Of a DNA stretch of 64,000 nucleotides, positions 1-64,000 are shown piece after piece. The position numbers were made by a program, and so were the translations under genes. The DNA is taken from the NCBI RefSeq assembly GCF_002370355.1, contig NZ_AP017929.1:1054001-1118000 (forward strand), read 5' to 3'. The stretch's first letter is position 1. The number at the start of each line of letters is the position of its first letter. This stretch comes from Latilactobacillus sakei subsp. sakei DSM 20017 = JCM 1157. Its GTDB lineage: Bacteria > Bacillota > Bacilli > Lactobacillales > Lactobacillaceae. Under the pieces are notes generated by a model. That model saw nothing but the letters and a program-made list of their open reading frames with translations, searched no databases and was not told the DNA's origin.

Positions 1-1166
1 AAGATGCTGACTTACGTGATCAATACGCACGTTTGGTGCCAATGTTTGAAACAATGGCTGAATTACACGAAATCCTCTTGAAGAAACGTCATAATCGTGG
101 CGCAATCGACTTTGAAGAAGACGAAGCTAAAATCATTGTTGATGAAAACGGTAAGGCAATCGATATTGAATTACGTCAACGCGGTCTTTCAGAACGCATG
201 ATCGAATCATTCATGTTGGCTGCTAATGAAACTGTTGCAGAACATTACAGTACTGCTAACGCACCTTTCTTATACCGGATTCATGAAACACCAGATACTG
301 ATAAGATGAAGAACTTCTTCGAATTTATCACCGCTTATGGCATTCAAGTCCAAGGCTCAAGCAAAAAAGTAACACCAATGATGTTACAAGAAGTCTTGAC
401 ACAAATTGAAGGTCAACCTGAACAACCCATTATTACAACAATGTTATTGAGAAGTATGCAACAAGCACATTATTCAGATGAATCACTTGGTCACTTTGGT
501 TTGGCTGCTGAATTCTATACGCATTTCACATCACCAATTCGTCGTTACCCTGATTTAATGGTCCATCGTTTAATTCATAACTATGCTACTAACGGCATGA
601 CGATTGAAGAAAAAGAAAAATGGGCACCTAAGTTACAACCAATCGCTGAACAAACATCACTTGAAGAACGACGCTCAATTGATACGGAACGTGAAGTTGT
701 TGACCTTAAGAAAGCTGAATACATGCTTGATAAGGTTGGTAATGAATACGATGCTGTTATTAGTTCTGTGACAAGCTTCGGGATGTTTATCGCCTTACCA
801 AGTACGGTTGAAGGGCTTGTACACATCTCTCAAATGAAAGATGATTATTATAGCTTCGTTGAAAGTCAATTGGCTTTAGTGGGCGAAAGAACCCATAAAA
901 TGTTCCGAATTGGCCAACCAGTACGGGTTAAAGTCGCTAATGTTGACTTAGATGCACATTCTGTAGACTTCGAATTATTAGCAAGCGAGGAAGTTCCCTT
1001 GGCTTCTGCTGAAATTTTGAGTAAGATAGAAGCAAGACCTAAGCGCCCAACTCGTCCAAGAGACCATGAAAAAGGCGGTCAACGACGTGGTGACCAAAAG
1101 AAAAACAGTCATCCAAGACGACCAGTGGCTAAAAAGGACTCACAAAAACGTACTTTTAAAAAGTAG
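1..1166 (+). CDS. rnr: Ribonuclease R, C-terminal part (5' end outside window)
   Basis: This is the C-terminal part of the processive 3'-5' exoribonuclease RNase R. The reading frame is open from base 3, so the true start lies upstream of the window. The visible part holds the end of the RNB catalytic domain, including the segment HFTSPIRRYPDLMVHRL, followed by an S1 RNA-binding domain (GNEYDAVISSVTSFGMFIAL) and a basic Lys/Arg-rich tail of about 45 residues. RNase R degrades structured RNA and works with SmpB-tmRNA in decay of non-stop mRNAs, which fits smpB starting 8 bases downstream. The family assignment is secure; only the N-terminus cannot be judged. Confidence 0.96.
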   Translation, partial: DADLRDQYARLVPMFETMAELHEILLKKRHNRGAIDFEEDEAKIIVDENGKAIDIELRQRGLSERMIESFMLAANETVAEHYSTANAPFLYRIHETPDTDKMKNFFEFITAYGIQVQGSSKKVTPMMLQEVLTQIEGQPEQPIITTMLLRSMQQAHYSDESLGHFGLAAEFYTHFTSPIRRYPDLMVHRLIHNYATNGMTIEEKEKWAPKLQPIAEQTSLEERRSIDTEREVVDLKKAEYMLDKVGNEYDAVISSVTSFGMFIALPSTVEGLVHISQMKDDYYSFVESQLALVGERTHKMFRIGQPVRVKVANVDLDAHSVDFELLASEEVPLASAEILSKIEARPKRPTRPRDHEKGGQRRGDQKKNSHPRRPVAKKDSQKRTFKK

Positions 1167-1174
1167 GTGATTGA

Positions 1175-1645
1175 ATGGCAAAGAAACATCCACAAAAACC
1201 AGCTAACTTAATCGCTCAAAACAAAAAAGCTGGGCATGATTACAATATCCTGGAGACATTTGAAGCAGGATTAGTTTTAACCGGGACCGAGATTAAATCG
1301 GTGCGTAAGGGAAAAATTAGTTTGCGTGATGGGTTTGCGCGCGTTCGCAAGGGCGAAGCTTATCTGGAAAATGTCCACATCAGTCCTTATGAACAAGGTA
1401 ACCAATTTAACCATGATCCATTGCGTAACCGAAAATTATTGTTACACAAGAAAGAAATTGCTAAAATTGGTGCTTTGACTAAGGACAAAGGGATTACAAT
1501 TGTCCCGTTACGTGTTTATTTAAAACACGGTTTTGCTAAGGTCTTAATCGGCGTTGGTGAAGGGAAACGGGAATACGATAAACGAGAAACGCTCAAGCGT
1601 AAGGAACAAGATCGTGAAATGGCAAGAGCACTTCGAAAACGTTAA
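1175..1645 (+). CDS. smpB: SsrA-binding protein SmpB
   Basis: SmpB is the tmRNA partner that loads alanyl-tmRNA onto stalled ribosomes during trans-translation. The 156-residue length is normal. Visible signatures are [20 protein letters not shown], the segment [21 protein letters not shown] and the basic C-terminal tail ([21 protein letters not shown] region) that enters the decoding centre. It is 8 bases behind rnr, with a GTAGGTGATTGA ribosome site overlapping the gap, so the two are probably co-transcribed. A strong hairpin terminator follows directly. The tmRNA gene (ssrA), often nearby in lactobacilli, is not seen in this window. Confidence 0.97.
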
Positions 1646-1650
1646 TCAAA

Positions 1651-1685
1651 AAGAGGTCGGACAATATTGTCCGACCTCTTTTTTT
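1651..1685. terminator. Bidirectional intrinsic terminator after smpB
   Basis: A 13-bp perfect stem (AAGAGGTCGGACA paired with TGTCCGACCTCTT) with a 4-base loop is followed by a T run on the plus strand and preceded by an A run. It can therefore terminate both rnr-smpB and the small minus-strand gene that ends at 1691. Confidence 0.93.
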
Positions 1686-1690
1686 GATGA

Positions 1691-1855
1691 CTATTTAGAT
1701 TGACGCTGAATTAACAATGCGAGAATCAGGGCGATGATAATTGAGGTGAAACCGATTAGCCAAAATAACAAAGCCAACGACTGATAGTGATGATTTGTCG
1801 CCAAAATAATCATAAATGCTGCGAATAGGCATAGCAAAACAATTGCTTTTTGGAT
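1691..1855 (-). CDS. Small two-TM membrane protein, non-canonical start codon
   Basis: I do not recognise a family. The minus strand encodes about 54 residues with two hydrophobic segments (AIVLLCLFAAFMIILA and ALLFWLIGFTSIIIALILAL), a short polar turn (TNHHYQS) and a basic end (QRQSK), typical of a small two-helix membrane protein. There is no ATG, GTG or TTG at the right place: a strong AGGGGG ribosome site (1863-1868) is followed by ATT, ATT and ATC codons. ATC at 1855 has the best spacing (about 7 bases) and would give a QKAIVLL start. A well-formed promoter lies upstream (1899-1927). Either an AUC/AUU codon is used or the start has been lost by mutation. Confidence 0.5.
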   Translation of the reverse strand: MQKAIVLLCLFAAFMIILATNHHYQSLALLFWLIGFTSIIIALILALLIQRQSK

Positions 1856-1898
1856 AATAATTCCCCCTAATCAGTTGAATGATGGCGCTTTAACGACT

Positions 1899-1927
1899 AT
1901 TATAGGTGGTTGGAACGAACTAAACAA
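1899..1927 (-). promoter_or_regulatory. SigA-type promoter of the small membrane ORF
   Basis: Read on the minus strand, TTGTTT (1922-1927) and TATAAT (1899-1904) are separated by exactly 17 bases. Transcription would begin about 25-30 bases before the AGGGGG ribosome site of the ORF ending at 1691. This supports that ORF being expressed. Confidence 0.65.
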
Positions 1928-1999
1928 CAGCTTTTATGATGTCGTGGCGAGTTGACGTTAGTTAATACTAAAACGTAATGGCGTTAACCATCGTTATTC

Positions 2000-2007
2000 T
2001 GTATAAT
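2000..2007 (+). promoter_or_regulatory. -10 element upstream of the 3D-domain gene
   Basis: The sequence TGTATAAT, with a perfect TATAAT at 2002-2007, lies 43 bases before the start codon. The region where a -35 would sit is poor (TGGCGT). A purine-rich ribosome site (GTAGGGGGAGGG) lies at about 2029-2039. Confidence 0.5.
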
Positions 2008-2049
2008 TAATCTAGAATAGTGATAACGTAGGGGGAGGGCTTAATCAAG

Positions 2050-3111
2050 ATGCAATTCAAAAAAATGGGTTTAATGATTCTTACCGGACTCATAATCATT
2101 GTGACAACTGTCGGACCAGTTAATGCGGCCAGTCTCAGTGAACTAAAACAACAAGAAGAACAAACACAAAAAAGTATTGATACCATCAATGGTAAAATTC
2201 AAGGTACGTTAACAAAAGTGAATACTAAGTATCAAGAAGTCGATCAGTTAAAAAAGAAAATTACAGAAAATGAAGAACGTATTAATAAGACCGAAACAAT
2301 TCTAGCGGCTCAAAAAAAGGAACTAGCGGAACGAAAAGATTATGCCAAGGCTCATTTGAAGGCCTTACAAAAATCAGAAGATGATCGTGACGTATTAAAT
2401 ACCATATTATCGGCAGACTCGTTGAGTGATCTTTTGAGTCGCGTCTATACTTTGACGATTTTACAGGATGCAGATAATCAAAATATGACTGATTTAGCAA
2501 CTAGCTATCAGAAAATGGTGACGATTCAAAAGTACTTAGAAGAAAGTAAGGCCGCTTTGGACAAACAAAAAAAGGATTTAGATCAACAAACGGCTGATTT
2601 ACAAAAGCAAGTAGACCAGATGAAAAAAGACTTGAGCCAGAGCCAAAAACAACTTGCTGATATTAGTAAAAAGAAGATTGAAGAACAAAAAAGAGAGGCT
2701 GAGGAACAAGCAAAAGCCGCTGCCAAAGCAAAAGATGAAGCTGCCGCTAAAGCCGCTAGCCAAAAATTAGCAGCAGTTAATAATCAGCAACAAGCGGCAT
2801 TAGTTGCTGCTGCCAAAGGAAAACCAGGCCAGACGGTTGATGTTCAGGCAACTGCTTATTCAACGGCAGAACCGGGTCTAAGTCGCTACGGTGCAACCGG
2901 AATCGATTTGGTGAAAAATCCTAATTGTATTGCTGTTGATCCAAAAGTCATTAAGTTAAACTCGCTCGTTTTAGTACCTGGCTATGGTTATGCTATCGCC
3001 GGAGATACAGGTGGGGCGATTAAAGGCCATATTATTGACGTCCATTTTCCAAGCGTCGCTCAATGTGTCAGCTGGGGACGGCGTCATATTACAATTACAA
3101 TTATTAAATAA
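2050..3111 (+). CDS. Secreted coiled-coil protein with C-terminal 3D domain (putative cell-wall lytic enzyme)
   Basis: This exported protein of 353 residues probably acts on peptidoglycan. Residues 1-27 form a signal peptide ending in NAA. Residues about 30-245 are a long coiled coil of the PcsB type, rich in Lys, Glu, Gln and Ala. The C-terminal 90 residues are a 3D (Asp-Asp-Asp) domain, as in Bacillus YocH and the resuscitation-factor-like proteins, with the three acidic residues at about D297 (AVDP), D319 (GDTGG) and D330 (IDVHF). The 3D fold resembles lytic transglycosylase MltA, so cleavage of glycan strands is the family expectation. It is a single-gene unit with its own promoter and terminator. 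Confidence 0.8.
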   Translation: MQFKKMGLMILTGLIIIVTTVGPVNAASLSELKQQEEQTQKSIDTINGKIQGTLTKVNTKYQEVDQLKKKITENEERINKTETILAAQKKELAERKDYAKAHLKALQKSEDDRDVLNTILSADSLSDLLSRVYTLTILQDADNQNMTDLATSYQKMVTIQKYLEESKAALDKQKKDLDQQTADLQKQVDQMKKDLSQSQKQLADISKKKIEEQKREAEEQAKAAAKAKDEAAAKAASQKLAAVNNQQQAALVAAAKGKPGQTVDVQATAYSTAEPGLSRYGATGIDLVKNPNCIAVDPKVIKLNSLVLVPGYGYAIAGDTGGAIKGHIIDVHFPSVAQCVSWGRRHITITIIK

Positions 3112-3117
3112 ATTTAG

Positions 3118-3146
3118 AACAGCATCCAAACAGATGCTGTTTTTTT
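3118..3146 (+). terminator. Intrinsic terminator after the 3D-domain gene
   Basis: A 9-bp stem (AACAGCATC / GATGCTGTT) with a 6-base loop is followed by seven T residues, directly after the stop codon at 3111. Confidence 0.88.
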
Positions 3147-3217
3147 AGTGAAAAAATAGCAATTAGGGCACTTAATAATCCATTTAGCGAAATTTTACTT
3201 AATTTAATAATATGTCT

Positions 3218-3247
3218 GTTGAAACATGTTCTTTAATACTATAAACT
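3218..3247 (+). repeat. 30-bp promoter-like direct repeat, copy 1
   Basis: These 30 bases match 4443-4472 at 27 of 30 positions, including an unbroken 16-base core TTTAATACTATAAACT. Each copy begins with GTTGAAA and could form a TTGAAA / TATAAA promoter with a short 15-base spacer. This copy lies 58 bases before the unknown gene at 3305; the other lies before the MarR gene. It may be a shared promoter or operator. Confidence 0.5.
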
Positions 3248-3304
3248 GGTATATGCCATATCTTGCTTTTTTAAAGCATCGTAAACTAACTCAAAGGATA
3301 GCTG

Positions 3305-4201
3305 ATGAAAAAATATTTAGGAATACTGCTTTTATATAACCTGGGTAAATGGTGTCATCAGCCGCTCATAACAGCGGTTGCCATTGCTTGGTTAGGATAT
3401 GCACTGTACCAATTTGTGCGGCGCCATGGGCAAGATGAAGCGGATGATACTGATGAAATAACACAATCACAAGCGCTTTTTGAGGAAGCTCAGGTTGAGT
3501 ATCGGTACATCACAACAGCTCAGTTTGAACAGACAATGAACCACTTGGATAACCCTGGGCAATTAGGCGATGTGTTAGTCGCCAAAATGGCACAAAGGCG
3601 ACCAGTTGGCGCGGTTGCTTTGTTAACGACCGGAATTTTAAAGGCGCGCCAGGCAATGATTCAAACTGGGATCATCGAACGAAGCGATGAGAAAAGAAAA
3701 AGTGCTAATACACCAGGGTACGATTTGGTAAGTCATCAATACGCAGAAGTTGCTGGCAAGCAATTTAATTTATACCATCGCACACACCTGTTACCTTTTC
3801 GCTTCACGCTCTCAGAAGGGGATAACATTGACGGGTTATTATTTACCGGTACGGCACATTTGAATCATGGTGATCGGCCCCAAATTAATTATCTAATGTT
3901 GCACAATCAAGCGCGCGTTAATCAATTATATGCGGCCTATCAAAACAACCATTATCGACTGATATTAAGCGATGTTCATGTACCAGGAGAAGTTGCGGGT
4001 ACTAATTATTCATTGGATGATTTTGAACAATTGGCAACGCGCATTATCTTAAGTAAAAAGCAGTCTGAAACTGAATTTAAATATGAAGTCAGTTGTGATT
4101 ATGATACTGAAGGACCATTACCACAATCAATTACGGTTAATTTATGGGATTTGACACATCAAACGCTCGATTTTACCGTCACACTGCCTAATGACATCTA
4201 A
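3305..4201 (+). CDS. Unknown membrane-anchored protein
   Basis: I do not recognise this 298-residue protein. It starts with a short basic end and one hydrophobic segment (about residues 18-38, LITAVAIAWLGYALYQFV), then an acidic linker (GQDEADDTDE) and a soluble region with no obvious catalytic motif, so an N-terminal anchor with the bulk in the cytoplasm is likely. The ribosome site is modest (AAAGGATAG). It stands alone between the 3D-domain gene and an AT-rich gap, sharing a 30-bp upstream element with the MarR gene at 4676, which hints at common control. No terminator is evident after it. Confidence 0.6.
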   Translation: MKKYLGILLLYNLGKWCHQPLITAVAIAWLGYALYQFVRRHGQDEADDTDEITQSQALFEEAQVEYRYITTAQFEQTMNHLDNPGQLGDVLVAKMAQRRPVGAVALLTTGILKARQAMIQTGIIERSDEKRKSANTPGYDLVSHQYAEVAGKQFNLYHRTHLLPFRFTLSEGDNIDGLLFTGTAHLNHGDRPQINYLMLHNQARVNQLYAAYQNNHYRLILSDVHVPGEVAGTNYSLDDFEQLATRIILSKKQSETEFKYEVSCDYDTEGPLPQSITVNLWDLTHQTLDFTVTLPNDI

Positions 4202-4675
4202 ACAGAATTTGATGCTTAAAACAAAAATATTAATATTTTATTCATTTATTAATGTGTCACTAATAACGGCTATCATATCCGGTTAAATAGGGGTTTTTAG
4301 TAACTGTTTAAGCGGCTGTGACAACTTTTTAATAGTATCATTTGTAAATTATAAAAATATTGATAATATCTCTAATTAATAAAGTGAATAATGTTCAAAA
4401 TAGTCAACGATACTAATCTTTTTGTTAAGTTGAGGGATGTTGGTTGAAATATGGTTTTTAATACTATAAACTAGTTATAACGCTTTAAGTCTTAGTGAGT
4501 TGAAGTCTATTAAGGAAATGTCGCTTAAAATCTACTAAAATCATAAAATAAGATGAACAAATAATTTATGTTTTAATTACTTTATTTTTATTTACCTAAA
4601 TTAAGTGAGTGGTTTACGAAAAATCGTCTTAGTTTATGTCGATAGCAGAAACGTGCGGCATATAGGAGGTAAAAC
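4202..4675. other. 474-bp AT-rich gap without a supportable gene
   Basis: Stops are frequent on both strands and no ORF with a ribosome site is visible. The segment is clearly richer in A+T than the flanking genes. It contains the second copy of the 30-bp direct repeat (4443-4472). A long leader for the MarR gene, a small RNA or decayed sequence are all possible; nothing in the sequence decides between them. Confidence 0.6.
4443..4472 (+). repeat. 30-bp promoter-like direct repeat, copy 2
   Basis: This is the partner of 3218-3247 (27 of 30 identical). It ends in an ACTAGT palindrome flanked by TATAA-type arms (4465-4480), giving it an operator-like look. It lies about 200 bases before the MarR-family gene at 4676. 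Confidence 0.5.
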
Positions 4676-5167
4676 ATGGATGCAACTAATAAGTCCGACC
4701 TAATCGGTGATTCATGGTCCGATTTTATGGAATTCGCAGGATTATACAGGTGGCTCATTAACAATTTGAGCGAATCGATGAACCGAGAAAGTCAAAAATA
4801 CGGGTTATCATTTGATCAATTCTTAGTGATGCATGAAATTAAGAACAACGATAACGAAACAACAAACAGTGCTTTAGCAGATAAGATGCAAGTTAGTCGC
4901 TCTGCCATTTCACGCCAATGTCGTTCGTTACGGAAGATGGCCTTTATCGCTGAACAATCAGACGAAAAAGATCAACGTATTCGCCGTGTTCATTTAACTG
5001 AAAAAGGATTACAAGTTTATCATCACTTACTTTATTACTATTTAGATCTTTATAATGATCTCAAAAATGAAGTGGGTAAGGATAAAGTGGATGCTACTAT
5101 CGGTCAAAGTAAAGAAATCTTTGAACGAATGGTATCAATGAACCTTAATCGACCAGACGCAAAATAA
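4676..5167 (+). CDS. MarR-family transcriptional regulator
   Basis: This 163-residue winged-helix regulator shows the family core: a recognition-helix region NSALADKMQVSRSAISRQC followed by the wing DEKDQRIRRVHLTEKGLQVY, which includes the DxR dipeptide region. MarR proteins bind palindromic operators as dimers and usually repress neighbouring genes or themselves. An AGGAGG ribosome site precedes the ATG. The upstream gap is unusually long and holds a 30-bp element also found before the gene at 3305, so those two are the visible candidates for control. The ligand and regulon cannot be told from sequence. Confidence 0.85.
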   Translation: MDATNKSDLIGDSWSDFMEFAGLYRWLINNLSESMNRESQKYGLSFDQFLVMHEIKNNDNETTNSALADKMQVSRSAISRQCRSLRKMAFIAEQSDEKDQRIRRVHLTEKGLQVYHHLLYYYLDLYNDLKNEVGKDKVDATIGQSKEIFERMVSMNLNRPDAK

Positions 5168-5170
5168 TTG

Positions 5171-5211
5171 AAAGGAATCTTGGTAAGGATTTTTACCAGA
5201 TTCCTTTTTTT
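5171..5211 (+). terminator. Intrinsic terminator after the MarR gene
   Basis: A long interrupted stem (AAGGAATCTGGTAA type arms, closing with GATTCCTT) is followed by seven T residues just after the stop codon at 5167. Confidence 0.85.
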
Positions 5212-5246
5212 GTACGGTCAAATCAGTATCGAGTCTTGCTTTTCTT

Positions 5247-5255
5247 TGTTAGAAT
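5247..5255 (+). promoter_or_regulatory. Extended -10 element for polA
   Basis: TGTTAGAAT fits an extended -10 (TG, one base, TAGAAT) 35 bases before the polA ATG. No convincing -35 is seen, which is common for extended -10 promoters. Confidence 0.4.
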
Positions 5256-5290
5256 AGAGGAAGCGACTTTACGAATTTAGGAGGAACACG

Positions 5291-7951
5291 ATGGGTTCTC
5301 AAAAAAGTTTATTATTAATTGATGGTAACAGTGTAGCGTTTCGGGCGTTTTACGCGATGCACCAAGTGTTAGATAGTTTTACCAATCAAGATGGGTTACA
5401 TACCAATGCCATTTATGCGTTTAAAAACATGCTAGATATTATTTTGAAACGGTTTGAACCAACACACGTCTTAGTGGCTTTTGATGCGGGCAAAACGACT
5501 TTTAGAACGGCACAGTTTGCCGACTATAAGGGCGGTCGTTCTAAGACGCCACCAGAATTAACGGAACAGTTTCCTTATATCAAGGAATTATTGCATGCTT
5601 ATGGTATTCAGACGGCTGAATTAGCCAACTATGAGGCCGATGACATTATTGGGACGTTGGCGAGCCAAGCAGAACAAGACGGCTTTGTCGTCAATATTGT
5701 GACGGGTGATCGGGATTTAACGCAGCTAACGACGGATAAAACGACCGTTAATATCACAGTCAAAGGTGTCAACGATACAGAAGCCTACACACCGGAACAT
5801 GTACAAGAAAAATTAGGCTTAGCACCTAGTAAAATCGTAGACTTAAAAGGTTTGATGGGTGATACCTCTGATAATTATCCGGGTGTCACAAAGGTCGGCG
5901 AAAAGACAGCGCTGAAACTCTTAACGGAATTTGGGAGCATCGAAGGGGTCTACGAAAATGTCGATGCAATGAAAAAGAGTAAGATGAAGGAACATCTGAT
6001 TGAAGATCGTGATCAAGCCTTTATGAGCAAAAAATTGGCGACGATTTTGCGGGATGCACCGATCGAAACGACGTTAGCGGACATCACGTATGAAGGTCCC
6101 AACATCGATACGTTGATTGCTTTTTATCAAGAGATGAACTTTCAAAACTTTTTAAAGCAATTAAACGTGACACCAGAAGCAGTTAAACCGGCGGAAAACT
6201 ATCAATATACCGTTTTGACGTTGGATAATTTAGAAACCGTTCAAGCGATTAAAACACCGGTTGCCTTCGGGATTGAAATGTTAACCGATAATTACCACAC
6301 AGCCGATTTAATTGGTTTTTATATCGGCGCACCAGATCATTGGTATGTCAGTGATGATGTTGCACTACTAGCTGAACCAGTATTGAAGGATTGGTTGGAA
6401 GATGCGAGTCATCCTAAAGCAGTTTTCGATGTCAAACGGACGCAAGTCGCAGCTAATCGATTAGGTGTTCATTTAGCGGGCGTTAATTTTGATTTATTAT
6501 TAGCATCTTATTTATTGAATACGACGAATAACAGCAACGATTTAGGGACGGTCGCTAATTTACACGAGTATCAAAATGTGCAAACAGACGAGGCCGTTTA
6601 TGGGAAAGGTGCTAAACGGGCTGTTCCAACTGAACCAGCTTTGTTGTATCAACATTTGGTTCAAAAAGCGGCAGCCATTTATCATTTACAACCACAACTT
6701 GAAGAACAATTGAAGGAACATCAACAATTCGATCTCTTTACGGATATGGAATTACCATTGGCCCTCGTATTGGCGCAAATGGAAATAACCGGGATTCGGG
6801 TCGATGCCAGTCGCCTCCAACAAATGGGGTCAGAATTCAGCCAAACCTTGAAGATCTTGGAAGAAAAAGTTTACGCTGAAGCTGGCGAAACCTTTAACAT
6901 TAACTCACCTAAGCAACTAGGCGTCATTTTATTTGAAAAAATGGGCTTACCAGTGATTAAGAAGACGAAGACGGGCTATTCAACCGCTGTTGATGTACTT
7001 GAACAATTACGGAAGGATGCACCAATTGTCCAAACAATTTTGGATTATCGTCAAATTGCCAAGATTCAATCAACGTATGTCGAAGGGTTATTGAAATCAA
7101 TCCATCAAGATAATAAAGTCCATACGCGTTACTTACAAACCTTGACGCAAACTGGCCGTTTATCGTCGGTTGATCCTAACCTACAAAATATTCCAGTTCG
7201 TTTAGCAGAAGGCCGCAAGATTCGCCAAGCCTTTGTCCCAAGTCACCCAGACTGGCAAATGTTTGCTTCTGATTACTCGCAAATCGAATTACGGGTATTG
7301 GCACACATCTCAGGGGATGCCAACATGCAAGAAGCCTTTAAAGAAGACCGGGATATTCATGCAAATACAGCGATGAAGATCTTTGGCTTAAACAGTGCCG
7401 ATCAAGTGACACCAGATATGCGGCGCCAAGCTAAAGCTACGAATTTTGGGATTGTTTACGGGATTAGCGATTATGGCTTATCTCAAAATATCGGCATTTC
7501 GCGGCAAGAAGCCAAACGCTTTATCGACGCTTATTTCGAACAATATCCAGGTGTTCAACAATTCATGGTTGATATTGTTAAAAAAGCGCGTGAAGAAGGC
7601 TATGTCGAAACGCTTTTCCACCGTCGTCGTTATTTACCAGATATTCACGCTAAGAACTTTAACCTCCGTTCTTTTGCAGAACGGACAGCGATGAATACGC
7701 CAATTCAAGGTAGTGCTGCGGATATTATCAAGGTGGCGATGATTTTAATGCAACAAGAATTGAAGAAGGCGAACTTGCAAGCCAGAATGTTATTACAAGT
7801 ACATGATGAATTGATTTTTGAAGCACCAACTGAAGAAATACCAATCTTACAAAAATTAGTCCCAAGTGTGATGGATTCAGCCGTTAAATTAGCGGTGCCA
7901 TTGAAGGTCGAAAGTGGTTTTGGCCCAACTTGGTACGATATTAAGAAATAA
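5291..7951 (+). CDS. polA: DNA polymerase I
   Basis: This 886-residue enzyme fills gaps and removes RNA primers in replication and repair. Residues 1-290 form the 5'-3' exonuclease (LLIDGNSVAFRAFYA, YEADDIIGTL, TGDRDLTQL). The middle region corresponds to the 3'-5' exonuclease but lacks the metal-binding acidic motifs (GIEM where DTE is expected), as in other Firmicutes, so proofreading is probably absent. The polymerase domain carries motif A (DYSQIELRVLAH), motif B (RRQAKATNFGIVYG) and motif C (QVHDELIFE, near residue 840). It leads a polA-mutM-coaE unit with 11 bases to mutM. An AGGAGG ribosome site precedes the ATG. Confidence 0.97.
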   Translation: MGSQKSLLLIDGNSVAFRAFYAMHQVLDSFTNQDGLHTNAIYAFKNMLDIILKRFEPTHVLVAFDAGKTTFRTAQFADYKGGRSKTPPELTEQFPYIKELLHAYGIQTAELANYEADDIIGTLASQAEQDGFVVNIVTGDRDLTQLTTDKTTVNITVKGVNDTEAYTPEHVQEKLGLAPSKIVDLKGLMGDTSDNYPGVTKVGEKTALKLLTEFGSIEGVYENVDAMKKSKMKEHLIEDRDQAFMSKKLATILRDAPIETTLADITYEGPNIDTLIAFYQEMNFQNFLKQLNVTPEAVKPAENYQYTVLTLDNLETVQAIKTPVAFGIEMLTDNYHTADLIGFYIGAPDHWYVSDDVALLAEPVLKDWLEDASHPKAVFDVKRTQVAANRLGVHLAGVNFDLLLASYLLNTTNNSNDLGTVANLHEYQNVQTDEAVYGKGAKRAVPTEPALLYQHLVQKAAAIYHLQPQLEEQLKEHQQFDLFTDMELPLALVLAQMEITGIRVDASRLQQMGSEFSQTLKILEEKVYAEAGETFNINSPKQLGVILFEKMGLPVIKKTKTGYSTAVDVLEQLRKDAPIVQTILDYRQIAKIQSTYVEGLLKSIHQDNKVHTRYLQTLTQTGRLSSVDPNLQNIPVRLAEGRKIRQAFVPSHPDWQMFASDYSQIELRVLAHISGDANMQEAFKEDRDIHANTAMKIFGLNSADQVTPDMRRQAKATNFGIVYGISDYGLSQNIGISRQEAKRFIDAYFEQYPGVQQFMVDIVKKAREEGYVETLFHRRRYLPDIHAKNFNLRSFAERTAMNTPIQGSAADIIKVAMILMQQELKKANLQARMLLQVHDELIFEAPTEEIPILQKLVPSVMDSAVKLAVPLKVESGFGPTWYDIKK

Positions 7952-7962
7952 GGTGACGGAAA

Positions 7963-8799
7963 ATGCCTGAATTACCAGAAGTCGAAAATGTCCGCCGGGG
8001 ACTTGAAACCTTAGCGGTTGGTAAAACTGTTTCAGCAATCGATATTCGCTGGTCGAAAATCATTGTTAATCCAGATGAAGTCTTTACTGCTGGATTAGTG
8101 GGCCAACAGATTACAGCTGTTGATCGGCGGGGGAAATATTTACTAATTCGTTTTGGAGAACAGCTAACTGTTGTCAGCCATCTGCGAATGGAAGGTAAGT
8201 ATGAAGTGGTCGCCAAGGAGGCACCGATTTCAAAACATACGCACGTGATTTTTGAATTCACGGATGGGCAACAGATGCGTTACCTAGATACGCGGAAGTT
8301 TGGGCGGATGCAGTTGATTGAGACCGGTCAGGAAAATACGGTAGCTGGCTTGAAGGACCTAGGGCCGGAACCAACACCGACGACCTTTTTAAAGGCGGAC
8401 TTCTATCAACGGTTGCAAAAACATCACAAAGCTATCAAGCCATTGTTATTGGATCAAAAGGTTGTGACCGGTCTAGGCAATATTTATGTCGATGAAACGT
8501 TGTGGTTAAGCCATATTCATCCAGAAATACCAGCCAATGACTTGACGCGTGCTGAAACGGATCGCCTCCACGATGAGATTATTGCCGAATTAGAACTAGC
8601 GATTAATCATGGAGGGACGACGGTTAACACATTTTTGAACGCGACCGGTCATGCTGGCGCCTTCCAAGAAATGCTGCATGTTTACGGCAAAAAAGGGGTT
8701 CCTTGCGAACGATGTGGGACACCAATCGAGAAGATTAAAGTGGCACAGCGGGGGACGCATTTTTGTCCAAAGTGTCAGATTAAAAGGGATGCAAAATAA
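7963..8799 (+). CDS. mutM: Formamidopyrimidine-DNA glycosylase (Fpg)
   Basis: MutM excises 8-oxoguanine and formamidopyrimidines and nicks the abasic site. The mature N-terminus PELPEVENVRRGL supplies the catalytic Pro and Glu. The H2TH region (KPLLLDQKVVTGLGNIYVDE) and a C-terminal CxxC-CxxC zinc finger (CERCGTP and CPKCQIK) are intact in the 278-residue protein. Its stop codon overlaps the coaE ATG by one base (TAATG), and polA is 11 bases upstream, so repair synthesis and lesion removal are encoded in one unit. Confidence 0.97.
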   Translation: MPELPEVENVRRGLETLAVGKTVSAIDIRWSKIIVNPDEVFTAGLVGQQITAVDRRGKYLLIRFGEQLTVVSHLRMEGKYEVVAKEAPISKHTHVIFEFTDGQQMRYLDTRKFGRMQLIETGQENTVAGLKDLGPEPTPTTFLKADFYQRLQKHHKAIKPLLLDQKVVTGLGNIYVDETLWLSHIHPEIPANDLTRAETDRLHDEIIAELELAINHGGTTVNTFLNATGHAGAFQEMLHVYGKKGVPCERCGTPIEKIKVAQRGTHFCPKCQIKRDAK

Positions 8800-9407
8800 T
8801 GACTTATTTCCTAGGCTTAACTGGTGGTATTGCTACCGGTAAAACAACTGTTTCGCAAATGCTAGCGCGACAAGGTATTCCTATTATTGATGGGGATCAA
8901 GTCGCACACCAAGTGTTGGCGGATAATCAAAGTGTGCAAGAACAGATTCAAGCCACTTTTGGGAAGCAGCTTGTGCAAAACGGTAAAGTTGATCGGGCAG
9001 CTTTGGGCAAATTGGTCTTTGGCAATCAAGCCGTATTAGCGCAACTCAACGCGATTACCGCACCGGTCATTCGGGAGACGATTATGACCGAGATGGCTCA
9101 GGCCAAAGCGCACCAAGTACCGCTAGTTGTTTTGGACTTACCGTTGTTATATGAACAGCACTACGAAACGGTTTGCGACGGGGTGTTAGTCGTTTATTTG
9201 CCGGTTGAAAAACAATTAGCGCGATTAATGGCGCGGAACCAATTAAGTCGCGAAGATGCTTTGAAACGGATTAACAGTCAAGCATCATTGGCTGAAAAAC
9301 GGGATAGAGCAGACTTCGTGATTGATAACCAAGGCTCACTGGCTCAATTGAAAGCCCAATTAAAGACAGTTTTGGAAGGCGTGCACCATAAGTCGGGTAT
9401 GTCCTGA
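8799..9407 (+). CDS. coaE: Dephospho-CoA kinase
   Basis: CoaE phosphorylates dephospho-CoA at the ribose 3'-OH, the last step of coenzyme A synthesis. The P-loop GLTGGIATGKTT lies at the N-terminus, followed by the substrate region DGDQVAHQVL and the lid segment LMARNQLSREDALKRI; the length is 202 residues. The last nine residues (GVHHKSGMS) and the stop codon fall inside an intergenic repeat whose near-identical copy at 29214 is non-coding. The original C-terminus therefore seems to have been replaced when the repeat arrived. The function should be intact because the kinase core ends earlier. Confidence 0.96.
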   Translation: MTYFLGLTGGIATGKTTVSQMLARQGIPIIDGDQVAHQVLADNQSVQEQIQATFGKQLVQNGKVDRAALGKLVFGNQAVLAQLNAITAPVIRETIMTEMAQAKAHQVPLVVLDLPLLYEQHYETVCDGVLVVYLPVEKQLARLMARNQLSREDALKRINSQASLAEKRDRADFVIDNQGSLAQLKAQLKTVLEGVHHKSGMS

Positions 9408-9505
9408 GGATTAACACAGAATGGTGAATGATTGCTGGAAGCAATCGTTTGACATTCAGGGTTAACCGGAAGGATATGACTTATAGAACACGTTTATACC
9501 ACCAA
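9381..9505 (+). repeat. Intergenic hairpin repeat, copy 1 (coaE 3' end)
   Basis: This copy matches the one at 29214-29333 with only three differences over about 110 bases. It folds into a long imperfect hairpin: TAAGTC pairs with GACTTA near the ends, GATTAAC with GGTTAAC further in, and GATTGC with GCAATC at the tip. It begins inside coaE and includes its stop codon. Confidence 0.85.
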
Positions 9506-9518
9506 TGTTCGGATACCG

Positions 9519-9563
9519 AAAAGGAGCTGAAGACAAAATTACTTTTGTCCCAGCTCCTTTTTT
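9519..9563 (+). terminator. Intrinsic terminator after coaE
   Basis: The arms AAAAGGAGCTG and CAGCTCCTTTT enclose an inner GACAAAA / TTTTGTC stem and are followed by more T residues. It lies just downstream of repeat copy 1 and ends the polA-mutM-coaE unit. Confidence 0.88.
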
Positions 9564-9564
9564 G

Positions 9565-9620
9565 ATCTATTTGCACCATGCAGTAAATGCGCAAAAGTAA
9601 CCTGGTGCGATAGTACTCTG
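9565..9620 (-). repeat. Intergenic hairpin repeat, partial copy 2
   Basis: On the minus strand this partial copy begins with AGAGTACTATCGCACC and shares TTACTTTTGCGCATTTACTG with copy 4 (9744-9862). It lacks the distal GCACGTTT end. Confidence 0.6.
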
Positions 9621-9738
9621 AAACGTGGACTACCAACCTGATTCCTGTGGTTAGCGATGTCAGTCAAACAACCGATTGCATCGGTTATTCGCCTAACGCT
9701 GCTAATCCTCAGAATCAACCCGGTTGGTAACGCACGCT
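9621..9738 (-). repeat. Intergenic hairpin repeat, copy 3
   Basis: Read on the minus strand, this copy has the GATTCTGAGGATTAGCAG segment, a tip hairpin GAATAACCGATGCAATCGGTT and ends in CCACGTTTC. It belongs to the GAGGATTA subtype seen also at 29214 and 38882. Confidence 0.75.
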
Positions 9739-9743
9739 GGTTA

Positions 9744-9862
9744 AAACGTGCCTCTCGCATCAACTTTTTGTGCTTTACCACGGTGTGCGAACAATCGACT
9801 GTGTCGCTTATTCACACCACTCAGTAAATGCTCAAAAGTAACCCGGTGCGATAGGCACTCTG
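9744..9862 (-). repeat. Intergenic hairpin repeat, copy 4
   Basis: On the minus strand it runs from GAGTGCCTATCGCACC to GGCACGTTT. The tip is a strong hairpin in which GTGTGAATAAGCGAC pairs with GTCGATTGTTCGCACAC. Together with copies 2 and 3 it fills most of the 548-bp space before nrdR. No gene is supportable in this space. Confidence 0.75.
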
Positions 9863-9955
9863 TTGCATGTCATGTTATAATATTGTTATACTGTCTGTTT
9901 AGAATAGTAAAATACAATTAATATTCCTTAAATTAAAAGATAAGAAGGTGTCTTT

Positions 9956-10429
9956 ATGCTATGTCCACATTGCCATCAAAATAGTTCACGGGTAATTGAT
10001 AGTCGACCAACAGATGAAGGACGCGTTATTCGGCGTCGTCGCGAATGCGAAAATTGTCAATTCCGGTTTACAACTTTTGAAAGGGTGGAGCAAACACCGT
10101 TATTAGTCATTAAGAAAAATGGGACCCGTGAAGAGTTTAACCGCGATAAATTATTACGTGGTTTAATCCGGGCTGCCGAAAAGCGACCTGTTACGATGGA
10201 ACAAATGACTGAAATTGTTGATGAAGTTGAAAATAAAATCAGGGCATTAGGCGAAAACGAAGTATCGTCACAAGCTGTCGGCGAATACGTCATGGCCGTT
10301 TTACCAGGTGTCGACGAGATTGCGTATATTCGTTTTGCTAGTGTCTACCGTCAATTTAAAGACATGAATGTCTTTATGGCGGAATTGCAAGAAATGATGA
10401 AAAAAGAAAAGGCTAAAGACCAAGATTAG
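9956..10429 (+). CDS. nrdR: Transcriptional repressor NrdR
   Basis: NrdR represses ribonucleotide reductase genes in response to ATP/dATP. The 157-residue protein has the N-terminal zinc ribbon with cysteines C3, C6, C31 and C34, followed by an ATP-cone domain ([20 protein letters not shown]). An AAGAAGGTG ribosome site precedes the ATG. It lies 17 bases before dnaB, the conserved nrdR-dnaB-dnaI order of Bacilli, and links dNTP supply to replication initiation. Promoter-like AT-rich sequence (TTATAATATTGTTATA region, about 9875-9890) lies upstream, but I cannot fix the -35/-10 pair. Confidence 0.96.
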
Positions 10430-10446
10430 TCGAAAGGAGTTAGCGG

Positions 10447-11826
10447 ATGTCAGATGCATTTGATTATTTAAGTCCTAAAGATGGGTTTATGGTGACAAAA
10501 GCTAACTATTTGAGCGATTTTGATCAAACAGTCGTCACCTATTTATACCAACCACTGATGGGGGCTGTCGCGTACAGTCTCTATCTTTTGTTATGGAGCC
10601 AATCAACACAGGCCAAGAGTCAAATGACTTTCCAAACGCATGCGACCTTGTTGAATTTATTAGGGGTTGATTTGCCGGCTTTTTATGACGCGCGCAATAA
10701 GTTAGAAGCGTTAGGCTTAATGCGGACTTATCAGAAGAATAACAATACGGGCCGCAATCTGGTGTATGAATTATACGCACCAATGCAGCCACATATTTTC
10801 TTCAATGATGATTTGTTGAGTGTCATTTTATACGAATCAGTCGGTGAGAAGCGGTTTATTGAATTGAGAGAGCATTTTAAACTACAACCAGTGCGCTCTA
10901 AGGAATACGAAGAGGTCACGAAGAACTTCTTGACGGTCTTCCACGTTCAAAATGATCATTTAACAACGGCCCCTACGGCAGTTGCTGAGGCACAAAGTAC
11001 GTATCAACAAAAAAAGGCGCAAAAACCAAGTTTCACGTCAGTTGAGTTGCGCACTTTTGATTGGGCTTTATTACAAGAAGTGGTTGCACAGAATCAAATC
11101 GATACGGATGAAATTTTACGTAATGAGCAACGATTATTTAATTTGCATTATTTTTACGGATTAGACGAAATGGAATTGGGACGCTTAATCGGCCTCACCA
11201 TGGATGTTGCCGACAGTCGGGTCAATATGGATGCGTTAGAACAAAACGTTTTGAATAATTATACGCGCCGACATAGCGTTCAAAATAACAGTGAACAACC
11301 GGCTAAAAAACCGCTTGAGACGCTACAAAAAGAATGGCAAAAAGCCGGCTTTAATGAAAAAGAAATGCAGTGGTTAACCGAAAGTCAGCAGTATTTACCA
11401 GTTGATTATTTGGAATATCTTAAGCAAAAAAATCATGGCTTTGTGGCGAAAAATGAAATTCGCGCATTACGTGACTTACAAAATCGCTATATCTTTAACA
11501 ACGATGTTTTAAATATCTTAGTGGTTTACATCATTAGTCAGTATGAGGGCCTAACACAAGCTTTGTTAGATCGAATCGCCAATCAATGGGCGCAACAAGG
11601 GGTTAAGACGTCAGCTGACGCTATTTTACAAATCCGTGATTTCCAAACCAAACAAGAAACGAAACAAACTAAACGACAACCGCGCTATCAAGCCAAGACC
11701 AAGCAAGAAACTGTGCCTAAATGGGCCAAGTCTGATTATCAAGCGCCACAAACCACATCAAGTAAGGCGGATCAGCAAGAAATTGATCAATTACTCAAGA
11801 AAATCCGTGAAGGGCGGGAATCATAA
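10447..11826 (+). CDS. dnaB: Replication initiation and membrane attachment protein DnaB
   Basis: This is the Firmicute DnaB, a helicase co-loader working with DnaD and DnaI at oriC; it is not the replicative helicase. The 459-residue protein starts with the winged-helix part of the DnaB/DnaD family (SPKDGFMVTKANYLSDFDQT). The C-terminal half has the DnaD/DDBH2-like helices, with the segment NDVLNILVVYIISQYEGL matching the YxxxIxxxW-type region. The end is basic and Gln-rich. The ribosome site GAAAGGAG lies upstream, and the stop overlaps the dnaI ATG by one base. Confidence 0.95.
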   Translation: MSDAFDYLSPKDGFMVTKANYLSDFDQTVVTYLYQPLMGAVAYSLYLLLWSQSTQAKSQMTFQTHATLLNLLGVDLPAFYDARNKLEALGLMRTYQKNNNTGRNLVYELYAPMQPHIFFNDDLLSVILYESVGEKRFIELREHFKLQPVRSKEYEEVTKNFLTVFHVQNDHLTTAPTAVAEAQSTYQQKKAQKPSFTSVELRTFDWALLQEVVAQNQIDTDEILRNEQRLFNLHYFYGLDEMELGRLIGLTMDVADSRVNMDALEQNVLNNYTRRHSVQNNSEQPAKKPLETLQKEWQKAGFNEKEMQWLTESQQYLPVDYLEYLKQKNHGFVAKNEIRALRDLQNRYIFNNDVLNILVVYIISQYEGLTQALLDRIANQWAQQGVKTSADAILQIRDFQTKQETKQTKRQPRYQAKTKQETVPKWAKSDYQAPQTTSSKADQQEIDQLLKKIREGRES

Positions 11827-12752
11827 TGGAAAATATGGGCAAAGATTTAACCGACTATATGAACCGGCAACGCCTGAATCAACGCTTTAATAAATTGGTT
11901 GAAGAAGCCTTGCAAGATCCTGATGTGCAGGCCTTTATTCAGGCTAATCAGGCCGCCCTATCACAAGAAACAGTGGCGCGCAGTGCAGCTAAAATCTATG
12001 AATATGTCAATGAAAAAAAGAAAATTTTAAACGGTGAAACAACGTTGGCACCAGGTTATGCGCCTAAGTTGGTGTTGAGTAACCACTTTATCGATGTTAG
12101 TTATGAACCAACGGCGGATCTAGTTCAAAAACGCGCACAAGCCGAATTGAAGGCCCGTGTGAAGTCGATTAACATGCCTAAGGACATCGTTGAAGCGAGC
12201 CTCGCACAATATGATGCCAGTGAGCGCCAAGTGCCGTTAATCGAAGCGTTGAAGTTTGTCGAAGCTTACCGGCAAGCACCCACTGATTTTCATCAAGGCT
12301 TATATTTAAGCGGGCAGTTTGGTGTTGGTAAGACTTATCTACTGGGCGCAATCGCTAATGAATTAGCACTACAAGGCTTTGAAACGACGTTGATCCATTT
12401 CCCGACCTTTGCAGTTGAGATGAAAAATGCGATTGGCCAAAATAACGTCCTCGAAAAGGTCAACCAAATCAAAAAAGCACCAATTTTAATGATTGATGAT
12501 ATCGGTGCGGATGCCTTGAGTGCTTGGGTTCGGGATGAAGTATTAGGCATTATTTTGCAATACCGGATGCAAGAACAACTAGCGACTTTCTTCAGCTCTA
12601 ATTTTACGATGAACGAATTGGAGAAACATTTAACAACCAGTCAGCGTGGCGATGAAGAACCGGTGAAGGCTGGTCGAATTATGCAACGCGTGCGTTATTT
12701 AGCCCGTGAGGTTGAAGTCAGCGGTCAAAATAGACGTTTACAATCAAATTAA
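11826..12752 (+). CDS. dnaI: Primosomal protein DnaI (helicase loader)
   Basis: DnaI is the AAA+ ATPase that loads the replicative helicase DnaC. In this 308-residue protein the N-terminal helicase-binding region precedes the Walker A motif GQFGVGKTY (Lys about 169) and Walker B ILMIDDIGAD, with the sensor region SSNFTMNELEKHL. The ATG overlaps the dnaB stop, so translation is coupled; a second in-frame ATG lies at 11835. No terminator is seen between its stop and the thrS T-box leader. Confidence 0.96.
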   Translation: MENMGKDLTDYMNRQRLNQRFNKLVEEALQDPDVQAFIQANQAALSQETVARSAAKIYEYVNEKKKILNGETTLAPGYAPKLVLSNHFIDVSYEPTADLVQKRAQAELKARVKSINMPKDIVEASLAQYDASERQVPLIEALKFVEAYRQAPTDFHQGLYLSGQFGVGKTYLLGAIANELALQGFETTLIHFPTFAVEMKNAIGQNNVLEKVNQIKKAPILMIDDIGADALSAWVRDEVLGIILQYRMQEQLATFFSSNFTMNELEKHLTTSQRGDEEPVKAGRIMQRVRYLAREVEVSGQNRRLQSN

Positions 12753-12789
12753 TACTTGCGTAAAGTCAGATTAAGTGTTTTAATAGAGT

Positions 12790-13027
12790 CAATCAACGAT
12801 GAAAGATACCTTTTAAATGGCAATATTGATCAGGGAGAAAAACATAACTGAAAGTTTTTCATAAGGACATTTAATTGACCACTTTCTAGAGGCTTAAGTC
12901 AGTCGGGTCGTTTCCGTTAAAGACGCTTAAAGTTGGAGAATCAGTGTTTGATTCTCAATCTGGGTGGAACCGCGAAATCAATTCGTCCCTGAGGTGCATA
13001 TTTGTATGCGTCTCAGGGACTTTTTTT
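12790..13027 (+). promoter_or_regulatory. T-box leader of thrS
   Basis: This leader senses uncharged tRNA-Thr. Stem I begins with GATGAAAGAT and contains the AGGGAGAAAAAC motif; the T-box sequence TGGGTGGAACCGCG lies at 12961-12974. It is followed by a terminator whose arms GTCCCTGAG and CTCAGGGAC span 12985-13020, with seven T residues. A candidate specifier is ACC at 12878-12880, a Thr codon as expected. Promoter candidates upstream are weak (TTGCGT at 12756 and TTTAAT at 12779, 17-base spacer). Confidence 0.93.
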
Positions 13028-13063
13028 ATTGTTGATTACAAAAATAAGAAGGAGTGTTCAAGC

Positions 13064-15034
13064 ATGGCAGAAATTCAATTAACTTTTCCAGATGGTGCTC
13101 AAAAAACATTTGAGCAAGCAACAAGTTTACTAGACGTTGCAAAATCAATCAGTACGAGCTTGGCAAAAAAGGCAATCGCCGGAAAATTTAACGGTGAAGT
13201 GGTTGATTTACAACAACCACTTTTGGAAGACGGGGCAATCGAAATCATCACTAAAGATGATCAAGCGGTTAACCTAACTGCCACTTGGCATACTGCAGCT
13301 TTCGTATTAGCTGCTACTTTAAGTCAACACTATCCAGAAATGCAATTTGGCGAAGTAATGGCAACCGAAGATGGTTTCTATTACGATACAGATAATGAAG
13401 CTGGCCAAGTTGCTGTAACAGATTTACCAGAAATCAAAACAGAAATGGCTAAATTAATCCAATCAGGTGAAGCAATTTCACGTGTCAGTGTTTCAAAAGA
13501 TGACGCTAAGAAATTATTTGCCGGCCAAACTTATAAACTTGCTTTATTAGACGAAGTTGAAGCTGACCAAGTTTTAGTTTACCAATTAGGTGACTACTCA
13601 GACTTTAGCTTAGCACCAATGTTAGGTAAAGTCAGTGACGTTAAATTCTTCGAATTATTATCAGTTGCTGGTGCTTATTGGCAAGGTAAATCAAGTAACC
13701 AAATGTTACAACGGATTTACGGGACAGCTTATCCTAAACAAGAAGAACTTGATGCTGATTTGAAACGTCGTCAAGAAGCTAAGGAACGCGATCACCGTGT
13801 TATCGGTAATCAATTAGACTTATTCTTCGTTGATCCTAAGGTTGGCGCAGGCCTTCCTTACTGGTTACCAAATGGTGCTACAATTCGTCGTTCAATTGAA
13901 CGTTACATCATTGACAAAGAAGTTGCTAATGGTTACGAACATGTTTACACACCAATCTTGGCTAACTTAGACTTGTACAAACAATCAGGTCACTGGGATC
14001 ACTATCGTGAAGACATGTTCCCACCAATGGACATGGGCGATGGCGAAATGCTTGAATTACGTCCAATGAACTGCCCATCACATATCCAAGTTTACAAACA
14101 TCACCCACGCTCATACCGTGAATTACCAATTCGGATTGCTGAACTTGGTATGATGCACCGTTATGAAAAATCAGGTGCACTTTCAGGCTTACAACGTGTC
14201 CGTGAAATGACTTTAAATGATGGTCACACATTCGTTCGTCCTGATCAAATTCAAGATGAATTTAAATCAATCTTAGGGCTAATGATCGATGTTTATGCTG
14301 ACTTTAACATCAATGATTACACATTCCGTCTAAGTTATCGCGATCCTGCTAACACAGAAAAATACTTCGACGATGATGAAATGTGGAACAAAGCACAAGC
14401 GATGTTGAAGGGCGCTATGGATGATCTTGGCTTAGACTATGTCGAAGCTGAAGGCGAAGCTGCTTTCTACGGTCCTAAATTAGACGTTCAAACAAAGACG
14501 GCTATGGGGAATGAAGAAACACTTTCAACAATCCAATTAGACTTCATGTTGCCAGAACGTTTTGACCTACACTATGTTGGTGAAGATGGCGAAATGCATC
14601 GTCCAGTTATGATTCACCGTGGTTTAGTGTCAACAATGGAACGTTTCACAGCTTACTTAACAGAAATCTACAAGGGCGCTTTCCCAACATGGTTAGCACC
14701 AACACAAGCTGTTATCATTCCAGTTAAGAACGATCTTCACTATGATTACGCTAAAAACATCAAAGATGAAATGATCAAACGCGGTTTACGTGTTCGGATC
14801 GATGATCGTAATGAAAAAATGGGTTATAAGATTCGTGAAGCCCAAACAAGCAAGATTCCATATACATTAGTTGTTGGGGATCAAGAACTTGCACAAGCAA
14901 CAGTTTCTGTCCGTAAATACGGTGAAGAAAATGCGGTTGAAGAAGCCTCAGACATGTTTATCAACGCAATCGTAGCAGAAGTTGGTAACTATAGCCGAGA
15001 CGGCAAACAACACGCAAAGAAGATTAATCTATAA
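13064..15034 (+). CDS. thrS: Threonyl-tRNA synthetase
   Basis: ThrS charges tRNA-Thr. The 656-residue protein has the N-terminal TGS domain ([11 protein letters not shown]), an editing domain, the class II core with the zinc-ligand segment [13 protein letters not shown] and motif 2 ([19 protein letters not shown]), and the anticodon-binding domain ([16 protein letters not shown]). The start at 13064 follows an AAGAAGGAG ribosome site; an upstream in-frame extension would read through the T-box and is rejected. A hairpin repeat begins two bases after the stop codon. Confidence 0.97.
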
Positions 15035-15035
15035 A

Positions 15036-15152
15036 GAGTGCGTTACAACTGATTGATTCTGAGCATTTGCACAGCCTAGCGAATAAGCGGTATTTACCGC
15101 TTATTTGATAGGTGACGCAAAGCGCAGGAATCAAGTTGTAAAAGCACGTTTC
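15036..15152 (+). repeat. Intergenic hairpin repeat, copy 5 (thrS 3' end)
   Basis: It begins GAGTGCGTTACAACTG and ends AAAGCACGTTTC. The ends pair (TACAACTGATTGATTC with GGAATCAAGTTGTA), as does the tip (GAATAAGCGG with CCGCTTATTT). The TGAGCATTTGC segment marks the second subtype of the family. Confidence 0.85.
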
Positions 15153-15157
15153 AAAAA

Positions 15158-15198
15158 GAGTGCGTTCAAAGCGGGTAGCTTCTGAGAATTAGCATTCT
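15158..15198 (+). repeat. Intergenic hairpin repeat, partial copy 6
   Basis: A second, truncated unit follows copy 5 in tandem (GAGTGCGTTCAAAGCGGGTAG, then TGAGAATTAGCATT). The junction GCACGTTTCAAAAAGAGTG recurs in similar form at 55785-55805. Confidence 0.65.
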
Positions 15199-15199
15199 T

Positions 15200-15243
15200 A
15201 AAAAGGCGTTAAATCAATTTATTTTGATTTAACGCCTTTTTTT
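15200..15243 (+). terminator. Intrinsic terminator for thrS
   Basis: The 16-bp arms AAAAGGCGTTAAATCA and TGATTTAACGCCTTTT are followed by more T residues. Confidence 0.92.
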
Positions 15244-15254
15244 ACGTCTTTTAG

Positions 15255-15302
15255 TTGTGCACAATTAAAAAAGAGGTATAATAATAGTTGTAAACGATTT
15301 CA
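15255..15302 (+). promoter_or_regulatory. Lactate oxidase promoter with CcpA cre site
   Basis: TTGTGC (15255-15260) and TATAAT (15277-15282) are separated by 16 bases. TGTAAACGATTTCA at 15289-15302 matches every fixed position of the catabolite-responsive element consensus TGWAANCGNTNWCA. It covers the expected transcription start, where CcpA binding represses. The ribosome site GGGGG follows at about 15317. Confidence 0.8.
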
Positions 15303-15329
15303 TAATTGATAATTAATGGGGGTTTTATT

Positions 15330-16436
15330 ATGGCAACTGAAAAATATATGGCAGGTTCTGCAGAAAAAGCATTGGATATTATCAATCTCTATGAATTAGA
15401 GGAAGCCGCTGGTAAAGTTGTCCCTAAGGGCGGTTTTGGGTATATCTATAGTGGTGCAGGTGACCTCTATACCATTAATGAAAATATCACAGCATTTAAT
15501 CATAAATATATCGCACCACGTGTCTTACAAGACATTGAAAATCCGGACACATCAACAGAAATTTTTGGTGATCACTTAACGTCACCAATTATTATGGCAC
15601 CCGTTGCAGCGCACAAATTAGTCAATACACAAGGTGAAGCAGCAACTGCCAAAGGGGTGGCGGAATACGGCTCAATCTTAACCATGAGTTCATTTGCTTC
15701 AGCCAGCATTGATGATATGGCAACGGCAGCCGATGGTGGCCCACAATGGTTCCAACTTTATATGAGTAAAGACAATGATATTAACCGTAAAATTTTAGAT
15801 GAAGCGATGGCCCACAACGTGAAAGCAATTGTTTTAACAGCTGACGCAACCGTTGGTGGTAATCGTGAAACTGACAAACGCAATCATTTTACATTCCCAG
15901 TTGGCTTACCAATTGTTGAAGCCTATCAAACAGGTGTCGGACAAACAATGGACGCCGTTTATAAGTCAGCTAAACAACGTTTGAATCCAAAGGATGTTGA
16001 ATTCATTTCTGAATACACCCACTTACCAGTCTTTGTGAAGGGTGTTCAAACAGCAGAAGATGTTGAAATCGCCCTTCAAGCAGGCGCTAAAGGAATTTGG
16101 GTTTCAAATCACGGCGGTCGTCAATTAGATGGTGGCCCTGCAGCCTTCGATTCATTACACGTAGTCGCAAAAGCCGTTAATAAGCGGGTGCCAATCGTCT
16201 TTGATAGTGGCGTTCGTCGTGGCCAACACGTCTTCAAGGCCTTAGCAGAAGGGGCAGATATCGTTGCAATTGGCCGTCCTGTGATCTATGGTTTAGCATT
16301 AGGTGGTAGTATCGGTGTTAAGAACGTCTTTGAATATTTACAAAGGGAATTGGAACTCGTTATGCAACTTGCTGGTACGCATAATATTGATGAAGTGAAA
16401 GCAACACAATTAATCGATAATCACTATGGTAATTAA
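15330..16436 (+). CDS. lox: FMN-dependent L-lactate oxidase / alpha-hydroxy acid oxidase
   Basis: This 368-residue flavoprotein oxidises an L-2-hydroxy acid, most likely L-lactate, to pyruvate with O2, giving H2O2. Visible signatures are GGFGYIYSGAGD, FQLYMSKD, TADATVGGNRETD and the catalytic-base motif SNHGGRQLDGGP (His about 261, Arg about 264), followed by FDSGVRRGQHV and GRPVIYGLALGG that hold FMN phosphate. It resembles Aerococcus lactate oxidase in length and order of motifs. ATG 15330 is chosen because the GGGGG ribosome site precedes it. A cre site at the promoter predicts repression by CcpA on glucose. Lactate against another 2-hydroxy acid is an inference. Confidence 0.85.
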   Translation: MATEKYMAGSAEKALDIINLYELEEAAGKVVPKGGFGYIYSGAGDLYTINENITAFNHKYIAPRVLQDIENPDTSTEIFGDHLTSPIIMAPVAAHKLVNTQGEAATAKGVAEYGSILTMSSFASASIDDMATAADGGPQWFQLYMSKDNDINRKILDEAMAHNVKAIVLTADATVGGNRETDKRNHFTFPVGLPIVEAYQTGVGQTMDAVYKSAKQRLNPKDVEFISEYTHLPVFVKGVQTAEDVEIALQAGAKGIWVSNHGGRQLDGGPAAFDSLHVVAKAVNKRVPIVFDSGVRRGQHVFKALAEGADIVAIGRPVIYGLALGGSIGVKNVFEYLQRELELVMQLAGTHNIDEVKATQLIDNHYGN

Positions 16437-16461
16437 TTTCTGAAAATCAGTTGGGATTACC

Positions 16462-16490
16462 TTGACTTTAAAACTTAAACCGAGTATACT
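16462..16490 (+). promoter_or_regulatory. Promoter of infC-rpmI-rplT
   Basis: TTGACT (16462-16467) and TATACT (16485-16490) are separated by exactly 17 bases. This is one of the best matches to a SigA promoter in the window. Confidence 0.8.
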
Positions 16491-16494
16491 TATT

Positions 16495-16670
16495 TTCGTT
16501 GAGAAATAAAGCAGAAGTTCCCGCTTCTCGCCTTAGTAGACACTTGATGTCTCTGGGCTGATAGTTTCTAATTCGGACGAATTAAGTTATCGAATAGCGG
16601 GCCTTTCTGTTGAAGGGGCCGTTTTTTTGGTGCTTAGCTGCATTTTCTCTCTAAATTTTATGGAGGTGAA
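16495..16670 (+). promoter_or_regulatory. infC (L20-type) attenuator leader
   Basis: A structured leader of about 170 bases precedes infC. It contains a local hairpin near 16511-16525 (AGAAGTTCCCGCTTCT), a region TGATAGTTTCTAATTC that can pair with GAATTAAGTTATCG, and an intrinsic terminator at 16598-16628. This is the layout of the L20 leader of Bacilli, in which ribosomal protein L20 promotes premature termination. The assignment rests on position and on the terminator; I did not verify the L20-binding fold. Confidence 0.7.
16598..16628 (+). terminator. Terminator within the infC leader
   Basis: The arms CGGGCCTTTC and GAAGGGGCCG, with a short TGTT loop, are followed by seven T residues, 48 bases before infC. 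It probably serves as the regulated stop in the leader and may also end lactate oxidase transcripts, for which no other terminator is seen. Confidence 0.8.
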
Positions 16671-16675
16671 GAGTC

Positions 16676-17194
16676 ATAGCAAAAGATTTGATGGTTAACG
16701 ATGGTATTCGTGCACGAGAATTACGTTTGATTGCTCAAGATGGCGAACAACTTGGTATCAAGAGTACACAGGATGCAATTGCATTAGCTGAACAAGCTAA
16801 TATGGATGTTGTCTTGGTTTCACCAAACGCAAAACCACCCGTTGCTCGTATTATGGACTATGGTAAGTACCGTTTCGAGCTTCAAAAGAAACAACGTGAT
16901 GCTCGTAAGAAGCAGAAAACCATTAGCCTCAAAGAGGTTCGTCTTAGTCCCACAATTGAACAAAATGACTTTAATACTAAGTTGAACAATGCACGTAAGT
17001 TCCTTGGCAAGGGCGATAAAGTGAAAGCTTCTATTCGTTTCAAGGGCCGAGCAATTACGCATAAAGAAATTGGTCAACGTGTATTAGAAAGACTTGCTAA
17101 AGAAACAGAGGACATCGCTAAAGTTACAGCACGTCCTAAAATGGATGGCCGTAGCATGTTCTTAATGTTAGAACCGCTTAAGGACCAAAAATAA
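16676..17194 (+). CDS. infC: Translation initiation factor IF-3
   Basis: IF-3 checks start-codon pairing on the 30S subunit. The N-domain ([21 protein letters not shown]), linker ([21 protein letters not shown]) and C-domain ([19 protein letters not shown]) are all present; the protein has about 172 residues. No ATG, GTG or TTG lies at the expected position. GGAGG (16662-16666) is followed by GTC ATA GCA AAA GAT, so initiation is most likely at ATA 16676, which has optimal spacing. Rare start codons are the known basis of IF-3 autoregulation in bacteria. An in-frame TTG at 16688 would clip the conserved IAKD start. Confidence 0.9.
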
Positions 17195-17227
17195 AAATCT
17201 GTTTCTGATTTATTAGGAGGAAATATC

Positions 17228-17428
17228 ATGCCAAAATTTAAGACACACCGTGCTTCAGCAAAACGTTTTAAACGTACAGGTAATGGCGGCCTAAAACGCA
17301 GCCACGCCTACACAAGTCACCGTTTCCACGGTAAGACTAAGAAACAACGTCGTCAATTAAGAAAATCTGGAATGGTTTCAAATAGCGATATGAGACGTAT
17401 CCGTCAAATGTTATCAGGCCTTAAATAA
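17228..17428 (+). CDS. rpmI: Ribosomal protein bL35
   Basis: This is a 66-residue, strongly basic protein of the 50S subunit with the family start [20 protein letters not shown] and the [11 protein letters not shown] segment. A GGAGG ribosome site precedes the ATG. It lies between infC and rplT in the universal infC-rpmI-rplT order and is controlled by the infC leader. Confidence 0.97.
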
Positions 17429-17512
17429 GCCATAGCATTTTCGGATTCAAGTAAAAATTAGATCACTACAACAACGCTTTGACGTTGTTTGTTATTCAAG
17501 GAGGAAATTCTT

Positions 17513-17872
17513 ATGCCACGTGTTAAAGGTGGAACAGTGACGCGCAAACGTCGTAAAAAGATTTTAAAATTAGCCAAGGGTTATCGCGGCGCTAAACATT
17601 TATTATTCAAATCAGCAAATACTCAAGTAATGGTTTCATACCGTTACGCATTCCGTGATCGTCGTCAACGTAAACGTGACTTCCGTAAGTTATGGATTGC
17701 TCGTATCAACGCTGCTGCTCGTATGAACGATATGTCATACAGCCAATTAATGCACGGTTTAAGAGTCGCTGAAATCGACATGAACCGTAAGATGTTAGCT
17801 GACTTAGCTGTTAACGATGCTGCTGCATTCACATCAGTTGTTGAAGCTGCTAAAGCTGCATTAAACAAATAA
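17513..17872 (+). CDS. rplT: Ribosomal protein bL20
   Basis: L20 is needed early in 50S assembly and represses this operon in Bacilli and Proteobacteria. The 119-residue protein starts [20 protein letters not shown] and ends with the globular rRNA-binding part ([20 protein letters not shown]). The start at 17513 follows AAGGAGG; an in-frame upstream extension from 17489 lacks a ribosome site. A small hairpin (CAACG / CGTTG, about 17470-17488) in the rpmI-rplT gap may matter for autoregulation. Confidence 0.97.
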
Positions 17873-17885
17873 TTAATAAGACCAA

Positions 17886-17929
17886 AAAAGAGTCTGGGAC
17901 AAAACTTCGTTTTGTTCGAGACTCTTTCT
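17886..17929. terminator. Intrinsic terminator between rplT and a convergent gene
   Basis: The arms AAAGAGTCTGGGACAAAAC and GTTTTGTTCGAGACTCTTT form a long stem with a TTCG-type loop and a T tail. An A run before the stem makes it usable for the minus-strand gene ending at 17948. Confidence 0.88.
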
Positions 17930-17947
17930 TTATAAATTGCATTATTT

Positions 17948-18883
17948 TTAACGGGAAACGATGATTTTACCTGGTGCATGGTGACTTTCTAAAAGTTGAT
18001 GGCCTTTGATGACGCCTTCAAGTGTGAAAGGTAATTCTTCAAGGACTGTGACGTGTAATAGGCCTTGATCAATAAGTTCACTTAAATCTTGAAGGGCTGT
18101 CAAATCAGGATAGTCACGGCGAGGATAGACAGATTGGTAAGTGACACCAGCCACTTGTTCTGCTTCACTTGGCATGATTGTTGTACTTGCAAAGAAACCA
18201 TCTGGTTGGACAAGTTTATTCAATAATTCAGTTGATTTTGGATCGCGGCTGAGGTTGACAGCAATCTTGGCCGTTTGTTTAAAGTGACTTAAATCGCCTG
18301 GTTGGTCATAGGCGATTGTTTCTTGAACGCCAAATGATCGTAAATAATCAAGGTTTGAACTGTGTGCAATCGCAATGACGTTTAAATGAGCAGCTAGGCT
18401 GAGTTGAGTGAGTAAACTCCCAACAGCCCCGCTAGCGCCCATGATAGCGATTGTATCGCCATGTTTAAAGTTCGTAAAGTGCATTAACGTGTTATAAGCG
18501 GTAATACCAGCACTTGCGAGACCAGCAGCTTCAGCGATGCTGAGGCTAACAGGTTTGCGAATGATTTTGTTGGTTGAAGCTGTGACGAATTCGCTATAAC
18601 CGCCGAGTGGGCGATGATTAATAACTAGTTCACCAATACGATAATCGGTAACGTCTGCGCCAAGCATTACAATTTCACCAACCACATCTGTCCCAGGGAC
18701 GATTGGCATTGGTAAAGGACGCACTGTTTGTTGTGAACCGGTTCTAAGGGCAACATCGTAAGGGTTAAGCCCAAACGCGAGTACTTTAATCAAGACTTGA
18801 TTTGCCTTTGGCACTGGTTGCGATTGATTCAATGTTTCAAAAACATCCGGTCCGCCAAAATGATTAAACCCAAATTTTTCCAT
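17948..18883 (-). CDS. Medium-chain dehydrogenase/reductase, quinone-oxidoreductase type
   Basis: This 311-residue NADPH-dependent oxidoreductase belongs to the zinc-free MDR family (quinone or enone reductases). The N-terminal GroES-like domain (PVPKANQVLIKVLAFGLNPYD, PGTDVVGEIV) precedes a Rossmann domain with IMGASGAVGSLLTQLS. No structural zinc cysteines are present. The start at 18883 has GAGAGG upstream; the longer in-frame extension reads into the promoter region. It is a single gene, convergent with rplT. The substrate cannot be told; alkenal or quinone reduction is the family expectation. Confidence 0.83.
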   Translation of the reverse strand: MEKFGFNHFGGPDVFETLNQSQPVPKANQVLIKVLAFGLNPYDVALRTGSQQTVRPLPMPIVPGTDVVGEIVMLGADVTDYRIGELVINHRPLGGYSEFVTASTNKIIRKPVSLSIAEAAGLASAGITAYNTLMHFTNFKHGDTIAIMGASGAVGSLLTQLSLAAHLNVIAIAHSSNLDYLRSFGVQETIAYDQPGDLSHFKQTAKIAVNLSRDPKSTELLNKLVQPDGFFASTTIMPSEAEQVAGVTYQSVYPRRDYPDLTALQDLSELIDQGLLHVTVLEELPFTLEGVIKGHQLLESHHAPGKIIVSR

Positions 18884-19079
18884 AACAACACATCCTCTCA
18901 ATTTCTTTAAACGTACCAGAAAAGCGCTTAAATGTCGATTAGTTTGACTTAGATTGTGAAGAAAGTGTTGAGAAAATTGAAAAGCAATTAGAATGGGCAA
19001 ATAATTAACCTCGTAAAGGTGCAATTTATTACTAAATAACCTATAATTAGTCAGTGACTAGATTAAAGGAGACAAATGC

Positions 19080-19610
19080 ATGCTAAAGAATTTTAAGCCA
19101 ACTTGGATGGTTAATGCAATCTACGACTTAACACCAGAACAACTCAAAGCACAAGGCATTAAAGCCGTTTTGACGGATCTTGATAACACCTTAATTGCTT
19201 GGAATAACCCAAACGGCACGCCGCAACTCAAAGAATGGTTAGCACAAATGCAAGCCGCTGAGATTACGGTCATGGTGGTTTCAAATAATAATCAGCAACG
19301 GGTCCAACACGCGTTGGCCGAATTACAATTACCTTTTATCGCCAGAGCTAATAAGCCATTGGCGACTGGGATTGTGAAAGCTAAGAAGCAACTCGGTTTA
19401 TCACGTCACGAAGTGGTGATGGTTGGGGATCAATTGATTACCGATATGCACGCAGGCAATATTGCCGGTGTCCGGACAATCTTAGTGAAACCAATTATTG
19501 ATAGTGACGCTTGGAATACTTCTATTAATCGCTTTTTTGAAAAATATATTATGCAACAACTACTAAAAAAACACGCAGATTTAACTTGGCGGGAGGATTT
19601 AAATGACTGA
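19080..19610 (+). CDS. yqeG: YqeG-family HAD phosphatase
   Basis: This 176-residue HAD-IIIA phosphatase is the Bacillus YqeG type. The nucleophile motif is LTDLDNTLIAW, motif II lies in VMVVSNNN, and motif III/IV is KANKPLA followed by VVMVGDQLITDMHAGN. It heads the conserved cluster yqeG-yqeH-yhbY-nadD-yqeK-rsfS; the substrate is unknown, though phosphatidylglycerophosphate-type activity is known for distant relatives. The AAAGGAGAC ribosome site is good. Its end overlaps the yqeH start by 8 bases. Confidence 0.92.
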   Translation: MLKNFKPTWMVNAIYDLTPEQLKAQGIKAVLTDLDNTLIAWNNPNGTPQLKEWLAQMQAAEITVMVVSNNNQQRVQHALAELQLPFIARANKPLATGIVKAKKQLGLSRHEVVMVGDQLITDMHAGNIAGVRTILVKPIIDSDAWNTSINRFFEKYIMQQLLKKHADLTWREDLND

Positions 19611-20739
19611 AGAACAACAACAGACTGAAGAAGCACTATTTTGTATTGGTTGCGGTGCTCAGATTCAAACGACTGATAAGGAAGCACTAGGCTATACCCC
19701 TAATTCTGCCCTTAAAAAAGGATTGGAAACGGGTCAGCTTTATTGCCAACGCTGTTTCAGATTGCGCCATTATAATGAAATCAGTGATATCAAGTTAAAC
19801 GATGATGATTTTTTAGCGTTACTCAACCAAATCGGTGATAGTGATGCTTTAATCGTCAACGTTGTGGATATCTTTGACTTTAACGGGAGCTTGATTCCCG
19901 GATTACACCGTTTCATCGGTGATAACCCAGTAATCTTGGTCGGCAATAAGGTCGATATCTTACCAACAGCCCTTAATCCTAACCGCGTCATCAACTGGAT
20001 TCAAAAAGAAGCCAAGGAACATGGCTTACATCCAATTGAAACCATGTTGGTCAGCGCTAAAAAAGGGAACTCAGTCGATGACTTACTAGCAGTTATCGAA
20101 CGGGAACGAAAAGGTCGCGACGTATACGTGGTTGGGGTAACTAACGTTGGTAAATCAACGCTAATTAACCGCATCATCAAACAAACTGGGATTTTGGACA
20201 GCGACGTGATTACAACGTCACAATTCCCAGGAACAACGTTGGATCGGATCGATATTCCATTATATGAAGATGATCATGCTTTAATTGATACACCAGGGAT
20301 TATTCATGCGCAACAAATGGCGCATTACTTACATGATAAGGATCTTCGTTTGATTGCCCCACAAAAGCAAATCAAGCCTAAAGTTTATCAATTAAATGAA
20401 CAACAAACGCTATTTTTAGGCGGCTTGGCACGTTTTGATTATCTTCAAGGGCCTCGTCACGGTTTTGTTGGTTACTTTGATAATGAACTTTACATCCACA
20501 GAACAAAATTAGAAAATGCGGATAATTTCTATGTTAGACAGTTAGGTGATTTATTACAGCCACCTCATCCAGAAGACTTAGCGGATTTTCCAGACTTACA
20601 ACGTTATGAATTTTCAACAAAAGAAAAAAGTGATTTAGTCTTCGCCGGTTTAGGCTGGATTACATTACCAGAAAATGTGGTTGTCGCAGGGTACGCACCA
20701 AAAGGCGTTTCAGTGATGATCAGAAAAGCACTTATTTAG
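19603..20739 (+). CDS. yqeH: Ribosome biogenesis GTPase YqeH
   Basis: YqeH is a circularly permuted GTPase needed for 30S assembly. The 378-residue protein starts with a zinc finger (CIGCGAQIQT and CQRCFRLRHY), then has G4 (VGNKVDIL), G5 (VSAKKG), G1 (GVTNVGKSTLINRI) and G3 (DTPGI) in the permuted order, and a C-terminal RNA-binding region. It overlaps yqeG and lies 22 bases before yhbY. The aroE gene that separates them in Bacillus subtilis is absent here. Confidence 0.96.
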   Translation: MTEEQQQTEEALFCIGCGAQIQTTDKEALGYTPNSALKKGLETGQLYCQRCFRLRHYNEISDIKLNDDDFLALLNQIGDSDALIVNVVDIFDFNGSLIPGLHRFIGDNPVILVGNKVDILPTALNPNRVINWIQKEAKEHGLHPIETMLVSAKKGNSVDDLLAVIERERKGRDVYVVGVTNVGKSTLINRIIKQTGILDSDVITTSQFPGTTLDRIDIPLYEDDHALIDTPGIIHAQQMAHYLHDKDLRLIAPQKQIKPKVYQLNEQQTLFLGGLARFDYLQGPRHGFVGYFDNELYIHRTKLENADNFYVRQLGDLLQPPHPEDLADFPDLQRYEFSTKEKSDLVFAGLGWITLPENVVVAGYAPKGVSVMIRKALI

Positions 20740-20761
20740 GTTAGCGAAGGGAGTAACGCGC

Positions 20762-21079
20762 GTGTTAACAGGTAAACAAAAGCACTATCTTAGAGGATTA
20801 GCGCAAACAACAAAACCATTATTCCAATTAGGTAAGAATGGTTTGTCAGAAGCTTATTTCGAACAAATCGAAGAAGCTATCGAAAAACGAGAATTAATCA
20901 AGATTAATTTATTGCAAACAACAGAGGTAACGGTTGATGAATTAGCCAACTTCTTGAAGCAACATGATAATCGGATTGAAATTGCCCAAAAAATTGGCCG
21001 GACATTGGTCATTTATAAGGCATCACGTAAAGAAAAATACCAAAAAATTTCAACGATTGTTACTAAGCTCGGACGTTAA
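20762..21079 (+). CDS. yhbY: YhbY-family (CRM domain) ribosome-associated RNA-binding protein
   Basis: This 105-residue protein is a single CRM domain, with the family start LTGKQKHYLRGLAQTTKPLF, the GKNGLSE loop and the IGRTLVIYK strand. YhbY binds pre-50S particles. It starts with GTG after GAAGGGAG. It lies in the middle of the ribosome-biogenesis cluster, 15 bases before nadD. Confidence 0.95.
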   Translation: MLTGKQKHYLRGLAQTTKPLFQLGKNGLSEAYFEQIEEAIEKRELIKINLLQTTEVTVDELANFLKQHDNRIEIAQKIGRTLVIYKASRKEKYQKISTIVTKLGR

Positions 21080-21094
21080 TAAGGCGGTGATGAG

Positions 21095-21742
21095 ATGCAA
21101 AATGCAACATTAAAAAAAGTGCACGGTGTATCAGAGTCAAAACCGTCTGTCTTAGTTGTCGAAGATAAACAACGACAACAGGTTGGTATCATGGGTGGCA
21201 CCTTTAACCCACCACATTTAGGCCATCTCATCATGGCTGAACAAGTGGGGACGCAATTAGGTTTGGATAAAGTTTTATTCATGCCGGATGCGACCCCGCC
21301 ACATGTCGATACCAAAAAAACGTTACCCGCCAAACATCGCGTTGAGATGGTCAAACGGGCGATTGCCGATAATCCACTTTTTGAATTATCAATGGCTGAA
21401 ATTGAACGCGGTGGTGTCAGTTATACGTATGACACAATTGTGGCGTTAAAGAAACAATACCCCAATACGGATTTTTATTTCATCATCGGTGGCGATATGG
21501 TCGATTATTTACCGACTTGGCACCGGATTGATGACTTAGTGCAACTCGTGCAGTTTGTTGGCATTCAACGAACAGGCTATAGTCGCCAAACGCCTTATCC
21601 AGTATTGTGGGTTGATGCACCACTTGTCGATATTAGTTCAACTCAGATTCGCAATAAGGTGCAACAGGGTTGTTCAATTCGCTACTTAGTACCGACTAAA
21701 GTGGCGGATTATATTGAGGAAGAAGGGTTATACCGTGAGTGA
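21095..21742 (+). CDS. nadD: Nicotinate-nucleotide adenylyltransferase
   Basis: NadD adenylates NaMN to NaAD in NAD synthesis. The nucleotide-binding motif GIMGGTFNPPHLGHL and the C-terminal ISSTQIR motif are clear. The 215-residue protein carries about 30 extra residues before the catalytic motif; they look soluble and have no recognised domain. The AAGGCGGTGATGAG ribosome region supports the ATG at 21095. It overlaps the yqeK start by 8 bases. Confidence 0.96.
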   Translation: MQNATLKKVHGVSESKPSVLVVEDKQRQQVGIMGGTFNPPHLGHLIMAEQVGTQLGLDKVLFMPDATPPHVDTKKTLPAKHRVEMVKRAIADNPLFELSMAEIERGGVSYTYDTIVALKKQYPNTDFYFIIGGDMVDYLPTWHRIDDLVQLVQFVGIQRTGYSRQTPYPVLWVDAPLVDISSTQIRNKVQQGCSIRYLVPTKVADYIEEEGLYRE

Positions 21743-22337
21743 TTTTACTTACCAAGAAAATATTGTGCCGTATTCACGCGCAGAACTAGCGCAAAAAGTG
21801 GCTGCCAATTTATCTGAGGGCCGTTTTCAACATTGTTTACGCGTTGAAGAGACTGCGATTAAGCTCGCTGAGCTTAATCATGCCGATGTTGAACGGGCAG
21901 CGATTGCTGGTTTGGTGCATGATTATGCCAAGCAATTACCAGACGAAGTCTTTATTGAAGCGATTCATGAAGCTGGCTTTGATCCGGAATTGTTACAATA
22001 CGGTAATGCAATTTGGCACGGTGTCGTCGGTGCTTACTTCATCGAACGTGACTTAGGCATTCACGACGAAACAATTTTAAACGCGGTCCGTCGCCACACG
22101 ATTGGCGCCCCAGAGATGACAGTCATTGATCAAATCTTATTTGTTGCTGACTTCATCGAACCGGGTCGTGATTTTCCAGGCGTGGCACAAGCGCGGGAAA
22201 CTGCCTTCGCTGATTTAGCGGCTGGCGTGCGGTTTGAAATTTTAAATACGTTGACCTTTTTAATTGAAGGGCAAAAGAAGATTTATCCTAAAACAATTGA
22301 CACATACAATGCTTGGGTGCCAACTCAAGCCCATTAA
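21735..22337 (+). CDS. yqeK: YqeK-family HD-domain diadenosine tetraphosphate hydrolase
   Basis: This HD-superfamily metal hydrolase has HCLRVEETAIKLAELN, the HD pair in AGLVHDYAKQLP and the motif HGVVGAYF. Bacillus and Staphylococcus YqeK hydrolyse Ap4A symmetrically. I place the start at GTG 21735, giving 200 residues and an 8-base overlap with nadD; an in-frame TTG at 21714 would add seven residues. It is followed by rsfS 12 bases downstream, the usual order. Confidence 0.92.
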   Translation: MSDFTYQENIVPYSRAELAQKVAANLSEGRFQHCLRVEETAIKLAELNHADVERAAIAGLVHDYAKQLPDEVFIEAIHEAGFDPELLQYGNAIWHGVVGAYFIERDLGIHDETILNAVRRHTIGAPEMTVIDQILFVADFIEPGRDFPGVAQARETAFADLAAGVRFEILNTLTFLIEGQKKIYPKTIDTYNAWVPTQAH

Positions 22338-22349
22338 AGGAGAACATTA

Positions 22350-22709
22350 GTGAAAAGTTTAGACTTATTAAAAATTGCTGTTAAAGCAGCAGACGGTAAA
22401 AGAGCAGAAGATATTGTGGCATTAAACATGGAAGGTATCAGTTTATTAGCTGATTATTTCGTAATGATGACTGGTTCTTCAGAACGCCAATTAGACGCCA
22501 TTGTGGACGCTATTGAAGATGCTGAAGAAGAAGCTGGTTTGATGGTTAAGAAAATTGAAGGTAAAAAAGGTTCACGTTGGATCTTAATGGATTTTGGCGA
22601 CCTTGTCATCAATGTCTTCATGCCAGAAGAACGTGCATTATACAACCTTGAAAAATTATGGGATGAAGCACCAATGGTTGATGTTTCAGAATGGTTAACA
22701 GAAGAATGA
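22350..22709 (+). CDS. rsfS: Ribosomal silencing factor RsfS
   Basis: RsfS binds L14 on the 50S subunit and blocks subunit joining during starvation. The 119-residue protein has the family segments GKRAEDIVALNMEGISLLADYF, TGSSERQLDAI and GSRWILMDFGDLVINVF. It starts with GTG after AAAGGAG. Its stop overlaps the methyltransferase ATG (ATGA). Confidence 0.96.
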   Translation: MKSLDLLKIAVKAADGKRAEDIVALNMEGISLLADYFVMMTGSSERQLDAIVDAIEDAEEEAGLMVKKIEGKKGSRWILMDFGDLVINVFMPEERALYNLEKLWDEAPMVDVSEWLTEE

Positions 22710-23437
22710 TTTACCAAAGTTTCGCAACGGTCTATGATCGCTTAATGGATCATGAATTATATGGTCAATGGCGCGATTACACATTACAAACGTTGCAAAA
22801 TCAACACCGCGTTTTAGAGCTCGCTTGTGGGGCTGGCGATTTAGCGATCCTTTTAAAGCAAGCAGGACTGGACGTTGTTGGCTTGGACCTTTCAACAGAA
22901 ATGTTGAGTATTGCGTCTGAAAAAGCGACTGAAGCGGGCGTCAGTTTCCCATTACTTCAAGGCGACATGTTAGATCTTAGTGAAGTGGGCACATTTGATG
23001 CGATCACTTGTTTTGACGATTCAATCTGCTACATGCAAGATTTGGATCAGGTCCAACAAGTCTTTAAACAGGTTTATCAACAACTGGTAGAGGGCGGTCA
23101 ATTCTTATTTGATGCGCATTCACTCTATCAAATGGATGTTTTATTCCCCGGTTTTATGTATAATGATCGGACCGAAGAAACGGCCTTTATGTGGACGAGT
23201 TATGAAGGCGAAGTGCCTCATTCAGTTGAACATGATTTAACCTTCTTCGTTTGGGACGAACAACTTGGTGGTTACCAAGAATTAAACGAATTACATCATG
23301 AACGGACGTATCCAATGGCTGACTTTGTGGCGGCTTTAGAAGCGGTGGGCTTTAAACAAATTAAAGTCAGCGCTGATTTTGGTCAAGAAGCGGTTCAAGA
23401 TGACAGTGTTCGTTGGTTCTTTAGCGCAGTTAAATAG
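22706..23437 (+). CDS. Class I SAM-dependent methyltransferase (YqeM-like)
   Basis: This 243-residue protein has the SAM-binding motif VLELACGAGDLAILL, acidic motif II (VVGLDLSTEML) and motif ITCFDDSICYM. It corresponds in position and length to YqeM of Bacillus, which sits after rsfS in the same cluster; the substrate is unknown. The ATG at 22706 is coupled to the rsfS stop; a longer in-frame start would lie inside rsfS. Confidence 0.9.
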   Translation: MIYQSFATVYDRLMDHELYGQWRDYTLQTLQNQHRVLELACGAGDLAILLKQAGLDVVGLDLSTEMLSIASEKATEAGVSFPLLQGDMLDLSEVGTFDAITCFDDSICYMQDLDQVQQVFKQVYQQLVEGGQFLFDAHSLYQMDVLFPGFMYNDRTEETAFMWTSYEGEVPHSVEHDLTFFVWDEQLGGYQELNELHHERTYPMADFVAALEAVGFKQIKVSADFGQEAVQDDSVRWFFSAVK

Positions 23438-23445
23438 AGGTTAGT

Positions 23446-24621
23446 ATGAGAATTACAGGAATTATTGCGGAGTACAATCCGCTACATAATGGGCATATCT
23501 ATCAACTTCAACAGGCGCGTCAGCAATCCAAAGCGGATTTAGTGATTGTCTGCATGAGCGGGAATTACGTTCAGCGCGGGCAAGCAGCCCTTTTGGATAA
23601 GTGGACGCGAGCCAAATTAGCGTTGCAAAATGGTGCGGATATGGTGGTCGAATTGCCATTTGTGAGTGCGGTGCAACCAGCTGATCGTTTTGCGGCTGGG
23701 GCAGTGCAACTGTTAGCGGCACTTGGCTGTCAGACAATCGCCTTTGGCAGTGAGCAACCGGCATTTGATTATCAACAAGCGGGGCAGCAGATTATCGACT
23801 TACCTGAGCAATCTGCTGCTTTTGTTGACTATCAAAAAACGTACGCAACGCAGCTTAACGAGTTCTATCAAGAACAGTTGTCCTTGCAGATTGATCAACC
23901 AAACCATCTATTAGGAATCAGTTACGCGGTCGCTAATGCACGTCTAGCGCAACCGTTAAACTTATTGGCTATCAAGCGAGAACAAGCACAACATGGGGAT
24001 CAGACCATTTCAACGGCACCGTATGCAAGTGCGAGTGCGATTCGCAAGATTGTGACGCAAGGCACCGATTTAGCAGCCTTACAACACGTTGTCCCGGCAG
24101 AAACCCTAGCAGCCTTAGCTGATAGTACGATTCTTACAGAAGACCAACTATGGCCACTCTTAAAATACCGCATCGAGAGTCTGTCACTAGCACAATTACG
24201 GCAGGTCTACCAGATGTCAGAGGGCTTGGAATACCGTTTCAAAAAGGTGATTCACAAAGCCAATAGTTATACCGACTTATTACAATCCTTAAAAACAAAA
24301 CGATATACGTATGCCCGGCTCCAACGGGTTTGCCTATATGTCTTATTAAACATTCAGCCAGCGGATATTCAACAAGGGCTTGCACGGCCTTATATTCGCT
24401 TGTTGGGCTTTAATGACATTGGGCAGCAACACTTACACCAGTTGAAGAAGACGACTGATTTACCCATTATCAGTAAGGTTTCCGCCAAAATGGGGGCCGA
24501 AACTGGTTTATTGGGCTTAGAAGTCCGCGTTGATCGCTTACGAGAACAATTTGGCTGGCAGTCGCAAAACTTTGCCAGACAACCGATTTTTTATCATGGA
24601 AAGGATGAAGCGCATTGTTAA
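23446..24621 (+). CDS. tmcAL: tRNA(Met) cytidine acetate ligase TmcAL
   Basis: TmcAL (formerly YlbM) uses acetate and ATP to acetylate the wobble cytidine of elongator tRNA-Met. The 391-residue protein has the HIGH-like nucleotidyltransferase start GIIAEYNPLHNGHIYQL, the motif CMSGNYVQRGQ and the adenylate-binding region ASASAIRK. It is 8 bases behind the methyltransferase and overlaps the yceD start by 7 bases. Confidence 0.94.
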   Translation: MRITGIIAEYNPLHNGHIYQLQQARQQSKADLVIVCMSGNYVQRGQAALLDKWTRAKLALQNGADMVVELPFVSAVQPADRFAAGAVQLLAALGCQTIAFGSEQPAFDYQQAGQQIIDLPEQSAAFVDYQKTYATQLNEFYQEQLSLQIDQPNHLLGISYAVANARLAQPLNLLAIKREQAQHGDQTISTAPYASASAIRKIVTQGTDLAALQHVVPAETLAALADSTILTEDQLWPLLKYRIESLSLAQLRQVYQMSEGLEYRFKKVIHKANSYTDLLQSLKTKRYTYARLQRVCLYVLLNIQPADIQQGLARPYIRLLGFNDIGQQHLHQLKKTTDLPIISKVSAKMGAETGLLGLEVRVDRLREQFGWQSQNFARQPIFYHGKDEAHC

Positions 24622-25175
24622 AATGGTCAGTACAAGCATTACAAAAGCATCGTGAACATCCGCTTGCTTTTGAAGAAACAGTTGATTTAGAAAAACAACT
24701 CCACGAAAGAGAAAATGATGTTTTGTCAGCAACGCCGTTTGTCATCAGCGGTCAATTAACCGTTGATCGACGGGCCATCATCGCTGACTTACACGTGGTC
24801 GGACAACTAACGGTCCCATCAACACGGAGTTTGAATCCGGTGGCACTCCCACTTGATTTTACGTTCACTGAAATTTATGTTGATCCAACGGACGAAGAAT
24901 TATCACGTTTCCCTGATGAGGACATGTTGTTCCCATTAGAAGGTGAAATGTTAGACATGCAAGTGGCTGTTGAAGATCACATCTTATTACACATTCCGAG
25001 TCATATTTTGACACCGGAAGAAGAAAATGAAGACGTGATGCCAACGGGCCAAGCTTGGTCAGTTATCTCTGAAGAAGAATACGCTAAGCAACAGGCAGAA
25101 GAGGCTGAAGCCCCTAATCCAGAATTAGCTAAGCTCAAAGCATTGTTAGAAGCACAAGAAAACGACGCCGATTAA
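24615..25175 (+). CDS. yceD: YceD/DUF177 family protein
   Basis: This 186-residue acidic protein has the family start LKWSVQALQKH and the region FDFTFTEIYVDP-like strand after the central turn. YceD proteins are linked to 23S rRNA/L32 expression and usually precede rpmF. Here rpmF does not follow; a terminator overlaps the stop codon. TTG 24615 is the start, inside the tmcAL end; an AAGGATGAAG ribosome region precedes it. Confidence 0.88.
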   Translation: MLKWSVQALQKHREHPLAFEETVDLEKQLHERENDVLSATPFVISGQLTVDRRAIIADLHVVGQLTVPSTRSLNPVALPLDFTFTEIYVDPTDEELSRFPDEDMLFPLEGEMLDMQVAVEDHILLHIPSHILTPEEENEDVMPTGQAWSVISEEEYAKQQAEEAEAPNPELAKLKALLEAQENDAD

Positions 25176-25193
25176 GACGGGCGTCTTTTTTTT
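25164..25193 (+). terminator. Intrinsic terminator overlapping the yceD stop
   Basis: GACGCC (25164-25169) pairs with GGCGTC (25180-25185), followed by eight T residues. It ends the yqeG-to-yceD operon; the left arm lies inside the last yceD codons. Confidence 0.87.
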
Positions 25194-25340
25194 GCACTAA
25201 TTTATAAAATGGACCGGCCCAAATGGGTTAAAATGCTTTTCTTTAGTGAACAATTCTGCTAACATAATCAGAGTAAGTGTATTAAGCAATTTGAGTAGAT
25301 AATACACCATTAAATTAGAACTTATTAGGAGGCCTTTTAC

Positions 25341-26762
25341 ATGAGTCAACCACAAATCGGTGTTATCGGGATGGCAGTTATGGGCAAGAACTTAGCATTG
25401 AATATTGAAAGCCGCGGTTATACAGTTGCCATTTATAACCGGACTGGTGCTAAGACAGAAGCTGTGATGCAAGATCATAGCGAAAAGAAATTAGTTGCAA
25501 GTTACACAATCGCAGACTTCGTTAAATCATTAGAAAAACCACGTCGGATTATCTTGATGGTTAAAGCTGGTGCCGGTACAGATGCCGTTATCAACGAATT
25601 GTTACCTTTATTAGATAAAGGCGACATTTTAATTGATGGTGGGAACACCTTCTTCGGCGATACAATTCGTCGGAATGCCGAATTAGATAAATCAGGTATC
25701 AACTTTATTGGTATGGGTGTTTCTGGTGGCGAATTAGGTGCCCTAGAAGGTCCTTCAATGATGCCAGGTGGTCAAAAAGAAGCTTATGACTTAGTTGCCC
25801 CTATCTTGGAACAAATGTCAGCTAAAGCTGAAGACGGCCAACCATGTGTCACATACATCGGCCCTAACGGTGCTGGTCACTATGTCAAAATGGTCCACAA
25901 TGGGATTGAATATGGCGACATGGAATTAATCTCAGAAAGTTATAACTTGTTAAGAAACGTTGTTGGTTTATCTGTAGAAGAAATCGCTGATGTCTTCAAA
26001 GAATGGAACCACGGCGAATTAGACAGTTACTTGATGGAAATCACAGCTGACATCTTGACACGTAAAGACGATTTAGGCACAGACAAGCCAATCGTAGACG
26101 TTATCTTAGATGCTGCTGGTAACAAAGGAACTGGTAAGTGGAGTTCACAAAGTGCCCTTGAATTAGGTGTGCCACAATCATTGATTACAGAATCAGTCTA
26201 TGCACGTTATATCTCAGCAATGAAGGACGAACGTGTTGCTGCAAGCAAGATTTTACCTGCCCCAACAGTTGCTAAGTTAACTGAAGATAAGAAAGAATTG
26301 ATTGAAAAAATTCGTCAAGCACTTTACTTCAGTAAGATCATGAGCTACGCACAAGGTTTCGAACAAATGCGTGTGGCTTCAGATCAATATGACTGGTCAT
26401 TAAACTACGGCGAAATCGCTAAAATCTGGCGTGCTGGCTGTATCATTCGTGCTCGTTTCTTACAAAAGATTACGGATGCCTTTGATAAGAAAGCTGACTT
26501 AAATAACTTATTATTGGATGATTACTTCTTAGATATTACTAAGAACTATCAAGGTGCTGTTCGGGATGTTGCTGCATTAGCAATCCAACAAGGTGTGCCT
26601 GCGCCTGGTTTAACAGCTGCTATCACATACTTTGATTCATATCGTTCAGAAGTATTGCCTGCTAACTTAATCCAAGCACAACGCGATTACTTTGGTGCCC
26701 ATACTTACGAACGGACAGACCGTGAAGGCATCTTCCATTACACATGGTACAAAGAACAATAA
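25341..26762 (+). CDS. gnd: 6-phosphogluconate dehydrogenase, decarboxylating
   Basis: Gnd oxidises 6-phosphogluconate to ribulose 5-phosphate, CO2 and NADPH. The N-terminal Rossmann motif is [17 protein letters not shown]; the substrate signature [18 protein letters not shown] and the catalytic segment [15 protein letters not shown] follow. The length of 473 residues is normal. It is a single-gene unit with AGGAGG before the ATG and its own terminator. In this group it serves NADPH and pentose supply. Confidence 0.97.
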
Positions 26763-26781
26763 TTTTTAATCGAATCTAAAG

Positions 26782-26819
26782 AATCCAGACGAAAGCCTCA
26801 TTTTCGTCTGGATTTTTTT
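26782..26819 (+). terminator. Intrinsic terminator after gnd
   Basis: The 13-base arms AATCCAGACGAAA and TTTCGTCTGGATT, with a short loop, are followed by a run of T residues. Confidence 0.92.
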
Positions 26820-26908
26820 GAGGCGTTACCAACTGCGCCATTGTGGTGCTTAAATAATTAGCCGTGCGTGCTTTGTAGAGAGATTTGTTAGTTATTTATG
26901 AGGAACTA

Positions 26909-26917
26909 TGCTAAAAT
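26909..26917 (+). promoter_or_regulatory. Extended -10 of the CovRS-like operon
   Basis: TGCTAAAAT (TG, one base, TAAAAT) lies 105 bases before the response regulator start. The leader between them has no obvious terminator. No clear -35 is present. Confidence 0.45.
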
Positions 26918-27021
26918 GAATGAGTAAGTGGCTACTACTGACGAGTTGATTCTTAGAGAATTCTTATCTACGAAGAACGTTCAGCGTGGACATTAAATTT
27001 CTTTTTTTAGGGAGTGACTAA

Positions 27022-27708
27022 ATGAGTCGCATATTAATTATTGAAGATGAGAAAAATTTAGCCCGGTTTGTTGAGCTTGAATTAAAGCACGAAGGCTATG
27101 AGACCGAAGTACATTTCAATGGGCGTACTGGTTTAGAAGCTGCTTTAAACGAAGACTGGGGTTCAATTTTATTGGATCTAATGTTACCTGAATTAAACGG
27201 GTTAGAAGTTTGCCGACGGGTTCGACAAGTTAAAAATACACCGATTATTATGATGACAGCGCGCGATTCCGTCATTGATCGGGTATCAGGGCTCGATCAT
27301 GGTGCTGACGATTATATCGTTAAACCATTTGCGATTGAAGAACTTTTGGCTCGTCTACGCGCCTTGTTACGCCGGATCGATATTGAAGGCGAACATAACG
27401 CTGCCAAACAAACGACGGTGACTTATCGCGATTTAACAGTCGAGAAGGAAAACCGAATCGTTCGTCGTGGTGATGATATTATTGAATTAACGAAACGTGA
27501 ATACGAATTACTATTAACCTTAATGGAAAACGTCAACGTGGTTTTAGCGCGGGATGTCTTGTTAAGCAAGGTCTGGGGTTATGATTCCGACGTTGAAACG
27601 AACGTGGTCGATGTTTATATTCGTTATTTACGGAATAAAATCGATCGAACGGGCGAACAAAGCTATATTCAAACCGTTCGGGGAACTGGATATGTGATGC
27701 GCTCGTGA
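27022..27708 (+). CDS. covR: OmpR-family response regulator, CovR/CsrR type
   Basis: This 228-residue regulator has a receiver domain ([10 protein letters not shown], phospho-acceptor D52 in LLDLMLPE, Lys in DDYIVKPF) and an OmpR/PhoB winged helix ([35 protein letters not shown]). The start [22 protein letters not shown] and the DIE linker resemble streptococcal CovR/CsrR and staphylococcal ArlR closely. Those regulators control surface and envelope genes. It is translationally coupled to its kinase through a 4-base overlap. Confidence 0.9.
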
Positions 27709-29207
27709 TAACAAATGACTTAGAAACACCCAGTGAAAATAATAATAAGGGTCGTAAAATATCGTTAAAGGTGAAATGGGCAGCTGCAGTTGGGTTGGCC
27801 ATTTTTATCACCTTTGCGATTTTTTCAATTGTGATTTTCAGTAGTATTTCGAACATTTTATTGCATAAGGAAGTCGATAATGTTCATGATACGGTTACTG
27901 TGATCCAGCAACGATTGGCCCGCCCGGAAAAAGCGTTGACCGCGGACTTTGTTACGGGTCAACTCGACCCAGCGCCGAGACAATCAAAAGCAATCTATCA
28001 AGATTCCGTCTTAATGCGCTTAGCGCAACAGGATACGACGGTTAAAGTTTATGATCAAAATCGGCAAGGGTTATTTGCCTCGCGTGGTCGGGCTACGTCT
28101 TTTCCAAAGCAAGATACCGATGTTTTAAAGCGGGAGCATATCTTTGGGAAGATTCATTTGATTGGGATTCGTCCCATTAAGGCGGCCAATACGAACCGTA
28201 CTATCGGATATGTTGAGGTTACCAATAATTTGCGTGATTATAATCATGCGATGCTAGAATTACGGATTGTTTTAGTGGTCGTTGTGTTATTTGCAATGTT
28301 GTTTAGCGCTGTGATTGGCTACTTATTAGCGAACCGGTTCTTGCGGCCGATTGAAGCGATGAAGCAAACGATTGAAGCGATTAACGTTGAACCCAATTCA
28401 GATGCCCGCATTCCAGAGACAGGTCGCAGCCAAGACGAACTCTCGGACTTAGTCGTGGCCTTTAACGAAATGCTAAACCGGATTCAGCACTACTTTGAAC
28501 AGCAAGACCAATTTGTGAGTGATGTCTCCCATGAATTACGGACACCGGTTGCGATTATTGAAGGGCATCTTCAATTGTTGAATCGTTGGGGGAAAGATGA
28601 TCCGGAAGTTTTATCGGAATCTCTGGCAGCTTCACTGCAAGAAATTTTACGGATGAAGAATTTGATCCAAGAAATGCTAGATTTAACGCGGGCCGATCAA
28701 GCGGTGACCGAAGGCACGTCAGAAGTGACGGATGTTGGTAAGGTTGTCTTACAAAATTACCATAACTTTGAGATGCTTTATCCGGAATTCACGTTTATTT
28801 TGGATGATGATTTGCACGGTCAAGCGTTGGTCAAAATTAACCGGAATCATCTGGAACAAATCATGATTATTCTATTGGATAATGCGATTAAATACTCAAC
28901 AACCCGTAAGGAAATTCATATTGCGGTGGCCAACGACGAGCGTTACGCGCAAGTTGCCGTTCAAGATTTTGGTGAGGGGATTTCGGAAGAAGATAAGAAA
29001 AAAGTCTTCCACCGTTTCTACCGGGTTGATAAAGCTCGGAGTCGGGAAAAAGGCGGTAATGGTTTAGGATTAGCCATTGCCCAACAATTAGTCGAAGGCT
29101 ACGATGGTAATGTCTCACTTGAAAGTAGTGTCGGACACGGATCAGTCTTCCGGATTGAATTACCACTCGTTAGAGAAACAAAGACCACATCAGAAGATGA
29201 TAATTAA
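27705..29207 (+). CDS. covS: Sensor histidine kinase, CovS/ArlS type
   Basis: This 500-residue membrane kinase has two TM segments (about residues 24-46 and 185-207) around an extracellular sensor region of about 140 residues, then HAMP, the HisKA motif [18 protein letters not shown] (His about 276) and the ATPase boxes NAIKYS, DFGEGI and NGLGLAI. Pairing with the CovR-type regulator is shown by the overlapping GTG start. A hairpin repeat starts 7 bases after its stop codon. Confidence 0.9.
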
Positions 29208-29213
29208 AAAAGA

Positions 29214-29333
29214 GAGTGTGCCATAAGTCGGGTATGTCCTGAGGATTAACACAGAATGGCGAATGATTGCTGCAAGCAGTCGTTTGACATTCAGGGTTAA
29301 CCGGAAGGATATGACTTATAGAACACGTTTATA
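29214..29333 (+). repeat. Intergenic hairpin repeat, copy 7 (covS 3' end)
   Basis: This copy is nearly identical to copy 1 at coaE (three differences across about 110 bases), with similarity continuing to about base 29360. The hairpin tip GATTGC-TGCAA-GCAGTC keeps pairing although the bases differ from copy 1. Here it is wholly non-coding. Confidence 0.88.
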
Positions 29334-29354
29334 CCATTAATATTTGGATATCGA

Positions 29355-29395
29355 AAAAGAGGCACAGACAAAATCATTTTGTCTGTGCCTCTTTT
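29355..29395. terminator. Bidirectional terminator between covS and yidC
   Basis: The arms AAAAGAGGCACAGACAAAA and TTTTGTCTGTGCCTCTTTT form a 19-bp perfect stem. It lies between convergent genes and has A and T runs on both sides. Confidence 0.93.
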
Positions 29396-29406
29396 AGTAT
29401 TTCTAA

Positions 29407-30396
29407 TTATGCTTGTGGTTTGTGGCGTTGTTTGCCTGAGTTACGTTTGCCTGTTTCAGAAGGCGTCGTTGCCTTATTAGTGTGCGTTGGTTCTGTTGTT
29501 ACAGGTGTTTCAGTCGCTTTAGCAGCTGCTTTTTTAGTGAACATGTCTTTTGTCACAACTGTGACGATTGGTTTTTCTTTAATTTCTTGATCAATGCGTT
29601 TTTTAACACGTGGCATGATGATGAAGGTTGTGATCATTTGTTGAATAATCATAATCATCCCGCCGGCAAGGAAGTAAAGTGCTAACCCAGCTGGTGCGAA
29701 TAACGAAATGAAGAATGTAATCGCAGGACTCATGAGGACGGTTGTTTGCATTTGTTTCTTTTGTTCAGCGGGCATCCCAACAAGTGAGAGGGCGCTTTGA
29801 CCAACGTAAAAGAGGGTCGCGATAATGGTGATAATGATATTAGGTTGACCTAAGCCAATCCCGAAGAAGTGACTACTTGAAATTTCTGGTGAGTATTGAA
29901 TGGCTTGGTACAAACCAGAGAAGATTGGTAATTGAATTAATAAGGTTAAGCAACCAAGGCTAGGCATCATACTTGAATCATTTTCCTTATAAACCTTCAT
30001 CATTAATTGGCTTAATTCGGCTTTTTCTTCAGGTGTTGTCGCAACCTTTTGTTGTGCTTGTACAATATCTAATTGTGGTTTCAAACGACGCGTTTTTTCT
30101 TGTTGCGCAGTCATTTTGTTTGATTGGTTAAGCATTAATGGGAGTAAAATCATCCGCACCACGAAGGTGATGATGATGATTGCCCAGCCGTAACCATTGA
30201 TTCCGCCGAAGAAATCAGCGATGCGTTCCATAATATGTTGTAATGGGACGGCGATGTATTTGTACGATGAGCCATAGATGAAGCCGGTTGGGACTTTAGG
30301 ATGGCTACTCATTTTTTGTGGCATACAGCCGGATAGAAATAATGTAACGGTCATTGCTAGCATCGCAAGTGTTGCGAAGCGTTTTGAATTTTTCAT
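29407..30396 (-). CDS. yidC: Membrane protein insertase YidC (YidC2/OxaA type)
   Basis: YidC inserts and folds membrane proteins alone or with SecYEG. The 329-residue protein has a lipoprotein signal with lipobox LFLSGC, five hydrophobic segments (first long one at GINGYGWAIIIITFVVRMILLP), the positively charged groove region and a basic C-terminal tail (RNSGKQRHKP) typical of the YidC2/Oxa2 paralogue that binds ribosomes. The start at 30396 follows GAAAGGG. It is transcribed with acyP upstream (62-base gap). Confidence 0.95.
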   Translation of the reverse strand: MKNSKRFATLAMLAMTVTLFLSGCMPQKMSSHPKVPTGFIYGSSYKYIAVPLQHIMERIADFFGGINGYGWAIIIITFVVRMILLPLMLNQSNKMTAQQEKTRRLKPQLDIVQAQQKVATTPEEKAELSQLMMKVYKENDSSMMPSLGCLTLLIQLPIFSGLYQAIQYSPEISSSHFFGIGLGQPNIIITIIATLFYVGQSALSLVGMPAEQKKQMQTTVLMSPAITFFISLFAPAGLALYFLAGGMIMIIQQMITTFIIMPRVKKRIDQEIKEKPIVTVVTKDMFTKKAAAKATETPVTTEPTHTNKATTPSETGKRNSGKQRHKPQA

Positions 30397-30458
30397 AAAT
30401 TTAGCCCTTTCAAGATAAGTTTCAATAAGTGTAACTATACTGTAAGGGGCTACGTTTT

Positions 30459-30737
30459 TCAACCGACAACTGAAAATTTATGACACGCTGACACATCTTT
30501 CAGGGGTGTTTGGATGACGCGGTCAACGCGACCACTGGGTGTCGGTGACGCTTTGACGGCACCGATGAATTGTTCCAAAAGGGCATCGGGACCCATCGCA
30601 ATAATTTTGACAGAGCCATCGGGTTGATTGGCAACCGTGCCAGTAATCCCTAATCGATCAGCGACCAGTTTAGTCATCCACCGGAAACCAACACCTTGAA
30701 CCCGACCAAAAACATCTAATTGGACTGCTTTTTGCAT
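30459..30737 (-). CDS. acyP: Acylphosphatase
   Basis: This 92-residue enzyme hydrolyses acyl phosphates. The motif FGRVQGVGFRW supplies the phosphate loop and catalytic Arg, and NQPDGSVKIIAMG the catalytic-Asn region. A GGAGGTGAT ribosome site precedes ATG 30737; an upstream in-frame extension is not needed. It is divergent from the rRNA methyltransferase gene and co-directional with yidC, a common arrangement in lactobacilli. Confidence 0.94.
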   Translation of the reverse strand: MQKAVQLDVFGRVQGVGFRWMTKLVADRLGITGTVANQPDGSVKIIAMGPDALLEQFIGAVKASPTPSGRVDRVIQTPLKDVSACHKFSVVG

Positions 30738-30831
30738 ATAAATCACCTCCAGTCTATTGTAATCGCTTGGCGGTGATTTGGCGATTAAAAAGCAAGACGA
30801 GGGTCCCATAGAATTTACAGCCCAAGTCGCG

Positions 30832-30837
30832 TATAAT
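30832..30837 (+). promoter_or_regulatory. -10 element of the TrmH-type methyltransferase gene
   Basis: A perfect TATAAT lies 29 bases before the ATG at 30867. The -35 is poor. The 129-bp divergent region also holds the acyP promoter. Confidence 0.5.
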
Positions 30838-30866
30838 AGAAAGTACTAAATAGACTGGAGCACAAC

Positions 30867-31628
30867 ATGGAATACATTCAATCGAACCAAAATACTAAGA
30901 TTAAAGCGGCTAAGAAATTAACCGTTAAGAAAAACCAACGTAAAGAAAATACTTATTTATTAGAAGGCTGGCATTTAGTGCAAGAAGCCATCCAAAATAA
31001 AGCGGTGATTCGCCAAGTCTTTGCGACAGAAAAATACGTTGATGAACGCGCCTTACGTGGTTTATACGACGATACTTTTGAAATCGCACCTGAAGTAGCC
31101 CAACACCTTAGCGAAACAAAAGCCCCTCAAGGGATTTTTGCCGTTGTTGAAATGTCAGAAACACCAATGCCTGAAAAATTAACGGGTCGTTACTTGTTAT
31201 TAGACGCCGTTCAAGATCCTGGTAATATCGGCACAATGATTCGGACAGCTGATGCTGCTGGCTTTGCCGGTGTCGTTTTAGGGAACGGTAGTGTTGATCT
31301 ATACAATCCCAAATTATTGCGGTCAATGCAAGGCAGTCACTTCCATTTACCAATCTATCAAGGCAACTTAATGGACTGGATGAAGAAATTCAATTCACAA
31401 GACGTGCCAGTTTATGGGACAGAATTAAACCCAGAAGCCATCAGTTATCAAGATGTACCTAAGGCAGCTGACATGGCTTTGATCTTAGGTAATGAAGGTA
31501 ATGGTGTTGCAAAAGACGTCTTAGCTGCCACAACACAAAACCTTTATATTCCAATTCCTGGGAATGCAGAATCATTGAATGTCGCAGTCGCTGCTGGGAT
31601 TTTAATGTTTAAATTAATCGAAGGCTAA
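30867..31628 (+). CDS. TrmH/SpoU-family RNA 2'-O-methyltransferase
   Basis: This 253-residue SPOUT enzyme methylates a ribose of rRNA or tRNA. An N-terminal substrate-binding domain (residues 1-95) precedes the knotted domain with motif 1 (LDAVQDPGNIGTMIRTADAAGF), motif 2 (LILGNEGNGV) and motif 3 (IPIPGNAESLNVAVAAGI). The gene sits just upstream of pheST in many Firmicutes, as here. The target nucleotide cannot be told; it resembles the Bacillus YsgA group. Confidence 0.93.
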   Translation: MEYIQSNQNTKIKAAKKLTVKKNQRKENTYLLEGWHLVQEAIQNKAVIRQVFATEKYVDERALRGLYDDTFEIAPEVAQHLSETKAPQGIFAVVEMSETPMPEKLTGRYLLLDAVQDPGNIGTMIRTADAAGFAGVVLGNGSVDLYNPKLLRSMQGSHFHLPIYQGNLMDWMKKFNSQDVPVYGTELNPEAISYQDVPKAADMALILGNEGNGVAKDVLAATTQNLYIPIPGNAESLNVAVAAGILMFKLIEG

Positions 31629-31741
31629 TTCTTAAGTTTTCTTAATGAAGCGTTTTTTTTGAAGCGAATGACTTCTTTTTTGATCAAAAAGCTGTTATTC
31701 TTGTAGCAGAATTTGAATTTAAATCAGTCAGGAGTCTTTGA

Positions 31742-32254
31742 ATGAACGCAACAGCTAAGTGGTATCAAGATGCAGATTATATGGCATTGATTGCCGATTT
31801 GTTAGAAAAAGAAGAAGTTCAAAAATTAGCAAATTACACACAGCATCATCATTCGGATCGTTTAGAACATTCACTTAGTGTTTCTTATCGAAGCTACGAG
31901 ATTGCCAAGAAGTGGCATCTTAACGTCCGCTCAGTTGCCCGCGCAGGCTTATTACATGATTTGTTCTACTACGACTGGCGTGACACGAAGTTCGATCTTG
32001 GGACGCATGCTTATGTGCACCCACGGATTGCACTCCGGAACGCTGAGAAACTAACCGAATTGTCACCAATGGAAAAAGATATTATTGTCAAACATATGTG
32101 GGGGGCGACAGTTAGCCATCCAAAATATCGGGAGAGTTATATCGTGTCATTGGTCGATGACTATTGTGCGGTAACCGAATTTTGCTCACCATTTTGGACA
32201 AAATTCAAACAAAAGGTATTACATCAATCAATTGCGACACAAACTAACAAATAG
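31742..32254 (+). CDS. HD-domain phosphohydrolase, uncharacterised
   Basis: This 170-residue protein has a conserved HD superfamily pattern: HHSDRLEHSLSVSYRSY, then GLLHDLFYYDW and the later H in DIIVKHMW plus VSLVDDYCAV. These give the metal-binding His and Asp set. It is found between the TrmH-type methyltransferase and pheS in relatives. The substrate is unknown, nucleotide or phosphate ester hydrolysis being the family expectation. AGGAG precedes the ATG. Confidence 0.8.
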   Translation: MNATAKWYQDADYMALIADLLEKEEVQKLANYTQHHHSDRLEHSLSVSYRSYEIAKKWHLNVRSVARAGLLHDLFYYDWRDTKFDLGTHAYVHPRIALRNAEKLTELSPMEKDIIVKHMWGATVSHPKYRESYIVSLVDDYCAVTEFCSPFWTKFKQKVLHQSIATQTNK

Positions 32255-32271
32255 AAGATGTGCCAATCCTC

Positions 32272-32296
32272 AAGGTTGCTTTTTGCAACCTTTTTG
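32272..32296 (+). terminator. Intrinsic terminator after the HD gene
   Basis: AAGGTTGC (32272-32279) and GCAACCTT (32285-32292) with a TTTTT loop are followed by T residues. Confidence 0.8.
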
Positions 32297-32299
32297 AGT

Positions 32300-32320
32300 A
32301 CACTTATTAATAATAAGTGT
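32300..32320 (+). promoter_or_regulatory. Perfect palindrome before the HxlR-type gene
   Basis: Two 10-base arms, ACACTTATTA and TAATAAGTGT, flank a single central A. The palindrome ends directly before the GAGGTGAG ribosome site and 10 bases before the ATG at 32331. It could be an operator for autoregulation by the HxlR protein or an RNA hairpin limiting translation. Confidence 0.65.
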
Positions 32321-32330
32321 GAGGTGAGTA

Positions 32331-32690
32331 ATGATGAGTATTGTAAAAGAAAATGCTATTTCTGACTGTCAAGAGACCTTCCAACTCTGTCCTAAATTTG
32401 AAAAAACATTCTCAATTTTAGGGAAGAAATGGAATGGTCTGATCATTGATGTATTATTAGAAGGGGACGCACAGCGCTTCAAGCATTTGGTTCATAGTGT
32501 ACCTAAGTGCAGTGATCGTGTGTTAGTTGAACGCTTGAAGGAATTAGAACAAGCCGGAATCGTTGCTCGAATAACGAGTGCCGATTCATCGTTGATCGAA
32601 TATCAACTAACTGAAAAAGGCGAATCGCTAGCACCTGTTATGAATGCCGTTCATAATTGGTCTGACCAATGGTGCGATACGAACGACTAG
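32331..32690 (+). CDS. HxlR-family transcriptional regulator
   Basis: This 119-residue winged-helix regulator has the HxlR pattern: an N-terminal cysteine region (CPKFEKTFSILGKKWNGLII), recognition region FKHLVHSVPKCSDRVLVERLKEL and wing IEYQLTEKGESLAPVM. The Cys before the helix (LCPKFEK) is a known sensor position in some family members; redox or aldehyde sensing is only a possibility. It is a single gene between two terminated units, with a perfect palindrome over its start region. No target gene is adjacent. Confidence 0.88.
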   Translation: MMSIVKENAISDCQETFQLCPKFEKTFSILGKKWNGLIIDVLLEGDAQRFKHLVHSVPKCSDRVLVERLKELEQAGIVARITSADSSLIEYQLTEKGESLAPVMNAVHNWSDQWCDTND

Positions 32691-32719
32691 TTGCTTAATC
32701 ATTGAATTTACGCTAAAAT
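32691..32719 (+). promoter_or_regulatory. Promoter of pheST
   Basis: TTGCTT (32691-32696) and TAAAAT (32714-32719) are 17 bases apart, directly upstream of the T-box leader. The -35 starts right after the HxlR-gene stop codon. Confidence 0.6.
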
Positions 32720-32734
32720 AAAGTTTATAGACAA

Positions 32735-32940
32735 AGATGAAAAAGAGTAACCTAACAACCAACTTTCAGGGAGAATAATCATAGACTGCAAGTTATTCAG
32801 TTGAGTTTAGGTGAAGTTCACTTTCAGAGTTGACCGTTGAGTCCGGTATTGCCCGTTACGCAAACTTGAGTGTATGACTAGGTCATAAACTAGGGTGGTA
32901 CCGCGAAGCTTCGTCCCTTTTGAGGACGAGGCTTTTTTTG
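32735..32940 (+). promoter_or_regulatory. T-box leader of pheST
   Basis: The leader senses uncharged tRNA-Phe. Stem I starts at GATGAAAAAGAGTA and contains CAGGGAGAATAATC. The sequence GTGAAGTTCAC holds a TTC Phe specifier at 32817-32819. The T-box AGGGTGGTACCGCG is at 32892-32905, and the terminator arms GCTTCGTCC and GGACGAGGC with a T run end at 32939. Confidence 0.95.
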
Positions 32941-32965
32941 TTGGCAAAAATAAGGAGGAAATCAA

Positions 32966-34012
32966 ATGTCATTGAAGGAACAGTTGGAACGCTTGCAACA
33001 AAAGAGTTTGCAAGATATCCAAAAAGTTGTTGATTTAGATGCATTGAATCAGATTCGAGTAGAAGTACTTGGTAAGAAAGGCCCTATTACGGAAGTTTTA
33101 CGTGGTATGCGGGACTTAAGTAACGAAGAACGGCCTAAAGTAGGGGCTTTTGCAAACGAGATCAAGGGTGATTTGGCCCAAGCGATTGAAGCCCGTAAAG
33201 CAGAATTAGAAGCTAGAAAAGAAGCCGCTCAATTAGCACACGAAACAATCGACGTCACATTACCAGGTCAACCCGTTAAAAAGGGGACACCGCACGTGTT
33301 AACCCAAGTGATTGATGATTTAGAAGATTTATTCATCGGGATGGGCTACCAAGTTGTTGCCGGTTTTGAAGTGGAAGATGAAAAGCATAACTTTGAAATG
33401 TTAAACATGCCTGCTGATCACCCTGCTCGTGATATGCAAGATACGTTCTACATTACCAAGGATACGTTGATGCGGACGCATATGTCACCTAATGAAGCAC
33501 GTGACCTTGAAAGCCATGACTTTGCTAACGGCCCAATCAAGATGATTAGCCCAGGGCGTGTTTATCGTCGTGATACAGATGACGCAACACATTCACATCA
33601 GTTCTACCAAATGGAAGGTCAAGTGATTGATAAGAACATTACGATGGCTGACTTAAAAGGGACTTTAGAATACACAATTCACCATATTTTTGGTGAAGAT
33701 CGTAATCTACGTTTCCGGCCAAGTTACTTCCCATTCACGGAACCTTCTGTCGAAGTGGATATCTCATGTTTCCGTTGTAATGGTGAAGGCTGTAACGTCT
33801 GCAAACAAACTGGCTGGATTGAAGTTTTAGGTGCTGGGATGACGCATCCAAACGTTTTAAAAGCCGGTGGTGTTGATCCAGAAGTTTACGGTGGCTTTGC
33901 CTTTGGACTTGGGATCGATCGGTTTGCAATGTTGAAATATGGTGTGGATGATATTCGGAACTTCTATTTAAACGATGTCCGATTCTTAAATCAATTCACA
34001 CAGGAGGGTTAA
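32966..34012 (+). CDS. pheS: Phenylalanyl-tRNA synthetase alpha subunit
   Basis: PheS is the catalytic subunit of the heterotetrameric PheRS. The 348-residue protein has an N-terminal coiled-coil arm (residues 1-85), the class II motifs [19 protein letters not shown] and the end signature [21 protein letters not shown] four-cysteine cluster ([16 protein letters not shown]) lies in the insertion typical of Gram-positive PheS. An AAGGAGG ribosome site precedes the ATG; pheT starts 3 bases after the stop. Confidence 0.97.
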
Positions 34013-34015
34013 GCA

Positions 34016-36436
34016 ATGAAAGTATCTTATAACTGGTTAAAAGACTATTTAGATTTAACAACTGCGCCAGAAGCACTTGCAGAAAAAATTACCCGAACAG
34101 GGATCGAAGTCGTAGACGTTGCGCAAATGAGTGCTGGCTTGAAAAAAATTGTTGTGGGACACGTTTTAAGTTGCGAACCACATCCTGATTCAGATCACCT
34201 ACACGTTTGTGAAGTCGACGTTGGTGAAGAAGAACCTTTCCAAATTGTCTGTGGCGCCCCTAATGTGGCTGCTGGTCAATACGTGATTGTTGCTTTACCT
34301 AACTCACGAATTGCAGACAACGTGAAGATTAAAAAAGGCAAGATGCGAGGCGTTGTTTCAATGGGCATGATTTGTGGCCTACAAGAAATTGGTTTTGCCG
34401 ATAGCGTTGTACCTAAAGAATATGTTGATGGCATCTTCGTTTTTCCAGAAGCAATTGCACCTGGTACTGAAGTTTACGAAGCACTTGGGATGACTGATTA
34501 CATTATCGATCTTGATTTAACAGCTAACCGGGCCGATGCGCTTGGGATTCACGGTGTGGCTCATGAAGTAGCAGCTATTGAATCATTGACACCTCATTTT
34601 GAAGACGTAGCTGTTTCAGAAAGTGATGTTCAAACAAAAGATCAAGTGAGCGCTCAAGTGGCTGATGACCAATTAGCCCCTAGTTATCACTTGCGCATGT
34701 TACAAAACGTCACAGTCCAACCAAGTCCATTGTGGTTACAAACACGGCTTTGGAATGCCGGTATTCGCCCCATCAATAACCTTGTTGATGTGACGAACTA
34801 CATGATGTTAACGTACGGTCAACCTTTACACGCTTTTGATGCCGATACTTTAACTGGCGATCACAAACAAATTGAAGTCCGTTTAGCTAAAACAGGCGAA
34901 AAGTTAACGACTCTTGATGAAGCAGAACATGATTTAACCAATGAAGATATTGTCATCACAGATGGCAACCAACCAATCGCATTAGCTGGTGTTATGGGTG
35001 GTTTCAATTCAGAAATTACGGCTAATACTAAAAATGTGATTATCGAAGCTGCTATTTTTGCCCCAACGGCTGTTCGGAAAACGGCGCAACGCCATAACTT
35101 ACGTTCAGATGCCTCATCACGTTTTGAAAAAGGCGTGAATGTTGCTGATGTTCAAGTGGCTTTAGATGCTGCCGCAGCCATGATGGCTGAATTAGGCGCT
35201 GGTCAAGTGACTGCTGGGGTAGTGAGCCCAACAAACTTGGCACCACAACCTAAAGTAATTCAAATCGATTCAGCACGGGTCAACCGTGTATTAGGCACTG
35301 ACATGAGTGTTCAAACGATGATTGATTTACTTGAACGTTTTGGTTTTGAAGTGGTTAACAACGCTGACCAATTGACGGTGACAATTCCTGCCCGTCGTTG
35401 GGATATTGAAATCCAAGCAGACGTGATTGAAGAAATCGCTCGTTTATACGGTTACGATAATTTACCAAGTACATTACCAACTGGCGACATGACAACTGGT
35501 GCTTTGACAACCGAACAAAAGGCGCTACGCCGGACACGTCATACGCTTGAAGGTGCTGGTTTAACCCAAGCAATTAGTTATGCCTTGACGACCGAAGAAA
35601 AAGCAGGGCAATTTGCATTAGCTGCTAAACAAACAGCGACTGTTCTTGATTGGCCAATGACGCAAGATCATGCTTATTTACGAATGAATCTTGTCACTGG
35701 TTTACTCGATGATGCTGCCTACAACGTCGCACGGAAACAAACAGACTTAGCATTGTACGAACAAGGCCGTGTCTTTTTACAACACGCTGATCAAGCGCGT
35801 CCTAATGAAGTCGAATATGTTGCTGGTTTAATGAGCGGTAATCGCCAAGTGAAATCATGGCAAGAAGCGGCAGCACCAGTGGATTTTTACACAATCAAGG
35901 GTGTTGTTGATACCTTGATGGCTAGCTATAACTTGCAAGAAGCAGTTGCCTACCAAGCAACAGATGCTTATCCAGAGATGCATCCGGGTCGGACCGCCGC
36001 TATTTATGTCGGTGAAACATTCATCGGAATTGTTGGTCAAATCCACCCTAAAATTGCGAAAGCCACACATTTAAAAGAAACTTATATTTTTGAATTAGAC
36101 TTGGCTAAAATCTTAGAATTACAACGCCAAACAATTATTGCCAAACCAGCACCTAAGTTCCCAGAAGTGACACGGGATATTGCCTTACAAGTGCCTGAAG
36201 CAGTTACGAATGCTGAATTGGTCAACGCAATCAAGGAAAAAGGCGGCCGTTATCTTGTTTCAGTATCATTATTCGACGTTTATGCGGGCAGTCATATCGA
36301 AGCTGGCGAGAAGTCAATGGCTTATACATTGACATATCTCAATGAAGACGCTACTTTAACAGAAGAAGAAGTTAACGCGGCTTTTGAAAAAGTTGTGGCA
36401 CACTTAGTGGCAACTTTCCAAGCGAAAGTCCGTTAA
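34016..36436 (+). CDS. pheT: Phenylalanyl-tRNA synthetase beta subunit
   Basis: This 806-residue subunit has the N-terminal tRNA-binding EMAP-like domain (VVGHVLSCEPHPDSDHLHVCEVDVG region), B3/B4 editing domain (PINNLVDVTNYMMLTYGQPLHAFD), B5 domain and the C-terminal ferredoxin-like anticodon-binding domain (FPEVTRDIALQVPEAVTNAE). It edits Tyr-tRNA-Phe and binds tRNA. GGAGG lies before the ATG, coupled to pheS. No terminator is evident before the mltG promoter. Confidence 0.97.
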   Translation: MKVSYNWLKDYLDLTTAPEALAEKITRTGIEVVDVAQMSAGLKKIVVGHVLSCEPHPDSDHLHVCEVDVGEEEPFQIVCGAPNVAAGQYVIVALPNSRIADNVKIKKGKMRGVVSMGMICGLQEIGFADSVVPKEYVDGIFVFPEAIAPGTEVYEALGMTDYIIDLDLTANRADALGIHGVAHEVAAIESLTPHFEDVAVSESDVQTKDQVSAQVADDQLAPSYHLRMLQNVTVQPSPLWLQTRLWNAGIRPINNLVDVTNYMMLTYGQPLHAFDADTLTGDHKQIEVRLAKTGEKLTTLDEAEHDLTNEDIVITDGNQPIALAGVMGGFNSEITANTKNVIIEAAIFAPTAVRKTAQRHNLRSDASSRFEKGVNVADVQVALDAAAAMMAELGAGQVTAGVVSPTNLAPQPKVIQIDSARVNRVLGTDMSVQTMIDLLERFGFEVVNNADQLTVTIPARRWDIEIQADVIEEIARLYGYDNLPSTLPTGDMTTGALTTEQKALRRTRHTLEGAGLTQAISYALTTEEKAGQFALAAKQTATVLDWPMTQDHAYLRMNLVTGLLDDAAYNVARKQTDLALYEQGRVFLQHADQARPNEVEYVAGLMSGNRQVKSWQEAAAPVDFYTIKGVVDTLMASYNLQEAVAYQATDAYPEMHPGRTAAIYVGETFIGIVGQIHPKIAKATHLKETYIFELDLAKILELQRQTIIAKPAPKFPEVTRDIALQVPEAVTNAELVNAIKEKGGRYLVSVSLFDVYAGSHIEAGEKSMAYTLTYLNEDATLTEEEVNAAFEKVVAHLVATFQAKVR

Positions 36437-36472
36437 TCTACGAATCTTTAATGCAATTTTTGAATAATTTGG

Positions 36473-36478
36473 TATAAT
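36473..36478 (+). promoter_or_regulatory. -10 element of mltG
   Basis: A perfect TATAAT lies 44 bases before the TTG start of mltG. The -35 is weak, and pheT read-through may also supply transcription. Confidence 0.45.
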
Positions 36479-36521
36479 GTTTTAAGGATTGTATTTAAAA
36501 GAGCAATTAGGAGGTCATCCT

Positions 36522-37673
36522 TTGAAGAATGCTGATCAAAAGGAGCCAGTTGATCAAAAAACGGCTGAAGAACGGCAATACGCTGAACGACGGGCTGAAA
36601 AAAAAGCAGCTAATAAAATTGTCTATTGGATTATTAGTATCCTGATAGCCTTAGTCATCATTATTGGTTTTATGGGGTATCGCTTTGTCCAATCATCGTT
36701 GAAACCTTATAACACAAATGCTAAACAAGAAATTACGGTTCAGATTCCTAACGGATCAACCAACAAGGAAATTGCCGCTATCTTACAAGATAAGCGACTC
36801 ATTCGGAATGCATCTGTCTTTAACTATTACGTGAAGACACATAACTTTACCGATTTCCAAGCTGGTTATCACGTTTTGAAACAATCAATGAGCTTAGATA
36901 AGATTATTGCCAACCTTCAAAAAGAAGGGACGCCAACCCGTCCTCGCGATTCGAAGGGTAAGGTCTTAGTCAAAGAAGGGGTTACCCTTGAACAGATTGC
37001 AACTGCAGTCGGCAAGGAAACCAAATTCTCGAAGGCTGCTTTCATGAAGCAGGTTCAAGATAAGAAATTCTTGGCAAGTCTTGAGAAGAAATACCCACAA
37101 CTCTTGTCATCAACGATGGCTAAGAAGAACGTTCGTTATCACTTAGAAGGTTATCTCTTCCCAGCAACGTATGAGGTCTATAAAGACAGCACGTTGAAAG
37201 AATTGATTACCGAAATGGTGAAGACAACGGATCAAAACTTACAACCATATTATGCAACAATGAAGAATAAGAAATTGTCTGTTCAACAAACATTAACATT
37301 GGCCTCATTAGTTGAACGTGAAGGGGTAACCGCAAGTGATCGTCAAAAGATTGCTGGTGTCTTCTTTAACCGTTTAGATATTGATATGCCAATTCAATCA
37401 GATATTTCTGTTATGTACGCATTGAATACGCATAAGACACATCTCTATAATAAAGATACTAAAGTCGACTCACCTTATAACCTCTATGTTCATTCAGGTT
37501 ACGGGCCAGGACCATTTAACTCGCCAAGTTTACAATCTATAACGGCGGTCTTAAACCCAGCTGATCGTGATCAAGGTTATCTCTACTTTGTGGCTAACTT
37601 GAAGACGGGTAAGGTTTATTACTCGAAGACTTTCGAGCAACATACAGACACAACGAGCTCGATCGAAGATTAG
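36522..37673 (+). CDS. mltG: Endolytic murein transglycosylase MltG
   Basis: MltG cuts nascent glycan strands inside the membrane-wall space and sets chain length. The 383-residue protein has a cytoplasmic charged N-terminus, one TM segment (IVYWIISILIALVIIIGFMGY), a LysM-like region (ITVQIPNGSTNKEIAAILQDK) and the YceG domain with catalytic Glu in LASLVEREGV and the segment FFNRLDIDMPIQSDISVMY. TTG 36522 is the start because TAGGAGG lies 9 bases upstream; reading from an earlier codon would cross the ribosome site. The order mltG-udk-greA is conserved in lactobacilli. Confidence 0.94.
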   Translation: MKNADQKEPVDQKTAEERQYAERRAEKKAANKIVYWIISILIALVIIIGFMGYRFVQSSLKPYNTNAKQEITVQIPNGSTNKEIAAILQDKRLIRNASVFNYYVKTHNFTDFQAGYHVLKQSMSLDKIIANLQKEGTPTRPRDSKGKVLVKEGVTLEQIATAVGKETKFSKAAFMKQVQDKKFLASLEKKYPQLLSSTMAKKNVRYHLEGYLFPATYEVYKDSTLKELITEMVKTTDQNLQPYYATMKNKKLSVQQTLTLASLVEREGVTASDRQKIAGVFFNRLDIDMPIQSDISVMYALNTHKTHLYNKDTKVDSPYNLYVHSGYGPGPFNSPSLQSITAVLNPADRDQGYLYFVANLKTGKVYYSKTFEQHTDTTSSIED

Positions 37674-37684
37674 TAATGTATCAT

Positions 37685-37714
37685 AGAAGTCGACCTCAAG
37701 CGGGGTCGACTTCT
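37685..37714 (+). terminator. Hairpin between mltG and udk (weak terminator)
   Basis: An 11-bp perfect stem (AGAAGTCGACC / GGTCGACTTCT) lies just after the mltG stop, but is followed by GTCTGTCC rather than a T run. It may stabilise the mltG 3' end or pause polymerase without full termination. Confidence 0.45.
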
Positions 37715-37751
37715 GTCTGTCCAAAAAGAAGTTGAGAAAAAGGAGCGTCTA

Positions 37752-38387
37752 ATGACGAGTCAAAAAAAAGCACCCATAATTATCGGCGTAACTGGTGGTT
37801 CAGGTAGTGGCAAAACCACTGTTAGCCAGGCAATCGCACAAAAATTTGCAAACCATTCGGTGATGTTATTACCACAGGATGCGTATTATAAACATCAAGA
37901 TGGTTCGTTTGAAGAACGCCAAGAAACCAACTATGATCATCCAGATGCGTTTGATACTGATTTATTGATCGAACAAGCAACCATGTTGAAAAATCATCAA
38001 TCAATTGAACAACCTGTTTATGATTATAAGATCCACAACCGGACAGATGAAGTTGTCCATGTGGAACCACAAGATGTGATTATCTTGGAAGGAATTTTGG
38101 TATTAGCGGATGCCCGGTTACGTGATTTGATGGACATCAAAGTTTACGTTGATACGGATGATGATATTCGTTTATTAAGACGGATGAGTCGTGATATGGA
38201 GAGTCGGGGACGTTCATTTGATGATATTGTGATGCAATATCTCAAGACAGTTAAACCTATGTTCCACGAATTTATTGAACCAACAAAACGGTATGCAGAT
38301 TTAATCGTGCCCGAAGGTGGTAACAACCGAGTGGCGATTGATCTCTTGGTAACGAAGATTCAATCTATTCTAAATATGAATGACTAA
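37752..38387 (+). CDS. udk: Uridine kinase
   Basis: Udk phosphorylates uridine and cytidine in pyrimidine salvage. The 211-residue protein has the P-loop [17 protein letters not shown], the substrate segment [10 protein letters not shown] and [12 protein letters not shown], and the motif [21 protein letters not shown] precedes the ATG. greA follows after 21 bases. Confidence 0.96.
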
Positions 38388-38408
38388 TAATTAAACGAGG
38401 TGACTATA

Positions 38409-38882
38409 ATGGCACAAAAAAAATTCCCAATGACTGCAGAAGGTAAAGAAAACCTAGCTAAAGAACTTGAAAACTTAAAAATGGTTAAACGACCAGAAGT
38501 AATCGATCGGATTAAGATTGCACGTAGTTTCGGTGATTTATCAGAAAACTCTGAATACGAATCTGCTAAAGATGAACAAAGCTCACTTGAAACACGGATC
38601 GTTGAAGTTGAAAACATGCTTCGTTTTGCTGAAGTGATTGATGTTGACAATATTGCTGTTGATGAAATCGCTGTTGGTAAAACTGTCAGCTTCACAGATG
38701 ATGAAGATGGCGAAGAAGAAACTTATCAAATTGTTGGCGCTGCAGAATCTGATCCATTTAACGGTAAGATTTCAAATGACTCACCAATTGCCCAAGCATT
38801 AGTTGGCAAACACGTCGGTGACAAAGTCGTGGTTCAAACACCAGGCGGCGACATGCACGTAACCATTACGGAAGTTAAATAG
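38409..38882 (+). CDS. greA: Transcription elongation factor GreA
   Basis: GreA stimulates transcript cleavage by backtracked RNA polymerase. The 157-residue protein has the N-terminal coiled coil with the acidic tip ([20 protein letters not shown]) and the C-terminal FKBP-like domain ([20 protein letters not shown]). ATG 38409 follows GAGGTG. The stop codon TAG is fused to the first base of a hairpin repeat. Confidence 0.97.
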
Positions 38883-38999
38883 AGTGCGTCATTAAGCGGG
38901 TGCAACCTGAGGATTAGCCTAATAGGGCGGATAAGCGACGATAGTCGATTATTTGACCTATGTAGCTAACCGGAAAAGACAGTTTGAGAAGCACGTTTC
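38882..38999 (+). repeat. Intergenic hairpin repeat, copy 8 (greA 3' end)
   Basis: It runs from GAGTGCGTCATTAAGCGGG to GAAGCACGTTTC and contains CCTGAGGATTAGCC. The tip ATAAGCGA-CGATAG-TCGATTAT is a hairpin. It begins within the greA stop codon. Confidence 0.85.
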
Positions 39000-39017
39000 A
39001 AAAATAACCTGCTAACT

Positions 39018-39059
39018 AAAAGGGTCGGGACAAAGTTAATTTGTCCCGGCTCTTTTTTT
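39018..39059 (+). terminator. Intrinsic terminator for greA
   Basis: The arms AAAAGGGTCGGGACAAA and TTTGTCCCGGCTCTTTT are followed by T residues, downstream of repeat copy 8. Confidence 0.9.
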
Positions 39060-39080
39060 AGTTGAACTTTTATAGTCTGA

Positions 39081-39194
39081 ACGTGCTCTGTAACCCATAT
39101 CCTTTCGGTTAACCCTGAGCACCAAACAATCGCCGTGCGATTATTCGTCACTCTGTGTTAATCCTCAGGATATAACCGGGGTTACGACGCACTC
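39081..39194 (-). repeat. Intergenic hairpin repeat, copy 9
   Basis: On the minus strand it reads GAGTGCGTCGTAACCCCGG, TATCCTGAGGATTAACACAG, a tip hairpin around TAATCGCACGGCGATTG, CAGGGTTAACCGAAAGGATA and ends AGAGCACGTTC. It is close to copies 1 and 7 in the TGAGGATTAACACAGA and AGGGTTAACCG segments. Confidence 0.82.
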
Positions 39195-39203
39195 TTATTT
39201 TAA

Positions 39204-39317
39204 ATGTGCTTTTTGAAACTGACTTCTGTGCTTTGCTAAACTTATCAAACCGGTCATTTCATCACCAATTCGCTAAGTTCTGCAAATGCGCAAAAGTTAA
39301 CCACTGACAACGCACTC
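39204..39317 (-). repeat. Intergenic hairpin repeat, copy 10
   Basis: On the minus strand it starts GAGTGCGTTGTCAGTGG and contains TTAACTTTTGCGCATTTGCAG and GAATTGGTGATGAAATGACC, ending near CAAAAAGCACA. It belongs to the GCATTTGC subtype with copies 4 and 5. Copies 8-10 fill the 522-bp space between greA and liaF, in which I see no gene. Confidence 0.75.
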
Positions 39318-39345
39318 TTTTTATGTTAATCAGCCCCTAGACTGA

Positions 39346-39374
39346 TTGGCGTTTAATGATTAAGCTTGTATAAT
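39346..39374 (+). promoter_or_regulatory. Promoter of liaFSR
   Basis: TTGGCG (39346-39351) and TATAAT (39369-39374) are separated by exactly 17 bases, 30 bases before liaF. Confidence 0.7.
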
Positions 39375-39404
39375 GATTTTAAAGAGTTGAGAGGAGACCA
39401 AATT

Positions 39405-40163
39405 ATGCCGTTTTTCTGGCGGATTTTTTTAATCGTAGAAGCAATCATCTTTGGTACCTTTATATGGCAGATTATTACGTATCCGCCTTATTTAGTTTAT
39501 ATTATTATCGGGATTCTCGGATTAGTCTGGGCTAATAAACGCCGAATGGCTAATAAGCGGGGCTTTTGGACGACGTTTCTAACGATGATGAGTAGTGTGG
39601 CGGTCGCAGTGCCATTGTTGATTAATTTTTCATTATGGCTGATGTTGATTGTTGCGGTTGTTTTCATGGCGATCAACCATAGTCATGCGAGTCATTTTAA
39701 TAACCGTAATTTAAACAATTTATTTGAAAATGCACCATGGCGCAAAAAGAATTTCATACCGATTAATACGACTGCCCCCAAGCCAAAACAAGCAACTGTT
39801 ACACGGCATAATTGGTTTGGTCATCAGACGATTGGGACGAATATTTTTGAATGGGATGATATTAACTTTGCCGTCTTAGCTGGTGATACGATTATTGATT
39901 TAGGCAGTACGATTTTGCCTAAGGATGATAACCATATTGTCATTCGTAAAGGGTTTGGTAAAACGCGGATTTTAGTACCAGTTGGCACCGGGATTTATTT
40001 AGACCACTCGGCGATGCTAGGGACTGTCACGATTGACGAGCAACAATATCACTTGAAAAATGAGTCACTTCAGTTGTATAGTACCAATTATGATGAAGAA
40101 AGTCGCCATCTGAAAATTATCACAAATGTCGTGATTGGCGATCTTGAGGTGATTCTAGTATGA
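39405..40163 (+). CDS. liaF: LiaF-like membrane regulator of envelope stress
   Basis: This 252-residue protein has a N-terminal membrane part of about four hydrophobic segments (residues 5-90) followed by a soluble C-terminal domain (residues about 140-252, NIFEWDDINFAVLAGDTIIDLGS) of the LiaF/VraT family. LiaF holds the kinase LiaS inactive until cell-wall antibiotics or damage release it. Start 39405 follows GAGAGGAG. It overlaps liaS by 4 bases, the standard liaF-liaS-liaR order. Confidence 0.9.
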   Translation: MPFFWRIFLIVEAIIFGTFIWQIITYPPYLVYIIIGILGLVWANKRRMANKRGFWTTFLTMMSSVAVAVPLLINFSLWLMLIVAVVFMAINHSHASHFNNRNLNNLFENAPWRKKNFIPINTTAPKPKQATVTRHNWFGHQTIGTNIFEWDDINFAVLAGDTIIDLGSTILPKDDNHIVIRKGFGKTRILVPVGTGIYLDHSAMLGTVTIDEQQYHLKNESLQLYSTNYDEESRHLKIITNVVIGDLEVILV

Positions 40164-41224
40164 GTAAACTCGCGCGCAGTTTTGTGTTTATTAGTACCGG
40201 ATTGTTGACGCTTCTGTTTTCAGTGGCGTTATTTTTTGCGTATTTCTATAGTATCCAACAGGACCAGTGGTTATTAAGTTTAGCAACAGTCCGCTTTTTC
40301 TATGTACCGTTAATTGCCTATATTATTGTGGCAGCGTTAATTGTGGCGACGGTTGTGACGAGTATTTTTTATCTCGTTTTGCGTCAACAGGTCTCACATA
40401 CGGAGAGCCAATTACAATATTTAGTTTCCGGACAGTATGAATCACCCGTTTTTAAACAAATTAATGCCGATAATGGTAATTTTTCGATGACAATCGAACA
40501 AACAGTTGAACAATTACGACAAAAAATGATACGCTTACAACGTGACATTCAAAGTTATAGTGATCGGCCACCTGTGATTGCGGGTGAGACAAAAGAAGAA
40601 ATTTTGGCCCAAGAGCGGCACCGTCTAGCTCGCGAGTTGCATGATTCCGTTAGTCAGCAGTTATTTGCGGCGACGATGATGTTATCGGCGTTAAGCGAAG
40701 TGGCCCAAAAACAAGCGGATAATCCGCAGCTGTTACAATCGCTAACGACGGTTGAGCGGGTCTTGAATGATGCGCAGTCAGAGATGCGGGCATTGTTGTT
40801 ACATCTACGGCCAGTCACGTTGGAAGGTAAGAGTTTACGCGATGGGATTATTCAGTTGTTGAATGAATTGAAGACTAAAATTGCGGTGGAAATTACTTGG
40901 GATATTGATAATGTTACTCTACCAAGTGGGATTGAGGATAATCTGTTTAGAATTGTCCAAGAATTATTATCAAATACTTTGCGGCATGCGAAGGCTCAAG
41001 AAATTGAAGTCTATTTGAAAAAAATCGGTCAGAGCGTCTTATTGAAAGTAATGGACGATGGCCAGGGCTTTGATCCAAAGGTTGCGCAAAAGGCTGGCAG
41101 TTACGGTTTAAATAACATTACAGAGCGAGCACAATCGGTTGGCGGAACGGCTAAGATTATTAGTTTACCCAACCAAGGCACAAGCGTTGAAATTAGAGTA
41201 CCACTTTTGAAGGAGCGAAATTAA
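40160..41224 (+). CDS. liaS: LiaS/VraS-type sensor histidine kinase
   Basis: This 354-residue NarL-class kinase has two N-terminal TM segments with a very short extracellular loop (QQDQWLLSL), typical of intramembrane-sensing kinases, then a linker, the HisKA_3 motif [18 protein letters not shown] (His about 161) and the ATPase boxes [10 protein letters not shown] and DDGQGF. It responds to envelope stress through LiaF. liaR follows with one base between. Confidence 0.93.
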
Positions 41225-41225
41225 A

Positions 41226-41858
41226 GTGATAAAAGTATTGATTGTAGATGACCACGAGATGGTTCGATTGGGGATTTCAACTTATTTAGGGGTGCAAGAC
41301 GATTTAGAAGTGGTCGATCAAGCGGTTAATGGTCGTGAAGGTGTCGAAAAGGCATTGGCACTACGGCCAGATGCGATTTTAATGGATCTCGTCATGCCTG
41401 AAATGGATGGGATTGAAGCCACTAAGACGATTCTAAAGGCTTGGCCTCAAGCCAAGATTATTATTCTAACCAGCTTTATTGATGATGAAAAAGTCTACCC
41501 AGCAATCGAAGCTGGTGCAGCAAGTTACATATTAAAAACGTCGACGGCCGAAGAGATTGCCAACACGATTCGGAAGACAACTGCGGGGCAATCAGTTTTA
41601 GAACCTGAAGTCACTAATAAGATGATGAATCGTATGACGCATCAGGCAGAAACAAAGTTATACGAAGATTTAACGAACCGTGAACGAGAAGTCCTAGGTT
41701 TGATTGCCAAGGGTCGCAGTAATCAAGAAATTGCGGATGAATTATTCATTACACTTAAAACGGTTAAGACGCATGTTTCCAATATTTTAGCGAAGTTACA
41801 AGTCGACGATCGGACGCAGGCCGCAATTTATGCCATCAAGCACCAATTAGCGGATTAA
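41226..41858 (+). CDS. liaR: LiaR/VraR-type response regulator
   Basis: This 210-residue regulator has a receiver domain ([12 protein letters not shown], phospho-acceptor D54 in [11 protein letters not shown]) and a LuxR-type helix-turn-helix ([39 protein letters not shown]). It starts with GTG, with AAGGAG upstream. With LiaF and LiaS it forms a complete cell-envelope stress circuit; target genes are not marked here, though the neighbouring ABC pair is a candidate. Confidence 0.94.
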
Positions 41859-41883
41859 TTTAAAAATTTGGGAGGTTATGAAG

Positions 41884-42177
41884 ATGCAAATTACAGTTAC
41901 AGATGCAGCAAGTCACTGGTTTCAAGAGGAACTCGCTTTAAAACCAGGAGAAGCAGTGCGCTTTTTCGGTAAGGTTTACGGTCAAACGGCTGTTCATGAC
42001 GGCTTTTCATTAGGGATGGAACGGGCTGAAGTCAGTCAACCGATTGGCCAAGTTGAAAAAGACGGGATTACTTATTTCGCCAGTGATTCGGATGCTTGGT
42101 TTTTTGCTGACTATGACCTAGCAATTGATTATGATGCGCAATTAGACGAACCAAAATATGCTTTCCCCAAACATTGA
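41884..42177 (+). CDS. HesB-like (YneR family) protein without cysteines
   Basis: This 97-residue protein has the HesB/IscA-like fold pattern (MQITVTDAASHWFQEELAL, AVRFFGKVYG, GITYFASDSDAWFF), but no cysteine at all, so it cannot bind iron-sulfur clusters in the IscA manner. Such YneR-type proteins are common in lactobacilli and their role is unknown. ATG 41884 has proper spacing from GGGAGG; the earlier ATG at 41878 is too close. Confidence 0.78.
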   Translation: MQITVTDAASHWFQEELALKPGEAVRFFGKVYGQTAVHDGFSLGMERAEVSQPIGQVEKDGITYFASDSDAWFFADYDLAIDYDAQLDEPKYAFPKH

Positions 42178-42188
42178 CAATTGATGTT

Positions 42189-42233
42189 AAAAAAGGCCCG
42201 AGACAAAAATTAATTTTGTCCCAGGCCTTTTTT
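42189..42233 (+). terminator. Intrinsic terminator after the HesB-like gene
   Basis: The arms AAAAAAGGCCCGAGACAAAA and TTTTGTCCCAGGCCTTTTTT (one mismatch) form a long stem ending in T residues. Confidence 0.9.
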
Positions 42234-42302
42234 AATACTTAGAGCAGATAAATATTATGATCACGCTGGATATGTTAAGTTGGAAGTAGGCTTTATGAGA
42301 GG

Positions 42303-43370
42303 ATGAGGACATTGTATCTAGCAATTAAGGAAATGAAGCATGCTAAATTGCGCTATTCATTAATTATTTTTACGCTTTTTTTGATTGCCTATTTAATTTA
42401 TTTTTTAACAGGCTTAGCGTATGGGTTGGCCAACAACAACCGGTCAGCAATTGATCATTGGGATGCCAATCGAATCGTGATCAGTCAGTATGCGAATAAA
42501 AATTTGGCGGCCTCTGAGTTACAAACAAAGTCACTGCCAACGATTAAAGGGGACCAACAAGATCACGCCTATCTAGGTCAGATGATGGGGGTTGTTAGTG
42601 GTGCGCAAATCGAAAAACAAAATACGAGTGTTTTTGGCATTGATTTTGATGATTTTCTAAAACCGACGTTAACGAAGGGCCGCTTACCAAAAGCGACCCG
42701 TGAAGTGGCTGTTGATGATAGTCTCCAAGGGATTAAATTGAATCAGGAGATTAAATTAAACGGCCGTTCTGAAAAATATAAGGTAGTTGGGTTAACGAAC
42801 GATCACCGTTATAACACGCAACCGGTCACGTATTTGAGCTTAAAGGATTTTCGTCAGATGCGCTATGGCCCAGCGGCTAACGATCAGATTAATGCCGTCG
42901 TTTTAAGAGATGGTGCCTCTATTAAAAAGGATGATCAATTAACGAACCTAACGATTAAACAGTTAATCGATAATATTCCGGGTTATGGGCCACAAGTGAA
43001 AACCTTCGCGCTAATGATTGGTGCTTTACTAATCATTGTCGCCTTCATTGTGGGGATTTTTATGTATATTATCACCATTGAAAAGACGACGGTTTATGGT
43101 GTCATGCGAACTCAAGGGATATCAGGTGGTCAATTAGTATCCAGTTTGATGTGGCAATCACTCTTCCTAGGCTTAATTGGCGTGGGTGCTGGTTTCATTG
43201 GCAACTTGCTAACAACCTTAGTATTACCAGTCAGTGTGCCGTATGCTAATAATAGTTTATTAATTGGGGCCTTTTCAGCGGTGCTATTGCTGATGACGGT
43301 GGTCGGTGCACTATTTTCAATTTGGCGGATTCTAAAAATTGATCCGCTAGATGCGATTGGAGGGGCTTAA
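42303..43370 (+). CDS. ABC transporter permease, FtsX/DevC type
   Basis: This 355-residue permease has four TM segments: one at the N-terminus (YSLIIFTLFLIAYLIYFLTG) and three at the C-terminus (TFALMIGALLIIVAFIVGIFM and two more after LMWQSLFLGLIGVG), separated by an extracytoplasmic domain. This is the MacB/FtsX fold of lipoprotein, peptide or antibiotic export systems. The ATPase gene follows one base later. It lies downstream of liaFSR but behind a terminator. The substrate is unknown. Confidence 0.87.
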   Translation: MRTLYLAIKEMKHAKLRYSLIIFTLFLIAYLIYFLTGLAYGLANNNRSAIDHWDANRIVISQYANKNLAASELQTKSLPTIKGDQQDHAYLGQMMGVVSGAQIEKQNTSVFGIDFDDFLKPTLTKGRLPKATREVAVDDSLQGIKLNQEIKLNGRSEKYKVVGLTNDHRYNTQPVTYLSLKDFRQMRYGPAANDQINAVVLRDGASIKKDDQLTNLTIKQLIDNIPGYGPQVKTFALMIGALLIIVAFIVGIFMYIITIEKTTVYGVMRTQGISGGQLVSSLMWQSLFLGLIGVGAGFIGNLLTTLVLPVSVPYANNSLLIGAFSAVLLLMTVVGALFSIWRILKIDPLDAIGGA

Positions 43371-43371
43371 T

Positions 43372-44037
43372 ATGAGTTTAATGCGCTTAGAACAAATTAC
43401 TAAACGATTTGGCAGTGGTGATCAGCAGACGACCGCCCTCAAGCAAATCGATTTAACGATTGAAAAAGGGCAATTCATTGGTTTGACAGGGCCTTCTGGT
43501 TCAGGGAAAACCACCTTGCTAACGATTATGGGCAGCTTGCAAAGTCCTAGTGATGGTCAGCTCTATTTTAAGGATCAAGAAATAGGACACTTAACGGAAA
43601 AGGAACGGTCGGCCTTGCGATTTAACGATTTTGGTTTTATCTTGCAAAGTTCAAACCTCGTTTCCTTTTTAACGGTCAGTGAACAATTTGAACTAGTTGA
43701 TCGACTCCGGAAAACAGCTAGTCCGAATAAGGCAGACGACCTTTTGAAGGAACTAGGGGTATTGGATCAACGCCGTCAATACCCGGCTAGCTTGTCAGGT
43801 GGTCAGCGCCAACGTGTTGCGATTGCCCGCGCGCTTTATGGTCAGCCAGCGTTAATTTTTGCTGATGAACCGACCGCCAGTTTGGATAGCAAACGTGCCA
43901 TTCAGGTTGCTGAGCAGTTATCGGCAATTACTAAAAAAACGGGTCAGACGATTGTGATGGTTTCGCACGATGAACGCGTTTTAGCTTATACGGATCAAGT
44001 TTACATCATGCGTGATGGTCAATTGACTGATAAATGA
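43372..44037 (+). CDS. ABC transporter ATP-binding protein, MacB/LolD type
   Basis: This 221-residue ATPase has Walker A (GLTGPSGSGKTTLL), Q-loop (FILQSSNLVSFLTV), signature ([15 protein letters not shown]), Walker B (LIFADEPTASLD) and the H-loop (VMVSHDERV). It is the partner of the FtsX-type permease. ATG 43372 follows GGAGGGG with one base after the permease stop; an in-frame upstream codon lies within the permease. Confidence 0.93.
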   Translation: MSLMRLEQITKRFGSGDQQTTALKQIDLTIEKGQFIGLTGPSGSGKTTLLTIMGSLQSPSDGQLYFKDQEIGHLTEKERSALRFNDFGFILQSSNLVSFLTVSEQFELVDRLRKTASPNKADDLLKELGVLDQRRQYPASLSGGQRQRVAIARALYGQPALIFADEPTASLDSKRAIQVAEQLSAITKKTGQTIVMVSHDERVLAYTDQVYIMRDGQLTDK

Positions 44038-44111
44038 TAATCATAAACTTTGACGAATGGTTGAGTAATTCGTTACCATGAAGATATACTAATCAGTAAG
44101 GAGTGTTTTAA

Positions 44112-44330
44112 ATGACAAATAAAGAGAAGTTAGATGGCATGAAAGATCAAGTTACTGGTAAGGTTCAAGAAACAGCCGGTAAAGTAACAGGCGACAAAGA
44201 AACAGAAGCAAAAGGTAATGCCAAGGGTATGATGGGCAAAGCCAAAGAAAAATTAGCGGAAGCTAAGGATAAAGTCGCTGAAAAGACAAATGAAGTCATC
44301 GACGATGTCAAAGAAAAAATGGATAAATAA
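44112..44330 (+). CDS. CsbD-family stress protein
   Basis: This 72-residue, highly charged protein lacks aromatic residues and has the CsbD repeat pattern (KDQVTGKVQETAGKVTGDKE, GNAKGMMGKAKEKLAEAKDK). CsbD proteins are abundant general-stress proteins in Bacilli with no defined biochemical role. It has its own GTAAGGAG ribosome site and a strong terminator. Confidence 0.88.
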   Translation: MTNKEKLDGMKDQVTGKVQETAGKVTGDKETEAKGNAKGMMGKAKEKLAEAKDKVAEKTNEVIDDVKEKMDK

Positions 44331-44340
44331 GTCTAACTAA

Positions 44341-44386
44341 AAAGTGATTCTACGCATCCGTTATGGACGAGTAGAATCACTTTTTT
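44341..44386. terminator. Bidirectional terminator between csbD-like gene and yhdH
   Basis: The arms AAAGTGATTCTAC and GTAGAATCACTTT enclose a 17-base loop and are followed by T residues. The stem lies between convergent genes. Confidence 0.88.
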
Positions 44387-45380
44387 AATGTTCAGTATCG
44401 ATTGTAACGACCACGCGACCAGCTTGTTTAGTTGGCATGCTTAGTTCAGTTGCGAGTTCTGAAAATGCGATGTTGCGAATTAATGGCCAGGTTTGCGGTT
44501 TGAAGTTAGTGGCTAACAACTGCCAGATTTCTTTGCGATCCTTACGGGGATAATTGACCGAATCGATCCCGACGAGCGTTACACCCCGTAAAATGAAGGG
44601 AAAGACCGTTGTTGCGAGCTTAAAGCCTGCAGCGTTACCACAAGCTGCGACTAAACCATCTTGGGCCATGTAAGGGAGAATGTGTGCTAAGACATCACCA
44701 CCAAGTGTGTCGATGACACCAGTATAGGATTGGTGGGCCAAGGGTTTGAGTGGGGCGGTTAAGAGGTCATCGGTTGCAATGACTTGTTTGGCACCCAGTT
44801 TGGTTAAGTAATCCGTTTGACTGAGATCGCGTGTCGTCGCTGTGATATTGGTGAAACCAAGTTGTGCTAACATTGTGAGCGCATAGCTACCAACACCACC
44901 AGTCGCACCTGTGATTAGTAGTGGTGTATCGTGATTCCGTGTAAAAGGCTGTCTAAGAATTTTAGTAAGGGCGATAGCTGCGGTGAACCCAGCTGTTCCC
45001 AGTTGCATTGTTTCTTGGGGTGTTAGTTCAATTGGACATTTCAAGAGCCATTCGCTAGGGACTTTGACGTATTGTGCATAACCGCCGTCGATGCTAATGC
45101 CGGTACCGTAGCCTGTACATAAGACGCATTCACCTGCTTCAAAAAAAGGATTGTCTGAAGTGACCACGGTACCGACAAAATCAACGCCGGGTGTTGCGGG
45201 ATAGTTTTTAAGAACGCCACTTTTAGCATTCATAGTGAGGCGGTCTTTGTAATTGATATCTGAGTAGGCAACTTTGATTAAGACACCTTCTTTTGGTAAA
45301 TCAGGTGTCAATTTTGTTGCGTATTGAGCAGTAACAGTTTCATTGTCATGCGTTAAAACCAAAGCTTGATAAGCGACCAT
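44385..45380 (-). CDS. YhdH/AcuI-family NADPH-dependent oxidoreductase
   Basis: This 331-residue MDR-family enzyme shows the YhdH pattern: PEGVLIKVAYSDINYKDRLT, PGVDFVGTVV, then TGATGGVGSYALTMLAQLGF for NADPH binding and the typical GNAAGFKLATTVFPFILRGV segment. Members reduce acryloyl-CoA or quinones. ATG 45380 follows GAGG. It is a single gene facing potABCD divergently. Confidence 0.9.
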   Translation of the reverse strand: MVAYQALVLTHDNETVTAQYATKLTPDLPKEGVLIKVAYSDINYKDRLTMNAKSGVLKNYPATPGVDFVGTVVTSDNPFFEAGECVLCTGYGTGISIDGGYAQYVKVPSEWLLKCPIELTPQETMQLGTAGFTAAIALTKILRQPFTRNHDTPLLITGATGGVGSYALTMLAQLGFTNITATTRDLSQTDYLTKLGAKQVIATDDLLTAPLKPLAHQSYTGVIDTLGGDVLAHILPYMAQDGLVAACGNAAGFKLATTVFPFILRGVTLVGIDSVNYPRKDRKEIWQLLATNFKPQTWPLIRNIAFSELATELSMPTKQAGRVVVTIDTEH

Positions 45381-45506
45381 AATATAAAACCTCATTTCCG
45401 ATAGTTTAGTTAGCTTCATTATACAACAAAACAAGGTTTGAATTGGCATACTAAGCTGGAAACGGTATAATTGAAGGGATATTTATTAACTTATCGAGCC
45501 ATTATT

Positions 45507-45512
45507 TATAAT
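45507..45512 (+). promoter_or_regulatory. -10 element of potABCD
   Basis: A perfect TATAAT lies 24 bases before the potA ATG, after an AT-rich stretch. No good -35 is seen at 16-18 bases. Confidence 0.45.
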
Positions 45513-45535
45513 AGTATGTAGAGGGGATTACGAAA

Positions 45536-46627
45536 ATGCAGCAACCAATGGTGGAATTTAAAAACGTCATCAAGAAGTATGACGATAATCAAATCCTAAA
45601 GGGAATTGATATGGCACTAGAAAAAGGTAAGTTTTATACCTTATTGGGGCCCTCAGGCTGTGGTAAGACAACAATTCTGAGAATTATTGCTGGTTTTACA
45701 AATGCCTCTTCTGGGGATGTGTTATTTGAAGGAAAACGGATGAATGATTTGCCGGCTAATAAGCGTCAGGTTAATACCGTTTTTCAAGATTACGCCTTAT
45801 TTCCCCATCTGAACGTTTTTGATAATGTTGCCTTTGGGTTGAATTTACGTAAAGTTAAGAAAAGTGACGTTGAAAAAAAGGTGATTGAAGCACTGAAACT
45901 TGTACGTTTGGGTGGCTATGAACACCGTGAAATCAGTGAATTATCAGGTGGGCAGCAACAACGAGTGGCAATTGCCCGTGCGTTGGCCAATGAACCTAAA
46001 GTTCTCCTATTAGACGAACCGTTATCAGCGTTAGATATGAAATTAAGAAAAGCAATGCAATATGAATTACGTGATCTCCAACAACGATTAGGGATTACCT
46101 TCTTGTTTGTGACGCATGATCAAGAAGAAGCACTTGCAATGAGTGATGAAATCTTTGTTATGAACGAGGGGAATGTCCTTCAAAGCGGGACCCCCGTTGA
46201 TATTTACGATGAACCAATTAATCACTTTGTCGCAGATTTCATTGGGGAAAGTAATATATTGCCCGGGAAAATGGTTGCTGATTATCAAGTAGAAATTGTC
46301 GGTAAAGTTTTTGAATGTGCTGATGCAGGGATGAAACCTAATGAAGCCGTTGAAATTGTGTTACGTCCAGAAGATTTGGATATCGTAGCCGTCAACCAAG
46401 GACAGTTAGTCGTGACCGTTGATACGCAATTATTCCGAGGGGATTATTATGAAATTACCGCCTATGATGACGATCGTAACCGGTGGTTAATTCATTCGAC
46501 TAACCCAGCTAAAGATGGCCAACAAGTTGGCTTATTCTTCGAACCAGAGGACGTCCACGTCATGCGTTTTGGCGAATCTGAAGAAGATTTTGACGCGCGT
46601 CTTGAAAGTTATGAAGAGGAGGATTAA
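45536..46627 (+). CDS. potA: Spermidine/putrescine ABC transporter ATPase PotA
   Basis: This 363-residue ATPase energises polyamine uptake. It has Walker A ([14 protein letters not shown]), Q-loop ([13 protein letters not shown]), signature ([15 protein letters not shown]), Walker B ([11 protein letters not shown]) and a C-terminal TOBE regulatory domain ([22 protein letters not shown]). It heads potABCD, with potB 8 bases after. Confidence 0.95.
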
Positions 46628-46635
46628 GGCGGCTT

Positions 46636-47451
46636 ATGCGAAAAAAACAATTAATTTATTATTTACCTTACGCGCTGTGGCTTTTGTTATTCGTGCTAGC
46701 GCCGGTCGCTTTAATCGTTTATCAATCCTTCTTTGATATTAATAACCATGTGACGCTCCAAAATTATGTCACTTATTTTGAATCCGGCACTTATTTGAAG
46801 ATGACGCTTAATTCACTGTGGTATGCTTTTTTGATTACGTTAATTACGTTATTAATCAGTTATCCAACAGCTTATTGGCTCCATCAAACCAAGCATAAGC
46901 AATTATGGCTATTACTCATTATTTTACCAACTTGGATTAATCTCTTGTTAAAAGCATACGCCTTTATCGGGATTTTCAGTCAAGATGGCGCCATCAATCA
47001 CTTCTTAGGGTGGTTTGGTATCGGGCCACAACAGATTTTATTCACCAACTTTAGTTTCTTGGTGGTTGCAACTTATATTGAAATTCCATTTATGATTTTA
47101 CCGATTTTCAATAGTTTGGAAGAATTAAATCCTTCTTTAGTAAATGCGAGTCGCGATTTAGGGGCCAGCAATTGGCAGACCTTTTCAAAAGTCGTGTTAC
47201 CTTTGACGATGGCCGGTGTTAAAGCGGGTGTGCAAGCCATCTTCATCCCATCATTATCACTATTCATGTTGACGCGTTTAATCGGGGGTAACCGGGTGAT
47301 TACTTTAGGGACCGCGATTGAAGAACATTTCCTAACGACGATGAATTGGGGCATGGGTTCGACAATCGGGGTTGTCTTGATTGTCGCAATGGGCCTTATC
47401 ATGATGTTAACCGGTGAAAAGAAGACGAAGAAGAAGGTGACGATGAAATGA
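46636..47451 (+). CDS. potB: Spermidine/putrescine ABC transporter permease PotB
   Basis: This 271-residue permease has six TM segments and the EAA loop (LVNASRDLGASNWQTFSKVVLP) that docks on PotA. The start LPYALWLLLFVLAPVALIVYQSFF is typical of PotB. Its 3' end overlaps potC by 4 bases. Confidence 0.95.
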   Translation: MRKKQLIYYLPYALWLLLFVLAPVALIVYQSFFDINNHVTLQNYVTYFESGTYLKMTLNSLWYAFLITLITLLISYPTAYWLHQTKHKQLWLLLIILPTWINLLLKAYAFIGIFSQDGAINHFLGWFGIGPQQILFTNFSFLVVATYIEIPFMILPIFNSLEELNPSLVNASRDLGASNWQTFSKVVLPLTMAGVKAGVQAIFIPSLSLFMLTRLIGGNRVITLGTAIEEHFLTTMNWGMGSTIGVVLIVAMGLIMMLTGEKKTKKKVTMK

Positions 47452-48272
47452 AACAAGCTAAGATTAAATGGCAACATGTTTGGTTAATTGTCGTCTTCAT
47501 TTTGTTGTACGCACCGATTTTTTATCTGATTTTCTATTCTTTCAGTAGCGGCGACAATATGAACGGCTTTAAATCGTTCACTTGGCAAAATTACCAAGAT
47601 TTATTTGCAGATACACGGATGATTGAGATTGTCTTAGAAACACTATTAATTGCGATTTTATCATCACTATGTGCCACGATCATTGGGACCTTTGGCGCGT
47701 TGGGGATTTATTCCACCAAGCAACGGCGGTTAAGAAATATTATTTTATCTTTGAATAATATTTTGATGGTTTCACCCGATGTTATCATTGGGGCCAGCTT
47801 CCTGATTTTCTTCACGTTCTTGGGCCTTGGACTAGGATTTGGGTCAGTCTTACTGAGTCATATTGCCTTCTCAATTCCAATTGTGGTTTTAATGGTTCTG
47901 CCTAAATTAAACGAAATGCGACCTGCATTAGTTGATGCGGCGCGTGATTTAGGTGCGACTGATTGGCAAGTACTCAGCAAGGTAATTTTACCGTATATTA
48001 GTTCAGGCATTTTTGCCGGCTTTTTCATGGCTTTTACCTACTCACTTGATGACTTTGCGGTGACCTTCTTCGTTACCGGCAACGGTTTTGAAACGTTGTC
48101 CGTTGAGATTTATTCACGAGCTCGACAAGGGATTAGTTTAGAAATTAACGCGCTATCAGCCTTGATGTTTGTCTTCTCACTATTGTTAGTGGGTGGCTAT
48201 TACTTGTTAAATCAACGCAATCAAGCGCATAAAGCAAAACGGAAGCAGAAAATGGGGGCGCCAGTTAAATGA
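47448..48272 (+). CDS. potC: Spermidine/putrescine ABC transporter permease PotC
   Basis: This 274-residue permease has six TM segments and the EAA loop (LVDAARDLGATDWQVLSKVILP). The segment FYSFSSGDNMNGFKSFTWQNYQDLF after TM1 is characteristic of PotC. It overlaps both potB and potD by 4 bases, so all four subunits are translationally coupled. Confidence 0.95.
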   Translation: MKQAKIKWQHVWLIVVFILLYAPIFYLIFYSFSSGDNMNGFKSFTWQNYQDLFADTRMIEIVLETLLIAILSSLCATIIGTFGALGIYSTKQRRLRNIILSLNNILMVSPDVIIGASFLIFFTFLGLGLGFGSVLLSHIAFSIPIVVLMVLPKLNEMRPALVDAARDLGATDWQVLSKVILPYISSGIFAGFFMAFTYSLDDFAVTFFVTGNGFETLSVEIYSRARQGISLEINALSALMFVFSLLLVGGYYLLNQRNQAHKAKRKQKMGAPVK

Positions 48273-49336
48273 ATAAATTAGGACGATTAACGTTAGCAAT
48301 CCTCGTCGTCTGTGCAGCCCTTTGGTTCGGGACGGTTCAGCTACAAAAATCGCAAGGTTATACGAAAAATAATACATTAACCCTCTATAATTGGGGCGAT
48401 TATATCGACCCATCATTAATTAAGAAGTTTGAAAAGCAAACCGGCTATCACGTTTCGGTTGAAACCTTTGATAGTAATGAAGCGATGTACACTAAGATTA
48501 AACAAGGTGGCACGGCTTACGATTTGGCAGTTCCCAGTGAATATATGATTGAAAAAATGCGGAAGGCCAATCTTTTGAAACCAATCGATCATTCACGCTT
48601 AACCGGCTTTCAAAACATTGGCAAACCTTATTTGAACCAACCATTTGACCCGGGCAATAAATACTCACTCCCTTATTTCTGGGGAACATTAGGTATTATC
48701 TATAATGATCAATTAGTCGATCAGCCCTTAACGCATTGGTCCGATTTATGGCAAGCGAAATATCGCGGTAAAATCATGGTCGTCGATAGTGCGCGGGACA
48801 TGATGGCGGTGGGCTTGATTGAAAACGGTCAGTCCGTTAATAGTACCAACCCAGTGGCGTTAAAAGCCGCTAAAGCCCGTCTTGATCAGATGGCACCCAA
48901 TGTTAAGGCGATTGTTGCCGATGAAATTAAGATGTACATGGTTCAAAATGAAGCGAGTGTCGCTGTGACCTGGTCCGGTGAAGCGGCTGAAATGTTAGCC
49001 AATAACAAACACTTGCACTATGTGATCCCAGAAGAGGGGAGTAACGTTTGGTTTGATAACCTCGTGATTCCAAAGACAGCTAAACATACTAAAGCAGCCT
49101 ATGCCTTTTTAAACTTCATGTTAGAACCTAAGAATGCGGCGCAAAATGCGGAATACATTGGCTATTCAACACCGAATATGCCGGCTAAAGCGTTATTGCC
49201 GGCAGCAACCCGGAATAATCCAGCCTATTACCCAAGTCAAAAAGTGCTGAATAAACTACAAGTTTATAGTGATTTATCACCTGAGATGGTTGGTCTATAC
49301 AACGATTTATTCCTAGAATTTAAGATGCAACATTAA
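48269..49336 (+). CDS. potD: Spermidine/putrescine-binding protein PotD
   Basis: This 355-residue solute-binding protein delivers polyamines to PotBC. The mature part starts LTLYNWGDYIDPSLIKKFEK; the polyamine-site segments WGTLGIIYND, MVVDSARDMM and VTWSGEAAEML are present. The N-terminus (LTLAILVVCAALWFGTVQL) has no proper lipobox before its only Cys, so anchoring by an uncleaved signal segment seems more likely than by lipid. It ends the pot operon; no terminator is obvious. Confidence 0.94.
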   Translation: MNKLGRLTLAILVVCAALWFGTVQLQKSQGYTKNNTLTLYNWGDYIDPSLIKKFEKQTGYHVSVETFDSNEAMYTKIKQGGTAYDLAVPSEYMIEKMRKANLLKPIDHSRLTGFQNIGKPYLNQPFDPGNKYSLPYFWGTLGIIYNDQLVDQPLTHWSDLWQAKYRGKIMVVDSARDMMAVGLIENGQSVNSTNPVALKAAKARLDQMAPNVKAIVADEIKMYMVQNEASVAVTWSGEAAEMLANNKHLHYVIPEEGSNVWFDNLVIPKTAKHTKAAYAFLNFMLEPKNAAQNAEYIGYSTPNMPAKALLPAATRNNPAYYPSQKVLNKLQVYSDLSPEMVGLYNDLFLEFKMQH

Positions 49337-49371
49337 TTGTGAAGCTATCAGCAAACAAAAAGGCTTCATGG

Positions 49372-49377
49372 TATAAT
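49372..49377 (+). promoter_or_regulatory. -10 element of the cdaA operon
   Basis: A perfect TATAAT lies 31 bases before the cdaA ATG, 35 bases after potD. The -35 is not clear. Confidence 0.5.
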
Positions 49378-49408
49378 GGAAAAAGAAATTTTTTGAATGG
49401 AGGTCACC

Positions 49409-50248
49409 ATGTCAGTTGATTGGGCACAATTGTTAACCTGGCGCATGTTAGCCAATATTTTGGATATCATTGTGGTCTGGTATTTTATTTATAAATTAAT
49501 CATGTTGATTCGGGGCACGAAAGCCGTGCAGCTTTTCAAAGGCATCATGGTCATTGCCATCATCAAGATTGTCAGTTGGTACCTTGGTCTAAGAACCGTT
49601 TCGTACATCATGGATCAATTTATCAGTTGGATTGTGATTGCGTTAATCGTCATCTTCCAACCAGAAATTCGTCGTGGTTTGGAACATATCGGGCGCGGTT
49701 CGCTATTGATGCGGGGCAACAATCCTAAGCTTGAAAAAGAAAATAACTTGATTAAAGCCTTAGATAAGGCGATTCAGTACATGTCCAAGCGGCGAATTGG
49801 GGCATTGATTACCATTCAGATGAATACCGGGTTAGAAGATTATATTGAAACCGGGATTGATTTGGATGCTGATGTGACGGGGGAATTATTGATTAATATC
49901 TTTATTCCCAACACGCCACTGCATGATGGGGCCGTTATTATTCGCGAGGATAAGATTGCCGTTGCGGCGGCTTACTTGCCACTGTCAGAAAGTAATCTAA
50001 TTCCTAAGGAACTGGGGACGCGGCATCGTGCGGCTGTCGGGATTAGTGAAGTAACGGACGCGTTGACGATCGTTGTTTCTGAAGAAACCGGTGGTGTCAC
50101 GTTAACCAAGAATAACGAATTGATGCGCGACTTAACGCGGGAAGATTACTTGAAATACTTAAACTCACACTTAATTACGCAAGAAGAAGATAAGGTGAGC
50201 CTATTACAAGAATTCGTCGACGGCTTCAAAAAAGGAGGCCATAAATAA
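49409..50248 (+). CDS. cdaA: Diadenylate cyclase CdaA
   Basis: CdaA makes the second messenger c-di-AMP, which controls potassium, osmolyte and wall homeostasis. The 279-residue protein has three N-terminal TM segments (residues about 10-95) and the DAC domain with the motifs DGAVIIRED and RHRAAVGISE. ATG 49409 follows GGAGG. It shares one base with the start of cdaR; cdaA-cdaR-glmM is the conserved Firmicute module. Confidence 0.97.
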   Translation: MSVDWAQLLTWRMLANILDIIVVWYFIYKLIMLIRGTKAVQLFKGIMVIAIIKIVSWYLGLRTVSYIMDQFISWIVIALIVIFQPEIRRGLEHIGRGSLLMRGNNPKLEKENNLIKALDKAIQYMSKRRIGALITIQMNTGLEDYIETGIDLDADVTGELLINIFIPNTPLHDGAVIIREDKIAVAAAYLPLSESNLIPKELGTRHRAAVGISEVTDALTIVVSEETGGVTLTKNNELMRDLTREDYLKYLNSHLITQEEDKVSLLQEFVDGFKKGGHK

Positions 50249-51397
50249 TGAAAAACTTTATAGAAGGGCCTTGGTTGTACCGGATATTAGCGCTTTTCTT
50301 ATCGTTACTCCTTTTTAGCTACGTTAATATTGATAAAATTAATACCACGCGCCAAATTAATAATAACAACACACAAATGTTAGCGACACGCAGTGAAACC
50401 GTGAAGGTCCCGTTGCAAATTAATGCGGATACCGATAAATACTTTATTACCGGTTATCCTCAAAAAGTTAAAGTAACCTTATCAGGTCCTAATGCGTTGA
50501 TTACATCTGCTGTTAATACGTTGAATTTTCGGGTGATTGGTGATTTAACGAAGCTAGGTGCTGGGACGCATACGGTTAAATTAACACAAACCGGGATTAA
50601 CAAAGACATCAAAGTGAAGATTGAACCAGCTACAATCAAGGTTAAAATTGAACATAAATTGACTAAGGAATTCCCAGTACAAGTTAACGTCAAGGAAGAA
50701 AATTTGGCGACTGGCTATAGTATTGGCAATCCTAAGATTAGTCAAGATGTCGTGCAAGTCAGTGGTGCCAAGGCAGCTGTTAATTCAGTTGCACGAGTGG
50801 TAGCGACAATTGATCCTGATAAAGGGACCAAAAATGATATTAATGAAGAAACACTTCTACAAGCGGTTGATCGTAATGGTAAGACGGTGAATGTTTTAAT
50901 TTCACCTCAAACGGTTAATATTAAAATTGCCGTTCAGATGAATAAAAAAACGGTCCCGTTGAGTCTACAAAAAAACCGGTGAGAGGAGTGGCTACGAATA
51001 CACATTGAGTTCAGAAACTGAACAAGTAACCGTGTATGGGAAGAAACAAACCTTAGCGACTTTAACAGACTTACCGGTAACGATTGATATGGCGGATATC
51101 ACTAAAGATACGACGCGTACGGTGACTTTGACGCTTCCAAGTGGCGTCTATGACAGTCATCCTAAACAGGTGAAGGTCAATATTAAGGTGACAGCACCAA
51201 CTGGGATGACGACTAGTCGTACAGAAACAACGACGCAGTCTTCATCGGAGTCGACGACTTCAATGAGTCAAAGCCAAGTGCAAAGTAGTAGCAGTAGTAC
51301 GACAAGTGAGAGCCAGACGACTGATAATAATCAAAGCAGTGAGTCAAGTAGCAGTAGTGACAGCTCAAGCAGTACAGCAAATACGAACGAATCATAA
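50248..51397 (+). pseudogene. cdaR: CdaR (YbbR-domain regulator of CdaA), frameshifted at an A7 run
   Basis: CdaR is the extracytoplasmic partner that modulates CdaA. An N-terminal TM anchor (YRILALFLSLLLFSYVNI) is followed by YbbR repeats. The frame stops at 50980-50982 after LSLQKNR, yet the +1 frame continues the YbbR fold (TGERSGYEYTLSSETEQVTV) to 51397 and ends in a Ser/Thr-rich tail. Removing one A from the run at 50967-50975 (seven A residues) restores one reading frame of about 382 codons. It may be a sequencing error, a phase-variable or slippage-expressed gene, or a true loss of the last YbbR domain. The first 244 residues form the part readable without a shift. Confidence 0.85.
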
Positions 51398-51431
51398 AAC
51401 GTTTAAGAAGATGGAATGGAGATAATTAGAC

Positions 51432-52784
51432 ATGACAAAATATTTTGGAACTGACGGTGTACGTGGCGTTGCTAATCTAGAATTAAGCCCAGAAATGGCA
51501 TTTAAATTAGGTCGCGCTGGCGGCTACGTTTTAACAAAACATGCTGATAAAAACCAACGGCCTAAAGTGTTAGTTGCTCGCGATACACGGATTTCAGGAC
51601 AAATGTTGGAACAATCTTTAATTTCTGGCTTATTGTCAGTCGGGATTGAAGTCCTATCATTAGGCGTCATCACAACGCCAGCGGTTGCTTATTTAATTAA
51701 GGTTCAAGAAGCAAGTGCCGGGATCATGATTTCTGCATCACATAACCCCGCTATTTATAATGGGATTAAATTCTTCGGAGCTGATGGTTATAAATTACCA
51801 GATGCCACTGAAGAAGAAATTGAAGCTATTTTAGATGCACCAGAAGATACATTACCACGTCCAGAAGGTGAAGGCCTTGGGACTGTTGAAGAATATCCAG
51901 AAGGTGCTTTGAAATATACACAATTCTTGGAACATACAATTCCTGATGATTTAGAAGGCTTAAAAGTGGCTGTTGATGGCGCTAACGGCTCAACAAGTGG
52001 TTTGATTAGCCGGGTCTTTGCTGATTTAGAAACTGATTTCACAACAACTGCTACTCATCCTAACGGTTTAAATATCAATGATGGTGTGGGTTCAACTCAT
52101 CCTGAAAACCTTGTTAAAAAGGTTTTGGAATCAGGCGCTGATATGGGCTTAGCTTTTGATGGTGATGGCGATCGTTGTATCGCAGTCGATGAATTAGGGA
52201 ACATTATTGATGGCGACAAGATCATGTTTATTTTGGGTCACTATCTTTCTGAAAAAGGTCGTTTGAAACAAGATACAATTGTCACAACAGTGATGAGTAA
52301 CATTGGCTTGTATAAAGCAATTGAAGCTAATGGAATGAAATCTGCCCAAACAGACGTTGGTGATCGCCACGTCGTTGAAGAAATGCGCGAAAAAGGCTTT
52401 AACTTAGGTGGCGAACAATCTGGCCATATTATTATTTTTGATTACCATAACACTGGTGACGGGATGTTAACTGGGATTCAATTAATGAATGTCATGAAAC
52501 AAACCGGTAAGAAGTTATCAGAATTGGCAGCCCCAGTTCAAACTTACCCACAAAAATTAGTTAACTTAACAGTTAAAGACAAGGATGCTTGGTTAACAAA
52601 TGATAAGATCCAAGCCGCTATTGATACTGTTGAAAAAGAAATGAACGGTGATGGCCGCGTCTTGGTTCGTCCTAGTGGGACAGAACCACTATTACGTGTC
52701 ATGTGTGAAGCCGCTACTGAAGAAAAGGTTAACCAATATGCGGACCAAATTGCCGCAGTCGTTCAATCTGAAATTGGTGAATAA
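51432..52784 (+). CDS. glmM: Phosphoglucosamine mutase
   Basis: GlmM converts glucosamine 6-phosphate to glucosamine 1-phosphate for UDP-GlcNAc synthesis. The 450-residue protein starts [13 protein letters not shown]; the phospho-serine motif ISASHNPA (Ser about 103), metal-binding DGDGDR and sugar-binding GEQSGH are intact, as is the C-terminal [12 protein letters not shown]. It binds CdaA in relatives and thereby links c-di-AMP to wall synthesis. A hairpin repeat follows its stop. Confidence 0.97.
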
Positions 52785-52792
52785 TTAAAAAA

Positions 52793-52905
52793 GAGTGCTT
52801 TGGGTTGCGGGTAGCAACTGAGCATTAATACAAAATTGCCAGTGATCCAGGGTTTTAGGATTACTGGCAATTTTAGATTAAGCGGAAGTTGTTATACAAA
52901 CTGGA
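52793..52905 (+). repeat. Intergenic hairpin repeat, copy 11 (glmM 3' end)
   Basis: It starts GAGTGCTTTGGGTTGCGGG, keeps the AACTGAGCATTAAT segment and ends with AAGCGGAAGTTG. Its tip is an unrelated but strong hairpin (AAAATTGCCAGTGATCC with GGATTACTGGCAATTTT, 52832-52874). This tip may serve as the 3' end signal of glmM, which lacks any other terminator. Confidence 0.7.
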
Positions 52906-53018
52906 GAATATTATGATAGTATGGGTGCGCAAAAAAGGCTGATAGATAGTTCTGGAAAGAATTCCGATAGATTTAGATTTTTAGATGGAAACTCGGCATT
53001 GAAATAGGAGGAATAATT

Positions 53019-53201
53019 ATGAAATTAGCGTTGTATAAGGCTATTGGGAATTTTGCAACAGAGGTAATTATTTTAGGAATTATATATTTTGGGTTGGTTT
53101 TTTTAAAGGTTCTCCCTTTAGATATTAATTGGTGGTGGCTTCTAACCGTCTTAACTATTATTTTTGTTGCGCAATTTGGTTATTTCTACTTAAGAAAGTA
53201 A
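53019..53201 (+). CDS. Small two-TM membrane protein
   Basis: I do not recognise a family. This 60-residue protein has two hydrophobic segments (EVIILGIIYFGLVFLKVL and WWWLLTVLTIIFVAQFGYFYL) and a basic end (RK). A strong AGGAGG ribosome site precedes the ATG. Base composition is richer in A+T than neighbouring genes, and its flanks (52906-53018, 53202-53280) hold no other gene. It is co-directional with glmM and glmS but probably independent of them. Confidence 0.65.
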   Translation: MKLALYKAIGNFATEVIILGIIYFGLVFLKVLPLDINWWWLLTVLTIIFVAQFGYFYLRK

Positions 53202-53280
53202 TGTTGGTTATGTATTAAATAAAAGGGGATAAAATGTATTAGGCCCTATCAAGTTGATATATATAATTGAATGTTTTTCT

Positions 53281-53325
53281 AAAATGGCCTTACCCAGTAT
53301 TCATCTGAGGTAAGGCCATTTTTTT
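53281..53325. terminator. Bidirectional terminator
   Basis: The arms AAAATGGCCTTAC and GTAAGGCCATTTT enclose a 17-base loop with a T tail. It lies between the small membrane protein and the convergent gene ending at 53338. Confidence 0.9.
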
Positions 53326-53337
53326 GTGCCTATGATT

Positions 53338-53673
53338 TTAATGCCAAGTGATTTGTTGATACATCAAAAAACTAAAAGTAATCAACAAGACAATCGCAGC
53401 GGAGATGTAATACCACTCTTTAACAAGAATCATCGGCGCCTCGGTTAACGAGAAGTTGCGGCGATAGCGTTTGATGCTGAGGATACTGACTTCATTGACG
53501 ATTATCAATAAGAGTGGTTCGAGGAGCAACATGAAGCGACTACCAGATGAATCAACGACGTTATCAGCGGTGATATGTAAGGCGACGGTCTGAGGGGCAA
53601 CCAAGATGAAACCCAACCCGACTAGTAACCCGATTAGCGAAATGAGGCGAAGCATTAGAATAGCTTTTTTCAT
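53338..53673 (-). CDS. Membrane protein, DUF1648-like
   Basis: This 111-residue protein has three hydrophobic segments (LMLRLISLIGLLVGLGFILVA, MLLLEPLLLIIVNEVSIL, YISAAIVLLITFSFLMY). The turn VALHITADNVVDSSGSRF resembles the DUF1648 motif (VPIHFN..G..D..G) at the start of SdpI-type immunity proteins, but the rest of SdpI is missing. ATG 53673 is preceded by GGGAG. The function is unknown; it is divergent from glmS. Confidence 0.65.
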   Translation of the reverse strand: MKKAILMLRLISLIGLLVGLGFILVAPQTVALHITADNVVDSSGSRFMLLLEPLLLIIVNEVSILSIKRYRRNFSLTEAPMILVKEWYYISAAIVLLITFSFLMYQQITWH

Positions 53674-53741
53674 GACCAAGACTCCCAATTAAGTTTTGAA
53701 TAGGTCTAGTATAGCATAATTTAATAGGATTCATTCAGGAC

Positions 53742-53827
53742 TATACCAATGTTTTGTATTGATATATACCAATAAAAATGTTGACAATAAAAACGTTGGT
53801 GTTATTATATTTAAGTGTTATACCAAT
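53742..53827 (+). promoter_or_regulatory. glmS promoter with three TATACCAAT motifs
   Basis: TTGACA (53781-53786) and TATTAT (53803-53808) form a promoter with a 16-base spacer. TATACCAAT occurs three times, at 53742-53750, 53765-53773 and 53819-53827, all in one orientation, upstream of the -35 and downstream of the -10. The complement ATTGGTATA matches the half-site of GntR-family NagR/DasR operators, regulators that sense GlcN-6-P or GlcNAc-6-P. Repression of glmS by amino sugars through NagR is the inferred role. Confidence 0.65.
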
Positions 53828-53869
53828 TAAATTTAAAAATAAAACCAAAGAGAAAAAGAGGAATTTGAT

Positions 53870-55684
53870 ATGTGTGGAATTGTCGGTGTGATTGGTAAAG
53901 AAGATACGACTGAAATTTTATTAAATGGTTTAGAAAAATTAGCTTATCGGGGTTATGATTCAGCTGGGATTTATGTTAATAGTCAAAGTGGTCGCGATTA
54001 TTTGGTTAAAGAACCAGGTAAAATTAGTGTTTTAAAAGCCGCAGTTGGTCCTGAAGTACAGGGTACAATTGGTGTTGGTCATACACGTTGGGCAACGCAT
54101 GGTGTTGCAAGTCAAGCCAATGCTCACCCACACGTTTCAGAAGATGGCCGTTTTTACTTGGTCCACAACGGCGTTTTAACAAACTACGCTGAATTACGTG
54201 CAACTTATTTAAGCCAAGTCAACTTTGCAAGTGAAACAGATACTGAAGTGGCAGTTCAATTAATCGCTTATTTAGCTAAGACAGAACAACTATCAGCTAA
54301 GGAAGCTTTCCGCAAGGCCCTAACCTTGATTGAAGGCTCATACGCCTTTGTCATGATTGATCGGAACGATCCGGAGACGTTATACGTGGCTAAGAATAAG
54401 TCACCATTATTAATTGGTGTCGGTGCTGATTTCAACGTTGTTTGTTCAGATGCTTTAGCGATGTTAAACGAAACCAAAGACTTTATTGAAATTCACGACC
54501 GCGAAATGGTCACTCTTAAAAAGGACAAGGTTGAAATTGAAGATTTAGACGGGACTTTCATTCACCGTGATAGCTACCATGTTGACATGGATGCCAGTGC
54601 AGCCGGCAAGGGGACTTACCCCCATTACATGTTAAAAGAAGTTGACGAACAACCCGCAGTAATGCGCCGTTTGTTAACCGAATATGTGGATGACGCTGGT
54701 CAAATGAAAATCGATCCAGCAATTCTTAAGGCAATTGATGACGCAGACCGGATTTACATTGTGGCAGCCGGGACAAGTTACCACGCCGGTTTAATTGGTC
54801 AATCATTATTTGAAAAATTAGCGGAAAAACCAGTGGAAGTTCATGTGGCGAGTGAATTTGGCTATCACATGCCAATTCTATCGAAGAAACCATTCTTCAT
54901 TTTCCTAACACAAAGTGGTGAAACAGCTGATAGTCGTCAAGTATTGGTGCAAACGAATAGATTAGGTTATCCAAGTTTAACAATTACTAATAGCCAAGGG
55001 TCAACCCTTTCACGAGAAGCCAATTATACATTGTTGCTTCATGCGGGTCCTGAAATTGCGGTCGCTTCAACGAAGGCTTATACAGCTCAAATTGCAGTTG
55101 AATTATTCTTAGCAGTAGCACTTGGTCGCCATACCGCTATCAAGGCCGCCCAAGATTTCGACGTTAATCATGAGTTGGCTTTAGTCGCAACTGGCATGGA
55201 AACTTTATTGAGTGAAAAACAAGCGATTGAAGATTTCACAACGATGTACTTGAAGACAACGCGCAATGCCTTTTACATCGGCCGTGGCGAAGATTATGCT
55301 TTGAGTTTAGAAGCTGCCTTGAAGTTGAAGGAAATTTCATATATTCAAGCAGAAGGCTTTGCTGCCGGTGAATTGAAACATGGGACGATTGCCTTGATTG
55401 AAGATGGCACACCAGTGATGGCCTTCTTAACAGATGCTAAGACGATCGATCATACGCGGGGCAACTTGCAAGAAGTTCGCGCACGTGGCGCTAAGACGTT
55501 AACGATTGTCAGCGAAGATCACGCACAAGCTGGCGACCAAGTCATCTTACCAAATGTTAATCCATTACTAGCACCATTATTAGGGATCATCCCAGGACAA
55601 CTGATTGCTTATTATGCAAGTCTTCAAAGAGGCTACGACGTTGACCAACCAAGAAACCTAGCAAAAAGTGTTACAGTAGAATAA
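53870..55684 (+). CDS. glmS: Glutamine-fructose-6-phosphate aminotransferase (isomerizing)
   Basis: GlmS makes glucosamine 6-phosphate from fructose 6-phosphate and glutamine, the entry to wall amino sugars. The 604-residue protein starts MCGIVGVIG, so Cys is the glutaminase nucleophile; GHTRWATHG and the two SIS domains (AAGTSYHAGL, TQSGETADS) follow, ending in DQPRNLAKSVTVE. No glmS ribozyme is seen upstream. A repeat starts directly at the stop codon. Confidence 0.97.
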   Translation: MCGIVGVIGKEDTTEILLNGLEKLAYRGYDSAGIYVNSQSGRDYLVKEPGKISVLKAAVGPEVQGTIGVGHTRWATHGVASQANAHPHVSEDGRFYLVHNGVLTNYAELRATYLSQVNFASETDTEVAVQLIAYLAKTEQLSAKEAFRKALTLIEGSYAFVMIDRNDPETLYVAKNKSPLLIGVGADFNVVCSDALAMLNETKDFIEIHDREMVTLKKDKVEIEDLDGTFIHRDSYHVDMDASAAGKGTYPHYMLKEVDEQPAVMRRLLTEYVDDAGQMKIDPAILKAIDDADRIYIVAAGTSYHAGLIGQSLFEKLAEKPVEVHVASEFGYHMPILSKKPFFIFLTQSGETADSRQVLVQTNRLGYPSLTITNSQGSTLSREANYTLLLHAGPEIAVASTKAYTAQIAVELFLAVALGRHTAIKAAQDFDVNHELALVATGMETLLSEKQAIEDFTTMYLKTTRNAFYIGRGEDYALSLEAALKLKEISYIQAEGFAAGELKHGTIALIEDGTPVMAFLTDAKTIDHTRGNLQEVRARGAKTLTIVSEDHAQAGDQVILPNVNPLLAPLLGIIPGQLIAYYASLQRGYDVDQPRNLAKSVTVE

Positions 55685-55792
55685 GAGTGGTTTTAAAACT
55701 CTGAGGATTAGCTCAGGGAGACAAATAAGCGATGGAATCGATTATTTGTCTAACGTGGCTAAACGGAAGAAGCTAGTTTTAAAGGCACGTTT
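55685..55792 (+). repeat. Intergenic hairpin repeat, copy 12 (glmS 3' end)
   Basis: It begins GAGTGGTTTTAAAACTCTGAG directly after the stop codon. The tip is CAAATAAGCGA paired with TCGATTATTTG, and the end is AAGGCACGTTTC. Confidence 0.85.
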
Positions 55793-55798
55793 CAAATA

Positions 55799-55852
55799 AG
55801 AGTGGTCTTAAAGCTCAATCAGATTTTGAGCATTAACTTAGAGTGACGAATA
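55799..55852 (+). repeat. Intergenic hairpin repeat, partial copy 13
   Basis: A truncated tandem unit (AGAGTGGTCTTAAAGCTC, then TGAGCATTAACTTAGAGTGACGAAT) follows copy 12 across the same kind of junction as at 15152-15158. Confidence 0.65.
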
Positions 55853-55853
55853 T

Positions 55854-55890
55854 AAAAAGGCGTTCAGATTAATTTCTGAATGCCTTTTTT
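55854..55890. terminator. Intrinsic terminator after glmS
   Basis: The arms AAAAAGGCGTTCAG and CTGAATGCCTTTTT (one G-T pair) are followed by T residues. An A run on the left allows use by the convergent gene ending at 55899. Confidence 0.9.
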
Positions 55891-55898
55891 AGATTTGC

Positions 55899-56450
55899 TT
55901 AAATGTCATAAGTAGCGCGTGGGCCACCGACGTATTTTGGTCGTGATCGGAGTGCTGTCACGTGTGCAGCACCTAATGTATCGAGACTAGGACGAACGGG
56001 AACTTGCACAAACTTCACGTGCATGCCAATGGCCGTATCCCCAATATCAAGGCCGGCATGGGCGACGATATGTTCCACCTCAACGGGGTCGCTATATTGT
56101 TCAAAAGCAGCGACGGAACAAGCCCCACCAGCGTGCATTGCAGGAACGACTGAGACAATTTCAAAATCGTGTGCCTCAGCGACGGAACGTTCCATTACTA
56201 AACTACGATTGATGTGTTCACAACCTTGAACAGCTAATTGGATATCGAGTGGCTTGAGAATGCCTAAAAGGGTTTCGATAATCGTTGCGCCGACTTCGCG
56301 GCTAGAGGCTTTGCCAATGTGACCGCCAACGACTTCACTCGTTGAACAACCGAGCACGAAGATATCGCCGCGGCTTAGATTGGCGGCTGTTAAGACGTCG
56401 TTGGTAATTTGGGTTAAATCCTGTTTAATTTGATTGAGATTAATTGACAT
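55899..56450 (-). CDS. TIGR01440 / UPF0340 family protein (YwlG-like)
   Basis: This 183-residue protein belongs to the YwlG/UPF0340 family, recognised by [32 protein letters not shown] and [15 protein letters not shown]. The function is unknown. It is the third gene of a minus-strand operon after a ThiD/PdxK-type kinase and an ECF S component (11-base gap), an association worth noting for vitamin metabolism. AGGAG precedes the ATG. Confidence 0.9.
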
Positions 56451-56461
56451 ATAAAAAACTC

Positions 56462-56962
56462 CTATTCACTAAAAAGTTGGGGACGAACCCGGTAAAGTTG
56501 TTTGACCAGGGGAACTGTGACTAAAATACCAAAGCCATTTTGGACGATATTACTAAAAATAGAGGCGATTCCTGCGGCCCAACCGAAAAGCCAGCTCGTG
56601 GCTAAACAATAACCAACGACCATGATGACGCTCCCGCATAGCAGTGGCATGAATAAGCGTCTGGGCCGTTCATCATTGCGGGTGAGGTACGCCACAACAA
56701 AGCCTTGGGTCCCATGAATTAAAAGGGAGAACAAGCACCATTCCGGATAACCTGACAATAAATCGATTAGTAAACCGCTCAACGCACCAACTGCTAAACC
56801 ACCCGGATTCTTTAAAATAATTGCCGTGGTGTAAATACCCACTTCACAGAGCGTGACAAAACCTTTAGTTGCTGGGACGGGAATGATGAATAACATAGAT
56901 AAAGAAACGGTGAGGGCCGTTAGAATCGCAATAACGGGTATTTGACGCTGCTTAAAATTCAT
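56462..56962 (-). CDS. ECF transporter S component, PdxU/HmpT-like
   Basis: This 166-residue, six-helix membrane protein has the S-component look: a short basic start ([14 protein letters not shown]), and conserved ECF-S helices ([47 protein letters not shown]). S components bind a vitamin and use a shared EcfAA'T module. It overlaps the kinase gene by 11 bases, so the substrate is probably the one that kinase phosphorylates: pyridoxine/pyridoxal or HMP. Start 56962 has AGGAGG upstream. Confidence 0.85.
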
Positions 56963-57746
56963 ATGAGCCTCCTTGGCGCACATTACCGAAGCCATGGCGC
57001 AGTTGAATCCCATTTTGAATCCCGTGATAGACGAATTGTTTAGCCGCTTTAACTGCGGGATAAACGGCATGACCGCTTGCAATTTCAGCCGTAATGGCGG
57101 CTGATAGGGTACAACCAGCACCGTTGCGGGTTGCGCTAGTTAAGCGTGGTGCGCTGAGGTAGTGGTTAGTTGTGCCACTATGCAACAAATCGATGGCGTC
57201 ATCACCAGGGAAACGTTGTCCACCCTTGATAACGACGTGTTGTGGCCCGAGAGATTGGATAATGGTTGCGGCTTGTTCCAGTTCTGCCCGTGTCTGAATC
57301 TGGGGCAAGCCACTTAGTATTTGGGCTTCAACTAGATTAGGGGTTACGACTAGGGATTGCGGCAATAAGAATTCCTTCAGACTATCTAGATAGTGTTGTT
57401 GCAGCTTATCAGTGGTTTCTTTGAAGGCCAAGACCGGATCCGTGATGATTTGCAAATGCGGTTGTTTTTGTAAAAGATGACCAATTTTTTCAAGTGTCGT
57501 GGCATCGTTGATTAAGCCAATTTTGATAGTCGTTAGTGGCACGTAATGCAAAATGGCTTCAATCTGGGCTAATACCGTTTCGGTTTCGATATTCTGAATT
57601 TGAAAAGTTTGATCCGGCATGACCGTTGCGAGGCAGGTCACAGCACTGACACCGAAGTGACCAAAGGCTTCGAAGGTTTTCAAATCCGCCTGCAAGCCAC
57701 CGCCACCCAATGTATCAGAACCAGCAATAGTTAGAATGTTTGACAT
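56952..57746 (-). CDS. Pyridoxal/hydroxymethylpyrimidine kinase (ThiD/PdxK family)
   Basis: This 264-residue ribokinase-fold enzyme has ILTIAGSDTLGGGGLQADLK, VVTPNLVEAQIL and the anion-hole motif NGAGCTLSAAI, in which Cys stands where classical pyridoxal kinases have Asp. That Cys marks the ThiD-like pyridoxal kinases of Firmicutes. The pairing with an ECF S component and divergent MocR/PdxR-type regulator favours vitamin B6 salvage; HMP phosphorylation in thiamine salvage is the alternative. GGAGG precedes the ATG. Confidence 0.85.
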   Translation of the reverse strand: MSNILTIAGSDTLGGGGLQADLKTFEAFGHFGVSAVTCLATVMPDQTFQIQNIETETVLAQIEAILHYVPLTTIKIGLINDATTLEKIGHLLQKQPHLQIITDPVLAFKETTDKLQQHYLDSLKEFLLPQSLVVTPNLVEAQILSGLPQIQTRAELEQAATIIQSLGPQHVVIKGGQRFPGDDAIDLLHSGTTNHYLSAPRLTSATRNGAGCTLSAAITAEIASGHAVYPAVKAAKQFVYHGIQNGIQLRHGFGNVRQGGSYEF

Positions 57747-57761
57747 AAGCCGCCTCCTTTT

Positions 57762-57833
57762 GGTTATATTAACCTTAACGGATAGTGTGCGGTGACAAAA
57801 GAGCCAATTGGCTTGTTTTTTTACCAGCCAATT
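57762..57833. promoter_or_regulatory. Divergent operator region of the MocR-type regulator
   Basis: AGCCAATT occurs at 57802-57809 and 57826-57833 in direct orientation, 24 bases apart; the first is part of the 12-base palindrome AGCCAATTGGCT. A second palindrome GGTTA-TAT-TAACC lies at 57762-57774. Paired direct repeats of this sort are typical targets of MocR/PdxR proteins, which contact two sites per dimer. The site lies between the kinase gene and the regulator gene. Confidence 0.6.
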
Positions 57834-57858
57834 TATACACTTAAAGAGAGGTGAGGAC

Positions 57859-59286
57859 TTGATAGATTGGGCACGTTATTTACCAGCACAGAAACCAAAA
57901 TATTTAGCGATTAAAAAAATGGTGATTAATCTGTTAGAGCAGGGGTTATTATCGCCAGGCGAACAATTACCGGCAGAACGGTGGTTAGCAACACAATTAA
58001 CAGTGAATCGCTCGACTGTGACGCGAGCGTTTGATGAGCTGACAACAGATGGTATATTGGTGCGGCGTGTTGGTAGTGGGACTTTCGTCAGTCAACAGGC
58101 TGGTGAACAACAAGCACAGCGGCGCGTTAATTGGCATACGTATTTAACGTCGCAACCTTTTCAAGTTGGGCAGGCTAAGCGTCTAGCACTGCAACAATTA
58201 ATTGCACAGCAACCCGCCGATTTAATCGATGTTTATTCGAGCGACTTACCAGCTGATTTGATGCCGCAATTCCAATTTCCACCGTTAACGTGGCAAGATT
58301 TTAACCAAGCTCAAGAAGCAGAAACACGACTTGGTTATGCCCCATTGTTAACGGCGATTAACCGCTTGAATCAGGAGAATCAAAAATTGGTGCTCCCTGA
58401 AGGGCAACTTTTACTGACAGCGGGTGCGCAACAATCGCTCTTTCTAGTATTACAGGGTTTATTGGTACCGGGGGATGCAGTGGCGGTTGAATCGCCATCG
58501 TTTTTCCATGAAGCAACCTTATTTGAGGCAACGGGGATTCGCTCGTTTGGTGCACCGCTCGATGCAGAAGGCATTCAATTGGCTGCGCTGGAGCAGCTGA
58601 TTGTAAAGCATCGCATTAAATTAGTCATTCTCAATCCAAATTATCAAAATCCGACGGGTCAAGTCATGAGCTTAGAACGACGACAGGCGGTTATTCGGCT
58701 TTGCCAGACTTATCAAGTGCCGATTGTTGAAGATGATGTTTTTGGTTGGTTACGCTTTGAAACGACGCCAGCCTTGCCAACGCTCAAGCAACTTGATCCT
58801 GAAAATGTGATTTATATGAGTTCTTTGTCCAAGATCATGGGTGCCAGCACCCGAATTGGGTGGGTCGCCGCAACGCCGCAAGTGATTGACCAATTGGTGC
58901 GTGTTCAGCGGGAAATGGATTTGGTTCCGAGTATTATGTCGCAAGTGATGGCGGCCTTGGCAATTCAGGAGCCGCATTTTCAAACGCAATTAGTCACGTT
59001 GCGTCAACAACTACAGACAAGGGCACAGCAGACGCAACAGTTTTTGGCGCGTGCATTACCTGACTGGCAGTTCAGTGTGGCCCAAGGTGGTTTTTATATT
59101 TGGGGGACACGAGCAGTTAAACCGTATGCACTAGCACCATTTGTTGCGTCGCATGTGGCACTAGCACCAGGCACATTATTTGGTGCGCACCAGGCTGCTT
59201 TTCGAATTAATTTTGCGCGTCTCAATACGTCTCAACTAACGGCATTGGCGCAGCGATTACAACAACTTTTAAATGAGGAGGACTGA
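57859..59286 (+). CDS. MocR-family (PdxR-type) GntR/aminotransferase regulator
   Basis: This 475-residue regulator fuses a GntR winged helix (LLSPGEQLPAERWLATQLTV, NRSTVTRAFDELTTDGIL) to a fold-type I aminotransferase domain with LNPNYQNPTGQVM and the PLP-lysine segment SSLSKIMGASTRIGW. PdxR members bind PLP and activate B6 synthesis or salvage. TTG 57859 is the start, behind AGAGGTGAGG. It is divergent from the kinase/ECF operon and 3 bases before a TIM-barrel gene with which it is coupled. B6 as ligand is inferred. Confidence 0.88.
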   Translation: MIDWARYLPAQKPKYLAIKKMVINLLEQGLLSPGEQLPAERWLATQLTVNRSTVTRAFDELTTDGILVRRVGSGTFVSQQAGEQQAQRRVNWHTYLTSQPFQVGQAKRLALQQLIAQQPADLIDVYSSDLPADLMPQFQFPPLTWQDFNQAQEAETRLGYAPLLTAINRLNQENQKLVLPEGQLLLTAGAQQSLFLVLQGLLVPGDAVAVESPSFFHEATLFEATGIRSFGAPLDAEGIQLAALEQLIVKHRIKLVILNPNYQNPTGQVMSLERRQAVIRLCQTYQVPIVEDDVFGWLRFETTPALPTLKQLDPENVIYMSSLSKIMGASTRIGWVAATPQVIDQLVRVQREMDLVPSIMSQVMAALAIQEPHFQTQLVTLRQQLQTRAQQTQQFLARALPDWQFSVAQGGFYIWGTRAVKPYALAPFVASHVALAPGTLFGAHQAAFRINFARLNTSQLTALAQRLQQLLNEED

Positions 59287-59289
59287 TTA

Positions 59290-59961
59290 ATGACAGAAAA
59301 ATTTATACCGGAAATTTATACACCACTTAAAACGAGTGTTGTTGGACCACCCGCAATTGCGCGCCAAGTTGGTGGTATTAAGATTTTAGGCCAAAAAATT
59401 AAAACGTTGATCTTCACGACTGACGTAGCAATCGTCAATAATACCAATGCGGATGCTGTATTAGCTGTTTATCCTTTTACACCACATCCCGCGGTAATGA
59501 ATGCCATCAGTAATGTCGCGACCATTCCAGTTTTAAACGGGATTGGCGGCGGATTAACATCTGGTAGTCGCTCCGCATACATGGGCTTATTGGCGGAAGC
59601 GGCTGGTTCAATGGGTGTGGTGGTCAATGCGCCAACTTCTGTTGAGACCATTAAAATGATTAATAAGGTAGTGGATGTGCCAATCGTCGGTACGGTTGTC
59701 TCCGAACGTCAGAACTATGCGGCCCAGATTGAAGCCGGGGTTTCAATTCTCAATGTAAGTGGTGCGGCGAAGACACCAGCGATTATTAAAGCGATTCGCC
59801 AAAAATACCCTCAGATTCCAATCATCGCGACAGGTGGGCATGATGAAGAGGCCATTCTAAGTACGATTGAGGCTGGCGCCAATGCGTTGACCTATACGCC
59901 GCCGACTAACGGAGAGTTATTCGCTAAGAAAATGGCGGATTATCGTGCAGATTTAGATTAG
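59290..59961 (+). CDS. Uncharacterised TIM-barrel protein
   Basis: I recognise the fold but not a function. The 223-residue protein has alternating strands and helices and a standard phosphate-binding C-terminus (IPIIATGGHDEEAILSTIEAGANALTYT), like HisA/HisF or thiamine phosphate synthase-type barrels. A Gly-rich loop (NGIGGGLTSGSRSAYMG) and VVSERQNYAAQIEAG are notable. It follows the MocR regulator by 3 bases, with GAGGAGG overlapping the regulator end. A role on a B6 vitamer or its phosphate is plausible but unproven. It is not PdxS, whose signature segments are absent. Confidence 0.7.
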   Translation: MTEKFIPEIYTPLKTSVVGPPAIARQVGGIKILGQKIKTLIFTTDVAIVNNTNADAVLAVYPFTPHPAVMNAISNVATIPVLNGIGGGLTSGSRSAYMGLLAEAAGSMGVVVNAPTSVETIKMINKVVDVPIVGTVVSERQNYAAQIEAGVSILNVSGAAKTPAIIKAIRQKYPQIPIIATGGHDEEAILSTIEAGANALTYTPPTNGELFAKKMADYRADLD

Positions 59962-60023
59962 TTGAAAGTTGACGATTTGTGAATTCCCCCGTATGCTTAA
60001 AGGATATTGAAGGAGGTTTTTGA

Positions 60024-60588
60024 ATGATTCGTCAAGCAACAATTGAAGATGCACAAAGTGTCTTACCCATTATTAATATTGTTTTTGAAGAAATGGAGAT
60101 GCCACTTTTTCAGGAGATACCGCTCGAAAATCTATTTAAGATCTTAAAACAAGCATTTGAGATGCCAGAATACCGGTATAGTTATGCTAATACGCTTGTT
60201 TATGAAGAAGACGGTGAAATATTAGGGATTATCGTTGGTTTCCCAGAAGAAAAGGAAGCCCACATCGATGATGTATTAGCACCACTTTTCCCACAAATCG
60301 GTTTACCTGAAGAAACTCGCTTTTTCACGGATAAAGAAGCCCAACCAGGTGAATGGTATTTAGACACACTAGCTGTGGCTGAACACGCACAAGGACGTGG
60401 TGTTGGGACCGCACTTTTGAAGGGCTTTACCTGATTACTTGAAACAACGCGGCGAGAAGATGATCAGCCTCAGCGTCGATTTACAAAATCCCGGTGCTAA
60501 GAAATTATACGAGCGCATGGGTTTTGTTAAAAAAGGTGAGCTAATGATTGGTGATCACCGTTATGAACATATGGTCAAAGCTATTTAA
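60024..60588 (+). pseudogene. GNAT acetyltransferase, frameshifted
   Basis: The N-terminal 136 residues (MIRQATIEDAQSVLPIINIV, LDTLAVAEHAQGRGVGTALL) carry the acetyl-CoA pyrophosphate loop QGRGVGTA. The frame then stops at 60434 in GFT. The coding sequence continues in the next frame from about 60422 (LPDYLKQRGEKMISLSVDLQ, NPGAKKLYERMGFVKKGELM) to 60588, the normal end of a GNAT domain. One extra G in a GGG run near 60421-60424 explains it. It may be a true pseudogene or a sequencing error. AGGAGG precedes the ATG. Confidence 0.85.
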
Positions 60589-60601
60589 TTTAAAATTTTA
60601 G

Positions 60602-60640
60602 AAAAAGGCTCGGACAAATTTACGTTTGTCCGAGCCTTTT
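60602..60640 (+). terminator. Intrinsic terminator after the GNAT gene
   Basis: The arms AAAAAGGCTCGGACAAA and TTTGTCCGAGCCTTTT form a strong stem with T residues. Confidence 0.9.
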
Positions 60641-60740
60641 ACTTTAATAATAGCGATGATATACTAATACGAAAGTGGTTTAACACGTTAACTATAGAAC
60701 GGTAGAATTGGAGGATCATTTAGAAATGAAGTAAAAAACG

Positions 60741-61586
60741 ATGCGCTGGGCAAGGGGCTGTTCAATTGGTTGCCTAACTATCATGTTGTTATTTGGTGTA
60801 CTTATTTTAACGATGTGTCATGTGCCAAAAGCAGAATACGGATCATATATTACGGCAGGTAATCGTTACTATCGAACAGTGCTGGGGATAGCACCCAAGA
60901 TAACACACGATTGGATGTTTGCTGATGAAGACGGCGGGTTTGATATAACCGTTAAATTGACGAAAGAGCAACGTAAAAAGGCTTTAACAAGACTATATAT
61001 GAAATCAATGTCAGGAGATAGTGAATATTCATTTAGGGGCACTTCGACAACTCCTAATATTGTTGGCTTATCAAAACAGGAAACAATGCTTTTGGAGCAG
61101 TCCAACGAATATTCAGAATTCAATCAACCAGTTTCTGAAATGCTGAGTGGTTTATTAGAAGGAAGTGCCGATAGAACAGAAATAAATGATTTGACCAATG
61201 GCGGGGAGATTCGCTTTTACTCAACTGAACTCGCTTTTTGGCGTCGTTTTTTAGAGCATTATACGTGGCTAAAGACTAGACCATTCAAAGAAAGAATCCA
61301 GTGGCTAAGTCGACAGACGAATAGTAGAACCTATTTTTATATTAAAAAATATATTCCGGTAAAAGAAATGTCAACGGGGATGCTCGCTAATTTGATTGAA
61401 TCCGACGATGAGGGACTATCTGAACCAATGATGAAGCAATATTTACCCATAGAAATAATTCGGAATTTTCCAGTGGGTAGTCTTTATGAAATTGAACTTG
61501 AGAATCAGCAGTCTCGCAATTTATATGAGTCAAATGAAGCACACGAATTGATTAAAAGTCGGTATGAGTATCCGGTATCGTATTGA
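60741..61586 (+). CDS. Unknown membrane-anchored protein with an early stop upstream
   Basis: I do not recognise this 281-residue protein. It has one N-terminal hydrophobic segment (GCLTIMLLFGVLILTMCHV) and a soluble, charged remainder with no known motif; a Cys near the end of the hydrophobic segment is not a proper lipobox. The best-placed ATG is at 60726, 10 bases after GGAGG, but it is followed by AAG and TAA. Codons after that stop stay in frame with ATG 60741, so a single C-to-T change (CAA to TAA) may have cut the gene. ATG 60741 is poorly spaced (25 bases) from the ribosome site. Confidence 0.6.
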   Translation: MRWARGCSIGCLTIMLLFGVLILTMCHVPKAEYGSYITAGNRYYRTVLGIAPKITHDWMFADEDGGFDITVKLTKEQRKKALTRLYMKSMSGDSEYSFRGTSTTPNIVGLSKQETMLLEQSNEYSEFNQPVSEMLSGLLEGSADRTEINDLTNGGEIRFYSTELAFWRRFLEHYTWLKTRPFKERIQWLSRQTNSRTYFYIKKYIPVKEMSTGMLANLIESDDEGLSEPMMKQYLPIEIIRNFPVGSLYEIELENQQSRNLYESNEAHELIKSRYEYPVSY

Positions 61587-61596
61587 TTACTAACCT

Positions 61597-61634
61597 AAAA
61601 AACGTTATTAGCACGAATGCTAATAACGTTTTTT
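61597..61634. terminator. Bidirectional intrinsic terminator
   Basis: The arms AAAAAACGTTATTAGCA and TGCTAATAACGTTTTTT form a 17-bp perfect stem with a short loop, between convergent genes. Confidence 0.92.
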
Positions 61635-61657
61635 AGTTTGGTGACTGAATCTTAATT

Positions 61658-62389
61658 TTACGATAACAGCGGCATGATCACCGTGGTCCATAGCCAGCTA
61701 AGTGGCATGACGAGGATCATTGCCGGGATCATATCCGCAATGGGAAACTCTTTAATTTTAACCATTCGGAAACCAGTTGCGAGCATTAAAAAGCCACCAC
61801 AGGCTTTGAAATCGGCAATCATGGTAGGTGTGGTTAATGGGAAAATTAATTTAGCGAGTAAGAAAATAATATAGAAGATGATAAATTGCGGAATGGCAAT
61901 GGCTGAAACGACATACCCTAAGTTGCAAGCAAAAATCGCTGCGGTGAAGAAATCGAGCACTGATTTGGAAATAAGGATGGTGCTATTACCAGTCATACCG
62001 GCATCGAGCGTACCATAGATACCGGTGCCGCCTGCACAAAATAAAACGATGACGGTTACGAGGGCTGAAATAAATTCAGCATCTGTCAAAGTTGTTTTAC
62101 GAACTGGAAATAGTTTTGAAATGGGCTTTTCCATTAAGATGGCGCCACGATCAATCCAGTGACCGAAATGAACGGCTAGTCCAATGCCAGTCCCTAAGAC
62201 AATTGCGAGGATAACGGCCGGCATATTTCGCATGACGACAATTGCGTTGATGCCCATTCCCATTGAACAAACGCCGAAGATTAAAGTGATCTCTGTTTTG
62301 AATCTAGCGGATAGTTTATCACCCAATAAACCACCGATAATACCGCCGAATAAGACGGATAATGAATTAATAATGACGCCAGTTGGCAT
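61658..62389 (-). CDS. DUF554 family membrane protein
   Basis: This 243-residue protein with seven or so TM segments shows the DUF554 (YdfK-like) pattern: NSLSVLFGGIIGGLLGDKLS, FGVCSMGMGINAIV and FCAGGTGIYGTLDAGMTGN. A transporter-like role has been proposed for the family but nothing is proven. ATG 62389 follows AAAGGGG. It is a single gene, convergent with the unknown gene before it. Confidence 0.87.
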   Translation of the reverse strand: MPTGVIINSLSVLFGGIIGGLLGDKLSARFKTEITLIFGVCSMGMGINAIVVMRNMPAVILAIVLGTGIGLAVHFGHWIDRGAILMEKPISKLFPVRKTTLTDAEFISALVTVIVLFCAGGTGIYGTLDAGMTGNSTILISKSVLDFFTAAIFACNLGYVVSAIAIPQFIIFYIIFLLAKLIFPLTTPTMIADFKACGGFLMLATGFRMVKIKEFPIADMIPAMILVMPLSWLWTTVIMPLLS

Positions 62390-62482
62390 TGTAAAGACCC
62401 CTTTAATTTTAAAAATAACATATTCAACTATACCAATTAAAAAAAGGGGACGCAAATTTTTATGAATTTAACGTTGGGCAAC

Positions 62483-62511
62483 AAAAAAGTCACCGCTTTT
62501 GACGGTGACTC
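62483..62511 (-). terminator. Intrinsic terminator for the LURP-one-like gene
   Basis: Read on the minus strand, AGTCACCG and CGGTGACT arms are followed by a run of six T residues, immediately after the stop of the gene ending at 62518. Confidence 0.88.
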
Positions 62512-62517
62512 ATTTGT

Positions 62518-63036
62518 TTAACTAAAGCGAAGCGTGTTAGGTGCTAATTTACGAATGAAAGCCTTCGGTTGTGTATACACCCAATGGTTTAAAACGGCTG
62601 CAATCAAGATACAAGAGACCTGATCTGCATCTTCCGCAATCGCTAATTTAAAAGTAGGCCCAGCACTTGTCAGGATGATATTAGTTTGCATGATGGTTTG
62701 GGTATGGTAGATAATGCGGTATTGATTCTGAATTAGGTCGCCCATGATTAGCCAGTTGAGATTTTTAACATAGACGAATTCATGCCAAACACCCCAAATC
62801 TTCTGGAGGCTGCCGATTGATTGGCCGTTTTGAAATAGTTCAAAACTGGGTGAAAACCCGAGTGATTTCTGTTTGATTTCACCGAGTAATTCACCCGAAA
62901 GCCGGTAGAGTGAAAAGCCATCTTGGCGTAAGCCGCGACTGCCGACTAAGAGGAATAAGGGCCGTTGGTGGTCATCCATAATCGTTGAGACCCCTTTTAA
63001 GGCACTTGCTTGATGCTTAATGTATAAATCAGGCAT
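62518..63036 (-). CDS. LURP-one-related / YxjI-like protein
   Basis: This 172-residue protein resembles the LURP-one/Tubby-C-like fold: repeated strands with LFLLVGSRGLRQDGFSLYRL, GELLGEIKQKSLGFSPSFEL and a hydrophobic C-terminal helix (DQVSCILIAAVLNHWVY). Members may bind membranes or lipids; no enzyme motif is visible. It starts 6 bases after the upstream HAD gene stop, so the two form one operon. Confidence 0.7.
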   Translation of the reverse strand: MPDLYIKHQASALKGVSTIMDDHQRPLFLLVGSRGLRQDGFSLYRLSGELLGEIKQKSLGFSPSFELFQNGQSIGSLQKIWGVWHEFVYVKNLNWLIMGDLIQNQYRIIYHTQTIMQTNIILTSAGPTFKLAIAEDADQVSCILIAAVLNHWVYTQPKAFIRKLAPNTLRFS

Positions 63037-63042
63037 AACCTA

Positions 63043-63930
63043 TCACTTCTTTTCGGCTGCTTGGTTAAGATCAATGGCGTGATAAATGGCTTGGGCAACG
63101 CCGTCTTGTGTGTTTTTAGCGGTATGGTAATTAGCTAAGTCGGTAATTGTGGGCACTGCGTTAGCCATCGCAACGCCAATGCCTGCTGCTTCGATCATGG
63201 AATAATCATTGAGATTATCACCAATCGCCATTGTTTCAGACATTGGAATTCCTTTTTCCTTGGCATAGGCTGCAAGTGCAATCCCTTTTTGCGCGTTGAT
63301 GTGGTTGATTTCGATATTGTTGCTAGAAGAGGAGGTGACAATTAAATCGCCACGTTCTTCACAGAAAACCTTCACGGGTTCTAAATCCGCAAGACCTTTC
63401 GTACTGAAAGCAATAATTTTAACAATTTTGATGGTTGGATCAGCAATAATGCCGGCATAATGATCATCGACATAGTTGATATTCATTAATTCTAGACGCG
63501 CTGCAGCTAAGGCAACGGCAATTTTATAACTAGTATCAGGATTGAGGTCGACTAATAGATCGGCCACGTTTTGAATGCGATTGACCTGGCTGTCAGAATA
63601 GTTCCCGGCAGTGGTCATCAATTCAAAATAGTAACCACTAGCGCGTAATTCATCCGTAACTGCCACGACAGTAGCGGGTTCAATTGGAATGTTGATGACT
63701 TCGTTGCTCAATTGATCGAAGACTTGGGCGCCATTCATGGTAATTAAGGCTGGTTTGATACCACCTTCAGCCATTAGCGGAAGTGCTTCGTTGCGACTGC
63801 GCCCGGTAGCGACGATGAATTCAATACCAGCGTCTTGAGCCGCTTTGATGGCATTGATGTTACCGTCAGAAACCTGCATTTTATCATTTAAAAGGGTACC
63901 GTCCATGTCAGATGCGATAAGTGAAATCAA
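63043..63930 (-). CDS. Cof-type HAD-IIB sugar-phosphatase (YidA-like)
   Basis: This 295-residue HAD hydrolase has motif I DMDGTLLNDKMQVSD, motif II FIVATGRSRNE, a C2B cap, and motif III/IV ALAAYAKEKGIPMSETMAIGDNLNDYSMIE. Such enzymes act on sugar phosphates or flavin precursors; the exact substrate cannot be told. GGAGG lies upstream of the ATG at 63930. It leads a two-gene operon with the LURP-one-like gene. The remaining 70 bases of the window are its promoter region. Confidence 0.9.
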   Translation of the reverse strand: MISLIASDMDGTLLNDKMQVSDGNINAIKAAQDAGIEFIVATGRSRNEALPLMAEGGIKPALITMNGAQVFDQLSNEVINIPIEPATVVAVTDELRASGYYFELMTTAGNYSDSQVNRIQNVADLLVDLNPDTSYKIAVALAAARLELMNINYVDDHYAGIIADPTIKIVKIIAFSTKGLADLEPVKVFCEERGDLIVTSSSSNNIEINHINAQKGIALAAYAKEKGIPMSETMAIGDNLNDYSMIEAAGIGVAMANAVPTITDLANYHTAKNTQDGVAQAIYHAIDLNQAAEKK

Positions 63931-64000
63931 TTCAATTCCTCCTGAAAACGTATTTTTAAAGACTTAGTTATATCTTAGCATGGGAGGGCACTTTCTTCTA

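Follow-up and report, generated by a model that had tools for sequence, protein, structure and literature searches.

According to passages of two earlier reports, ERIC is a mobile intergenic element of ~127 bp that folds into a single long stem-loop, and TA at its termini, target duplication and an orientation-dependent effect on upstream mRNA are listed for it (PMC2229807, PMC2267715). YPAL, or RU-2, of Yersinia is described in one of these extracts as a palindrome of ~168 bp without TA termini, with duplications of 3-26 bp and targets that span or adjoin dyad symmetry, and it was judged recently mobile and linked to upstream genes (PMC2229807). The corresponding extracts present Efa-1 of Enterococcus as a pair of adjacent stem-loops of 163 nt (PMC3733652, PMC2267715) and REP sequences as units of 20-40 bp with GTAG/CGTC tags and transposases of the IS200/IS605 type (PMC3733652).

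The Lactobacillaceae repeat analysed here is, like ERIC, one long imperfect hairpin of similar size in intergenic positions, a comparison made by description only, but its units show no constant TA at the ends by eye, often stand in tandem arrays and adjoin stop codons. With YPAL it shares a palindromic form, a position next to dyad symmetry and a link to upstream genes, and it differs in its length (~123 bp), its arrays and its hosts. As far as the extracts go, it shares with EFAR/Efa-1 an intergenic position, a structured form and hosts in the Lactobacillales (PMC3733652, PMC2267715), and with REPs the character of hairpins near gene ends that are able to supply stop codons (PMC3733652). The unit is, however, one hairpin and not two as in Efa-1, and it is set apart from REPs by its size of ~123 nt, its end GAGTG, the lack of a GTAG/CGTC tag and the absence of a Y1 match in the genus. 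EFAR, which is the same element as Efa-1, inserts into stem-loops. The attC sites of integrons form head-to-tail arrays of unlike units with common ends that fold into imperfect hairpins with extrahelical bases; all of this can be said in the same words of the Lactobacillaceae arrays, but these carry no cargo ORFs, since their spacing, mostly 121-127 bp, leaves no room for cassette ORFs. In being dispersed, near-identical units of ~123 bp without an ORF the repeats also resemble MITEs.

The original prediction had listed 13 sites in the window (the whole 64,000-nt stretch analysed), and all of them are real (Table 1). Ten are full copies with scores of 81-126 bits under full scoring by a covariance model, which they match by construction because the model was built from these same ten, and three (9565, 15158 and 55799) are shortened copies that by eye break off close to the hairpin tip; of these, the copy at 15158 reached 29 bits, and those at 9565 and 55799 do not appear among the window matches listed up to E 10. 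Each unit, ~123 nt long, is an imperfect palindrome that starts with (A)AGAGUG and finishes with CACGUUU (AAAGAGTG and CACGTTT in DNA letters). Its length is 114-123 bp in the window and 114-136 bp across the genome, which corrects the predicted 110-120 bp. The genes upstream of the window units are of housekeeping type. The claim that copies lie only between genes or at a gene end needs correcting for the copy at 9375, which is not purely intergenic, as it encodes the last codons and the stop of coaE.

Table 1. Hairpin units and terminator-like hairpins in the window
Position	Strand	Feature	Score or basis
9375..9497	+	full unit; supplies coaE C-terminal codons and stop	118 bits
9519..9561	.	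bidirectional terminator-like hairpin separating convergent units; tip type GACAAAA..TTTTGTC	
9565..9618	-	shortened unit, left arm only, stops near hairpin tip	by eye
9619..9741	-	full unit	117 bits
9742..9864	-	full unit; upstream of nrdR, directed at terminator	106 bits
15032..15153	+	full unit immediately behind thrS-type stop codon	114 bits
15154..15199	+	shortened unit (left arm), adjoins terminator-like hairpin 15200-15241	29 bits
29210..29332	+	full unit behind arlS-type kinase gene, then spacer and terminator-like hairpin	126 bits
38878..39000	+	full unit joined to greA stop (TAG)	104 bits
39018..39056	.	terminator-like hairpin separating convergent units	
39077..39198	-	full unit directed at hairpin 39018..39056	106 bits
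39200..39321	-	full unit, tandem with 39077..39198 unit	101 bits
52789..52905	+	variant unit, long apical hairpin, right end degenerate; behind phosphoglucomutase/phosphomannomutase-type gene	82 bits
55681..55794	+	full unit joined to stop codon of glmS-type gene	91 bits
55795..55855	+	shortened unit continuing into terminator-like hairpin	by eye

That these copies belong to a larger family was borne out by the covariance-model search, which found further copies across the Lactobacillaceae and at least 149 full-length matches in the same genome (E <= 4.3e-9; best 150 of 1487 candidates scored). The figure is a lower bound because a rescan of the array loci gave six additional full-length matches of 54-87 bits; these six are left out of the array and run counts, where their inclusion would merge two pairs of runs. 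Matches were present in 136 of 301 Lactobacillaceae genomes and in 20 of 40 genera, the best 11 candidates per genome being scored, so that absence from a genome is a weak indication. Outside the family, three weak matches (best 2.6e-5) were seen in one of 16 genomes, and in a sample of the order the 12 matching genomes among 246 were all Lactobacillaceae, with no match outside the family at E<=1e-5. The expectation that no Rfam family describes the repeat also held: Rfam (release 15) gave no match at the repeats at the gathering score, four loci and one window stretch searched up to E 10 gave nothing beyond chance, and the permissive matches, at <=28 bits, were far under each family's gathering score. 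No existing name for the hairpin family was found in the searches that were run. Viral contigs held no exact match to the pattern and one query of phage sequences gave no match. Carriage on plasmids was considered and rejected, since two Latilactobacillus curvatus 'plasmid' records matched another query, yet the fetched stretches hold housekeeping genes; pieces of these records are mostly 73-88% identical to two compared genomes, one 1.9-kb piece being 97% identical.

The unit forms a single hairpin with heavy covariation. For every one of the ten window units, none of 200 dinucleotide shuffles folded as well (z -3.9 to -9.3), and RNAalifold on the window units gave 27 pairs with compensatory changes in 20. 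In an alignment of 150 own-genome matches 95.9% of paired cells were paired as against 73.3% in shuffles, with double changes at 30 of 35 pairs, and in one of 138 matches from other genera the values were 94.2% against 65.5% and 35 of 35, all rows being used for these figures. Rows past the first 143 and 100, respectively, are reverse-strand shadows, partial copies and weak matches, and are excluded from the G-U/A-C, placement, orthologous-change, unpaired-base and tip-loop counts; stop-codon placement in other genera likewise uses 100 of the 138 matches. G-U outnumbered A-C by 504 to 49 in the 143 own-genome rows, which marks one strand as the structured one, and by 313 to 32 in the 100 rows from other genera. 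The unpaired bases in mid-stem are near-invariant in the 143 own-genome rows (G 0.99, A 0.97, bulged A 0.98, A 1.00). Core conservation in the other genera is partly forced, because the pattern used to fetch those loci itself specified some of the mid-stem core (nine of the 80 pattern loci, from Latilactobacillus, were left out).

Placement relative to genes, which were called by a simple longest-ORF rule for the run counts, is strongly oriented. Of 94 runs, 77 have the sense orientation relative to the gene upstream and 17 do not; the stop codon falls within -5..+10 in 62. Gaps between codirectional genes hold 47 sense and 13 antisense runs (p 1.2e-5); 29 runs lie in convergent gaps and 4 in divergent ones. 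A terminator-like hairpin lies within 180 nt 3' of 56 of the 94 runs, compared with 8 in shuffled sequence and 23 upstream; the likeness to YPAL thus extends to a majority of runs, not to all. Under the strict rule 38 of the 94 have no terminator, and 20 of these 38 lie between two genes on the unit's own strand. All five mixed arrays run + then -, and reversed units are located beyond terminators. As a minor observation, TGA occurs at none of the 62 abutting stops as against 9 of 89 controls; TAG is found at 15 of the 62 and 15 of the 89, which is not significant.

Evidence for dispersal comes from comparisons between and within genomes. Between arrays, 62 of 10,470 pairs reach at least 90% identity (maximum 97.5%) and have unrelated flanks (148 of the 149 copies entered the flank analysis, one having no flank). 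Adjacent units have their ends in common and mostly not their interiors. In one subtype the likeness among dispersed copies extends beyond the unit into spacer and terminator, so the moving piece may at times be larger. In a sister species 40 of 88 arrays were alignable, because only 480 kb of its genome was taken, and these 40 orthologous loci comprised 8 of equal length, 12 with whole-unit differences, where by our own arithmetic about 3 would be expected by chance, and 20 with other differences. In two relatives of ~79% identity, window sites were empty at 4 of 6 (G003) and 4 of 5 readable positions (G002). The presence/absence comparison proposed earlier yielded whole-unit differences and no clean target-site duplication, none being seen by eye at five sister-genome junctions. 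At five sites where a unit is missing from the sister genome a left-arm stub by eye remains at four, and many site differences may thus be deletions between repeats and not insertions.

At sites that have stayed occupied the structure appears constrained, judging from sequence comparison. In 31 orthologous units (filtered at >=85% identity) Watson-Crick↔G-U changes outnumber Watson-Crick↔A-C changes by 34 to 11, the A/G class (14:6, p 0.12) being not significant alone and the C/T class reaching p 0.004 (20:5). Pairing was made or broken by 24 single changes and kept by 34, with one double change. Substitutions amount to 2.9% at paired and 4.8% at unpaired positions and ~6.7% in the flanks, and this low level could stem from gene conversion. 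The original prediction had left open whether the element is MITE-like or a chromosomal RNA element, and the data, which carry features of both, support each in part: dispersed near-identical units and whole-unit site differences speak for the former, though not for a classical MITE with terminal inverted repeats, a clean target duplication and a known transposase, and a conserved structure on one strand with apparent constraint at fixed sites speaks for the latter.

No transposase or recombinase was found by eye beside the arrays among 829 neighbouring ORFs in 159 stretches, and the top 25 recurring ORF clusters look, again by eye, like transporters, two-component systems and similar ordinary families. 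A REP-like mechanism, in which a Y1 (IS200/IS605, RAYT) transposase moves the strand in its folded form, would account for the bulges, for the strand bias and for insertion next to hairpins, Y1 genes are present in some other unit-bearing genera, and REPs, in the extract at hand, can supply TAG stops too (PMC3733652). We nevertheless give this hardly any credence and reject it for the genus, since PF01797 had no match at E<=1e-5 in six Latilactobacillus genomes, all unit-rich, and is also present in genera that yielded no unit. Old debris of a MITE moved by a classical DDE transposase (e.g. IS630-like), with no present function, is improbable as well: size, intergenic site and lack of an ORF fit the MITEs in the parts of two reports that describe them (PMC3733652, PMC2229807), and the units are dispersed, but their ends by eye show no constant TA or other duplication, the mid-stem loops and not terminal repeats alone are conserved, the structure is seemingly still constrained at fixed sites and the units are oriented towards terminators.

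Replication slippage and recombination at palindromes could account for the stubs and internally deleted units that occur, and for four within-array pairs at least 88% identical, one of them 100% and one skipping a unit; that these processes alone made the arrays has little probability, as they leave dispersal to unrelated loci and unlike neighbours with common ends unexplained. More weight, although we still hold it unlikely, goes to a purely cis-acting 3'-UTR RNA element that binds a protein or RNase, its copies arising by ordinary duplication, gene conversion and host selection with no dedicated mobility. Sense-strand units at stop codons, wobble-tolerant covariation, the near-invariant unpaired mid-stem bases of the 143 own-genome rows, the signs of constraint at fixed sites and the housekeeping-type genes upstream in the window all agree with it. 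Against it, 13 of the 60 runs in codirectional gaps are antisense, unlike neighbours differ in their interiors roughly as much as randomly chosen pairs do, and near-identical single units occupy unrelated sites, for which a dispersal step is needed.

We consider it somewhat probable that the repeats are non-autonomous mobile hairpins of a family found across the Lactobacillaceae, similar to ERIC and YPAL in how they work, that insert beside dyad symmetry and are kept as 3'-UTR hairpins. An enzyme may recognise the folded strand by its ends, the 2x3 GA/RSA loop and the bulged A, and new units would be added at the 5' base of a hairpin already present, be it a terminator or an older unit; arrays would then grow head to tail in the space from stop codon to terminator, and in reverse on the opposite side. 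Once in place, the copies would form part of the transcript, as hairpins of the 3'-UTR or between cistrons, and may be kept because of an effect on the 3' ends of mRNAs similar to that reported for ERIC. With at least 149 copies in this genome, mostly where mRNAs should end, the family would represent an extensive and so far unrecognised contribution to 3'-UTR structure in lactobacilli, and would also generate variation between genomes and strains. Because whole units turn over fast, the movement and persistence of ERIC/YPAL-like repeats can be tested directly in bacteria that are easy to grow, and the units may be of use as a marker for strain typing.

It is also conceivable, if quite unlikely, that the repeats behave as cassettes without cargo: a recombinase would take each unit as a single DNA strand in its folded form and set it, always in the same orientation, at the base of a hairpin already in place, whether terminator or unit. 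Recognition would then be by the ends, the mid-stem loops and, in this genus, a GNA-capped tip, and much of the family would in this way have acquired arrays resembling those of integrons, with unlike units lined up at transcript ends.

The tip loops differ between groups of hairpins. Triloops cap 115 of 143 own-genome copies, 82 of the 115 being GNA with all four middle bases present, and occur in 4 of 41 terminators, from which GNRA and UNCG loops are also missing. GNA triloops are very stable in DNA, and the GNA tips therefore lean towards, and hint at, folded DNA. In other genera just 42 of 100 copies carry triloops.

Thirteen hairpin-repeat sites had been picked out by the initial sequence reading of the 64 kb window (bases 1,054,001-1,118,000 of contig 1 in a genome of 1.94 Mb), and they were borne out as 10 full units and 3 truncated ones. 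Each of the 10 full units folded below all 200 of its shuffles (z -3.9 to -9.3), and RNAalifold predicted 27 pairs on their alignment, 20 of them with compensatory change. Rfam, where a family already describing the repeats might have appeared, gave no match above chance at the repeats; at gathering score the whole window yielded a T-box leader and an L20 leader and nothing else. The genes upstream of the window units are coaE, a thrS-type gene, an arlS-type kinase gene, greA, and phosphoglucomutase-type and glmS-type genes, with no mobile genes among them.

Features of the window at or near the hairpin units, with the two Rfam leaders
Feature	Window coordinates	Observation	Source
End of coaE	9375-9407	Unit supplies last codons and stop; coaE ends differently in two relatives at about 79% identity	
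Terminator-like hairpin	9519-9561		
L20 leader	16503-16634	Ordinary	Rfam
Terminator-like hairpin	29354-29397		
T-box leader	32725-32921	Ordinary	Rfam
Region behind greA	38883-39350	Each of the four species compared has different unit types or degenerate remnants of them	
Terminator-like hairpin	39018-39056	Similar to the other two	
Unit subtype (with relatives)	52789-52905	Long apical hairpin then TTTT inside the unit, resembling a terminator nested in a hairpin; seen again in congeneric species	
Variant unit	52789-53320	Degenerate right end; the sequence after it, which includes a small ORF (membrane-like by eye), is missing from the sister genome at the same site	

Read on the structured strand, the unit has a stem foot ((A)AGA-GUG), an arm, a CGG side bulge, a 7-bp stem and a 2x3 loop (GA / R-S-A). 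Beyond this loop a bulged A lies between two pairs and the five pairs UUARC/GYUAA, and a 3x3 loop leads on to a long apical stem, whose tip is usually 3 nt in this genome; the hairpin then returns to CAC-GUUU. Most pairs vary over 143 own-genome rows, while the unpaired G and A, the bulged A and the 3′ A are conserved at 0.99, 0.97, 0.98 and 1.00; the G of the side bulge reaches 0.96 in the own-genome alignment. Paired cells amount to 95.9% there (73.3% shuffled; double changes in 30/35 pairs) and to 94.2% in the alignment from other genera (65.5% shuffled; double changes in 35/35 pairs). Both alignments were made by fitting to the model, and this favours pairing; slid controls drop to 33-47% and 37-44%. 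Only one of the two strands is the structured one, since G-U exceeds A-C by 504:49 and 313:32 in the two alignments. Judged by eye, some Pediococcus copies have the foot GUG/CAC swapped for GAG/CUC or GGG/UCC with the pairs kept.

The search for further copies with a covariance model built from the 10 full units, as the original prediction had proposed, found them abundant in this genome and in the Lactobacillaceae. At least 149 full-length matches were obtained in the own genome (E<=4.3e-9; 150 of 1487 candidates scored), and rescanning the array loci added six full-length units of 54-87 bits. Of the 88 arrays into which the 149 copies fall, 48 are single, 24 double, 11 triple and 5 quadruple; start-to-start spacing is mostly 121-127. 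A fifth of the chromosome, 0.7-1.1 Mb, holds 67 of the 149, and 1.3-1.6 Mb only 2. Among relatives the model matched 15 of 41 genomes, including 6/6 of the genus (own genome included), with three weak matches in one of the 16 genomes outside the family; across the family it matched 136/301 genomes and 20/40 genera (11 candidates scored per genome), and in an order-wide sample 12/246 genomes at E<=1e-5, all of the same family. A pattern scan of named genomes gave at least 80 loci, and among the matches listed 76 lie in Latilactobacillus, Levilactobacillus, Loigolactobacillus, Lapidilactobacillus, Lactiplantibacillus, Pediococcus, Paucilactobacillus and Liquorilactobacillus; four in unrelated records are taken for chance because the model matches none of them.

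Placement was analysed for 148 own-genome copies in 94 same-strand runs. Seventy-seven runs lie behind a same-strand gene, 62 with the stop codon ending at -5..+10 from the first base of the unit, and the stop is often fused to the unit (offset -4 in 16, -3 in 8). Of the runs flanked by two codirectional genes, 47 are sense and 13 antisense; where the flanking genes are unlike, 29 runs are convergent and 4 divergent. Within 180 nt on the 3′ side, 56/94 runs have a terminator-like hairpin, compared with 8/94 for shuffled flanks and 23/94 for upstream flanks; 20 of the 38 runs lacking one have genes of the unit's own strand on both sides. All five mixed arrays run + then -, so that their units face each other, with a terminator-like hairpin in between where the sequence was inspected. 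The 87 runs from other genera comprise 55 that are sense to the upstream gene (stop within -8..+12 in 30), 25 that are not, and 7 for which no gene lies in reach.

The presence/absence comparison that had likewise been foreseen was run against related species, and sites differ in unit number, type and presence. The sister genome, about 93% identical, has units or remains at 6/6 window sites, in other numbers and types. Two relatives at about 79% were read by eye: G003 lacks units at 4/6 window sites and G002 at 4/5 readable ones, and at these empty sites stop and terminator are separated by roughly 4-15 nt in G003 and, at one site in G002, by about 32 nt. Forty of the 88 loci could be aligned with sister orthologues: 8 are of equal length, 12 differ by one to three whole units and 20 otherwise. 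Four of the five orthologous loci without a unit in the sister genome keep a left-arm stub (by eye), so many of the differences may be deletions and not gains. Near-identical units, up to 97.5%, occur at unrelated sites, and pairs at least 90% identical number 62/10,470 between arrays and 4/87 within them. Among the 45 near-identical pairs listed, likeness usually ends at the ends of the unit; in one subtype it continues into spacer and terminator. Adjacent units (50 pairs, <85% overall identity) are more alike than random pairs at their ends (left about -3..+14; right -14..0 and +3..+7), and mostly not in their interiors. Single changes in 31 orthologous units (>=85% identity) include 34 WC<->GU and 11 WC<->AC. 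Pairs were created or lost through 24 single changes altogether, and a pair was kept through one double change. C/T changes keep pairs by 20:5 (p 0.004) and A/G changes by 14:6 (p 0.12), with no C/T excess at unpaired sites.

The explanation we favour for the observed structure, strand, dispersal, whole-unit differences and placement of the units is a non-autonomous mobile hairpin which inserts next to dyad symmetry and is then kept as a 3′-UTR or intercistronic hairpin. An enzyme would move the units, the insertion step would take place beside the dyad, and resident units would be transcribed and may affect the mRNA. A Y1 transposase of the IS200/IS605 (REP/RAYT) type was considered as the mover and had no match in six genomes of the genus; no gene stands out among those neighbouring arrays, and viral and phage sequence searches found no copy of the unit. 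As far as the available parts of their descriptions go, the nearest known kinds are ERIC, YPAL, EFAR/Efa-1 and REPs; the unit works like ERIC and YPAL, but defining points of each are absent from it or left open. No such element is named in the accessible portions of a MITE review (PMC10969869) or a structured-RNA survey (PMC2864571). The full-text literature, mostly without subscription papers, yielded no named lactobacillus element of such form, so an earlier description may exist.

The tabulated terminator-like hairpins at 9519 and 29354 have the tip GACAAAA..TTTTGTC in common and share a preceding spacer, like ACCATCAATATTCGGATATC, with a stem base that differs between sites. Searching the genome for the strict tip pattern gives 28 places, and a backwards control gives 1; these hairpins make up a second repeat family that accompanies the units. 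Two Latilactobacillus curvatus 'plasmids', CP117684.1 (592 kb; ccpA, murI) and NZ_CP016468.1 (220 kb; uvrA, prfB), carry chromosomal-type housekeeping genes and are possibly split chromosomes.
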